The position numbers and the translations under genes were made by a program. Positions 1-64,000 of a stretch of DNA of 64,000 bases are shown here, piece by piece. Source of the stretch: Meghimatium bilineatum (taxonomy: Eukaryota; Mollusca; Gastropoda; Stylommatophora; Philomycidae); the NCBI GenBank assembly GCA_034231615.1, contig CM067312.1, forward strand, positions 8,554,546-8,618,545, given 5' to 3'. Positions within the stretch are counted from its first letter, which is position 1. Each line of letters opens with the position of its first letter. The notes below the pieces were generated by a model that was given only the letters and a program-made list of their open reading frames with translations, was not told the DNA's origin and made no database searches.

Positions 1-40
1 ACATTGCTTATTTACATAGTGAATACAAAATAATACTCAC

Positions 41-133
41 GTTGAAGATGTCTGAGGACATACTTCTGACAGGAACTATTTTTGCATTTTCTATAATCTT
101 TTGTTTTTCTTCTGCTTCTGTCCAAGGGAAATC
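41..133 (-). CDS. MAD2L2: MAD2L2 exon 6
   Basis: Acceptor TTCATTTTCAG and donor GTGAGT. It encodes DFPWTEAEEKQ, then IVPVRSMSSDIFN, the conserved seatbelt region (DFPW and IPLKTMTSDIL in human). It is in phase 0 at both ends. A SINE A copy sits about 28 bp upstream of the acceptor. Confidence 0.94.
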
Positions 134-3100
134 CTGAAAATGAAGAATCATGTGGATAGCATAATGCTTCTGATTTCTTCTTCAACATTCATTCTCAAAC
201 TCCCGCTGGATCTTTCTTGTAGCAGGACAATGCTCCTACTAGATATCCAGCAGGATGTAGTCCAGAGAATGGAAATGCGTTGTGTCGCCGTTTTATTTGC
301 ACCAATAGCCTGGCGCATCCGTCTTCTGCGGTATAATGCTTCTGATCAAGTACAGATAATCATTATTTCATTGCTTTTCCTTAACTAATACTGTCTTCTT
401 CTTTCATTCGCTAGTAATGTCTATATTCACCAGTAATCTTGAATTGAAAACATCAAGGAATGGTCTGCATGTGACTTTTCTACACTCCTCTAAATGTCTT
501 AGGATAGAGTTGTTTGGAAAGCTTTTTCGGCTTATGCATCCTTCTTCGGCATTTATTCTCAAACTCCCACTGTATCTCTCTTGTAGCAGGACAATGGTCC
601 TACTAGATTTCCAGCAGGATGTAGTCTAGAGAATGAAAATGCGCTATGTCAAAGTTTTATTTGCACCAATGGTCCAACAGATCCGCCTTTGGTGGCACTG
701 ATGTATCCAGAGTGGCATCCGTACAACTATGACAGATTATAGGTCTTATTATTATTATTATGCAGTTGTGTGCAGATATAGACATTTCTTGTGTGATAAG
801 GTATGACATGTTGGTTGTTGTGGTACACCTTCCATTAAAGGATACCTGCTTAGAATAGAAATGATTTGAAATAAGATCACCAATGAGGAACTCATGCAAA
901 GAACTAAGGAAACAGCACAAGATGGATATGGCATACATTAAGAATACTAACTTGAAGTATTCTAAGATGTTCTGAAATCCACAGGAAAAGAGGAAGACCA
1001 AGAAATAACTGTAGGAAAGAATTAGATGCAGAGATAAAGTCTTGGTAGAACATGGAAAGTGAAGGAAGCTAGAGCTAAAGATAGGACAAGATTGTGGAGG
1101 GGTTTGTTTTTTAATTTTAATTATTCTGTACATATAGTATATTCTTATCACATGATGAAAAACTTTTGTTCCAGCAAAACAAGTAAGTCTACTTATCAAG
1201 TTATTTAGATATGTGCATGCCCATGTGCAGCTAGGGCCTTAGTAACACTGTGACCTGCCATCCAGGTCGTAAGAGGCAACAAAGGTGGTTTGGGAGTAGC
1301 TGCATGGGGAATCTTTTCAGGGTGTACCAGTAGCCTACTAGACTTACTAGAGTGTAACAGTATACTTCTAGTATATGACTATATAGTGAGACTTTTATTC
1401 CAGTGAAAATCTCTCGAACATTAATCTTCATATTTCTATGTTTCATACAGTAGGGCCTATGTCCTGTTGTTCTCTACTAATGTATGCTTCGTACCGTATG
1501 GTCTGTTCTCTACTTTTGGGTTAAATGCATGCCTTGTCTCAATTGCCTACTTTTGTCTACTATCACATACCCCCTGTAAATGATGTAGAGATGCAGTCCA
1601 ATGGACTTTGTCCTTCTGTGACAGACTCCTAAGTAGCAAAGAATGCCCAATTTACCATCGCTGCTGGTGGGAGAATGATGAACTAATCAAGAGATATACC
1701 GGTAATTCTGGTGTCGGGGGAAACAATCCGATACTGGAAATGCAAGAGCTGGGGTAGCACAAGACAAATGGAACAGAAATAATTACAAGTGTTACCAATA
1801 TTTGTAAACAAAACATACTAGCAATGTGACAGACGATGTTTTGACTAAAAGCCATCAGGATGAAACACAACAAGCAATATACTAAACTAGCATGAAAAGT
1901 AATGTGAAAGTTAGATGTGTCTGGCTGAACCCACAGATATTGCAGCAGAGCTGTAAACCATGGCACAACGCATTCATTTCTCTGGACTACATCCTGCTAA
2001 CCGGCTGGAATTTTGTGAATTAACACAGACAAATTGTGTACACATTAATATTTATGTACGACAAAGGGGTCCCAAGGTAGCAGCCTGCCATCAGGGATGA
2101 AGATAACTCTTCATGTAAGCCACAGCAACTATTAGGTGGCCAATTCCTTTCTGTGCTGTGTTTACCTTCCCCAAATCATGCGTCAACTAAATACCCATTT
2201 ACAACTGAGTCGTCTGGAGGAGCAGTCATATCTGGCGAGAAATCACGAACTGAATTTTGTGCTCCCAGGCGTGGTTTCAAACCTGGCACACTAACCCAGT
2301 GATAGTAAGCAAGCTCACTATCAACTTGGCAACTGCACTCCACACTATTTATATAAATACATAGTAATACATTTGTGTATTCTTGTTCTTCTTCTGCATT
2401 CATTATCAAACTCTACACGTCTGTATGTTGCTGGAACCTAAAATAGAAAGAAAGAATAGTGACACTGCAACCTATCATGCATGTTGTAAGTGGTGACTAG
2501 AGAGGTTCTGCGGTGGAGTTGACTCCCATCCCATGTAGGGTCAAAGTTACACAGAAGCCATGCTGAAGTCGGATGTGTCAGGCCGAAAGACGTAGATATC
2601 GCAGCAATGCTGTAAATCATGACACAACATATTCCGGACTACATCCTGCTAATCTGCAGGAGTTTGAGAACGAACGAAGAAGAATTTGATTTCTTTTACC
2701 TTTCGCATCAGCTGCTCCTCCACTGCTGCCAAAGTAGAATTCATTGTATGAGCATGAACTGTCCATGTTGTGCCTGAAACATGACAAATGGACATTTGGT
2801 ACTAGTGCGTATGAAACTATTGAAACAAACAATGTTTCCAAACGCTTTCTATAAAAAAAAGTCAGTAATTTGTTTGATAGAATGTGCATTGTAAATCATA
2901 GTAATTCATTTGCAGTGTTACCAGTCCGTCGCTGGTGCATGTTTTAGTTTCTTATGAATTTCACACTTTTTATGACTTGCTACTGCTAACCAAAACACTT
3001 GTGTCCCCTGCTGAAGACGGATGTGTCGGCCGTTGGCATAAATAAAACGACAACACCACACATTTCCATTCTCTGGACTACATCCTGCTGGAAATCTAAT

Positions 3101-6100
3101 AGGACCACTGTCCTGCTATAAGAGAGATCCAACGAGAGTTTGAGAATGAATGCTGAAGAAGAAGAAGATAGTAGGGCCATTAACATGTTCATAACATGTT
3201 CTACAGTTGTGTGAATCAGCTTCCATTTTTTCCTGAAATTCTGCATATTCTCAGTCTTATATCCATAGTCTTATTCTCAGTCTTATATCCATAGTCTTAT
3301 ATCCATAGTCTTATTCTCAGTCTTATATCCATAGTCTTATTCTCAGTCTTATATCCATAGTCTTATTCTCAGTCTTATATCCATAGTCTTATTCTCAGTC
3401 TTATATCCATAGTCTTATACTCAGTCTTATATCCATAGTCTTATTCTCAGTCTTATATCCATAGTCTTATATCCATAGTCTTATTCTCAGTCTTATATCC
3501 ATAGTCTTATATCCATAGTCTTATATTCTCAGTCTTATATCCATAGTCTTATATCCATAGTCTTATATCCATAGTCTTATTCTCAGTCTTATATCCATAG
3601 TCTTATATCCATAGTCTTATATCCATAGTCTTATATTCTCAGTCTTATATCCATAGTCTTATATCCATTGTCTTATTCTCAGTCTTATATCCATAGTCTT
3701 ATTCTCAGTCTTATATCCATAGTCTTATATCCATAGTCTTATATTCTCAGTCTTATATCCATAGTCTTATTCTCAGTCTTATATCCATAGTCTTATTCTC
3801 AGTCTTATATCCATAGTCTTATTCTCAGTCTTATATCCATAGTCTTATTCTCAGTCTTATATCCATAGTCTTATTCTCAGTCTTATATCCATCATCTCTC
3901 CGCCGAAGACGGATGTGTCGGGCCATTGGCGCAAATAAAACGGCGACACAACGCATTTCCATTCTCTGGACTGCATCCTGCTGGAGATCTAATAGTACTG
4001 CTACAGGAGAGATCCAGCAGGAGTTTGAGAATGAACGCTGAAGAAGAAGAATATCCATCATCTTATTCTCAGTCTTATATCCATAGTATGAAACATTACT
4101 TTCTATTTGTTCTAGTGATCCTCCTTGCCTTGCCAGCCTTTGGTCATGTTACTCATTCATAACTTTTACTAGTTCATTATGAAATGTATCATCATCAAGT
4201 GCCATCTCCACAACAAAATTGGCAGTAACTGAGCTCTGATATTTATCAATTTTTCTTCTTCTTCAGCGTTCATTCTCAAACTTCCGCTGCATCTCTCTTG
4301 TAGCAGGACTATGGTCCCACTAGACTTCCAGCAGGATGTAGTTCAGAGAATTGAAATGCGTTGTGTCACCATTTTATTTTCGCCAATGGGCCGACACATC
4401 CGTCGTCAGCGGACTTATCAATTCAATGTCACACAGAAATTGCTATACAAATGTTTGTTTGTTTTGCGTTCGCTCCATTGTAACCATCACGGATATCCGT
4501 GCGATTTCCGCTGGGAGCGTGATTACGTTGTGCCACCGTTATGCGCCTTGTAGGCCTAGCACATCCGATTTCGGTATGCCTTGACAATTCGGGTGGGCTA
4601 CCCTTAGCCTGTGACAGCCTCTATATCTGTCTCCAGGCACGCGTAGTGGCGACTCTTCGCATAGACGATTTTTGTTCTCGTCTGACTCGTACGAGGTGTT
4701 CCACTGTCTATGAACTTGCTTCGTGTAATTGGACGTGCTGTGCCTGTGCCCATTGGGTACTGAACCGTTTCTCATCCGTGAGCCTGGTTCCTTAAGGGGA
4801 AGAACTCAACAGAGGAGTTGGGCCCTGGCTCTTTCGCCCTCTTAGCCGAGGTGTCATTACCGACATCGTGTACCCCTTGTCCAAGTTCGAGTCTCACACC
4901 ACGCGTTTGAGAGCAAGGCGTTCTCGAGCTGATCGTCCTTGTCCCAATAGCGCCTGAGCCCATCAGGTACTGAACCCTTTCTCTCTTCAAGTGTATTTCC
5001 GGTGTAGGAAAACCTGACAGTAGAGTTGGGCCAGGGCTAAATCGTTGTCCCTTTTGTGCTTGAGCCCATCGGGTACAGAACCCTTTCTCTCTGCAAGTGT
5101 ACTTCCGGTATAGGAAACCTTGACAGTAGAGTTGGACCAGGACTACCATCGTTGTCCCTTTCTTGCCTAAGCCCATCGGGTACAGAACCCTTTCTCTTCG
5201 CGAGCATATTTCCGGTTTAGGAAGGCTCGACATTAGAGTTGGATTAGGTCTTCTTGCTTTACCAAATGCAAATGAATGGGTCTGGGTCTCTGCCTGTAAG
5301 GAACTCAGGTAACTATATGCTCGTCTCGAGCTGACGGAGCTTGTAGTTCTCCTTTCCTAGAGACTTTTCACTTTCTATTTGCAGTTCGCGCTGCCCTCTA
5401 GCGCTGTTCTGCCCTTTCATTGTTTCATTGTACTCAGTATGAAATCTATTTGTCTCTCACCATGCATCTACCTTTACGTGCATTTTACATTGGCCGCCCC
5501 TCCAATGTTCGGACTGGACTGACTAGCTTCACTGTATGTCGACAGTGTCGCTATATGTGGTGATGCTGGTGGTGTCAGAGATATTGTCTGTCTCTTGTGC
5601 AGTCAAATCTCTTTACATCTGCTACCTCCACATTCTCGGACATGATCCCCAAATGATTTGGCCAGAATCAGCTTGAGCTGCTGTATTTCTGTTTCCAGGG
5701 TGCACCGCGTGGAGGTACATTTGGGATCTTGGTTATCTGCTAACCCTGGGTCCGCCTAGAGCAATGCGTTCCCTTTGCACCCCAATATACAAATAGTAAA
5801 AGTAATACAATATGTTGTGACGTATTCTGTTGTGTATATTATTTTACCGAATTCACATCATTTACAGAAAACAGATAGGAACATTTTTTGTCAATATCAC
5901 GACTTGCACAAGTGCCTGACATTTGATTTCATACAACCTGTGTTTAACATGTAAAATTTCTTTCATGTAATTTAAAGGCATATGAGCATACAGTATTATA
6001 CCTGAATTTTTCTGGGACCAACAGCACTAAGGATGATGTGGTCAGCTTAACTTCAATACTATTTAAATATCAACACATATTTTGAAATCTTTTGGTATCC

Positions 6101-9100
6101 TTATAGTTTTACGTTAAACTCTGTGACCGAGAGGTAGTATGTGCAAGGTATCTGGTTCTATTTCAACTAAAGCCTGTTGGGTATCTGGACCATTCATAAA
6201 AAATGGCATTCTACTATACATAAATATTGCTTAGAATATCACAACACCCAAAAAATTATTGATTTCCATCCTGAATAGGATATACTAACTTCCCACATCT
6301 GTTGCCAGGGCCCAAATTAAAAGCATAGAATGGTAACAATGTTACCAGCCATACATGTTGTAGGATGCGACTAAGGAGGTTTTAGGATGGAGTTCACTGT
6401 CCCATGCTATAAAGGGTCAAAGTGACCAGAGGCCATGCTGAAGTTGGATGTGTCAGGCAGCAAGGTGCAGAAAAGCTTTAGAACATGACAACTCATTCCA
6501 TTCTTCAGACTATATCCTGCTAATCAACAGGAGTTTGAGAATGTAGAAGAGAAAGTATGAAGGATCTAGCAGTGTGATTCAGGCTATGGCATCATTACAG
6601 GTGATGTTTTAATTGATGCTTATATTGCCAGCATTTCTTCATTATAAAGTTGAAGATAATTTCAATCTCAATACATGTTTGAGATAAAAACCAACTCTCA
6701 AAATCCCATTATATGTTAGAGATTAAAACCAACATATTTAACAAAACCCATTATATGTTAGATGACATATCTTGGTTAAGCTAATGCCAAATGTTCAGAC
6801 AGACACATATTTATTAGTGCCCACCTTTGGTTGCAGGCTGAAGTAAGGCATCACTAACATTGAGCTTGAGAAGGAAACCTCTAAGGGATTGTTCAACTTG
6901 AAATAAGTGTGGATCTGTCCTGTAGTTCAACGAAACAAAAAGACAAAATGTATATTCTTCTACTGTGTTTGATGTAATCTATCCCCTTAGATTTCCCTTT
7001 CTGGTTTGAGTGTACATCATGTTTCTAGTTAACAGCAAAGATAATTTTCTTCTGCGTTCATTCTCAAACTCCTACAGTCTCACCCGTGTGTAGCAGGGGG
7101 TTCAAAAGGGAAGCAAAGAATAGCAACACTAACACTGTTTACCTTTCATTCCATACATGTTGTAGGAGGCGACTAAGTAGGTTATCGGGTGAGTCGGTTC
7201 CCATATAGGAGGATAATATCTTCTTAGGGGGATCTTCCTGGCACAGTTATTAAGCCATTCACTTTGTTCTCAAGAGGATGTGGGTTCAAATCCTGATCGT
7301 GACATCTTGTTTATAACGGGTTTTATTGAAGATTATCACTTGAAGATACAGAGTTACGTGTTATGAATGGTACTCTCTGCAAGCAACATGCTATTTCCTT
7401 GAGAAGACAGAATGTATATGGGGTAACCTGAGTACAATGAAGTCATTTCTCTATGTCTTTTCATCTCATATAGGGAAAAAATTGACCCAGCAGCTATACT
7501 GAAGTCGAATGTATCAGGCTGAAAGGCATAGATATTGCAGCAAAGCTATAAACTATGACAGCACATTCTGTTCTCTGGACTATATCCTAATAATTTGTAG
7601 TTTGAGAATGAACACAAAATAAGAAACTACTACAGATTAGTAAGATATAGTCAGGAGAATGAAGTGTGTGTCATGGTTTACACCTTTACTGAGATCTGCG
7701 CCTTTTGGCCTGACACATCTGACTTCAGCATGGCTTCTAGGTCATTCAGACCATCTATCAGATGGGACAGCCAACTCCACCACCAAACCTTTTTAATCAT
7801 CTCATATGACATGCATGGAAGGTAACAGTGTTGCTCTTCTTTTATTCTTTGCTCCCCTTTTGGCCTGGCAACACAGGAGTGCTAATGTATATCATAAATG
7901 ATTCTTTGCATTTTTTTTCATTTGTGAGACTGCATTTTCATTGATTTTTTGTTCATTTGTGAGACTGCATTTTCATTGATTTTTTACACTGATATTGATG
8001 ATAGACTCAGATACAGATAAGGAAGCCTATATGTACAAATATTACACTCAGATACAGATAAGGAAGCCTATATGTACAAATATTACACTCAGATACAGAT
8101 AAAGAAGCCTACATGTACAAATATTACACTCAGATACAAGGAAGCCTACATGTACAAATATTACACTCAGATACAGATAAGGAAGCCTATATGTACAAAT
8201 ATTACACTCAGATACAAGGAAGCCTACATGTACAAATATTACACTCAGATACAGATAAGGAAGCCTATATGTACAAATATTACACTCAGATAAGGAAGCC
8301 TATATGTACAAATATTACACTCAGATACAGATAAGGAAGCCTATATGTACAAATATTACACTCAGATAAGGAAGCCTATATGTACAAATATTACACTCAG
8401 ATAAGATAAGGAAGCCTATATGTACAAATATTACACTCAGATAAGATAAGGAAGCCTATATGTACAAATATTACACTCAGATAAGATAAGGAAGCCTATA
8501 TGTACAAATATTACACTCAGATAAGATAAGGAAGCCTATATGTACAAATATTACACTCAGATAAGATAAGGAAGCCTATATGTACAAATATTACACTGAT
8601 ACAGATAAGGAATGGATTTCTTGATGACCATAATGCTGCAACTCCAAGTAAGTCCATTTGTTGTCAGGTGGATTGTCTCTGCACTTTATCAGAGACATGT
8701 TGTTCTTAGGTGTGGGAGTTGGTCTTCGCCACCAACAGTCATAAATCCAGGACTACCACAAGGGTCACCTCTGTCCCCAGTACTATTCAATGTGTATACA
8801 GTTCAAATTACAAGCTGTCAGATTGCAGGACCAGGGAGTACCATGTCTTATGCTGATGACATCTTGGTATATAGGCAGGGCAGAGATAGAGAAAGAATTG
8901 CCAGAAATTTGCAGAGGGAGCTTGATCGCATAGAAGAATGGTGCAGTAATTCTGGAGATTTTGTTAATCCATCAAAGGCATCGATAACATGGTTTTCCCT
9001 AAACAATCACATAGTGAACACGTCCACGCCATCGGTTACTTTGAGAGGAAATGTCCTCGAGAGAACCAGCACAATGAAGTACTTGGGGGTCATGTTGGAC

Positions 9101-12100
9101 CGAAGTTTGAGTTTCAAAGATCATGTTGACCACATAATTGTAAAGGCTTATAAAGGTCTTGCGGCGATGAAAGTTATGGCTGCTGCTCAATGCGAACAGA
9201 GACTGCTATTTCTGCTGTATCAGGGATTGGTGGTGGCGGTGGTAGAGTATGCACTGGCAATTCTGACACTGAGTCAAACTCAAACAGAAAGATTGGATAG
9301 AATCCAAAATTAAGCAATGCGAATAATTTTGGGGTGCACGAGAGATACGGCAGCTCGGGCTATGCGATACCTACTTGATTGCCCAACTGCGAGCAAAGAA
9401 TACAAATGTGCAGGGCGCGGGACTACCTAAAAATCACCGCTGATAAAGAGCACCCTCTACACCCAGAAATTATCAAAGTGAAAGGAAGTCGACTAAAGAG
9501 AGGAAAGTTGTGGATGGGGCGCGCAGAGGACGTTATACAGAGTGTCTGCAGATTGGAGGATGTACTACCTGGTGCCGAATGGAGTCTGGCACCCTCGGAT
9601 TACCCAACAGCGTTCGAAGGAGTAATAACACTCAATAGAGAGTGCAGGGAATGGTGTCCGACAGTGGTCGAGTTGGAGGTGCTCGCTCTGATCAGTGAGA
9701 ATTCCAGGGAAGGTGATATAGTTATATATACAGATGGGTCGGTTGAGAGACACATCAGGAGTTCCTGGGCTTTCACGGCTCAAAGGTGGGGAGGGGGGAA
9801 GACTATCAAAGAGGAAAGTGGTGCATTCGTTCAGACGACAAGCAGCTTGACAATGGAGATTCTGGCGGTGACCAAAGCTTTGCAATGGGTCTGCTCACAG
9901 ACTGTCTGCGAGCATGCCTGTATCCTCAGTGACTCCATGAACATGATTGTGAAAGTTCAGACGGGGTACGTTCGAGAACAGTAGCTGGATGCAGTGAATA
10001 ATTCCTGTGTGCGTACAGTGATTTTTATTTTTGTGCCGGGACATGCGGGAGTCCGGGGTAATGAAAGAGCAGATAGGTTGGCCGCCCACGCTGCCAGCTA
10101 CTACGGCTGTTGGTGGAGCGATGTGACTCTTGTTCCATGATTAGAATAAAGGAACTTGGTTTGAAATGTGGTGTCGCTAGAAAGGAGAGTTTTCGTGGGC
10201 GAAAAAGAATGATGGTCAATCAACAACATACTGGGACTGTCAGTCAACGTGTAATGGCGGATACACTCAAGGAAAGATCTGAGCACCTATGGACTTGTCC
10301 GGAGTGCAATGACGATGATCCAACGACTACCTAACTAAGATAAGGAAGCCTAATAAGTACAAATATTACACTCAGATACAGATAAGTAAGTGTACATGTA
10401 CAAAATCATCTAAAAATAAACCAACCAATAAAACTTACTCCTTCCATCTTTCTCTGATGTCACCAATTTCTAAGACGAAGCGTTCAATTGGTTCATTTGT
10501 CTGCTCTTGTAAAATGACCACAGATATTTTGTCAATTCTTCCTTTAGACAACAAGGACTTGAGACTATCTAGTATACTACTAATGTAACTGCAAACGTCT
10601 GGATGAAGGCACATCTGCAGAAGTCATGTTTACAGTAATTATATCTTAATGTTTCCAAGTAGTCTTCCTGTTATAATAGATATACGGTAAGCTCTTTACT
10701 AAATCTATCTAATCGCTAAACCCTTTGTTGCCTTTCAGCGTCAGGGGTAGAAGTATTTTCTACTTAATACTGATATATCTTAATATATTCCAAGATTAGG
10801 GTGATGCCTGTTCTTTGTCTAATATCCTCATTCTGTCTCTTAGTGATATCCCTAGGATTCTGCGCAAACATACCATTTCAGCTGTCACAGGCTTGCGTTT
10901 GAATTGTGCTGTCATTGTCCATGTTTGGCATTGGTAGCACAACATTGGCATAATGATCGTTTTGAATAGTGTTATTTTAGTGTTTAAGTCTACATTTTTG
11001 TTTCTGAAGATTGATGTCATTACTAAGTATAGGCCTATTATCACAGCTCTTGGTTAAAAAAGAGGACCTTAGTCTCTTGTTCTGTATCCATCCATCCATC
11101 TATTTATACGCCTTTTAGCTCCCTGCAGAGCATAGATCTTCAACAAATCTCCACCATCTTGTCCTATCTTTAGCTATAGCTTCCTTCACTTTTCATGTTC
11201 TGCCAAACTTCTTAATCTCTGCATCTAATTCTTTCCAACAGGTATTCCTTGGTCTTCCTCTTTCCTTGTTGGTTCTTGACCAATGCCTTGTCGTACAATG
11301 CTTTCTGTTGGTCTTCTTAATGTATGTCCTATTCATCTCTAGCATCATTTCCTTCCTCCACTGGAGTTTGTTTAGTTCTTCCTCCACTGGAGTTTGTTTA
11401 GTTCTTCCTCCACTGGAGTTTGTTTAGTTCTTTTCATGAGTTTCTTCTTGGTGGTTTTATCATACTATTTCAAACCTTCTATTCTCCACCAAAGACAGAT
11501 GTATTGGGCCATTGGAAAAAATAAAATGGCGACACAATGCGTTTCCATTTTCTGGACTATATCCTGCAGAAATCTAGTATGGCTATAGTCCTACTACAAA
11601 AGATCCAGCAGGAGTTTGAGAATGAATACTAAAGAATGACTTGCTGTGTAGACATGTCAAACTGCGAACGAGAAGAAGAAGAATACTAAAGAAGATGAAA
11701 AATCTTCAATTTTATGCAGGCATCCATTGACAAATGTTTGTAGTTTTCAGGTTGTTACTTAATTGTGTCTATGGTTTGAAGTTTTTGACTTAACCAGGAG
11801 TATTTTTTACAGGAAGGGTAGCCAACCTCAACCTCAATCTCCTTAACCGCCTCCTATGACATGCATGAAAGGTGGCAGTGTCACTATTCTTTGCTCCTCT
11901 TTCGCGCCCCACACACAGGTGCTCTTGATCTCAGTCAGGTTTAAATATATCTGTATTTTCCACCATATCGCCCGTGGCAACCCAGTCCTGGACTTCCAGT
12001 TCAGGGTACAAAGAATAGGGCCACTATATTCTACCCATGCATGTCGTAGCAGGCAACTAAGGAAAGTTGACAGACTCACCTGTAAAACACCATCATTGTC

Positions 12101-14833
12101 ATATCTTGTTTCAATTTCTGACTTTTGTCTTCTATCAAATAATCACCATGGATGACAAAGAGATGCAGGCCAGCAGACTTTGCCCTTTTGTGGCATACTC
12201 CTAAATGATTGGAACTGCGTGATGTGCCATCACTGCAGATGGGTCAACAAATCTGATAGATAAAGGATGAATTCACCCAGAAGTGTGTGCTGTGCTCCTG
12301 GTTGGACATGGGATACTTACATACTGACATGCCTCCTTACGGTGATTAAACATGCATCCATACTCCCTCTTACACATCCATGCTTTTGAGACCTTATAAG
12401 AGTTCTCACAAAAATTGCTGCTTTTGCCAGAAAGGTTAATGGGTTGTCAAGAGCTACCTGCTCACTGCTAAAGGGATTATTTCATCATCTTTCACCATAT
12501 TTGGGAGCTCTAAGCACGTTTTTACAAAAAATGAAACATATCCAGGAAAAAACATAGCTATTAAACAATTTTTTTTAATTTTTAGATGCCACATATGAAG
12601 TCATTGCGTGATACTGTGGTTTTCAGCCTTGGCTCGAATATTTTGCACCTCTCAGTTCAGTATCTTCATCTCATTTTTGTGTCAAGATGTGATTTCCTAA
12701 CACACATCCACAGATTGTACTGAGGGAAGTGGGGGTTTAAGTTAGGAATTTTTCTTCTCCTAGCCTGCCAGGGTTAATGTAATCCATCTACCCGGAGTTT
12801 GACGTCAACATTTTCCTCTCCTAGCCTGCCAGGGTTAATGCAATCCATCTACCCAAGAGTTTGAAGTCAAAGTGTTCCTCTCCTAGGTTAACTTTTGTCA
12901 AGGATTTTTTCCTTCCTTGATGATGTGATTCTGTGCTCTGAGGTATTACCCACTTCGACAGGGTTTTTTGAGGTTGTATTCCTCTCTGTTGTTCCATTAT
13001 ACCCTTTTCTCCGTAACCTAACATCCCCTCCCATTAAATCATGTTCCTAACATGAGTTCAATAACTCCGCACCAACAACATGAGCTTATAGTGACTCATA
13101 CCTGCTTGGTGCTGTCCATCACTGGACACATGGGATATTTCAGTGGAGATATTAGGACTGTTTGGCATTCCTCTCCGTCATGGTAGACATAAACACCAAT
13201 TTGGTGTGTAACTGCTTATTTGACTAGATAAATTCCGGCTTCTATCGCAGCTGACCTCTATATCTGAAGGGTGCTCCACTATCTGCCATCTGTAATGTTA
13301 TGAACATTACGCCTGCTATATAGTTATGAACATCCACCATTCAGTGGAATTAGTAAAACACCCAATGTATACATACAACTACCGAAGTCTAATGTGTTTG
13401 ACTAAATAAAACCATAATACAACACATATGTTTTCTCTATACCTGGCTGGGAATCTAGTAGGGACATCATTGCCCTGTCACTAGATTCAGCAGGTGTTTC
13501 TTGTTCTGAATTTGTTCTCAAACTTCTACAGATTAGCAGGACATAATCCAGATAATAGAATATGTTGTGTCATGGTTTATCTCACAGCTTAGCTGTGATA
13601 TCTGCACTTTTCAGCCTAATATATACAACTTCAGCAAGGCTTTTGGGCTAATTTAACTATATGGGATGGGACAGCCAGCTCCATTCTTTGCTCCCTTTTC
13701 CAGCCTGGTAACACACAGTTGAGCAGATTTTGAGAATGGACTTTCAAAAAAACAAGAATAGCAAGAATGGAGAAGAAAGAAAGAAGAGTACATTTTATCA
13801 ACAGCACCTACCTGTACTGGTACATTATATTTCACACGTTTTTCAAAAACACCTTGAGGATAAAGGTTCCTGTTGTACAGAATGCTATGAATGGCTACTT
13901 CAATGAATTCTGCCAAAATGTCAACACCAATTTTATCTGCCAAAGAAAATATAAAAGAAAACCTCTGACTACTACATTACTTTGACATATTGTTTCTTCT
14001 TCAGCATTCATTCTCAAACTCTCACTGGATCTTGTAGCAGGACAACAGTCCTACTAGATTTCCAGCAGGATATAGTTCTTCTTCTGCGATCATTCTCAAA
14101 CTCCTGCAGATTAGTAGGATGTAGTCCAAAAAACAGAATGTGTTGTGTCATGGTTTACAGCATTGCTGCAATTTCTGCGCCTTTCGGCCTGATACATCCG
14201 ACTTCAGCATGGCTTTATGTCACTGACCCTATATGGGATGGGACAGCCAACTCCATCGCATAACCTCTTTAGTCGCCTTTTACGACATGCGTTGAAGGTA
14301 AACAGTGTTGCTATTCTTTGCTCCCCTTTCGGGCCCGGCAACACACGGGCGGGATGTTGTCCAGATAATTGGAATGCGTTGTGCAGCCATTTTATTTGCA
14401 TAATGACTCTGCACATCCATCTTCGGTGGCAATCCTTTAATAGGTAGTATACTACTCTGAGGTGGTAAATGCTAGGGGTTTTTTTTATTTTCTAATTTTT
14501 TCACACCATGCAGTGTTGGAGTCATAAGTTTCAGCTTTCCTGTCCAGCATCCTTTCCTGTCCATAGCAACCCAACTCTGGCCCATGGTCACTGGATGGGT
14601 GGGGCAGCCAGCTATTTCTCTGTCATCTAAAGGTTCTAAAGTTGCTGTATAATTATTCAGAGCTACAATATTTATCTGAATCTGAACTCTCTCGGGGAAT
14701 TATCACATTCAGCACAGATGTGACATAGCTAGAGCACAACATACATGTTACAACAATAACATACAAGCGCATAGAATAATAGAAAATAAATAATTATAAT
14801 AATTATAATACCTTGAAAAACGTCTCCACTCAT
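41..14833 (-). CDS. MAD2L2: MAD2L2 (REV7) HORMA-domain protein, six of about seven exons, 3' end off window
   Basis: Seen: six exons at 14812-14833, 13812-13936, 10439-10614, 6825-6919, 2700-2773 and 41-133, all with AG/GT borders and compatible phases (585 nt, 195 codons). The reading starts MSGDVFQDKIGVDILAEF, continues through KYNVPVQMCLHPDVCSYI and KISVVILQEQTNEPIERF, and reaches DFPWTEAEE and VPVRSMSSDIFN. This order matches the MAD2L2 HORMA fold (FLEVAVHLILY, KKYNVPVQ, CHPELNQYI, VVVILD, KDFPW, LIPLKTMTSDIL). Known: REV7 is a nuclear adaptor in polymerase zeta (with REV3L and REV1) and in shieldin, and closes a seatbelt on client peptides. Human MAD2L2 has 211 residues, so only about 15 C-terminal residues should be missing. 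The introns hold most of the repeats of the first 14 kb. A cytosolic MAD2 is less likely because the diagnostic KYNVPVQ and DFPW blocks are REV7-like. Confidence 0.93.
175..332 (-). mobile_element. SINE family A, full-length copy with 14-bp target duplication
   Basis: Family A is about 155 bp. On its own strand it runs from GAAGACGGATGTGTCGGGCC, through a block with GACACAACGCATTTCCATTC and ACTACATCCTGCTGG, to GAACGCTGAAGAAGAAG. This copy is on the minus strand and flanked by ATAATGCTTCTGAT at 161-174 and 333-346. The fixed 5' end, GAA tail and long duplication fit a SINE moved by target-primed reverse transcription. No tRNA-like A/B box was recognised. Confidence 0.88.
542..698 (-). mobile_element. 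SINE family A copy
   Basis: Diverged copy with all family A blocks. The flanks show only a weak duplication (ATGCATCC versus ATGTATCC). Confidence 0.75.
985..1095 (+). pseudogene. LINE 3'-end remnant (RGRPR-type tail)
   Basis: Broken reading of KRGRPRNN..KELDAEIKSW followed by KVKEARAKDRTRLWRG, the usual C-terminus of several non-LTR reverse transcriptases. The same segment appears on the opposite strand at 11130-11260. Confidence 0.6.
1235..1670 (+). mobile_element. SINE B-type head joined to body H
   Basis: At 1240-1330 there is a B-like head (GACCTGCCAT, GTCGTAAGAGGCAAC). At 1530-1670 the body is not B but segment H (TACTTTTGTCTACTATCA, AGAGATGCAGTCCAATGGAC). The same head plus body recurs at 11995-12245, so this looks like a distinct chimeric repeat family. 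Confidence 0.5.
1905..2030 (+). mobile_element. SINE family B 3' part
   Basis: Contains TTAGATGTGTCTGGCTGAAC, GCAGAGCTGTAAACCATGGC and ACTACATCCTGCTAACC, but no clear tail. Confidence 0.6.
2215..2345 (-). repeat. tRNA-derived SINE-like head
   Basis: On the minus strand, TTGCCAAGTTGATAGTGAGC resembles a pol III A box. CCAGGTTTGAAACCACGCC has a B box inside a possible T arm. A GAAGAAGAA-type tail (2377-2400) precedes it in the same orientation. It may be a tRNA-derived SINE or a decayed tRNA pseudogene. Confidence 0.4.
2415..2690 (+). mobile_element. SINE family B copy in MAD2L2 intron 5
   Basis: Family B is about 272 bp. Its 5' head (CGCCCGTGTGTTGCCGGGGC, then CATGTCGTAAAAGGCGACTA) leads into CATGCTGAAGTCGGATGTGT and a 3' half shared with family A, ending GAACGCAGAAGAAGAAG. 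This copy is diverged at its 5' end and its tail stops just short of the exon 5 donor. Confidence 0.78.
2700..2773 (-). CDS. MAD2L2: MAD2L2 exon 5
   Basis: Acceptor CATGTTTCAG and donor GTAAAA. It encodes TTWTVHAHTMNSTLAAVEEQ and LMRK, matching [20 protein letters not shown]. A SINE B tail ends about 15 bp beyond the donor. Confidence 0.93.
3005..3169 (+). mobile_element. SINE family A copy
   Basis: Nearly full-length, from CTGAAGACGGATGTGTCGG to TGCTGAAGAAGAAGAAG. Confidence 0.82.
3246..3897 (+). repeat. Minisatellite M1 built from 12-bp and 14-bp modules
   Basis: Two modules alternate: X = ATTCTCAGTCTT and Y = ATATCCATAGTCTT. The array is mostly XY with interspersed XYY and XYYY, about twenty X modules in all. 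It continues for one XY after a SINE insertion (4051-4085). It lies in MAD2L2 intron 4. Confidence 0.95.
3898..4050 (+). mobile_element. SINE family A inserted inside minisatellite M1
   Basis: Full-length copy (CTCCGCCGAAGACGG to GCTGAAGAAGAAGA). The flanks are identical, ATATCCATCATCT at 3885-3897 and 4051-4063, with M1 modules on both sides. Confidence 0.92.
4252..4414 (-). mobile_element. SINE family A copy with 9-bp target duplication
   Basis: Full-length minus copy with TTATCAATT at 4243-4251 and 4415-4423. Just upstream, 4190-4240 carries a truncated (GAT)n LINE tail in minus orientation. Confidence 0.85.
4450..5480 (-). mobile_element. Composite non-autonomous element C, near full length
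   Basis: This element of about 1 kb matches 33430-34356 on the other strand end to end. It contains an internal tandem repeat of about 106 bp; successive units start near 4959, 5065 and 5172 (CCCATCGGGTAC..CCTTTCTC), with a diverged one at 4749. Its 3' part (GATGTGCTAGGC, GGCACAACGTAATCACGCTC, GGAGCGAACGC) is distantly like the A/B core. Its tail is AAAACAAACAAACA rather than GAA. Open frames across it are short and I see no protein. Confidence 0.78.
5481..6296. other. MAD2L2 intron 4, no recognised feature
   Basis: AT-rich DNA with only short open frames. I recognise no gene, repeat family or RNA here. Confidence 0.6.
6297..6553 (+). mobile_element. SINE family B copy
   Basis: Contains head CATGTTGTAGGATGCGACTA, core GCTGAAGTTGGATGTGTCAG and 3' block ATATCCTGCTAATC. 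The tail has decayed to GTAGAAGAGAAAG. Confidence 0.78.
6825..6919 (-). CDS. MAD2L2: MAD2L2 exon 4
   Basis: Acceptor GAACTACAG and donor GTGGGC. It encodes HLFQVEQSLRGFLLKLNVSD, corresponding to the HVEQLLRAFILKISVCD helix of human REV7. Confidence 0.94.
7085..7209 (+). mobile_element. SINE family B, 5' half of an interrupted copy
   Basis: Head of family B up to the CCATATAGG block. The rest of the same copy resumes at 7468. A short minus-oriented SINE tail (TTCTTCTGCGTTCATTCTC) precedes it at 7047-7080. Confidence 0.75.
7210..7467 (+). mobile_element. tRNA-derived insertion inside a SINE B
   Basis: The 258-bp insert is flanked by CATATAGG (7202-7209 and 7468-7475) and splits a family B copy at its CCATATAGGGTCA block. 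Its 5' part has an A-box-like TGGCACAGTTATTAAGCC and a B-box-like GTGGGTTCAAATCCTGATC about 50 bp apart, as in a tRNA-headed SINE. Confidence 0.6.
7468..7625 (+). mobile_element. SINE family B, 3' half of the interrupted copy
   Basis: Resumes at CATATAGGG, then CTGAAGTCGAATGTATCAGG, ACTATATCCTAATAA and GAGAATGAACACAAAATAAG. Confidence 0.75.
7632..7880 (-). mobile_element. SINE family B copy, abutting head-on
   Basis: Minus copy from CAGATTAGTAAGATATAGTC to the head GCTCCCCTTTTGGCC. It lies tail to tail with the plus copy ending at 7625. Confidence 0.78.
8005..8612 (+). repeat. Minisatellite M2, 35-41 bp unit
   Basis: Unit GATAAGGAAGCCTATATG plus TACAAATATTACACTCA, with a longer form carrying GATACA. 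About sixteen units. The array resumes at 10338-10402 after a LINE insertion, ending about 35 bp from the MAD2L2 exon 3 donor. Confidence 0.95.
8613..10337 (+). pseudogene. 5'-truncated LINE (RT thumb plus RNase H) inserted in minisatellite M2
   Basis: Seen: a reverse transcriptase end with PQGSPLSPVLFNVYT and SYADDILVYRQG, then the thumb, an RNase H domain (IYTDGSVERH, GHAGVRGNERADRLA) and a C-terminal CPECNDDDP. One stop (9311) and at least two frameshifts (near 9379, 9984-10110) break it. Relative to the copy at 21003-22534 it lacks about 80 bp near 10100. It is flanked by AGATAAGGAA at 8603-8612 and 10338-10347 and ends in CTAACTAA. RT plus RNase H places it in the broad I/Jockey/R1 group; the clade is not resolved. 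Confidence 0.9.
10338..10402 (+). repeat. Minisatellite M2, right remnant
   Basis: Two diverged M2 units continue the array interrupted by the LINE. Confidence 0.88.
10439..10614 (-). CDS. MAD2L2: MAD2L2 exon 3
   Basis: Acceptor TTCTGCAG and donor GTAAGT. It encodes CLHPDVCSYISSILDSLK, then KISVVILQEQ and IERFVLEI, the central HORMA sheet. It ends with two extra bases that exon 4 completes. The 35-bp minisatellite and a LINE insertion begin about 40 bp inside the following intron. Confidence 0.95.
10796..11045 (-). pseudogene. LINE reverse transcriptase C-terminal remnant
   Basis: Reads LNTKITLFKTIIMPML and AEMVCLRRILGISLRDR, the post-catalytic region of non-LTR RTs. It lies in MAD2L2 intron 2. 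Confidence 0.7.
11086..11390 (-). pseudogene. LINE 3' end with (GATG)n tail
   Basis: Reads NKERGRPRNTCWKELDAEI, then KEAIAKDR, and ends in a GATGGATGGAT tail at 11086-11100 on the minus strand. Its order relative to the RT fragment at 10796-11045 shows they are two separate insertions. Confidence 0.65.
11351..11433 (+). repeat. Triplicated 27-bp unit
   Basis: Three near-identical copies of TTCCTCCACTGGAGTTTG plus TTTAGTTC at the 5' edge of the LINE remnant. Confidence 0.9.
11483..11636 (+). mobile_element. SINE family A copy, tail hit by a later insertion
   Basis: From CACCAAAGACAGATGTATTG to GAGAATGAATACTAAAGAA. The last 13 bases are duplicated after the 44-bp insert that follows; the duplicate is 11681-11693. 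Confidence 0.85.
11637..11680 (+). mobile_element. 44-bp LINE 3'-end insertion
   Basis: The sequence (GACTTGCTGTGTAGACATG..GAACGAGAAGAAGAA) nearly equals the 3' end of the LINE at 61392-61436. It is flanked by GAATACTAAAGAA at 11624-11636 and 11681-11693, so it is an extremely 5'-truncated insertion of the GAA-tailed LINE. Confidence 0.88.
11818..11925 (-). mobile_element. SINE family B head fragment
   Basis: Minus-strand head only: GCCTCCTATGACATGCATG, then TCTTTGCTCCTCTTTCG. Confidence 0.6.
11995..12245 (+). mobile_element. SINE B-type head joined to body H, second copy
   Basis: Head CATGCATGTCGTAGCAGGCA, followed by TGACTTTTGTCTTCTATCA and GATGCAGGCCAGCAGACTTT, parallel to 1235-1670. Confidence 0.5.
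12757..12890 (+). repeat. Tandem duplication, about 62-bp unit
   Basis: CTCCTAGCCTGCCAGGGTTA plus ATCCATCTACCC and GAGTTTGA occur twice, with a partial third start. The rest of 12250-13375 (MAD2L2 intron 2) shows nothing I recognise. Confidence 0.88.
13379..13498 (+). mobile_element. SINE family A remnant
   Basis: Diverged family A: CGAAGTCTAATGTGTTTG, TGGGAATCTAGTAGG, GATTCAGCAGG. Confidence 0.6.
13499..13715 (-). mobile_element. SINE family B copy
   Basis: Minus copy with CAGATTAGCAGGACATAATC, CCTAATATATACAACTTCAG and TATGGGATGGGACAGCC. It lies 96 bp from the MAD2L2 exon 2 donor. Confidence 0.75.
13812..13936 (-). CDS. MAD2L2: MAD2L2 exon 2
   Basis: Acceptor TTTGGCAG and donor GTAGGT. 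It encodes the first HORMA helix and strand (ILAEFIEVAIHSILYNRN, then VFEKRVKYNVPVQ) and ends in phase 0. Confidence 0.95.
13992..14075 (-). mobile_element. SINE family A, left half of an interrupted copy
   Basis: The tail and 3' block of family A stop at CAGCAGGATATAG, where a family B element is inserted. The other half is 14352-14430. Confidence 0.82.
14076..14351 (-). mobile_element. SINE family B inserted inside a SINE A
   Basis: Full-length 276-bp minus copy from TTCTTCTTCTGCG to CACACGGGCG. It splits a family A copy at GGATATAG/GGATGTTG (14068-14075 and 14352-14359), an imperfect 8-bp duplication. Confidence 0.87.
14352..14430 (-). mobile_element. SINE family A, right half of the interrupted copy
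   Basis: Resumes with GGATGTTGTCCAG and runs to the 5' end CATCCATCTTCGGTGG. Confidence 0.8.
14515..14690 (+). repeat. Dispersed repeat I
   Basis: Shares GTTTCAGCTTT, CATGGTCACTGG, GGGCAGCCAGCTAT and TTCAGAGCT with 49720-49880 in the same orientation. Family type unknown. It lies in MAD2L2 intron 1. Confidence 0.55.
14812..14833 (-). CDS. MAD2L2: MAD2L2 exon 1 (start codon)
   Basis: This short first coding exon reads ATG plus six codons and one base (MSGDVFQ, then G), with donor GTATTA. The leftover G joins AT of exon 2 to give Asp. The start is inferred from the frame and from the usual REV7 N-terminal length. The transcription start was not identified. Confidence 0.75.
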
Positions 14834-15505
14834 AGTTAAAGTAGAAGAATATAGGTCTAGTCCTCTTTGATGAACATTCAGCCGACTATTCGAGAGAATG
14901 TGTCTCTTATATAATCTTACCTACTCTGCATATGCCTACATGCTATGATGATGCTTCTTTCACGAATAACGACGTGAAATGAAAGTTCAATAGGCTTTTA
15001 TTATTGTTTTGGTTCGTGGACCAAATGTCCGCCTATGATGTGTGCTGTAAATTCTGACAGTAAAATATCCTGATGGTATTTATTATTTCTCTTTCGCAAG
15101 AGAAGATGAGTATGACATGAACAATAAAAATGTGGCGAACAAAGAAGGGGAAAAAACATTTGTGATTATCTAACTTGGTTTGGGTTTATGAGTTCGTAGA
15201 TATTCGATTCGTGCCAGGAAACATCTATTACAGTGCATGCAGGAGTGCAGAGAGTCCCGCGTCGGAGAACTTTCGGATTTGTCCTTCCGCTCCAGTAGCT
15301 TGTAAATTGTCCGCAGTGTTCTTTTTTTCTTCAAATTTAGTGATGCTAGCTAGCGAGTCGTTAGATAATTTATCCTGTTCATAACAAATAGTTCGCGAAA
15401 ATAAATTTCATGTGGAGAACATTCCAACAATGGTGGGCAGTGATCGAGTAACCAACAGACTTCACAATCGAGATACCAGCTTCCAAAATACACCAAAAAT
15501 GGAGC
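14834..15505 (-). other. MAD2L2 upstream region
   Basis: Stretch 5' of the MAD2L2 start codon. It presumably contains the 5' UTR and promoter, but no TATA box or initiator stands out. No other gene is recognised. Confidence 0.4.
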
Positions 15506-15509
15506 ACGG

Positions 15510-15880
15510 TGTAGAACTAGCAAATTCACAGTAGGAACATTAAATATATATGGTAGCCACAGGAGTGACCAGAAGACACAGAATTAGAAACGAGATCATA
15601 GGAGAAAAAGTGGATGTCGTATCAATTCTACAATAGGCATACATACAAAATCAACAAATGGGATTGTTTAGTTATCTGGAAAGAATGCCGTATGATTCAT
15701 TAGTTTATAAAGAATAGGCCCTATATGAAGAGAGGAGACGCAGAGAGGAGAGCCAGGGGTATACCTAGAGTACGCTGGATCGACAACATCAAAGAGATAT
15801 TACACGAACACGAAATAACATTATCTGAAGCTGCCAGAAAAGCGAGAACATGAACATTGTATCTCCCTTGACACCCGTAA
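15510..15880 (+). pseudogene. Internally deleted LINE (endonuclease start joined to RT end)
   Basis: Near 15530 it reads TVGTLNIYG..HR and then IGEKVDVVSIL, like the start of an APE endonuclease domain. By 15720 it reads ERRARGIPRVRWIDNIKE and AARKAR, a LINE C-terminus. The whole RT between is missing. Confidence 0.6.
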
Positions 15881-15904
15881 AGGGTAAACGAGGAAGGAAA
15901 GATA

Positions 15905-16320
15905 GATAGCGGTGATCAGGGTGTGCCAAGCTGGGGCTGTAGTTTCCTAGGAGCTAGGATCGATGTTGCGGTGCTGGAGAGAGTGTTTTATGTGATCCTT
16001 TAAGCGCTTTTTCTGCCCTCTACTTGGAAGTTTACCATCGAACATTTCCCCTTAGAATAATTTCTTTGGAAGGCGCTTGTCTAGCATACGGAAGATGTGG
16101 CCAGTTTAGCGGGGTTGGAACCTAGTCAGCAGGGCATGGATGCTTTCCATTCAGGACTTTTGAATGATTTCCATGTCTGGTACTCGATCCTGCCAACGTA
16201 CTCTCATGAAGCTTCTTAGGCACCGAAGGTGAAAAGAGTTAAGCTGTCGAGCACGTCTCGCATAGACAGTCCAGGACAAGGCAGCGTAAACCAGTGTTGC
16301 TTTCTATTGTAAGTAATGAC
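15905..16320 (-). pseudogene. LINE RT C-terminal remnant (WQDRVPD type)
   Basis: Minus reading TLVYAALSWTVYARRARQL, then FMRVRWQDRVPDMEII, GHIFRMLDKRLPKKLF and KKRLKDHIKHSL. This signature is typical of one widespread animal non-LTR family. Several stops. Confidence 0.7.
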
Positions 16321-16375
16321 AGCACTGTACTGTAGTCTTTGGTTTAAAGGGGGGGGGTGAGGAGCTATGTGATTT

Positions 16376-16518
16376 CATCATCATTAAGTACGAGTCCGCA
16401 ACGAAGGAGGGCAGCAACAGACATCCAACATCTCCTTCTGTCTTGGTGATACACTCTGCAAGACTGATACATGTCCATCACGTGATGTTACACTCCCACT
16501 TCCTTGTATCTCTACTTG
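16376..16518 (-). mobile_element. LINE 3' fragment with (GAT)n tail
   Basis: Minus copy of the segment described at 16703-16847. It forms an inverted pair with that copy about 185 bp away. Confidence 0.7.
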
Positions 16519-16702
16519 CGTATTGTTCGCCTTTCCTCAACTTTATGTGATTTACCTATTTTTTTAAGAAAAAGGAAATTTTCTCATTTTCATTGGACTT
16601 TTAATGTCTGTTTTGAGGAAACTATGAGTGGAGGGTCGATTTTTAACCAACAATTTTTGGCTTGCTTCCAAGTACTAACTATCATATTTTAACGACTTCA
16701 TT

Positions 16703-16847
16703 AGACAGAGATATACAAGTGGGAGAGTAACATCACACGATGAACAAGTTACAGTCTAGCAGAGTGCACCACCAAGACAAGAGACAGGAGGTGTTAGAGA
16801 TACGTTGCAGCCAACCTTCGTTGCGGAGACGGCACTTAATGATGATG
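16703..16847 (+). mobile_element. LINE 3' fragment with (GAT)n tail and 12-bp target duplication
   Basis: The 145-bp insert is flanked by AACGACTTCATT at 16691-16702 and 16848-16859. The tRNA-unit copy at 20773-21000 carries the uninterrupted site, so the edges are certain. The family consensus can be read as RQRYKWDSNI.RWTGYSLAE then a C-terminal ANLRCG, so this is the coding end of a LINE rather than a SINE. Confidence 0.85.
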
Positions 16848-16978
16848 AACGACTTCATTCAATTCGGCAAAACTTCAAGCAGAGAAAAGACAATAAACAG
16901 AGATAGAATTGAATGTTCGAAACCTACAAAAATGTATAATCCACTAATCTAGTTTCGTATACTTAAGTTTAGGATATC

Positions 16979-17050
16979 TCCCAAGTGGTCTAGTGGTTAG
17001 GATTTCGCGTTCTCACCGCGACGGCCGGGGTTCGATTCCCCGCTTGGGAA
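16979..17050 (+). tRNA. tRNA-Glu (CTC)
   Basis: 72 nt. Acceptor TCCCAAG pairs with CTTGGGA and is followed by discriminator A. The anticodon stem is TCGCG/CGCGA with loop TTCTCAC (anticodon CTC, reads GAG). A box TGGTCTAGTGG and B box GGTTCGATTCC are intact, and a T run follows. Confidence 0.95.
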
Positions 17051-17318
17051 AATATTTTTTTCTTCATTCCACTGCCAGGAACATGGTTAGATTTGTAGTT
17101 GTCGAAGTCGGAAAACTCGACGTCGGTTAACTCAAGTCGCGTACCAACTACAGATTCCAAGTATATAAATAGTTACCAACAGAAAACACGATAGTAATCA
17201 AAAGCGTAACGCGAATGAAGTTGTAAGTAATTACTTGCAGATGTCTTCTGTACCGTAGTTGGTCATGCCACATCTCTGTGCTTCTTAGGAGTGGCATAGG
17301 TGAATTGGCCGCTACATT

Positions 17319-17480
17319 TCTTCTTCTTCAGCGTTCATTCTCAAACTCCCGCTGTATCTCCCTTATAGTATGACCATGGTCCTACTAGATTTCCAGCAGG
17401 ATGTAATCCAGAGAATGGAAATGCGTTGTGTCGCCGTTTTATTTGCGCCAATGGCCCGATACATCCGTTTTTGGCGGGGG
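17319..17480 (-). mobile_element. SINE family A copy
   Basis: Well-preserved minus copy from TTTCTTCTTCTTCAGCG to CATCCGTTTTTGGCGG. Confidence 0.85.
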
Positions 17481-17586
17481 CCCCTACTCAAAACTGATTA
17501 TTTCATGTATTTAGACATGTGATATCATGATCAATTATGCAAAATTAAGTGGATAAAGTCAAGTATATTAGCCTCATTTTAGTATC

Positions 17587-18055
17587 AGATGGCAGGTGCT
17601 CCAATCAGATCAAGAACAGGATAGCACAGTCCAAATCAACATTTCAAAACAGTATAAACATTCTATGCAATGGAGTTATCAACGCATACACGAGTTCGAG
17701 TGCTATGATGCTATATTAAGACAATCTTTCTTTATGGAAGCAAAGCATGGTCAGCATGGCCTCATAGATGCTGGAGTAAAACGACAAATTGTAGCTAAAA
17801 AAATTAGAAGCATCAGATGGCAGGTGCTCCAATGAGATCAAGAACAGGATAACACTAGATTTTTAGGACATGATTTAGTAACCACCGGAAAGATCATGGG
17901 CAGAAGACACAGAGGAAGACAAATAGAGAAATGTTGAATGGGTTGTCACTGTGACCAGAATGGCAAAAAAAAAATAAGTCACCAACTAAACTTATTAACA
18001 GCACAAGAGACAGAGAATTATGGAGAATCATGATCGCCTACGCCACCAAACTTGA
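17587..18055 (+). pseudogene. Decayed LINE C-terminus with a 40-bp direct repeat
   Basis: Reads GKIMGRRHRGRQIEK near 17890 and RDRELWRIMI near 18010. AGATGGCAGGTGCTCCAAT followed by AGATCAAGAACAGGATA occurs at 17587 and again at 17815, so the left part is locally duplicated. Confidence 0.5.
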
Positions 18056-18299
18056 TTGATTGAAGTATGTGGCATGTTTCGTATATCATATGACATGTCA
18101 TTTCATTTTTTCTGCATAGTTCTAAGAGGGTGGGGGTTGTCAAAGAATCCATCAATGCCTTCACTACAATCACGAGTAGTCTTACAGTGCCTTCACTACA
18201 ACCACGAGTAGTCTTACAATGGAGATAAAGACTGTGGCGGACGTAGGCACTGTCATGGCTTATAGCACAGGGCTGTTCTCATGTATGTATAAAAAAAAC

Positions 18300-18830
18300 T
18301 CGGTGTGAGAAAACTCGGCTACTTTCGCACAACTTGTCTCAGGGAGGTTATGAACGTCGGATGGCAAGACAAGATTCCAGATACAGCTGTCCTTGATAGA
18401 GCTGGTATCCCCAGCATTTACACGATCCTGATGCAGACACAGATTCGTTGGGCAGGTCATTTGGTGCGTGTTCCGGACGATCGTCTGTCAGGGATACTTC
18501 TTTGTGGTGGACTGAGGAAGGGTACACGATCTTGGAGTGGCCAAGGGAGGCGCTGCAGGAACTCGTTGGAGACCTCACTGCGAGTCTTTGAAGTGGACCA
18601 AGATACATGAGAAGAACTTGCACAAAATAGAGCTACATGGCGGTCTACAATAAAAAAGAACCCATCGTCTTATGAAAGGAAGAGAGGTGCGGAGGTTCAA
18701 CAGCGGAGAGTGGCTAGAAGGTCACGAACAGACCAAGATCCGTCTACAGTGGTCATTCCATGCCCGAACATCCAAGGACGTTTACATCTCGAATATGGCT
18801 CGTTAGCCATCTGCGAACTCAAAATAAAGA
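18300..18830 (+). pseudogene. LINE RT C-terminus (WQDKIPD type)
   Basis: Reads VMNVGWQDKIPDTAVLDRAG, IPSIYTILMQTQIRWAGHLV, VPDDRLSG and RATWRSTIKK, then a decayed zinc-finger-like tail starting IPCPN. Same family as 15905-16320. Confidence 0.75.
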
Positions 18831-18949
18831 ACATAATTCTAATTTAATTTGGATGTAGCAAAAGGTCATCATCAGTTGTGAAGGACGAACAACACAAACA
18901 CATAGTGATTAAATGAACATGACCAGCAAAGTTACAGCAGGAGGCTCCA

Positions 18950-19150
18950 TCGCCAATGGTTGCATTTATTGATACAATCTATGACGAGAAACATTACCTT
19001 TATATTCGTGCGGGGGTCAAAGGCAATGAGCGAGCCGATGTACTGGCGAGAATGGCCACAGTATCAATAAGTACATCAGTGGATCGATCTACATTGTTAA
19101 TTCCTCAAGGGACCTGGTCCGCTGAGAAGATGTTCAAGTGTGATTCATGA
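18950..19150 (+). pseudogene. RNase H C-terminal remnant of a LINE
   Basis: Reads VKGNERADVLARMA, the end of a retrotransposon RNase H domain; compare VRGNERADQLA at 22180. Confidence 0.5.
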
Positions 19151-19440
19151 TCGCTTTTAAGAATGCACGAGATTGGTGTATGCCTAACGATCAGAACAAC
19201 CCGTAGGCCTGTAGCACAACAGATTCGTCTTGTAAAATATAAAAATGTTGGCGAATACTTTCTACCACATTTTATCGTAAATAACGCAGATATTTCATAT
19301 TTTATTGGCTCCGCTATAATTCTTAGTAACAATTTTCGGCACAAGAAAGTTAATATTTCTTTACTTGTTTAATGTAAATTATTTGGATGTAAAATTAAGA
19401 CACATGGCTTAAAATTAAAACTCTTTATAAGTATATAAGG

Positions 19441-19659
19441 TATGTTGCAGCCAAATTTCGTTGCGGAGAAGTTATGTTTGTGTGTTATCAGAGCCTGTTG
19501 CTTTGTTTATTATCAAGCGACCGAACGTGTAATAGCCATTCAATCCTGCGACGCCTCAACAGAGAAAAGACAACAGGCAGATAAGATGGAATTCAGTTCG
19601 AAACCTACAAAAATGTGTACTCCACTATCCTAGTCTTGTATATTTAAATTAAGGATCCC
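19441..19659 (+). repeat. Duplicated upstream flank of tRNA-Glu copy 2
   Basis: Shares AGAGAAAAGACAA, TTCGAAACCTACAAAAATGT and the region just before the tRNA with the upstream flank of copy 1 (16860-16978) and, inverted, with 20773-20880. Confidence 0.75.
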
Positions 19660-19731
19660 TCCCAAGTGGTCTAGTGGTTAGGATTTCGCGTTCTCACCGC
19701 GACGGCCGGGGTTCGATTCCCCGCTTGGGAA
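19660..19731 (+). tRNA. tRNA-Glu (CTC)
   Basis: Identical to the 16979 copy over all 72 nt, with an ATTTTGTTTTT run downstream. Confidence 0.95.
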
Positions 19732-19799
19732 ATATTTTGTTTTTCTTTATACCACTTACACAGGATCCGGAAATGTGATGGTATAATGATGGATGACAG

Positions 19800-20120
19800 A
19801 AAACTTGTTGGCACACCCATGTGGGTATATCGGGGAATAAACTGGCCGATGTCGAAGCTAAAACACGAAGATTAAACAAACAATCAGAAAAGATTAAACA
19901 CTCAAAATCCGAAACTAAATCCATTATTAGGGGGGGGGGGAATGAACCAAGAATGGTGATTCACTACCACCTAAACATTGACATCCATGCATTCCCCTAC
20001 TAAAAGAACCCACAAGAAGAACTGAAATACATGACCAGTTGAAAATACTATATGGTTCAAAATAAATAAACCGATATACAAGGAGTACTTCGATGTTAAC
20101 TTTATAGAACACTACCTTCT
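19800..20120 (+). pseudogene. Decayed RNase H-like LINE remnant
   Basis: Reads WHTHVGISGNKLADVEAK in two frames, like the closing motif of retrotransposon RNase H. Downstream frames to 20650 are broken and give no further match. Confidence 0.4.
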
Positions 20121-20700
20121 AGACTGTGCCAAATACAAACAACACAGAACAGCGATGGAAGATCTCAGTAATATCGTAATATCTTAAAACCAGTAATATC
20201 GAATGCAACCTCGTGAATACACTAGCCACAAAGTTAACAGGGAAACAAAGAAAATAGTCAAACAGTATATATCTCGAACTAAGGAATTCATCTAACAAGA
20301 AACACAATTGACAACTAAAAACACTACCACCTAACAGTACACAAAGGAACAAACTATAGATACACTCTAGAAACCTGGAGATAACCCAATACAAACAAAC
20401 ATAGAACATCGAGTAGCTTGACAATAGGGGAGAGACCCCGGGTACAATCAAACACTAAAAATAACGATACCTGGTACCCTGACAAATAATCATCACAGAT
20501 ACGAAGGAATAAGAAAAAAACACATGAGAACACCTTACTGTGGCACAATAAGACAAACAAAGTAAGACGACAAAAGTACTCTCGCTGGAAATCTGTCAAA
20601 ACTTAATTGACGGATTGTGTAAACAAACCAACCGGAGCCATGTCAAAAATTTGACATTGAGAACAACATAAAGACCACATAGAATGGGGAAAAAATATTT

Positions 20701-20772
20701 TTCCCAAGCGGGGAATCGAACCCCGGCCGTCGCGGTGAGAACGCGAAATCCTAACCACTAGACCACTTGGGA
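20701..20772 (-). tRNA. tRNA-Glu (CTC), inverted copy
   Basis: Same 72-nt sequence on the minus strand. Its upstream flank (20773-20990) is a diverged copy of 16590-16978 without the LINE fragment. Confidence 0.95.
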
Positions 20773-21002
20773 TATAGTGTAAACCTACATATACAAAACT
20801 AGATTACTGGAGTACACATTTTTGGTAAGTTTTGAACTTTGAATTCCATATATTGTCTTTTCTCTGGTTGAGACGTCGCAGAATTTAATGACGATTGAAT
20901 GAAGTCGTTAAAATATGATCGTTAGTACTAGGAATCAAGCCAAAAAAATTGTTTAAAATCTACCTCGTCCTAAAGGGTTTCATAAAAACAAGTCTTAAAA
21001 GT

Positions 21003-22534
21003 TCCACGACGAATATTTTTATATTTCTGTGTCAACGTCGTGGAACTACAGAAGGAGCTGGACAGACTGACAAATTGCTGTCGAGATACGGGAGCAGTGG
21101 TTAATCCGTCTAAGGCATTCGTGACGTGGTTTTCCTTGAACAATCACATGGTAAAGACACCCATGCCACAAGTTTCGTTGTCCGGGAAAAGTTTAGAAAG
21201 AACTAGCACAATGAGTCATCTGGGTGTGTTTTTTGACAGAAGCCTGAGTTTCAGGGAACATGTTGACCACATTATCATAAGGGCAGGCAAAGGCTTAGCA
21301 GCAATGAAGGTTATGGCTGCTGCGAAGTGTGAGCAAAGATTGTTATTTCTTTTGTACCAGGGTTTGGTTGTGGCTGTGGTGGAATATGCACTGGCAATTC
21401 TGACTCTTAGCCAAACTCAGATCGAAAGACTGTATAGAGTCCAGAATGCAGCAATGCGTATCATTCTGGGATGCACAAGAGACACATCGACAAGAGCTAT
21501 GCGATACCTACTTGACTGCCCAACAGCTGAGCATAGATTACAGTATTGCCGTGCACGGGCGTACCTTCAAATACATGCAGATAAGGAACACCCGTTGCAT
21601 TCCGAAATACAGAAAGTTAAAGGCAGCAGACTCAAGAGAGGAAGGTCGTGGATGGGACGTGCTGAGGATGTAATACAAAGCGTGTGCAGATTACAGGATG
21701 TGGCAGCTGGTGCGGAATGGATAGGTCTACCCACAGATTTCGAAACTTGTTTGAGAGTAGTAATATCACTTAGCAGGGAATGCAGAGAATGGTGTCCCAC
21801 AGCTGTGGAGAAAGAAGTGCAGGCTTTAATCAGTGAGAATACCAAAGAGGGGGATGTGATTATATACACTGATGGATCTGTAATTAGGCATGTTCGCAGT
21901 TCTTGGGCCTTTACAGCTCAGTGCGCAGGTAAAACGATCAAGGAGGAAAGTGGTGCCTTTGCGGTCACTACGAGTAGTATGACCATGGAGACTATGGCGG
22001 TGACCAAGGCATTTGAGTGGCTACGCACACAGAAAGTAACGCAAGTCTGCATCTTGAGTGACTCTATGAGTATGATTAAGAAGGTACAAGTGGGTCTCGT
22101 TCGCGAAGAGTGGATTGAGGCCTTGAGAAATGCGAGCTTGAAAGCGGTTACATTTATTTTCGTGCCGGGACATGTGGGCGTTCGAGGCAATGAAAGAGCG
22201 GATCAACTGGCATCGTGTGCGATTGTGGCAAAGGGCAATGGGGCAATGGATCGCGCTGACGTTTTGAACTCCTTAAGAGATATAACACGCGAGAGTGAGA
22301 CTAATGTGGATGATGATTCCTTTTCAATGGCTAGGATTAAAGATCAGGGATTGAGATGCGGTGTTGCTAGAGGTGAACATTTTGGAGGGCGCAGAAGAAT
22401 GATGGTCAATCAGCATAGGACCGGTACTGTCAGCAGAAGTGTGATGGCGGATACACTCAAGGAGAGATCGGAGCAACTATGGATGTGTCCAGTTTGCAGT
22501 GATGATGATCCGACGACTAACTAACTAACTAACT
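21003..22534 (+). mobile_element. 5'-truncated LINE with a long intact frame (RT thumb, RNase H) and foldback 5' end
   Basis: One uninterrupted frame (about 21040-22524, 494 codons, no ATG at its start) runs from the RT thumb (TSTMSHLGVFFDRSLSFREH) to RNase H: catalytic IIYTDGS, TMETMAVTKAFEW, ILSDSMSM and GHVGVRGNERADQLA. It ends with a CPVCSDDDPTTN knuckle and a (CTAA)n tail. Flanks AAGTCTTAAAAGT at 20990-21002 and 22535-22547 are identical. The first 44 bp include an 11-bp inverted repeat (21001-21011 and 21036-21046). The catalytic YADD region is missing, so this copy cannot be autonomous, yet it shows no stop. Confidence 0.9.
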
Positions 22535-22762
22535 AAGTCTTAAAAGTATATAATGAAAGTGAGGAAATTCCATTTTTCTTTTTTTTTAATAGGTATATCA
22601 CATAAAGTCGAGGAAAGAAGAAGAACACGCCGCGATATACCCAATATGGACACCAGTCCTAGGTTGAAAGGGCGGGCCTTGACCATATGAGGCATAAAGT
22701 TTATAGAGGCATAAAGGGGTTTATGATAAACCCCTACTTAACAAACAAGGAGAAGAACAAGA

Positions 22763-22895
22763 GGCAAGTAGAGATACAATTGGGGGAGTAACATCACGAG
22801 ATGGACATGTTACAGTCTAGTAGAGTGTATCACCAAGACAGTAGGAGATGTTGGATGTCTGTTACTGCCAACCTTCGTTGCGGACTCGGTATATA
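22763..22895 (+). mobile_element. LINE 3' fragment of the (GAT)n family
   Basis: Contains GTAGAGATACAATTGGGGGA, AGTCTAGTAGAGTGTATCAC and GCCAACCTTCGTTGCGGA, but lacks the GAT tail. Confidence 0.65.
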
Positions 22896-22967
22896 ATCAT
22901 AATTCTAAAGTTTTAAATTTATATGAATCTTATCTAGTCTTTTATATTGAAATCTAGTAATATCATC

Positions 22968-23039
22968 TCCCAAGTGGTCTAGTGGTTAGGATTTCGCGTT
23001 CTCACCGCGACGGCCGGGGTTCGATTCCCCGCTTGGGAA
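22968..23039 (+). tRNA. tRNA-Glu (CTC)
   Basis: Identical 72-nt copy followed by ATTTTTTTAATTTTTC, a good pol III stop. Confidence 0.95.
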
Positions 23040-23599
23040 ATTTTTTTAATTTTTCATCCAAATCGTAATTTGTCCATAAAGTAAACTAACATGTAATATG
23101 TACTCACTACAGCAAAACAGACAGGCAAAACATGGCACAGTTAATTAATTAAGTTTAGATAGTCTGAAAACGCATAATAACATACAAAGTATGCTTCCGC
23201 CAAAATGGCCGACGAGAATGGATGTGTTCTCTCTACGGTGTCAGATTTGCGGCTCTTATCGAAAGTAACGGCCACCTACGGGAAAATGTGCCTAGAAATG
23301 TCCAATGGATTATTCGGACTTTTCTCAAGGACTGTGATCTAACGCTTTAAACCATGCTTTAAACATCTGTGGTATTTAAATCCATGAACTACGCTACGTA
23401 GACGACACTGTGCCTCTTTTAAATGATATAAAGGGATTGGAACAACTAATCAATAACACAAAGAAATACAGCGAATCACAAAACTTATTTTTTTAAACGC
23501 GCGCAACAAAAAAAAATAATGTCAACAGATTTAACAACAGACAGTCAGTTCCTCTTTTGCCAAGTGTGGCACATAGGGCGGATGTCATAGTTCTCCATG

Positions 23600-24310
23600 C
23601 CTGTCGGTCAGTTGCCAAGGATTGCAGGTCTTGTGCATTTATGCCTGTTGATTTTAACAACAAAATAACTAAAAATCAGAATAGACAATACCGAGATAGA
23701 GTGTTTGAATAAATTCGAATACATAGGAGCAAACATTAACGGTGCATGAGACAGAATGGCAGAGATAAGGAAGAGATTGGCTATGGCATATTGTAAAATA
23801 ACACGTTTGAAAAACATTTGAAAAAATAACAGAGTAGAAACTAAACTGCTAATGCTAAGAAATACGGCTGTGAAACATGGACCCTAAATAAACAGCGGTA
23901 AAGAAGATTATCGCTATTGAGATGAAATGCTACAGAAAGATACTTATAATATCATGGAAGGAAAAAAAGAAAAACTCGGATATTATAAGCACATTTAAAA
24001 TGCCAGAGTTTTAGTTACTAGACCCAATAACAAAAAGAAAACTACAGCTGTTTGGTCATATAAAGAGACATGATGGAGGGCAGAGCACAAGGGTGAAGGA
24101 GAATGAACAGACCAAGACGGCGATGGACTGATGACACTAAAGATAATATGAATACGTCGTTGGAAAATGCAAGTCGCATGGCTCAAGACAGAGAAGGGTT
24201 CAGGGTATTCATTGGGAAGACAACGTTTTGGAGAGAATATGCTAATTACGCGAGAAGAGTTCACTGGCAGCGAGATAGACCGAAACCTAAATCCTTGACT
24301 ACCGTCTCCA
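23600..24310 (+). pseudogene. LINE RT C-terminal remnant (RKILxISW type)
   Basis: Broken frames read AEIRKRLAMAYCKITRLKN, AIEMKCYRKILIISWKEK, KRKLQLFGHIKRHDGG and RPRRRWTDDTKDNMN. Several stops and frameshifts. Confidence 0.72.
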
Positions 24311-24339
24311 TGGAGACTGCTACCAATGAACATGTTTTG

Positions 24340-24598
24340 GCCTGCAAAAAAAAAAACGGCACAGTGAGTGATAAACCGTCACGGCGTAGAGTCGACATAC
24401 ATTCGCTGCAAAGCGACAGATAGAAAGTCTGTCACATGCTAGGGAAGCCAACTATCCGAATTGTACTGGGCTTCGATATCCGGCCTGCGACCATGGTGCA
24501 AATAATACAACTCTGCTGTGGAACTATAGCAACAAAACGTACTTCACACTATCCGGCGGAAATCACACCTTGGTTGTAAGAGAGCGAACACAGAAGAT
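24340..24598 (+). mobile_element. Element C, 3' fragment
   Basis: Contains GTCACATGCTAGGGAAGCC, GAACTATAGCAACAAAACGT and CGGCGGAAATCACACC. It ends GAGCGAACACAGAAGA, the GAA-tailed subtype. A minus B head follows at 24596-24655. Confidence 0.65.
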
Positions 24599-24756
24599 GT
24601 GTTGATATTCTTTGTTCCCCTGTCGTACCCCGGTAGCACACCGACGAAAGTTTCCTCTTATACCCAGAAAGCTCCAACTTTCAACGATACTGTACTGGCC
24701 ACAACAGACTGAGAAGTCACATGTTCCGAAAGCTGAAGATTGCTTAGATAGACAAC

Positions 24757-25375
24757 GCATGGTTTGCGTCTGTGGGTCTCACCAATGGCCCATTAGACAA
24801 ACCACCCATGCAACAGAAAAACCTAAGTAGATGACATGCCGTTATATAGAGGTTATCTATTATAGAAGCTTCATGGCATGTCATCTATACAATTATGCCT
24901 CTCATACTTTTAATTTTTTGTTACAATGTATTTTATGCCATGTTGTATTCTTTTCCTTTATTTGTTTATGTATGCACCCTCTGTGGTTGGGAGAGAGCTA
25001 GAGATTTGCTTCGTAGCAGTGGGGAGGAGGAAACTGACAGCACTGTTTTTCCTATGGCTGAGGTCCATCATAGAGGCACACTGACTCAGGACGTGACGAT
25101 CCTATTGACTTGAAAATTTGGTTGCATGCCTGGAGCAATAGAGAAGTTCGGCATAACCAGTAATTGGTGGCGGGGAATGAGCACAGTGAACCCTATCTTG
25201 GCTGCAGTGGCTCGGAGCAGTTCATAGGTTGAAACCCTCCTTCCTAGTAGTGTGATAGTTTTTCGCTGGCTCTGGCCCGGGGTGGGACGAAAATCCACAG
25301 ACTCCCCAGCAAAAGATGGGTCAAAGGGCATGAGCCCATGGACCGCTGGATCAGCAACCAACCAACCAACCTTAG
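24757..25375 (+). repeat. Repeat G, plus copy
   Basis: An inverted counterpart lies at 27281-27680; both share GTCTGTGGGTCTCACCAAT, AGATGACATGCC and CACCCTCTGTGGTTGGGAG. A 12-bp inverted repeat AGATGACATGCC/GGCATGTCATCT brackets 24829-24886. Family type unknown. Confidence 0.65.
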
Positions 25376-25592
25376 ATAGACATGTTCAACTGTGAACTGA
25401 GCCCAGAGACTGCAGAAATCATTCTTCATGCCTGTCAAATCTATCAAGAAGGAAGGGGGGAAATATGGCCTACTGAGACGGCACTCCTTCCAGACTTGAG
25501 GGGTTCCATGGATGACCTGAAGCGAATCACACAATTCAATGAAGCTATTGGCGCTGTATTCTGATATCTGACTGAAGAACGATGAAGAAGAA
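25376..25592 (+). pseudogene. GAA-tailed LINE 3' end
   Basis: Reads MFNCELSPETAEIILHACQI and DLRGSMDDLKRITQFNEAIG. It ends GAACGATGAAGAAGAAG, the same end as the larger LINE at 27776-30960. Confidence 0.85.
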
Positions 25593-25869
25593 GACACCCG
25601 GGAAGTTGGAGATCTGGAAGCAAAGAAACGAAAAAAAACGTCGTCGAGTTTTTGGGGCGTCAATTTACGGTAGAGAGTTATGCAGAAAAGTCGCCAGAGA
25701 GTTCGTTCGAGAAATCAACTCTGGTGTTTGTCCGGGGCTAGGAGGGTCTTGAGATTGAGATCTTGGTCCTATTAAGACGGAAGCTGGTAACTCTAAGTTT
25801 TAGGCGTTCCAGTGACGCGAGCTGAGGAACGCGGGATTTCGAGTAAATCTTGCTAGATCAAGTTTATTT

Positions 25870-26690
25870 TCAGTTTAAATCTACATTTAGTCTTTTGGCT
25901 GCAATTTCAACGTTCTCATGGCTCTGCCATATTGTTAGGTCATCAGCATAGAGGGCTTTGTTAGCTTTTATATGTTTAGCAAGGTCATTAAAGGTTCGGG
26001 TTCAACCTCTACATCGGTACACAGACTTATGCAAACGGAATATGAATGATACACGCCTTAATACAGAATCATAGGAACAGGATGCCATCGATCACGTTGC
26101 ATGCGCATGGTTTGAGTCTGTGGGTCTCACCAATGACCCACTAGACAAACACCCATGCAACAGAAAACCTTAGTAGATGACATACCGTTATATTGAGGTT
26201 TCCCACTCGTGTGTTACCGGGGCCTGTGAGGGGGTCAAAGAATAGCAACACTGTTTACCTTCCACGCATGTCGTAAAAGACGAAAGGTGAGAAAGAGGGT
26301 GCAGCTCAAAGTAGAACCCTGTGGTAAGCCTTTCTCTAGAACTTCTTTAAATGAGATTGCATAATTTATCTTTGTCTGGATTGTTCTGTCAATGAGGAAG
26401 TATTTTATCCAGATATATAGCTTTCCGCTCATTCTCATCTTAATCATCCTCATCAAGATAATCTTTCTCCATACTCGATCATAAGCCTGTTGTTAAGTCA
26501 AAGAAGATGGCTACAGTGTATTTGCTTTCCTGGAATCCATCATGGATTTCTGTGTCATCCTAAATAGTTGGTCTTCTGTGTAACTGCCTTTTCTGAAGCC
26601 AGCCTGTCATGGCAGGGGATGTTTGAGCTCTCGAGGAACCAGTACAGTCGTACGTTAACCATTCTTTCTGCCAATTTCCCAAGATATTCT
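25870..26690 (-). pseudogene. LINE RT fragment split by an inverted-repeat insertion
   Basis: Minus reading starts LGKLAERMVNVRLYWFLE (26690) and reaches EKGLPQGSTLSCTLF (26300). It resumes after the inserted arm with ALYADDLTIWQSHENVEIA (25990-25880), so RT motifs on both sides of the insertion belong to one element. Confidence 0.7.
25998..26285 (+). repeat. Left arm of a large inverted repeat
   Basis: About 290 bp, nearly identical in reverse complement to 26890-27185. Shared landmarks: CACAGACTTATGCAAACGGA, CGATCACGTTGCATGCGCAT, CTCGTGTGTTACCGGGGCCT. The last 80 bp are a SINE B head. Confidence 0.85.
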
Positions 26691-26960
26691 TCTTCATCTT
26701 CTGCGTTCGTTCTTAAACTCCTGCAGATCAGCAGGATGTAGTCTGGAGAACGGAATTAGTTGTGTCATGGTTTACAGCATTGCTGCGATATCTGCGCCTT
26801 TCGACCTGACACATCCGACTTCAGCTTGGCTTTGGGTCACTGACCCAATATGGAATGGGACAGCCAACTCCATCCCATAACCTCCTTAGTCGCCTTTTAC
26901 GACTTGCGTGGAAGGTAAACAGTGTTGCTATTCTTTGACCCCATCATAGGCCCCGGTAAC
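26690..26960 (-). mobile_element. SINE family B copy in the right arm
   Basis: Full-length minus copy from CTTCATCTTCTGCGTTCGTT to GGCCCCGGTAACTCACG. Confidence 0.83.
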
Positions 26961-27185
26961 TCACGAGTGGGGAACCTCAATATAACGGCATGTCATCTAC
27001 TAAGGTTTTCTGTTGCATGGGTGTTTGTCTAGTGGGCCATTGGTGAGACCCACAGACTCAAACCATGCGCATGCAACGTGATCGATGGCATCCTGTTCCT
27101 ATGATTCTGTATTAAGGCGTGTATCATTCATATTCCGTTTGCATAAGTCTGTGTACCGGTGTAGAGGTTGAACCTGAACCCTGAT
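26890..27185 (-). repeat. Right arm of the large inverted repeat
   Basis: Inverted counterpart of 25998-26285. The spacer of about 600 bp holds LINE RT and SINE B sequence. Confidence 0.85.
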
Positions 27186-27280
27186 ATCTTTTCACAGACT
27201 AATTCTCCGTAAATAGATCATTTGGTATTCTTCCATCTTCCAAGTGTGTCCCAGACATATATGTCCGCCCAGACTGAGGA

Positions 27281-27680
27281 TACAACATGCTGTCGGTTGG
27301 TTGGTTACTGATCCAGCGGTCCATGGCCTCATGCCCTTTGACCTAATGCCATTAGATGGCATTAAATTGCTGGGAAGTCTGTGGATTGTCTCTATGATGG
27401 GCCTCAGCCATAGGAAAAACAGTGATGTCAGTTTCTCCTCCTCAGTGCTGCACAGTACATCTCTGGCTCCCTCCCAACCACAGAGGGTGCATACATATAT
27501 ATTCAGGCAAACATGAAAAACATTTCAACAACAAAACAAAATCATAATTGCATAGATGACGTGCCATGAAGCTTCTATAAGAAGAAAACCTCAATATAAT
27601 GGCATGTCATCCACTAAGGGTTTCTGTTGCATGGATGGTATGTCTCGTGGGCCATTGGTGAGACCCACAGACGCAACCAC
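27281..27680 (-). repeat. Repeat G, inverted copy
   Basis: Inverted counterpart of 24757-25375, with partial divergence in the middle. Confidence 0.65.
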
Positions 27681-27775
27681 ATACGTAACATGCTGTCGTA
27701 TTACTGCTCTTTCCATTACACACCCTCGTAGATCAGGGGGAGGAGATGGAGGGCGTGATCATAGATTGAAGTGTT

Positions 27776-30700
27776 CTTCTTCTTCTTCATCGTTCTTCAG
27801 TCAGATATCAGGTTACAGCGCCAATAGCTTCAGTCAGATATCAGGTTACAGCACCAATAGCTTCAATGAATTGTGTGATTCGCTTCAGGTCATCCATGGA
27901 ACCCCTCAAGTCTGGAAGGAGTGCCGTCTCAGTAGGCCATATTTTCTCCCTCTCTTCTTGGTAGAGTTGACAGGCATGAAGAATGTGTTCTGCAGTCTCT
28001 GGGCTCAGTCCACAGTTGCACAGGTCTGTCTCACCAATCTTCAGCTTTCGGAACATGTGACTTCTCAGTCTGTTGTGACCAGTTCGTAGTCTGAAAATTA
28101 TGGTTTGTTCCTTACGTGACATTTGGTGGTAGGGGTCATTTGGTTCTGCAGTTGGGTGCATTTGCTTCCACTTTTTCTTATATTCTGCTTTTAACATGGT
28201 CGTACTTTCATAGTACGTATTATCATTTTCTATTTGTTCCAGTGATCCCCCTTTCCTTGCCAGGAGATCAGCTTTTTCATTTCCAGGTATGCCACAGTGA
28301 CCTGGGATCCACTGCAGTACTGTTTCTTTGGTGGTACTGCTGAGGTGTAGTTAGCAGGCCGTAAGTTCATTCATGCTCGTGTTCTTTGGATCTTTCAATG
28401 CCTGCAATACTGATTTTGCATCTGTTAGAAATACTACATGTCTGATGTGACTCGGCAAGCAATTCATGAGCATTTTGGCTGCCTCTATTATGGCTTCCAT
28501 TTCTGCTTTGAAATTTGTGGAATGTTTGCCTGTGGGTATGGATTTCTCTATTTCTTTTCCATCTGGTGTTACTATATATATTCCTGATTCTCCATCTAAT
28601 ACTGCCTCTTTCGCTGATCCATCTGTATATACATGTGTCCATATATCCTTTGGGTATACTTTCTGTATGTGATTCTTAGTTGTCTCCTTTAGTACTTGTA
28701 TAGTAGTTTCTGTTTTCGAAATAATGCTTGGTATATTGTCCATAATTCTTGGGAAGTTTTTCCTGTCCCATGTTGGGTATGTGTTAAAGGTGTTTAGTGG
28801 TTTTAGGTTTTGTAGGTCTGTATCTGTGAGTGATTTCTGGAGCTGTTTAGCAGAGTGTAGAAAGCTACCTCTTTTGAGTCGCTATTTTGTAGGTCTGCTT
28901 AGTCTTTGGTTCATTTGATGACTCTCCAAACATTTGAACTTTGCATATTGTGTGAGGATTTTTTCATTTCTTCTTTCTTCCATTGATGGCAAACCTGTGC
29001 ATGTTTCCATTTCTGTGATTGGGGTAGTATTCATACCTCCTGTTATAATTCTGAGATTATGGTTTTGTATCTTTGAGATCTTTTGAGTGTTACTCTTGGC
29101 TGCAGTCCCCCATGCTGACATTCCATATTCCAAAGCTGGTCTTACATAACCTGTATATGCTCTACTTAGAATTTTTCCATTTGCACCCCAATCTGTTCAA
29201 GCCAATTTTTTAAGGAGTGCTGTCCTCATTGTACCTTTTGTTTGGCACTTGTCTATGTGCTGTTTCCATGTAAGACTTGGATCAAAAGTGACTCCAAGGT
29301 ATGTAGGTGTCTCATCTTTTGGCAATGTTTGACCATTTATGGTTAGTAGGATTTTCTGTGGTTTGGTGGACATGCTGAAGATGGTATAGGTAGTTTTTTG
29401 GGCATTGATAGACATGGCCCATTTGTCTGTCCACTTGGCCAAATTGTCCATAGTTTCTTGCAACCTTATTTTTGTTGTGCCAACGCTCTCTTCACTGCCC
29501 CATATCGCCAGATCGTCTGCATACATTGCAGCATTTACTTTACGCGGGAGAATTTGGTCAATGTCATTCATGAATATAAGGAATAGAGTGGGGGATAGAA
29601 CACCTCCCTGTGATACTCCATGCTTAAAGAGTTTCTTTCTGCTATGCTTCATTTCAAGCTTCACTGCTGCTTTTCGGTTGTGCAGGTAGTGTTTTATCCA
29701 GTAATACATGCGCCCTGTCACTTTGTTTTGTTGTAGTTTAAGGAGGAGTCCATCTTTCCATACACAATCAAAGGCTTTTTCCATATCTACCCACACCACT
29801 GATGTCTGCTTTTTTTCCTGCAAAGCATCCTCTACTTCCTGGACAATTAGTGTAATCTGGTCTTCAGTTGATCTACACTTTCTGAAGCCAGCTTGCTGAT
29901 TAAACAGGATTTTATTTTTTTCTAGGAACCACATCATTCTTTTGTTTACCAGGCGCTCCATTAATTTGCAAACACATCTGGTCAGACTTATTGGGCGATA
30001 GCTGTCCACCTTATTTTTTGGGTTGCCTTTCTTGTGGATGGGTATCATTATGGCGGTTTTCCATACCTGTGGCACTAGACCTCTATCCCAACAGTTGTTA
30101 AAATTTTTTATTAATTTCTTTTTTGCTGATGGTCCGATGTGGATTAGCAGTTCATTTGGTATGTCATCAGGGCCAGGTGATTTCCTAAGTTTTAATACTG
30201 CTAGTTCTTCATTTAGTTCATTAATCGTGAATGGAATATTCATGACATCTTGTTTATCTTTGCTGATATCTTTTTCGATATTTCGTAGTTCTTTTCTTAC
30301 GTCTCTTCTCCTATTTTCATCGATTTTGTGGCAGGCAGTACTTTGGTAATGCTGTATAAAGTGATTTGCAGCCTTCTTTCCTGTGAGTACATCTCCACCA
30401 TTCTCTATAGCTACTGGTGCTATTTGTTATCTTCGTTGTTTAGCATTTTTGTTATTTTCCATAGATTTCTTCCCTCTTTGTCGAAGTTTAAATTTTCTGT
30501 TTTTTCATGCCAGCTTTTCCTTGTGTTTGTAATTGTCGTTTTTCTTAGTTTGGCTACAGCAGCTTTTAGTGATATGTTGTTTTCTGTGGATGGGCTTTTT
30601 TCTGCTGTGTCTCTGGCCTTTGACACTTCTTTCTCCAACTCATCGAGTTCGTCAGACCAGTACGGTTTGTAATTTTTCCTAGCACCTCTTGGTATGGTTT

Positions 30701-30960
30701 GCTTGGCTGCTTGAAGAAGTGCAGAAGCCAGGAGTTGTGCAGTTTTGTTCACGTTTTTAATCCTTGGATTTAAGGTTTTTGTAAATTTGTCTGTCAGGTC
30801 AGCAAACTTACTCCAGTTTGCTTTCTTTAAGTTCCATCTGGGTGTGGTTGTAGGGCCAGCAGGGGTATGGTTAATGTCAATGGTGAGTTTGATGGGGCGA
30901 TGGGATTGAAGTGTTAGTGTTTCATCCACCCACCCTTTCCAAGAAAATGACTTACAATCT
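27776..30960 (-). pseudogene. Nearly complete LINE: endonuclease end, RT, RNase H, GAA tail
   Basis: Minus order: an endonuclease-type end (SHRPIKLTIDIN, 30910) and linker to 30420; a frameshift; then one frame from 30243 to 27841. This holds RT (SPGPDDIPNELL, YRPISLTRCVCKLMERLVNK, QAGFRKCRSTEDQ, VWVDMEKAFDCVWKDG, GVSQGGVLSPTLF, MYADDLAIW), the thumb, RNase H (VYTDGSAKEAV, FLTDAKSVLQAL, IPGHCGIPGNEKAD) and a C-terminal RLRTGHNRL..CNCGLSPETAEHIL knuckle. The frame has only three stops (29197-29199, 28882-28884, 28351-28353). The end is GAACGATGAAGAAGAAG at 27776-27795. A 40-bp duplication (27797-27872) precedes it. I/Jockey-like group; the 5' end is missing. Confidence 0.92.
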
Positions 30961-31200
30961 TAGCGACTTTGTGATGTCACGTAACTTAGTTCCAAGGATT
31001 CTACGTAGTCGCAGTATGAAAGCTGTCACATCTCCAAGTGGATATAGGTTGATCATGTCTCACTGCCAATGAGGCGGGTGCTTAAAGACACACGCCTGGT
31101 AAACCATGAGTTTAGGTTTTATAGTTAATTTTCTGTTCCTCCAGATCATTTTTGCTAGTATGTTCATTGATGTTGATGTCTTGTCAATCCAATTGCTTAT
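30961..31200 (-). pseudogene. LINE RT C-terminal remnant
   Basis: Minus reading DKTSTSMNILAKMIWRNRK and LRRILGTKLRDITKS, typical of the post-thumb region of another non-LTR family. It abuts the larger LINE. Confidence 0.6.
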
Positions 31201-31543
31201 TTATTGACTCAAGGATAATGTTTTTAATGAGAATCCTAGATGTAAAGTGGTCAACTACAACAATCTCATTAAGATTAATGACAATTTGGGGACGTTTGAT
31301 TACTGCCTACGTTATAATTGGTCTTTTTTTTGCAGGTTGTTAGTAATGTCATGTCAGCATTATAAATACCACAGTTTTATGTTAAAGAAAATGGATAATA
31401 TTAAAACATAATTTAAGAAATTAAAATGTCATTACATATAACACTAATTAATTCGTTTAATTATAAATTGTGAAAATTAGTGTTGTGATTTCATGTTTTA
31501 TATAAATAACATCCCATAATTCAGAAAGTGAGCATTTCCGCAT

Positions 31544-31552
31544 CCTTTTTCT
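31544..31552 (+). promoter_or_regulatory. RPS3A: Candidate TOP element of RPS3A
   Basis: CCTTTTTCT, 16 nt before the start codon, is the pyrimidine run expected at the cap site of ribosomal-protein mRNAs. The transcription start is inferred. Confidence 0.55.
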
Positions 31553-31567
31553 GTACAGTCGGCAATC

Positions 31568-43900
<12,333 letters not shown>

Positions 43901-43907
43901 AAGTTTT

Positions 43908-43925
43908 AATAAAAAATTAAATAAA
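43908..43925 (+). terminator. RPS3A: RPS3A polyadenylation signals
   Basis: AATAAA at 43908-43913 and again at 43920-43925, 8 and 20 nt after the stop codon. The short 3' UTR is typical of ribosomal-protein genes. Confidence 0.8.
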
Positions 43926-44177
43926 GTTATGAATTACATTTATAGTTTTCCATTTTTGTGTGTGTACTTGTTTCTGCATTTTACTGTTTTATATCATTAT
44001 GCACTCGCACTTATAAAGAGTAACGTCTAAACTGACAACCAGACAATTGGGATGTACAATTTTCCAAGAATCTGAGCACTTTATGCTGTGTAAATATTTA
44101 ACGCTGCGAATAAGTTGCTGTAACACAACTTCCTTTATGGCATGCGTGATTAGTCTTTGTGATCCAATACACAGTAT

Positions 44178-44290
44178 TCTTCTGCAGATTAGCAGTCCGG
44201 ACAATGGAATGCGTTGACATCTGGGTCACTTTGACACTATATGGTATGGGACAGCCAGTTCTTACTTAGTTGTCTCATCGCATACATGTG
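44178..44290 (-). mobile_element. SINE family B fragment
   Basis: Minus pieces CTTCTGCAGATTAGCAG, TATGGTATGGGACAGCCAG and CATCGCATACATG. The interval 44290-44870 that follows shows nothing recognised. Confidence 0.55.
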
Positions 44291-44878
44291 AGGATAAAAA
44301 AATATTGCGCACGAGGGCCCGACCCCAAAAATCTTGGAACAACATGGATGTATACACTACCGTGAAATTCCACTATATCGCATTCTGTTATAACAAATTT
44401 CGCTATATAACTCTTCAAAATCCACATTATATTCTATATTGCTTGTGCTGTATATAGCAAATTTCTGTTATTACATATATATATTTCATCAGTCCAGACC
44501 AAGTTGTTATCAATGAATCATAGCATATCAAAATCATGCTAGAAGTAATGTTATACTTTCGATCGCAACCATCCTTATCTTAATATAAATACTGAAAATG
44601 ATTAAATAGAACAATGTTGGTGTCATTTTATTAATGGGCCGTAATTGGTATTATAAGACAATGTAGCCAAAGAGTTATTTTTTAGAATGAATGAACAAGC
44701 TGACAGATTGACTTCTCGGCGAATAGCAAATAAACACAGAATGTGTGATGATCTTAACAGTGAAATGAGTACAGAATAATGAAAATTCCCCCCACACCCA
44801 GGTTGCTAACCATTTTCCGCTGATAGTGATAGCCATTGACTACAAATTTAGCAATCGTCGAAACTGCCATGATAGCTC

Positions 44879-44985
44879 ATTCTTCTTTCGTTCACTTGAA
44901 ACGTCTATATCTGTAATTCTGTCTCCTGAATAAAACTCGCTGTCTTGTGTAGTTCATAGTGTTGTTTCCTCTGGCCAATATGTCT
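44879..44985 (-). mobile_element. SINE family J copy
   Basis: Minus copy from CATTCTTCTTTCGTTCACTT to TCCTCTGGCCAATATG. Confidence 0.75.
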
Positions 44986-45099
44986 GTGCCAGTGTTTCAT
45001 ACTCGAATCACTTGAAAAAAATGTTTGGCACCCTGTGCTGCCTGCCTTCTGAAGTGTAGAATTATAACTTGTTCTGATCTGTTCATAATGTGATAGTCA

Positions 45100-45790
45100 T
45101 CTTGTATTGGTGGATGCTATCTTTCATCTGTTTTATTCTAATGGTAGGTGATTGGTACATCTGGTTGATCTTCGGCAGCACCTTCCTTAACCAGTTTGTC
45201 TGCTTTTTCATTTCCTGGTATTCCACAGTGAGAGGGTATCCACTGGTTACCCTATACTGGCAAGGCAGTTCATTAAGTAGTTTTTGTAAGTGTTAATTTT
45301 TCCACACTGGAGAGCTTGAAGCACTGACCTTGCATCTGTTAGGAATACCACAAGCTGGTCAGAGTTTTTCAATAGCTATCCTAATTGTCTGACTATCTGC
45401 ATCATAACTATTGCAGAATTTTCCTGTTTGTGATCGGATCATATCTAGGCGTTTGTGGATATTCTATATATACACATGCACCTCCATTCCTCACTGCATT
45501 CTGTGCTGATCCATCTCTATACTCTGACCTATATGTCGTGTGGATATTCATCATCCAGGAAACATAGTGACCGTCATTTGCTGCAATAGATTCTGTTCGT
45601 CCTCGCTTAGTATTTCTTCCACGTGGGTCCCTGTTACAGACTTTAAGGGGCTGTCAACTTCAGGTAGGTCTGCAAGTTGTCTACGGAGTCATTTAGCTTT
45701 GTGGATAAAACTGCTGTTATCCCATTATATTGAGGCTCTCTTAGGCAGCTTTGTAACATGTCATATTAAAAATTATAGACCCGTCTTAGC
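45100..45790 (-). pseudogene. RNase H remnant of a GAA-tailed LINE
   Basis: Minus frames read YRDGSAQNAVRNGG, VVFLTDARSVLQALQCGK and IPSHCGIPGNEKADKLVKEG, as in the LINEs at 28 and 61 kb. Many stops and frameshifts. 45830-46195 holds nothing recognised. Confidence 0.75.
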
Positions 45791-46199
45791 AGAAGTCTCC
45801 TGGGTATGAAAGAATGCTCAGTAAAAATCACTACACAAGGAGCAATTGCAATTGTTCATAATTTCTAGGGTTCTAAAATAGAAATTTATGCAAATCCAGG
45901 CCTAGCATTACAATAAGTAGCATTTTGCACTTGAAAAAACCCTGGGACTTGTGTCATTCAAAAAGTGCAGTTATTACGTAACAGTTTCAAGGTTCGCTCG
46001 AGCTAAATTGATTGTATACAGATATATAAAGATGGCGTCGGTGTAAACAATTTTGCGTGCACCCTCGGTAATGGTGGATATGTACGTTCTGTATTGATAG
46101 TCAGCAGTTTTAAAGCATGTTTATATCTGAACATTTTAAAATCCTAACTCGGTTCACACCCAAAAATGGTTAAACAATTGTCCCTACTATATTAGGCAG

Positions 46200-46350
46200 T
46201 TCTGATAAAGATGGATGTGCCGCAAATAAAACTGGCACACAACACATTTCAGTCTTCTGGACTACATCCTGATGGATTTCTAGTAGGACTATTGTTCTGC
46301 TACAGGAGAGATCTAGGAAGGGTTTGAGAATGAACGCTGAAGATGATTTA
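46200..46350 (+). mobile_element. SINE family A copy
   Basis: Full-length, with tail decayed to GAACGCTGAAGATGATT. Confidence 0.8.
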
Positions 46351-46490
46351 GGTAGGGTCAATGTAACTAGACATGTTTTATTCACATTGAAATCTACATA
46401 CAATTTGATAAGAATGTACATATGTAAGTCATGAACTTATTACAAAAATATTGAATATTTATCTCAAAGGCTTATTTGAATTAAATCTCA

Positions 46491-46627
46491 AAGTCGAAGA
46501 TGGATGTGTCATTGGCACAGATAATACTGTGACAACGCATTTCCATTCTCTGGACTAAGCCTGCTGGAAATCTAGCAGGACAATTAGGAGAGATCCAGTG
46601 GGAGTTTGAGAATTAACGATCAAGAAG
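46491..46627 (+). mobile_element. SINE family A copy, internally shortened
   Basis: GTCGAAGATGGATGTGTCA to GAGAATTAACGATCAAGAAG. Confidence 0.72.
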
Positions 46628-46691
46628 TATATGATTTATGATAGGCTGACCCACTTTGCTATCACAGAGAAGGGTCCTAGAAGTACCATTT

Positions 46692-46878
46692 CTTTGCTTC
46701 TGCACTCATTCTCACACTCCTGGCAATTATCAGGATGTAGTCTGGTGAATGAAAAACACTCATGGTTTACAGCTTGGCTTCAATATCCCACCTTTCGGTC
46801 AGACTCCACCATGCCTTCTGGGTCACTCTGTGATAAGGAAAGCAAATCCCACCCTAGATATCCCCTGCATGCATGACA
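46692..46878 (-). mobile_element. SINE family B copy, truncated
   Basis: Minus copy: CTCCTGGCAATTATCAGGAT, ACCTTTCGGTCAGACTCCAC, CCCCTGCATGCATGAC. Confidence 0.65.
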
Positions 46879-47178
46879 GATTAGCTAGTCTTTGGGTATC
46901 CCAGCATTTCCTAGACAACAAACTACATACATTATTGTGTATTTTTGTTAACTTGTGGGATTCAGCTGGTCTCTTGAATCAAGTCTTATTCTTGATAGGC
47001 GACTTCCCCAAATTTTTATGCCTGGCTGTCTTCTGTCTGTGATATCTTGAGCTCATGTTTTTCATTGTGAACGTTATGCACTGAAAATATTTCAAGTGGA
47101 CAAATTGTAAATATTTTGCCAAAATTTCGGTGATCATTCTAAAATGTCACTAAGTTACAATTTATTGTTAGTCCAGAG

Positions 47179-47301
47179 ATCATCACCACTGCACACAGGT
47201 GAGATTATCACCACTGCACACAGGAGTGATAATCACCACTGCACACAGGTGAGATAATCATCACTGCACACGAGTGATAATCACCACTGCACACAGGTGC
47301 G
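47179..47301 (+). repeat. Minisatellite M4, about 26-bp unit
   Basis: ATCACCACTGCACACAGG with GTGAGATA or AGTGATA linkers, five copies. Confidence 0.9.
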
Positions 47302-47419
47302 ATTAGAGAAATAGGTGCTTTGATATTTCCTTATTGAACACTTCCAAATTATATGTATTGTTTATACTGTATATAACGAATTTCTGTTATTACATACAAA
47401 CTTATTATAATGTGAGCAA

Positions 47420-47645
47420 AAATTGTCTGAGCGAAGAGTCACCACGCACACGCGTGCCTGGTGACAGATAGGGAGGCTGTCACATGCTAGGGTAGCCCAC
47501 CCGAATTGTCAAGGCATGCCGAAATCTGATGTGTTAGGCTTACAAGGCGCATAGCGGTGGCACAATGTAATCACGCTCCCGGCAGAAATCGCATGGATAT
47601 CCATGCTGGTTACAATGGAGCGAACGCAAAACAAAACAAACATAA
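47420..47645 (+). mobile_element. Element C 3' fragment, AAAAC-tailed
   Basis: TGTCACATGCTAGGGTAGCC, CCGAAATCTGATGTGTTAGG, GGAGCGAACGCAAAACAAAA. 47650-48040 holds nothing recognised. Confidence 0.75.
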
Positions 47646-48039
47646 TAGGGTTTGACTAAAATCCTTAGAAACCAGTTGGTCAAGTGTTACTGTTACTTGT
47701 CTTTTTTAAAATTTTACTTTTGCATTCTCAAACACAGATTAGCAGCAGTATGAATAAATAACAGGGAATGTAAAAACTAGAAGGACAAAGATGAAACAAA
47801 ACAGAATCTCTCAGAGGAGATCATAAAAAATTGGGATTTTAATCAAAAAGGTGGGTGTTATGATATTCACAAAAAAATTCTTCAAATTTCTCATGAAAAA
47901 AGGGAATTTCATGTGAAGACTGCCTGAAGAACCAACCACAAAAATATAATCCCTCCCCCTTTCCAGAAGAGTAATTAACAGCTCTGACTAGGAATATGAG
48001 ATGTTGACATAATCATTAGACGAGATGTCAAAAGGCAAA

Positions 48040-48580
48040 TGCAGTAACATACCATCACCACTACTTCTTCACCCCAAGATCGAGATGGAAGTTAAGAGAC
48101 AAATGATCTATAGTATATTTCTACCAACACTGTGTTACCAGTGCCAAACCTGGTCTATCTCATCTTCACATTACAGAAAGATAGTGACGTGAGATGAAAT
48201 GCTTGAGGAAAGGTGCCGGGGTCACCAGGCTTGATAAATTGTGAAATGAATACATCAGGGAAAGAATAGGTATAATATCTTGTACAGATTACATAGAGAG
48301 ATAACAGATCAAGTGGTTTGGCCACATTATGAGAATGCATCACGAAAAGTTGCCTGCACACGCATATAACCAAATGAGATCAGGGTACAAAGCCAGAGGA
48401 AGACCACAGAAAAGATGGATAGCAAACATCAGGGACATCCTGTACAGACATGGTCATATCACAGCCGAGGCCACACATCTGGCTTTAGAACGCAAGCTCG
48501 AGCTCCAATCACCCCTACGCTTAACGGCAAGAGTGGATCACAAACCACCTTGGGAAAGAAAATAGACTAGGAAGATTCTC
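48040..48580 (+). pseudogene. LINE RT C-terminus (KARGRPQKRW type)
   Basis: Frames read IFLPTLCYQCQTWSISSS and QIKWFGHIMRMHHEKLP, then ARGRPQKRWIANIRDILYRH. The part after 48300 is open; the part before is broken. Confidence 0.75.
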
Positions 48581-48636
48581 AAATCTGGTTGTTCGTCATC
48601 TACACCAAGTAGCATAGTAGTTGTGGCATCAGTCAA

Positions 48637-48788
48637 GCGCTTACTCTTTCATCTAGAAACTCATTACTTGTAAAGCACTTATCTTTCATCTAGAAAATTC
48701 ATTACTTGTAAGGCACTTTACTCTTTCATCTAGAAAATTCATTACTTGTAAAGCACTTACTCTTTCATCTAGAAAATTCATTACTTGT
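48637..48788 (-). repeat. Minisatellite M5 made of the SLX4 exon f end plus splice donor
   Basis: A unit of about 39 bp, CAAGTAATGAATTTTCTAGA plus TGAAAGAGTAAGTGCTTTA on the minus strand, occurs four times. The first copy is the true end of the exon. Later copies read GTAAAGTGCC, ATAAGTGC and GTAAGCGC at the donor position. Confidence 0.9.
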
Positions 48789-48850
48789 GCCATGTTGACT
48801 TTGATGGATGCATCTGATATTCTTTTCTTCAGCACATCTAACTCTAGTGG
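48761..48850 (-). CDS. SLX4: SLX4 exon f (SLX1-binding domain, second half)
   Basis: 30 codons, acceptor CTTATTTCAG, provisional donor GTAAGT. Joins exon e as TYE-PLELDVLKKRI and ends MNFLDER. If the donor is not used, translation runs into the M5 repeats and stops after about 22 more codons. Confidence 0.86.
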
Positions 48851-51800
48851 CTGAAATAAGTTCAAACATAATCAGTTTAAAAAAAAAATAAAATAATTTA
48901 CTGAACTAAAAAACATGACCTAAAATTGTTTCGTCGCCGTTCACAACCTAAAATAGTTCACAACCTGGAAAGTGACAGTTGCAGCAATGTGTACATCGAC
49001 ACACACACACACAGGCAGTGGGTTAAAGGGCATGTGCCCAAGTACCACTAAATTAGGAACAAAACAACCATGTTTCACTGGAAGGAAAATTTAGTGGTAG
49101 TTTTAACGTTCGTTATCAGACTTCTGTCAGTAAGAATGGAATATCTTGTGTCTCTACTCTATGATGCCAGTAAGAATGGAATGTTGTGTCTCAGTGATGT
49201 TTGTTTCAATCATCAGAAATTACAATCAATAGAGCTCTTGTATTCTTTTGCGCAAGTGGGAAAGCTTTTGCAGAGCTTTCTTTTTCATCTTCTGTGTTGA
49301 TTCTAACAATTCTTGCAGATTAGCAGGACGTGACGCAGTCCTGAGAATGGAATGCTTTGTGGAATGTTTTACAGCTGTGTTGCAATATCTACAGCTTTTG
49401 GTTTGATGCCTCTAGAGTTTTATTTCATACCTAAAAGAAAACCCAGAATGGTACGTTCTTTGAGATGAAGTCTCTTACTCTAAATTTAAATAAATTCTAG
49501 GAGTTTTGTAACTTCTCAACACGCTGAGTTTGTTCTCACCATTCCTGTAAGATGCTGAGTTTGTTCTCACCATTCCTGTAAGATGCTGAGTTTGTTCTCA
49601 CCATTCCTGTAAGATGCTGAGTTTGTTCTCACCATTCCTGTAAGATGCTGAGTTTGTTCTCACCATTCCTGTAAGATGCTGAGTTTGTTCTCACCATTCC
49701 TGTAAGATGCTGAGTTTGAGCCATGAGTTTCAGCTTTTTTACCAAGGATCCTCTCCTTTTAGAGGTGTCCATTGCAAAAAAGCCCTGGGTCATGGTCACT
49801 GGGATATGTAGGGCAGCCAGCTATGTATTCCTGGTCTCCAATAGAGGTAACATGTCTGATTCAGAGCTCTACCATTGTTACATCTGGCACAAAGTTGCAT
49901 TTCACCACACCCCAAACACGTAATTGTACAGATGAATGGACGCAAGGGAAGTGTAATTGTACAGATGAATGGATGCAAGGGAAGTGTAATTGTACAGATG
50001 AATGGATGCAATGGAAGTGTAATTGTACAGATGAATGGATGCAAGGGAAGTGTAATTGTACAGATGAAATGACATGAGGTTTCGGCACAATAAAAGCATC
50101 ACAATATTGGCATGTCATCTACTGAGTCGCCTGTGTATTGCCAGGCCTAAAAGGGAGCAAAGAATAGAAAGTTTTTCCATTCATGCATGTCATAAGAGGC
50201 AACTAAGGAGGTTATGGAGTGAAGTTAGCTGTCCCATCCCATACAGGCTCAAAGTAATCTAGAAGCCATGATGAAGTCGGATGTGTCAGGCCGAATCGCA
50301 TGGATTCTTTTCTTCTGTTAAATGCCTCTTTTTTTAATCGTCTTTTGACAATAGGGAAATATGGTAACCCTATGATCATCATCAAATGCCGTCTCCGCAA
50401 CGAAGGTTGGCTGCACCGTATCTCCAACATCTCTTGTCTTGGTGGTGCACTCTGCTAGACTGTAACCTGTAACCCTATGATACACACCTCATATGTCAAT
50501 ATACTCTCATGGATATCCTTGTTGTTCCTCACAAACTCAACAAGTTTATCCGTTACTGCTTGAGTACTCGACTGTGTCTGTTGAACCAAAAAAAAGAAAG
50601 ATTTTTTATTAAACTTGTTACTTCAACGTTGAATTTACATCACATAATAATAGACAGACAAGAGAAAAAGTGCAAGTAAAATGTACAGAATATCTGCTCC
50701 ATGGGTAGAGCGCATGATGATGATGAAATAATCCCTGTAGCTGTGAGCACTTAGCTCTTAACAGCCCATAGCCGTTCTGACAAAAGCATAAGGTCATCCT
50801 CAGATGAGTCAACTGTCAATACTGCATTTTTTCCCATTAAGGAGTTGCAGGGAGGAGATTGAATAGCTCAGATGAGTAACCAAGGTTAAATTGAAATGCA
50901 TAAGGTTTGCCGTCACAAAGGCATGGTTGTGTTTGGGGGTTTATGGATGCATGTTTAGTCCCAGAAAGGAAATTAATCCAATACGTCATGATCTTCATAC
51001 GTCCTGCCAGGGGCACAGTACAATCTCCTGGGCCGACTAGTTGATTATTCTTCCGTCAGATCTGCTGACCCATTTTCAGTGATGATACACCTAGCATTCT
51101 CCGCCATTTAGAAGTCTGCCACAAAAGGACAAAGGTATAATGTTCACTTGTGTGAATGTCAACATCATTCATGAAGGAAAAACTAAGAAATGCTGGAAGT
51201 GGATTTGTGTGTGTGTTTTTGAAGATGACATGTTATCTAGTTGTGTTGCATGGTTGCTGGTTCACCTTTCATCCTGCTATCTCCGTCTTCAGTACCAGTG
51301 CTTTCTTAGGCAGGACTGTGGTCCTTGATGTCAGGGATTGTGTGACCAATCTCAGTTTTAAGCCTCTGTTGACTGGACTAAGCGAAATCTTCACTTGAAG
51401 GAGTTACTGGAGATTGATACATTAAGAAGACAAACGCAAAGCAAATAGAAGTGAACATAATCAGCGCAGGAAATCAAGAGAATAACTGCAATAGAGACTA
51501 CATGGCTGTTGAATTTGATACATTCCTTTCTCTGGACAACATCCTGATAATTGGCAGGAGTTTGATAACAAATACAGAAAATAAAACCACCAACACAAAA
51601 AAGAAGAAAACAATATTTTAAAAGTCAGAAACCACAGATATAGATGAATGTTGTAAGCACTATTCAAATAGAGATGATAAAACTGTGATCAATAGGAAAG
51701 GATTATGCCAAATGTTAACAGCAAGTCATAGCACTTCATAAATGTTGTCAAATTGTTGATTAAGTTAGTTAAATACAAGTTCAGAACCAACTGAGACTTG

Positions 51801-54800
51801 GGAAGACAGTATCTGTTGCTAACTTTGATGATGAAGAGTTGATGGTTCAACACAAATTGTGTTTCTGATTGACAAGTCTTTGGATGTCAAGAGTATTGTA
51901 TGCTTTTAAGGAAATAGAAAATAACATTCTATACATTACTCGTCTTTTTCATCTACATTCATTCTCAAACTCCCGCTAGTTCTTTCTTGTAGCAGGAAAA
52001 TGGTCTTAGATTTCCAGCAAGATGTAATCCAGAGAATGGAAATGCCTGTGTCACTTTTTTTTCGCCAATAGCCCAACACACCAGTCTTTGGTGGGAGAAC
52101 ACTATTTTTGATGCAACCCCCCCCCCCCTCCTTCTAGAAACATCATCATCCTATTAATGGGCCTGAAAGGGGAGCAAAGAATAACAACACTGCGACCTGC
52201 CATGCATGTTATAAGAGGTGACTATGATTTTGTATATGGCTGTCCCATTCCATAAATGGTCAAAGTGACCCAAAAGCCCCACTTGTCATGATGTGTCAAG
52301 CTGAAAATTGTAGATAACGCAGTCAGGCTGTAAACTATGCTACAACACATTCTGCCTTCTGGAGTACATTCTGCAGGAATTTTAGAACGAATGTAGAAAA
52401 ATATAAAGAAATGCCAATGTTCAGATCTAGGAAAAAAATGTTCTCAAACCACAAAATGGTAAATTAGGCCCGGTATCAGACACTAATTCATGAATTTGAC
52501 ACAAGGCCTAAAAAAAAGGTTTCACATCAATAAATAAACCCATAAATGAATAAAAAAAATAAACCCATAAATGAATACATAAATTTATCTATCAATTAAC
52601 CTAAATAAATACTTTGTGTTGCCGAGGCCCTAAAGGGGAGAAAGTAATAGCAACAATGTTTATCTTCCACACATGTCATAAGAAGTGGCTAAAGATGTTA
52701 TGGGGTGGAGTTGGTTGTCCCACCTGTAAATTGGATGTGCTGTCTAAAGGCGGAGGAGATATTACAGCAAAGCTGTAAACATGACGCAACACATTTCGTT
52801 CTTTTGACTACATCCTGCTAATCTGCAGGAAGTTGAGAATGAACGCAGAAGAAGATGAACTTAACATTTCTATAGTCTACATACCAAATGAGATGGTGCC
52901 ACATCATCTTCTGGCCAGCCCTGCAAGATACTCTCCTCAGGAAGATCAGGCCCATCGCTGTGCATTGAGATATTTATTTTAATTATAACTATATAAAAAA
53001 GTTTACATGGCAACACTGAAGATAAAACAAAAATTAAGATATAAATAGTAAATTTCTTGTTTAGACAAAGATGATCTGACTATACTGCATATTAAAATAT
53101 ATCTATTTAAAGAAATAAAAAATCAAACAAATTCAGTATTTTGGACATATTAGAAGACATGACATTTTGTTGAAGATCTTACTTGAGGGTAGAGTCGATC
53201 AACAGTTAGGCAGAGATACAAGTGCGATAGTAACATCATGAGATGGACAGGTTACAGTCTAGCAGAGTGCACCACCCAAACAAGAGACGGGATGTTGGAG
53301 GTTTGTTGCAGTCAACCTTCGTTGCGGAGAGAACTTGATGATGAGATGTAATAAACTAGAAATTTTATAAACTTTTGGAAGAAAGTTTTTCTGATAATTC
53401 TAGCATTAATTTATCTCATGCAGGAAGTGAGTTATAAAGTGTTAATTTGCATTGTGATACTAGTACTGATTCTGAGGATATTGGCCTAGATTCAGATATC
53501 TGCAGCATATGTTTCAAATTCGTGGTCAGACACGTGTGATGCAGTAAAGTCCCCATTTTTGTTTTCAGACAATAATAGTGTAATAATTCAAAACATTTTT
53601 CATGCAGACGTTTAAAGAATCTTTGATTCTTTATCAAATCATACTATAAATAACCCAAATATCTGAGGATATCCGACAAAATGGAAGTGCCGCAGTAACC
53701 AGACAAATAGAGGTAAATACAAATAAGGTTACTGAAGAAAACTGTCAATATAAAATAATGAAATATAGAAAATAACAATAAAATAAAGAACAAATACAAT
53801 TGTCAACGTGTCGGTCCAATTGGGTCCTTTATCAAGATGTTTATATTCGTTATGGTTTTGTATTCTTAATTGTTTTTGTTGTCTTGACAAAGGTCCCAAT
53901 TGGACCAACATGTTGACAATTGTATTTGTTCTTTGTTTTATTGTTATTTTATATTGACAGTTTTGTACAGTCACCTTCCTACCTTATTTGTATTTACCTC
54001 AAATGATACTACTATACAACATATTTGTGATGGGACAAATCATCATCAAGTGCTGTCTCTATATAGCAGCATATTGAGTCTACTTTAAGCCATATTAGGT
54101 CAAGGTAAGATGACTACACAAAGAAGGTCCAGCTGTGTTAACACACAAAAGTTGAAATGACACTTAACAACGTGTCCTATTACAAAATCTCAATTGCTAG
54201 ATGTTTGTTTGTTTGTTTTGCGTTCGCTCCATTGTAACCATCACGGATATCCTTGCGATTTCCGCCGGGAGCGTGATTACGTTGTGCCACCGATATGCGC
54301 CTTGTAGGCCTAGCACATCTGATTTCGGCATGCCTTGACAATTCGGGTGGGCTACCCTAGCCTGTGACAGCCTTCCTATCTGTCGCCAGACAGTGAATGT
54401 GTACTGACTCTGTGCCGAGATGGTTTGTCCTTCACGTCTGTCCTGCACGAGGCGTTCCGCAGCCAGTGAACTTGCATCGTGTAATTAGACGTATTGTGCC
54501 CGTGCTCATCGGGTACTAAACCTTTTCTCGTCCTCAAGCCTGGTTCTGGTTTAGGAAGAACTTGACAGAAGAGTTGGGCTCGGGCTCGTTCGTCTTCTTA
54601 GACGAAGTGTTGATCACCAACTTCGTGAGCCCCTCGTCCAGGTCTGAATTTGTACACATATTTAGGAACGTTAGATGTGTAGTGAAGATGTTCGATGTGT
54701 AGTGAGGATGTTCAATGTGTAGTGAGGATGCTCTTTCGACTAACAGATAGACACATGTAAGTCTATTCTCTTCTGGTCTAAGCACATGACACAAATAGTG

Positions 54801-57800
54801 CCATCTTCTAATAATAGTTGACATATATTCTTGTTTAGATATGTCTCTTCTTGATTCATTTGTGCAAAAGTTTTTCCAATCTATGTTCACGATTTTAATA
54901 GTCTTTTTTCTATGGATTAAGTGGATTTCCAGCTTTCACATCCATAGGTTAGTAAAGGGATTACGAAGGAGTTTGATCTTAATATGTGTCTAAGTTTTGT
55001 GTTCCATATACCAACTAGTTTATTGAAGGCACTTGCTGCAACTGCTATGCATGTAAATAATTCTTTTGTCCCATCTCTTTGATATTTTACTTCCCAGGTA
55101 GATAAAGTTTTCAACTCTGTAAATAGTTCTTCTTCTTCTTCTTTCGTTCACTTGAAACATGTCTATATCTGTAATTCTGTCTCCTTAATAAAACTCACTG
55201 TCTTTTGTAGTTCATACAGTGTCCCATAGAGTTTTGATTCCAGTGTTGTTTCCTCTGGCCAATGTAAATAGTTGATTGTTTAATTTTCAACTCCTGTCGT
55301 ATTAGTAAAATCCATGAATTTTGTTCTCTTTATATTAACCTGTAAGTCTATTTGTTCTGCGATACTATGTAGTTTAGTTATTTTGTCTTGAGCGTGTGCA
55401 AATGTTGTGCTCATGTAGAGGATGATATCATGTGAAAAGTCAAGATTTACTAATAACTTGTTGTTGACCCAGGTAATCCCCATGACATTTTGCGAATGTT
55501 TACGCATGACCCAGTCAATTGCTACTTCAAGTAGCATTGGTGACATGACACAGCACTGTTTTACTCCAGATCTAACTGTAATCAATTCTGATTAGCTTGT
55601 ATTCAGTTCCAACACAGAGCGAAGCTTCCAAAAGCACCCAGAAATTAAGAGTTTCATTAGTTATAATTTCTGGAGAGTGAAACAAACTAGAGACATGATT
55701 TCATGATTGCTAGTCAATATAGCACTCAATGATACTGTACCTGAAACTAGAATCCTGTGAACCAGATATGTCCTCATGGCTCTCACCAACTCTCTCTGAC
55801 AGTACATCAGAACCAAAAACCTTTCCTGGAACTACCTTCATGCGGGTGTCTAAAGTCAAAGAAAGTGATTCCATATGTTGATGTGAGTTAGGTAATATAC
55901 GGTCAACAGTTGCCAGCTGTAAATGTTTGTTTATAGCTTGAGGCTGTGTGTTAGAACTGGCTTTCTTTTTTATTACTTTTGGTTTATTGTTTCTGTGGGT
56001 CACTTCTGATGCCTTAATGGGCAGATGCGACAACTTAGCCCTAGCACTAAGTTCTGAAGGCTGAGAGTTGTTACGTTTGTATTTTGCTGGAGTTTCAGCA
56101 TAGTCGCTGTCTGTTTCATCTGAAAAGAGAATGAGTAACTTAGGTTAGAATGTAAGGATCGTAGTTAGTCGTCAGATATTCACAATGACGTTCACTTCTA
56201 CTGACATCACATTTATATATATATGGACCAAAAACATGGAATTTTGTCCTTGTTCTTTGTTTTATTGTTAGTTATTTATTTTTAACATTGATAGGATTTT
56301 ATAGTAACCTTTATAATTTATTTTGTATTTACCACTTTTTCATTTGGTTACTGCAGCACTCTCCATTTTGTCAGATATCCTCTGATATCTTGGTTATTTA
56401 TATAACGTCACATTTCAAACCCGGCTCCTTTATTCTGTTTATAGAAAAGGAATCATCACCCTCATTACCCATCGAGAAGATCACCGTCATTAATTTCATT
56501 TGACCATATAGTTTGTTGTAAGGAGTTCAATATGTTGACTTGGTCCTTTGCCCTATCACGTGATACAGTGGCAGAATGTGCCAATAGATATCTGCTCTCT
56601 CATTGCCTTGAATAATTGAATGACCAGGCACAAAAATGTAATTCCTTCTAACTTTAACCTCCCCAGAGTCTCAAGCAACTTTTCACAATTATAACCAGCT
56701 TGTAGCTTTCTGATCATGCTCACTTAGAATGCAGGAATGAATTTTACCCTGTTCTGCCATACTCTTCTTCTTCTTCAGTGTTCATTCTCAAACTCCCACT
56801 TGATCTCTCTCTTGTAGAAGGATAATGGTCCTAATAGATTTCCAGTAGGATGTAGTCCAGAGAATGCAAATGTGTTGTGTCACGGTTTTATTTGCGGCAA
56901 TGGCCTGACACATTTGTCTTAAGCAGGAATGTTGCCATCCAATTTAGGGACTTGGTCACTGTCACAATCTCCATAGCCTGTAGCCACAGTGAAAACTATC
57001 CTCTCCTCTCTACGAGTCTTTCATACACACTGTGCAGTGAAACACTAAGCACATATCAAATAACATAACCATCAAGGATTTTGATGTCCCAAGACATGCC
57101 AAAATTGGATGTGCTAGACTTACATGGTGCAAATTGAACAGTGGCATAACACACTTCACGCTCCCTGGCTGACATCACATGAAATTTGTGATGATTAAAT
57201 GAGAGCAGACCTGAGAAGTCCTGAGCTAATATATCACAATATAACATGTCTAGTCTGAGAAAGAGTGAGCTAATATATCACAATATAACATGCTAAGTCT
57301 ATCACCATTGATATTTTTTCTTTAAAGCATTAAATCTGAAGTAATGTCCTCATACATTCATGATATTTGTCATACATGATAGTTGTCATACATGATACTG
57401 TAAACATGATAGTTGTCATACATGATACTGTAAACATGATAGTTGCCATACATGATACTGTAAACATACATTTATTGTGGACAGCACTACAGTCAGGTCT
57501 ACAGACAAGACTTACATTGATGTGTTTCCTGATACTTACATTGATGTGTTTCCTGATACACATGTTTTCTGATACTTATATTGATGTATTTGCTGGTACT
57601 TACATTGATGTGTTTCCTGATACTTACATTGATGTGTTTCCTGATACTTACATTGATGTGTTTCCTGATACACATGTTTTCTGATACTTATATTGATGTA
57701 TTTGCTGGTACTTACATTGATGTGTTTCCTGATACTTACATTGATGTGTTTCCTGATACACATGTTTTCTGATACTTATATTGATGTATTTGCTGGTACT

Positions 57801-59581
57801 TACATTGATGTGTTTGCTGATACACACGTTTCAACAATTCCCTCATTCTTTTCTTGCCAAGGGGCCGGACTCCAATTTTGGATACAGCTTTCTGTAATAA
57901 GATTTATTTAATTATGTCACAGCTCATCGCACATAGATTATAACTGTTATTTTATAAAGATGATTCTAGAGTACAATGGAAGTATTTGTGTACTTTCCTG
58001 TTAGGCAGACATACAATTTATGTTTGCTTGTTACTACAAAATAATAGTTTTCTTCTTCTTCTTCTGCGTTCGTTCTCAAACTCCTGCAGATTAGCAGGAT
58101 GTAGTCCGGAGAACGGAATGCGTTGTGTCATGGTTTACAGCATTGCTGCGCCTTTCGGCCTGACACATCCGACTTCAGCATGGCTTTGTGTCACTGACTC
58201 TATATGGGATGGGACAGCCAACTCCATCCCATAACCTCCTTAGTCGCCTTTTACGACATGCGTGGAAGGTAAACAGTGTTGCTATTCTTTTCTCCCCTTT
58301 CGGGCCCCGGCAACAGACGGGCGAAATAATAGTTTTTATATATATTTTTTGCACATAGTGAACGTCAATATGATATATCCATTGTGAATTCAGATGAAAG
58401 AAGAAGAGGAAGACCAAGAAGATGATGGACCAGCGATCACAAAGAATGTATAAATATGTCTCAGGCCAATGCAGGCCTACTTGCCCAGGCTGTTTTTGGT
58501 GGTAGTCATCATATGAAGATCTACTGTACAGACAATAGAATCTAGTGAAAGTACAACGGACGTACACATCAACAACACTTTTGGTTGCAATAAAACACTG
58601 TTTGCCCATAGAATTGATTTCTGCTCTTTGTTTTTATTTATATTTCTAGATGACCCACTCTGTTTTACACTATATTTTATTTCCAGAGAAGACTTTGTTG
58701 TTACTTTATTCACATCTGATGATGAAATGGGTTGATTTCCTCCCTGCAGTCCAGGCATGGGTCTTCACCACAGCAAATATCATGGGGTGTGGTAATCAAC
58801 TTTTTACCATTTTTTCCCCCCTAATATTTTGGATCCTTCAAAGCAAGAGTGAATCATAAGAGGTAAATAATAATAGCCATCCCGGACAATGATGACAACA
58901 GTTTCAGACTCGTGATGTTGCATCGCACGTGGATGTGGGAGGAGATGACTAAAATGTTATAGAATCAATCCCTTGCCACATTTGGAACATCTGTGTGTTT
59001 ATTGTTTTGTCCTTTCAGACAATACAGTTTCTCTGTTCCTATGAAATTTGATTATTTTTAGTATTGCAGGCAGTTTTGTTGTTAGTGTTGCGTCACATCT
59101 GGCAGTTCTAAGTGACAAAATTTCCAGGAGGTGACATCGTTGGTGAAGCTCTTTAGAGAAACTTTGAGAGTCCTTGAAGCACTTCCTCTGTCCACTTATC
59201 CGTCATTTTCCCTTTAGGAGTTTACGATACTTCAACTGTTTTGGGATAATTTGTCAGGGACACACATGTTTGGCCCATCTCAGTTGGACCCACTTCGGCA
59301 TGTGTATGAATGCTTGGGATAATGTCTTTAGTGAGTACTAGTGGTTTGGTAACTTACCAGGTACTTTTAGTGAGTACTAGTGGTGTGATAAATCATCAAT
59401 ATTCACATAAATCTCAACAGCTGTCCCAACATTCACATAACAATTTTGTTACCTTTAGATCTGGTGTTGCCATTTCATCATAAGGTGCCATTGGAGTAAA
59501 TGGTGACAGTTCCTTCCAAACCTTTTTCACATTATTTCCTTCACTTGAAGTTTTCTGATTTGGAGTTGTCATACTAAATCT
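48761..59581 (-). CDS. SLX4: SLX4 structure-specific endonuclease scaffold, C-terminal part (six exons)
   Basis: Seen: exons 59453-59581, 57804-57891, 55741-56119, 52885-52957, 50488-50577 and 48761-48850, all AG/GT with consistent phases. The reading runs FTPMAPYDEMATPDLK, KIGVRPLGKKRMRELLKRVY, QQTHQ then ETDSDY, a poorly conserved linker, ILQGWPEDDVAPS, KLVEFVRNNKDIHESILTYE and PLELDVLKKRISDASIKVNM to MNFLDER. It follows human SLX4 (TPMPRYSIMETPVLKKELD, FGVRPLPKRQM, YTHQTLDSDSE, LRQYIRSKPTLYQQVLLYQP, FELAELQ, LLDFLDA): a SAP-like segment then the SLX1-binding domain. Known: SLX4 scaffolds SLX1, and in vertebrates XPF and MUS81, for junction resolution and crosslink repair. Upstream exons lie beyond 59.6 kb and the last codons after FLDE(R) were not found. 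It is convergent with RPS3A. Confidence 0.9.
49288..49420 (-). mobile_element. SINE family B fragment
   Basis: Minus 3' half: TTCTTGCAGATTAGCAGGAC, TGTTTTACAGCTGTGTTGCA. Confidence 0.65.
49523..49717 (+). repeat. Minisatellite M6, 31-bp unit
   Basis: Six near-perfect copies of GCTGAGTTTGTTCTCACC plus ATTCCTGTAAGAT in the SLX4 e-f intron. On the gene strand each unit contains TTACAG and GGTGAGA, so it resembles an acceptor and a donor. Confidence 0.95.
49720..49900 (+). repeat. Dispersed repeat I, second copy
   Basis: Matches 14515-14690: GTTTCAGCTTTTTTAC, CATGGTCACTGGGATATG, GGGCAGCCAGCTATG. Confidence 0.55.
49916..50071 (+). repeat. Minisatellite M7, about 32-bp unit
   Basis: TGTAATTGTACAGATGAATG plus GATGCAAGGGAAG, five copies, in the SLX4 e-f intron. 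Confidence 0.94.
50129..50300 (+). mobile_element. SINE family B, 3'-shortened
   Basis: Head and core up to GATGTGTCAGGCCGAAT. Confidence 0.78.
50377..50468 (-). mobile_element. LINE 3' fragment with (GAT)n tail, 13-bp target duplication
   Basis: 92 bp in minus orientation with GTAACCCTATGAT at 50364-50376 and 50469-50481. Same family as 16703-16847, further truncated. Confidence 0.85.
50488..50577 (-). CDS. SLX4: SLX4 exon e (SLX1-binding domain, first half)
   Basis: 30 codons, acceptor GGTTCAACAG, donor GTGTGT. Encodes LVEFVRNNKDIHESILTYE. A LINE fragment begins 20 bp beyond the exon end. Confidence 0.88.
50600..51505. other. SLX4 d-e intron, no recognised feature
   Basis: No exon with good borders or repeat family recognised. 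A B-type 3' end fragment begins at about 51508 (ACAACATCCTGATAATTGGC). Confidence 0.45.
51943..52099 (-). mobile_element. SINE family A copy
   Basis: Minus copy: CATTCATTCTCAAACTCCCG to CACCAGTCTTTGGTGGG. Confidence 0.8.
52153..52405 (+). mobile_element. SINE family B copy
   Basis: Head GGGGAGCAAAGAATAACAAC to a decayed tail GAACGAATGTAGAAAAA. Confidence 0.78.
52614..52856 (+). mobile_element. SINE family B copy next to SLX4 exon d
   Basis: Head TTGCCGAGGCCCTAAAGGGG to tail GAACGCAGAAGAAGATGAA. It ends 29 bp from the exon d border. Confidence 0.82.
52885..52957 (-). CDS. SLX4: SLX4 exon d
   Basis: 73 nt, acceptor CAATGCACAG, donor GTATGT. Encodes DGPDLPEESILQGWPEDDVA; phases fit exons c and e. 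Confidence 0.83.
53120..53345 (+). pseudogene. LINE C-terminus with (GAT)n tail
   Basis: One frame reads IQYFGHIRRHDILLKILLEG and RVDQQLGRQRYKCDSNIMRW, then TGYSLAE. It ends AACTTGATGATGAG. This longer copy shows that the short (GAT)n fragments are LINE ends. Confidence 0.75.
53711..53999. repeat. Foldback structure, arms of about 120 bp
   Basis: Arms 53711-53837 and 53882-53999 are near-perfect reverse complements around a 44-bp loop. They share AGGTAAATACAAATAAGG, ACAAATACAATTGTCAAC and GGTCCAATTGGG. Sequence just outside the left arm (53640-53710) also matches 56330-56425 inverted, so the unit is a dispersed repeat present in opposed copies. Confidence 0.85.
54208..54650 (-). mobile_element. 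Element C 3' portion, AAAAC-tailed
   Basis: Minus copy beginning TTTGTTTGTTTTGCGTTCGC, close to the one at 4450-5480 for its first 170 bp. Confidence 0.78.
54660..55620 (-). pseudogene. LINE reverse transcriptase remnant interrupted by a SINE J
   Basis: Minus order: VRSGVKQCCVMSPMLLEVAI, then LDFSHDIILYMST (a decayed DFADDI catalytic box), SIAEQIDLQVNIKRTKFM, the SINE J insert, then KTLSTWEVKYQRDGTKEL, PLLTYGCESWKS and IIRRWHYLCHVLR. A different family from the RNase H LINEs. Confidence 0.8.
55129..55262 (-). mobile_element. SINE family J inserted in a LINE, 11-bp target duplication
   Basis: 134 bp with TGTAAATAGTT at 55118-55128 and 55263-55273, and a tail TCTTCTTCTTCTTTCG. LINE RT frame lies on both sides. 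Confidence 0.88.
55741..56119 (-). CDS. SLX4: SLX4 exon c
   Basis: 379 nt, acceptor CTCTTTTCAG, donor GTACAG. A low-conservation, Ser/Lys-rich linker after ETDSDYAETPAKYKR. Confidence 0.85.
56255..56425 (+). repeat. Single copy of the foldback-arm repeat
   Basis: TTGTTCTTTGTTTTATTG, TTTGTATTTACC, GGTTACTGCAGCAC and TCAGATATCCTCTGATATCT match the 53640-53999 structure. 56430-56760 holds nothing else recognised. Confidence 0.6.
56763..56927 (-). mobile_element. SINE family A copy
   Basis: CTTCTTCTTCTTCAGTGTTC to ACACATTTGTCTTAAGCAG. Confidence 0.83.
57094..57215 (+). mobile_element. Element C 3' fragment, diverged
   Basis: GACATGCCAAAATTGGATGT, GGCATAACACACTTCACGCT, AATGAGAGCAG. Confidence 0.5.
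57371..57467 (+). repeat. Short tandem array, 30-bp unit
   Basis: CATACATGATACTGTAAACA plus TGATAGTTGT, about three copies. Confidence 0.9.
57512..57830 (-). repeat. Minisatellite M8 made of the SLX4 exon b end plus splice donor
   Basis: Gene-strand unit AAACACATCAATGTAAGTAT plus CAGG (24 bp) starts as the true exon end (CAAACACATCAAT, then GTAAGTACC) and repeats about twelve times with variants (ATAAGTATC, AAACATGTGTATC). The variants are ordered into a longer period of 88-112 bp. Confidence 0.92.
57804..57891 (-). CDS. SLX4: SLX4 exon b (SAP-like)
   Basis: Acceptor CTTATTACAG; encodes KIGVRPLGKKRMRELLKRVY and QQTHQ plus one base. The donor chosen is the first GTAAGT, because it gives phase 1 and joins exon c as Q-Y-ETDSD. 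A chain of donor-like repeats follows directly. Confidence 0.87.
58052..58323 (-). mobile_element. SINE family B, full-length, 13-bp target duplication
   Basis: 272 bp, nearest to consensus here, from CTTCTTCTTCTTCTGCGTTC to CAACAGACGGGCG. AAATAATAGTTTT at 58039-58051 and 58324-58336. Probably a recent insertion in the SLX4 a-b intron. Confidence 0.9.
58390..58530 (+). pseudogene. LINE C-terminal remnant
   Basis: RRGRPRR, a stop, then ECINMSQANAGLLAQAVFGG, like the ends at 24.1 and 61.5 kb. 58620-59450 shows nothing else recognised. Confidence 0.6.
59453..59581 (-). CDS. SLX4: SLX4 exon a
   Basis: 43 codons, acceptor CTCCATCCAG, donor GTAACA. Ends with the TPMAPYDEMATPDLK block. Letters a-f are local labels, since upstream exons are unseen. 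Confidence 0.88.
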
Positions 59582-60283
59582 CTGGATGGAGAAAACACAG
59601 AAAACATTGTTCAACTGAAGCTCTGACAAACAACAAGATGGTTGCTTGGTTGCACTGACATAATTTATAAGACTTTTGCACTTTAAATTAAATATATTTA
59701 AAAAAACGACTTATTTTCCTGGTAGCCTGTTATTTCTCACTGAAACATCTTAAAATTGACATAGGCTCTTGGGAGAGTCTCGCTCAGGATAGAACAGCAC
59801 GGCATCACAGCCTTAGAACTGGAGAATTAGCAGCGGAAAAGACCAGGCAAGATACTGCAAGACAGAAGCGGGACAATGTGCTCGCATTGGACTTGTTAGT
59901 CATTTAAAAACACACTATTATTATTTTTTATTACTTATTGTTATTATTATTATGGTTGACCTTTTGGTCATCGTAAATTATGATGGACGAACAACAACAT
60001 TTCGTGGCAATTGAAAAATTTGTTACAAAACCTAATTTACAAGAATTTATAATTTTTTTTAAAAGATAACTTTCATATGGTTATTTTATTCTGGTAGTGA
60101 CTATAGAAAGATCCAAAGAATAACATGTACAGAAAGATGCACCAAAGCAAATTTTCACAAAGACCTGAACATAGAAGAAGAATGGCTCCTGAGAACTATA
60201 AAAAAAAATGCAAGCTTATTTCAAATTATTACGCAACATATTTTTAAAATATATTAAAAAAACACAATGATTTAGAAAGAATA

Positions 60284-61436
60284 ATCATGGAAGAATATGG
60301 ATCAACAGCATGGACTTCAGCAGCCAACTCCCATCTACAAGCCATGAACAAAGTACAAAATCAAGCACTTCGCCGTATCACAGGTGCCAATGAAGACCTC
60401 TCCCATAAATGAAATGGAAAAAATTACAGGTATCACCCCCTTACCATACAGGTGAGACACTAAGACCATGGTACATGCAGAAAAGTACAAGAGCATGCCA
60501 GCACATCCAATGAGGACCAGACACAGTGACCTACCCAAATCTCACTATCAGAACCACCATAAACAACTACCACACTATGACAGAACTGAATAATCTTCAA
60601 AAGAAAACAATAGTATGCAACATGATTGAAGATATGTACCCCAGAGAAGCATGGATACAAGTATATACCAATGGATCAGCAACCAGAGCAGTGAAGTATC
60701 TGGCGTGTACATAAAATATCCAGAAAAAGAAAATGAATCCACATGTTCACCAACTGGAATATTCTGCTCCAACTACTCTGCAGAAGTACAGGCATTAAAC
60801 ATTGCTGCAGAAATAATTAAAAACACAATGAGCCAATGCCAGCAGGTGGTATTTCTTACTGATGCTATGTCTGTTCTACAAGCCCTTGACAGTGATAAGC
60901 TGCCAGACCTGAAGAAAGTCATGCGAGAAGTGAGCATCCAAAGAAGGGTAGTACTACAGTGTATACCATCCCACTGTGGCATACCAGGAAACGAAGAGGC
61001 AGACAGATTGACAAAGGATGGAGGAGCAACACAGGAACAAAAAGACCAAGAAATCACCTACCAAGAAAAGAAGACCCTCATCAAAGCCATCAGGAAAGTC
61101 GACCACCCAAAAGACAATTACTACTATCTCGACAGAGCAGAGCAGGTTGTTATCTTCCGCCTCAGAACAGGACACAACAGATTAAACAGCCACTTAAATA
61201 GGCTAAGATTGGTTCCATCACCACTGTGCCCTTGTGGGCAGGCAGCACAGACCACTGAACATATCCTGCAAGACTGCAATACACTAAACCAGTTATGGGA
61301 AGAACACTGGCCCACAGAGATGGATATCCAGAGAAAGATTATGGGAGCACTGAGGAGCTTTCAAATACAGCAGCATTTATTAAGAAAACAGGACTTGCTG
61401 TGTAGACATGTCAAACTGCTAACGAGAAGAAGAAGA
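60284..61436 (+). pseudogene. GAA-tailed LINE, 3' part with RNase H
   Basis: Starts in the RT thumb (IMEEYGSTAWTSAANSH, KVQNQALRRITGANE). The RNase H frame from 60651 is open: YQWISNQSSEVSGVYIKYP (first motif frameshifted from VYTNGSA), VVFLTDAMSVLQALDS, IPSHCGIPGNEEADRL, then RLRTGHNRLNSHL and CPCGQAAQTTEHIL. It ends AACGAGAAGAAGAAG at 61422-61436. The 44-bp insertion at 11637 is a near-identical copy of its last bases. Confidence 0.88.
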
Positions 61437-61612
61437 TCATGGAAGGAAAAGTTTCAGGAAAGAAAACAAGAGGAGACCAAGACTACAATGGACACAGGGT
61501 ATTGAAGACCTTCTGAACATGACACTGGAAGAAGCCGGACAGCCCACACAGAACTGACAGGCTTTCAGAGTGGCAGTAAGGACAACATTCTGCTTCGAAC
61601 ATGTCACATGGA
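61437..61612 (+). pseudogene. Another LINE C-terminus fused behind the GAA tail
   Basis: Reads MEGKVSGKKTRG, QWTQGIEDLLNMTLEEAGQP and NRQAFRVAV across two frames. The upstream open frame runs by chance into its first codons. Confidence 0.65.
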
Positions 61613-61637
61613 TAAATAGACTTGTAGATAATTGGAC

Positions 61638-61888
61638 ACATGTGTTGCCAGGATTTAAATAAGAGCAAAAAATAGCTACACTATTTCCAGCCATGCATGA
61701 CATAAGGATGTTCTGGGGTGGAGATAGGTGTCCAACCGCAAAGAGGGTTAAATTGACCTAAAAGATATGGTGAAGTCAGACTGAAATGTTGACATGTGTA
61801 GATATCGCAGTCAAGTTGTAAACCATAACACAATTCTATCCATTCTCCAGACTACATTCTGCAAAGCGGCAGGAGTTTTGGAAGAAAT
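61638..61888 (+). mobile_element. SINE family B copy
   Basis: Diverged; head TGTGTTGCCAGGATTTAAAT, 3' block ACTACATTCTGC. Confidence 0.7.
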
Positions 61889-61915
61889 TTTAAAGCCACT
61901 GTAAATTTCTCCACT

Positions 61916-62205
61916 CGCCCGTGTGTTGCCAGGTCTGAAAGAGGCAAACTGTTACAACAAAACTGATAGCAAGACTGTTACCTTCCATGCATGTCATAAG
62001 AGGCAATTACGAAGGTTGTGGGATGGAATTATCTGTTTCATCCCATATTAAGGTCAAAGTGACCCATAAGTCATGCTGATGTCAGATGTGTCATGTCGAA
62101 AGGCGCTGATATTACAAACAAGTTGTAAGCCATGGCACAATGAATTCTGTTTTACAGATCACAACCTGCCAATCTGCAGGAGCATGACAACATTCATAGA
62201 AAAAG
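61916..62205 (+). mobile_element. SINE family B copy
   Basis: Head CGCCCGTGTGTTGCCAGGTC intact; 3' end decayed. Confidence 0.78.
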
Positions 62206-62243
62206 ACTTTCATTTTATGTCATGCAACATTTCAGCAAAGTTC

Positions 62244-62500
62244 ATCTTCTTCTTCTGAGTTCATTCTCAAACCCCTGAGGATTAGCAGAATGCATTGTGA
62301 CATGGTTTACAACTTGGCTACAATATCTACATTTTCAGCCAGACACATCCAACTTCATCATGGCTTCTGGGTTATTTTGACCATCTATGAGATAGGACAG
62401 CAAACCCTGCCCCACCAAGCTTTGGTCAGCTTGTACGCTATGCATGGCAGATAACAGTGTTGTCATTCTTTGCTTCCCTTTTGGGCAACACACAGGTGTG
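62244..62500 (-). mobile_element. SINE family B copy
   Basis: Minus copy: ATCTTCTTCTTCTGAGTTCA to GGGCAACACACAGGTGTG. Confidence 0.78.
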
Positions 62501-62736
62501 AATAGTTCACAATCAAAGGATATTAGTTGAGAACACATGTCCACCTATTGTTCAACTGCATACTGTGAAGGAAGCAATCATTCGGTAAATGCTTATTTGT
62601 TCCGTATGCAGCCAAGAACATTATTCGCCATTTCACCACTGTGCATGCAGCCGGGAATGTCATCCGACAGTACACCCCTTGTGTATGCCTCTGATTGAAG
62701 CTTCTAGGAAAATTTACAGTAATTATGCAAGGCAGA

Positions 62737-62995
62737 CGGGCATGTGTTGCAAGGGCCTGAAAGGGAAGCAAAGAATAGCAACATTGAGACCTGCCATGCA
62801 TGTTGTGATAGGTGGCTAAGGAGGTTTGGGGATAGAGTTGGCCATCCTGCTCCCACAGACCAAAGTGAAACAAGTCGGATGTCTTAGGCTCAAGAGTATC
62901 ATAGCCAACCTGTAAACCATGACACACAATACATTCCATTCTCTGAACCACATCCTGCTAACCAGTAGGAGTTTGAGAGTTAATGCAGAAGATGA
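62737..62995 (+). mobile_element. SINE family B copy
   Basis: Head CATGTGTTGCAAGGGCCTGA to tail TTAATGCAGAAGATGATTC. It abuts satellite M9. Confidence 0.8.
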
Positions 62996-63020
62996 TTCAG
63001 CTCAGAGAGAAATAAAATAT

Positions 63021-63798
63021 TGTTTGACAACAAATACCATACAAAATGTACACTTTACAACAAATACCATACAAAATGTGCACTTTACAACAAATACCAT
63101 ACAAAATGTGCAATTTACAACAAATACCATACAAAATGTGCAATTTACAACAAATACCATACAAAATGTACACTTTACAACAAATACCATACAAATTGTG
63201 CACTTTACAACAAATACCATACAAAATGTACACTTTACAACAAATACCATACAAAATGTGCACTTTACAACAAATACCATACAAAATGTGCACTTTACAA
63301 CAAATACCATACAAAATGTGCAATTTACAACAAATACCATACAAAATGTGCAATTTACAACAAATACCATACAAAATGTACACTTTACAACAAATACCAT
63401 ACAAATTGTGCACTTTACAACAAATACCATACAAAATGTACACTTTACAACAAATACCATACAAAATGTGCACTTTACAACAAATACCATACAAAATGTA
63501 CACTTTACAACAAATACCATACAAAATGTACACTTTACAACAAATACCATACAAAATGTACACTTTACAACAAATACCACACAAAATGTACACTTTACAA
63601 CAAATACCACACAAAATGTACACTTTACAACAAATACCACACAAAATGTACACTTTACAACAAATACCATACAAAATGTACACTTTACAACAAATACCAT
63701 ACAAAATGTACACTTTACAACAAATACCACACAAAATGTACACTTTACAACAAATACCACACAAAATGTACACTTTACAACAAATACCATACAAAATG
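63021..63798 (+). repeat. Satellite M9, 30-bp unit with higher-order order
   Basis: 25 full units of CAAATACCATACAAAATG plus TACACTTTACAA, plus partial ends. Five unit variants occur; a seven-unit block (210 bp) is repeated exactly at 63061-63270 and 63271-63480. The 30-bp length keeps several frames open on both strands; these are not genes. Confidence 0.97.
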
Positions 63799-63801
63799 GC
63801 A

Positions 63802-64000
63802 TGAAATCATTCATTCTCCAACTCATGAAGATTAAAGGCATGTGGTCCAGAAAATGAAATCCATTGTCATAGTTTACAGCTTAGCTGCGACAGCTATGCC
63901 TTTCTGCCTGACACATACAACTTCAGCATGGGTTCTTGGTCACTTTGACCCTCTATGAGATAGAACAGCCCACTCCAAAATCTCACTGGTTGCCTCTTAT
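63802..64000 (-). mobile_element. SINE family B copy, cut by the window edge
   Basis: Minus copy from TCATTCATTCTCCAACTC to CCCACTCCAAAATCTCAC. Confidence 0.72.

Follow-up and report, generated by a model that had tools for sequence, protein, structure and literature searches.

Short retroposon families of Meghimatium bilineatum share a GAACG-(GAA)n 3' terminus with at least four RNase-H LINE lineages and include probable internally deleted LINE derivatives

The short elements A, B and C of Meghimatium bilineatum end in the same tail as LINEs of at least four lineages, and part of element B is homologous to LINE 5' UTRs. We believe, with a probability of about two in three, that B, and A by way of B, are short internally deleted LINE derivatives (SIDE) copied through a clade-wide tail. 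In this explanation, GAACG followed by 0-3 nt and (GAA)n is the 3' terminus of an RNase-H LINE group in this species. B (and A by homology to B) would consist of a LINE 5' UTR piece joined to this tail. A, B, C and a fourth form, K, would be copied by LINE machinery via target-primed reverse transcription, and the tail is presumably the feature recognised by the enzyme. Element C is possibly an internally deleted LINE derivative as well.

The stretch of DNA that was analysed (the window) is 64 kb long. Within it, GAACGNNGAAGAAGAAG at up to two mismatches matched 20 times, compared with 0.06 expected (mean of 100 dinucleotide shuffles, whose largest count was 1). The exact tail pattern matched 54,696 times in the genome (27,205 + 27,491), and the reversed control 112 times (61 + 51). 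The shared tail proposed in the first-pass annotation is therefore real. A 23-nt exact tail of the A/B/C type had 49,325 copies across the genome (control 0), and the A/B/C pieces number about 300,000 by extrapolation. In a census of 48 consecutive exact matches, the first among 100 listed on contig C1, 24 tails belonged to A, 10 to B, 5 to C, 4 to LINE-M, 3 to LINE1 and 1 to LINE-J, and 1 was unassigned. The census script had labelled six tails as "other"; five of these were assigned to C from their common body.

At least four LINE lineages, LINE1, LINE2, LINE-J and LINE-M, end in the tail, and their 3' UTRs have nothing else in common. These 3' UTRs are about 30 nt long, so little beyond the tail is available for recognition by the reverse transcriptase (RT). 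The RTs of LINE1 and LINE-J are 56% identical across 232 aa. The annotation's single LINE 3' end thus becomes an end carried by four lineages, and such a tail cannot single out one partner LINE. Pfam found RVT_1 and RNase_H in LINE1 and RNase_H in LINE2, the domains of RNase-H LINEs (I superfamily); LINE-J and LINE-M were assigned via tblastn with LINE1 and LINE2. The placement is by domains and stands above the level of a clade name (I, Ingi or Nimb). The LINE RNase H region gave a single match of 21-22 residues in each of the genome-contig and viral-contig collections, and these matches were set aside.

In the window copy of LINE1, the RT and RNase H frames are followed by a stop, 12 nt and the tail GAACGATGAAGAAGAAG (27779-27795), as annotated at 27.8 kb; the same tail occurs a second time at 25577-25593 (+). 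A 33-nt duplication lies directly upstream of the LINE1 tail (TRF 27795-27865). Ten other LINE1 3' ends carried GAACGATGAAG, eight exactly and two with one substitution, and the number of GAA units in the eight exact ends ranged from 2 to 6. Among the best 150 of 73,372 first-look candidates, protein identity was 98-100% and 11 copies had an open frame of 1297-1300 aa. LINE1 is evidently young, because its copies are near-identical in protein and 11 keep an open frame. The LINE end annotated at 61.4 kb, which belongs to LINE2, does have the tail, but reads TAACGAGAAGAAGAAG, the G of GAACG being absent in this copy. This copy of LINE2 loses its reading frame shortly before the 3' end, and its stop was placed by comparison with LINE-J and L018. 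A short LINE2 end at 11.6 kb carries GAACGAGAAGAAGAAG and sits inside the tail of an A copy. The 13-nt GAATACTAAAGAA flanks it on both sides, which indicates a simple insertion into A and rules out a template-jump chimera of LINE2 and A. A hairpin conserved ahead of the tail in all LINEs was rejected as well, the z-scores being -2.8 for LINE-M, -3.1 for B and -0.8 to +0.5 for the other five. The features of the window are listed in Table 1.

Table 1. LINEs and short elements located in the window
Feature	Position	Strand	Remarks
LINE1	27779..30959	-	Pfam RVT_1 2.3e-39, RNase_H 1.3e-7; frames interrupted in this copy
LINE1, second copy, 3' end	25374..25593	+	92% to 27828-28031; tail 25577-25593
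LINE2, RNase H frame and 3' end TGTAGACATGTCAAACTGCTAACGAGAAGAAGAAG	60630..61436	+	Pfam RNase_H 1.1e-5; sequence
LINE2 end, 5'-truncated, 45 nt	11638..11682	+	97.8% to 61392-61436
LINE-J 3' end, 5'-truncated, 141 nt (annotated as SINE J)	55123..55263	-	97.2% to L023 2770-2910
LINE-J 3' part, longer, decayed	44880..45715	-	L023 1873-2624 and 2703-2897
LINE-J with internal deletion	43235..43532	+	5' UTR piece 43235-43427 (match 73.6%) fused to 3' end 43432-43532 (match 91.4%)
Other-group RNase-H LINE, no tail	8609..10359	+	Pfam RVT_1 3.1e-15, RNase_H 1.9e-6
Other-group LINE, second copy, TAAC-repeat end	20986..22548	+	Pfam RNase_H 1.4e-13
Element A, best copy	17320..17477	-	93.7% to consensus
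Element A, others	175-331(-), 541-695(-), 3010-3164(+), 3900-4049(+), 4255-4412(-), 11486-11636(+), 51944-52094(-), 56767-56920(-), 46218-46346(+), 46495-46627(+), 13994-14076(-)		
Element B, reference copy	58056..58318	-	
Element B, others	14076-14351(-), 26687-26960(-), 2423-2684(+), 6290-6541(+), 7624-7873(-), 52617-52859(+), 62745-62995(+), 61966-62191(+), 62241-62486(-)		and shorter pieces
Element C, 197-nt 3' unit, tail AAACGCTGAAGAAGAAC	36612..36806	-	90.9% to C consensus; longer body extends to about 37281
Element C, decayed copy, end GAGCGGAAGAAGA	34174..34356	+	81% over 34174-34348

LINE-J offers parent and derivative together. What had been annotated as a family of its own, SINE J, proved to be a LINE-J 3' end. 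It equals positions 2770-2907 of L023, which close a single LINE whose RT and RNase H lie further upstream, and it is terminal to LINE sequence in L023, L019, L014 and L003. Judged by its sequence, K is an internal deletion of LINE-J, and LINE-J is its parent. The K body had 3,637 exact 20-mer matches in the genome (control 0); this body pattern was used in place of a narrow K-tail pattern with 5 matches. The body was LINE 5' UTR-like in 20 retrieved copies and fused directly to LINE-J 3' sequence in two of them (L093 and L085, 94-98% identity); the window has the same arrangement at 43.2-43.5 kb. Another copy, L094, showed merely about 15 nt of LINE-J 3' sequence, at the edge of the retrieved piece. 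K and LINE-J have 41 nt of 3' end in common. As its body is LINE 5' UTR, K as a separate SINE moved by LINE-J was ruled out.

Against each LINE, the short families are clearly identical only over the 3' end of about 17 nt, which agrees with the 3'-confined identity foreseen in the first-pass annotation. Its description of structurally unrelated passengers was not supported. Beyond the tail, A and B are alike over about 100 nt (none of 400 shuffles scored as well), and the A, B and C consensuses agree at 7-8 of the 9 nt that precede GAACG. Pairwise kinship of the C body to A or B was not apparent (52/400 and 7/400 shuffles as good). The annotated C end, GAGCGGAAGAAGA, is present in the window but belongs to a decayed copy; the C tail in five census copies is GAGAGCGAACGC[T/A]GAAGAAG. 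Single C copies retain GAGAGC, and the sequence before it varies.

The LINE that moved A, B and C must be inferred, and the TTTGAGARY extension that all three carry suggests that their tail came from another LINE lineage, unfound or extinct. It is possible, though we would not bet on it, that this was a fifth lineage, rare or extinct, ending in TTTGAGARYGAACGCWGAAG, on which A, B and C depended specifically. The partnership would then be private instead of clade-wide, an idea compatible with internally deleted LINE derivatives. The nucleotides common to the three consensuses speak for it, since the four known LINEs match them at 1-4 of 9. So does the terminal stem adjoining GAACG, which covaries between A (A-U) and B (G-C); in copies matching the 5'-arm search pattern, its pairs were formed in 136 of 138 cases for A and 83 of 84 for B. 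That the LINEs do not have this stem counts against our main reading. On the other side stands the search for such a LINE. A stop codon ahead of TTTGAGARYGAACG matched 4,475 times (control 16), and 20 candidates were inspected, ten of the commonest form and ten unusual. Eighteen were A or B, one was LINE-J beside a B-tail piece and one was unrelated; these matches were rejected as LINE ends, the pattern having caught A and B copies with mutations. The annotation had named a LINE whose end matches over a greater length as evidence against its proposal; for A, B or C none was seen in 20 of 4,475 candidates, and no LINE among the 48 census tails ended in the A/B/C tail.

The 5' parts carry the argument for LINE derivatives. 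A LINE 5' UTR profile matched B at 103-214 with 26.3 bits (E 8.5e-7), and none of 1000 shuffles was as good (best 5.3). In pairwise comparison with B, shuffles were as good in 0/400 cases for the LINE-J 5' UTR, 2/400 for LINE1 and 1/500 for L007, and in all three the matching block sits upstream of the coding start. The reverse profile search was weak (B-L007 9.5 bits, E 0.069; B-LINE-J 5.0 bits, E 1.6; A-LINE-J 3.7 bits, E 9.4), and a profile built from C had no match in the LINEs. The LINE-M 5' UTR was sought at six places, of which L107 alone was informative. It matched neither B (233/400 shuffles as good) nor the LINE1 5' UTR (360/400), so the block was not found in all LINEs. Pairwise, A gave no clear match to LINE 5' UTRs (10, 51 and 316 of 400 shuffles as good), and the sole match of C was the LINE1 5' UTR (0/400 shuffles, one of 15 pairs tested). 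LINE 5' UTR homology was thus found in K and B, and in A via B alone, together with a terminus of about 17 nt common with four LINE lineages.

Alternatively, A, B and C may be true SINEs of unknown head whose sequence was captured by LINE 5' UTRs, which we consider improbable. The LINE 5' UTR profile misses A and C, as capture would allow, and no LINE counterpart was found for the first 100 nt or so of B, the A head or the C head. Against capture, ARAGORN and Rfam searches of A, B and C copies detected no head resembling tRNA, 5S or 7SL. Rfam at E up to 1 over the LINE 5' UTR and A/B/C loci returned no ribozyme or small-RNA head, just two weak miRNA matches, both in L022. K shows that derivatives made of 5' UTR and tail arise in this LINE group, and the B-like block lies upstream of the coding start in three LINEs.

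Element A acts as a retroposon, as supported by target-site duplications and variable GAA number among the listed copies. Duplications were found in 19/36 A copies compared with 0/288 mismatched pairs (23/45 compared with 2/225 in an earlier, looser count). The B counts, 3/15 copies compared with 4/120 mismatched pairs, gave no clear sign of duplications. The A and B copies measured were at most 95.7% identical to their consensus, whereas LINE1 and LINE-J are younger, so mobilisation of A and B by LINE1 at present is at most a possibility. A copies with LINE1's own variant GAACGAT were closer to the consensus than those with GAACGCT in an unplanned comparison (n = 7, median 92.2%, and n = 23, median 89.4%; p = 0.005), in which L110 and L112 have common flanks and so represent one event among the seven. 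A narrower comparison gave medians of 94.8 (n = 4) and 89.4 (n = 22), p = 0.015.

This variant, the exact tail and the near-identical intact copies of LINE1 would fit the view that a single stringent LINE, LINE1 as seen in the window, uses the tail to mobilise several SINEs of unrelated origin. We think this improbable as well, because the tail occurs in four lineages, A and B are related, J is a LINE, and LINE1 agrees with A/B/C at just 1-2 of the 9 nt before GAACG. Convergence of GAA microsatellite tails without common descent, for which only a simple repeat of varying copy number would speak, is hardly credible given the constant GAACG ahead of the repeat, the scarcity of the equally simple reversed pattern and the other LINE group of the window, which ends in TAAC repeats or otherwise.

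Two general questions are open: how short the 3' end of an RNA can be and still serve a LINE enzyme, and by what means non-autonomous families survive beyond their parent LINE. This system is suited to both, with 3' UTRs of about 30 nt, a young intact LINE1 and very numerous derivatives, and LINE-J, with parent and internal-deletion derivatives side by side, allows a direct look at the origin of a family. It is conceivable, though unlikely in our judgement, that the tail serves as a public retrotransposition licence, a very short signal for template recognition maintained throughout the LINE group. Any RNA that gained some 17 nt could then be copied by any of four or more LINE enzymes, and short families would move on from dying LINEs to newly active ones.

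A, B and C are a very abundant case of an already known type of element. SIDEs include Persaeus/Zenon in Lepidoptera (PMC6740152) and RIME/ingi and NARTc/L1Tc (PMC3820030); the parent of RIME, ingi, is a LINE of the ingi clade, and Ingi LINEs have been reported in several gastropods (PMC11203168). No description of the A/B/C families was found in the literature as available; a gastropod and bivalve SINE paper (PMC4758252), cited in PMC11203168, may contain one. Like SIDEs, the present elements would combine a 5' UTR piece with a LINE 3' end and be moved by the parent LINE, and they show no small-RNA head. Known SIDEs were nearly all of low copy number (PMC6740152), whereas here one minimal tail spans several LINE lineages and about 3 x 10^5 pieces by extrapolation, and the exact parent of A/B/C was not found among 20 of 4,475 candidates. 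Bov-A2, MAR4, RTESINE1 and RTE1-N1_LA likewise have both ends derived from LINEs, with an RTE 5' end, but they belong to the RTE clade and not to RNase-H LINEs (PMC3747384). The tail of the Gecko SINE of Aedes fits ten I-type LINEs, likewise one to many, although Gecko has a tRNA promoter (PMC3747384), a feature that the searches did not detect in A, B or C. The I element ends in TAA repeats and so also has a short tandem-repeat 3' terminus, whereas the GAA repeats here are preceded by a fixed GAACG (PMC3747384).

The common 3' tail was real: with up to two mismatches, GAACGNNGAAGAAGAAG occurred 20 times in the window against 0.06 expected. In the genome searched (1.61 Gb, 32 contigs), the exact tail pattern gave 54,696 matches and its reversed control 112; the 23-nt exact tail TTTGAGARYGAACGNNGAAGAAG gave 49,325 matches and its control 0. 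This genome is molluscan by its haemocyanin beta-sandwich domain PF14830, a marker of molluscs, which had 50 matches clustered on two contigs and was detected in 0 of 14 control genomes. The first 48 among 100 listed exact matches, all on contig C1, were assigned by upstream sequence to the short non-coding families A (24), B (10) and C (5) and to the LINE lineages LINE-M (4), LINE1 (3) and LINE-J (1), with 1 unassigned; for C, five of six matches labelled 'other' by the script were reassigned from body sequence. The unassigned match (L052, C1 1676877-1677153) appeared by eye as barely more than the tail flanked by two GAATTGAATAT copies, possibly an extreme 5' truncation.

The first-pass annotation had traced the tail to one LINE 3' end. 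It was found to be common to at least four RNase-H LINE lineages. In LINE1 (27.8 kb), LINE2 (61.4 kb), LINE-J, and LINE-M, a stop codon is followed by 12-14 nt and then GAACG-N0-3-(GAA)n; for LINE2, whose window copy is out of frame at this point, the stop was inferred from comparison with LINE-J and locus L018. The RT identity of LINE1 and LINE-J was 56% over 232 aa. Another group of RNase-H LINEs present in the window lacks the tail and ends in TAAC repeats or otherwise. Among 10 LINE1 copies from 10 contigs, GAACGATGAAG was exact in eight, which carried 2 to 6 GAA units, and had one substitution in two. Identity was 98-100% among 150 scored LINE1 copies, a set biased to young copies because it is the best 150 of 73,372 first-look candidates, and 11 of them kept an open frame of 1297-1300 aa.

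The varying GAA number among near-identical LINE1 copies, the target-site duplications, the position of the tails at the extreme 3' end, and the extreme 5' truncation (at 11.64 kb, only 45 nt of LINE2 remain, flanked by a 13-nt duplication) are consistent with target-primed reverse transcription, which would begin on the GAA repeat. The enzyme would read GAACG and the GAA repeat. Because this is the sole part kept in the four LINE lineages and all short families seen, we infer that it is the part recognised.

The 'J' sequence, previously taken as a SINE family of its own, belongs to LINE-J, since its copies continue on their upstream side as RNase-H LINE sequence. A single element in L023 carries RT, RNase H, and J in succession; it has a frameshift ahead of its end and finishes with ...KETELQI, a stop, and the tail. 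K was likewise rejected as a separate short family: its body (3,637 exact 20-mer matches) is the LINE-J 5' UTR. In two of 20 retrieved K copies, this 5' UTR runs straight into the LINE-J 3' region (97.8% over 139 nt in L093, 93.8% over 161 nt in L085). A further K copy, L094, had about 15 nt resembling that region at the piece edge, too short for scoring.

Families A and B, with lengths of 157 nt and about 275 nt, are not the structurally unrelated passengers that had been proposed; they have about 100 nt in common outside the tail (0/400 shuffles as good). The C body showed no clear relationship to A (52/400 shuffles equally good) and only a weak match to B (7/400). Of the nine positions upstream of GAACG, 7-8 are shared among the consensus sequences typed for A, B, and C, versus 1-4 with the four LINEs; in five single C copies, GAGAGC was invariant and the preceding three bases variable. 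Both A and B could fold into a terminal stem, RTTCTC/GAGAAY, whose end lies at GAACG. Among copies fitting the script's 5'-arm pattern, 136/138 pairs formed in 23 A copies and 83/84 in 14 B copies; between the families, an A-U pair is replaced by G-C.

A profile of LINE 5' UTRs was built from LINE-J, LINE1 (L101 and L102; 855 nt, 99.2%), LINE-M (L107), and L007, a further LINE whose 5' UTR lies ahead of an endonuclease-like start, MKIPLNIMHWNAEGVRNKK (by eye). It matched B at 103-214 (26.3 bits, E 8.5e-7; 0/1000 shuffles, best shuffle 5.3) and did not match A or C. Pairwise, shuffles as good as B numbered 0/400 for LINE-J, 2/400 for LINE1, and 1/500 for L007; LINE-M gave no match (233/400). 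In the reverse search, the B profile hit L007 with 9.5 bits and 0/500 shuffles but E 0.069, and the other A, B, and C profile searches gave lower scores or nothing. C matched the LINE1 5' UTR pairwise (26.5, 0/400 shuffles), as one of 15 pairs tested. The profile and pairwise matches support B as a LINE-derived mini-element and A likewise via B; C may be another. Near the coding start, LINE1 (L101/L102) and LINE-J (L081-L100) both have TGCCGGGC..CCTCGAA.., with flanks able to pair (GGGCTC/GAGCCC and GGGCCC/GGGCCC, respectively), perhaps a conserved RNA hairpin.

Target-site duplications flanked 19 of 36 A copies versus 0/288 mismatched flank pairs. For B there was no clear excess (3/15 versus 4/120). 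Two A copies (L110 and L112; C1, 5.51 and 5.96 Mb) have identical flanks on both sides, and therefore represent a duplicated segment and not two insertions. Twenty 10-kb regions at round coordinates (200,000 bases, 2,577 N) held 13 pieces of A, 24 of B, and 2 of C, counting fragments. Scaled to the whole genome, these amount to about 105,000, 193,000, and 16,000 pieces and about 3% of sequence.

A stop codon ahead of an A/B/C-form tail gave 4,475 matches, and no LINE with such a tail was present among the 20 chosen and retrieved. Eighteen were mutated A or B copies and L120 was unrelated sequence. L116 (C1 15462042-15462401) was a LINE-J 3' end whose GAA tail is immediately followed by the final portion of a B element, a nested insertion or template jump. 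In an unplanned comparison, A copies with LINE1's GAACGAT (n = 7, two with common flanks; median 92.2%) were nearer consensus than those with GAACGCT (n = 23, 89.4%; p = 0.005), and the three nearest in a smaller, earlier comparison were all GAACGAT. This hints at later adoption by LINE1.

The tRNA-Glu genes lie inside a stretch of about 6 kb, in repeated segments of 82-99% identity. The three matches to the snoRNA family SNORA35 reach 29 to 36 bits, short of the gathering threshold of 39.

Features located in the window
Feature	Position	Remark
tRNA-Glu (CTC)	16979-17050(+)	equal Rfam scores in all four
tRNA-Glu (CTC)	19660-19731(+)
tRNA-Glu (CTC)	20701-20772(-)
tRNA-Glu (CTC)	22968-23039(+)
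SNORA35 match	24755-24860(+)	in repeated segment
SNORA35 match	26103-26185(+)	in repeated segment
SNORA35 match	26993-27070(-)	in repeated segment
LINE-J 5' UTR part joined to LINE-J 3' end	43235-43532
Longer, decayed LINE-J	44880-45715
Palindrome, ~290 bp	53710-54000	73% to own reverse complement; perhaps a MITE
5'-truncated LINE-J	55123-55263
30-bp tandem repeat, ~26 copies	63027-63798	97% match; long open frames, both strands

This kind of element is already known, since comparable cases are on record. Short internally deleted LINE derivatives (SIDEs) have been reported as rare (PMC6740152), and RIME and NARTc are described as internal-deletion derivatives of ingi-clade LINEs (PMC3820030). 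Table 1 of PMC3747384 lists elements such as Bov-A2, with both ends LINE-derived, and also Gecko, a SINE listed with the tails of numerous I-type LINEs. Ingi LINEs have been reported in several gastropods (PMC11203168). Beside these systems, the interest here lies in the abundance of the short families and in the minimal tail kept across a LINE group.
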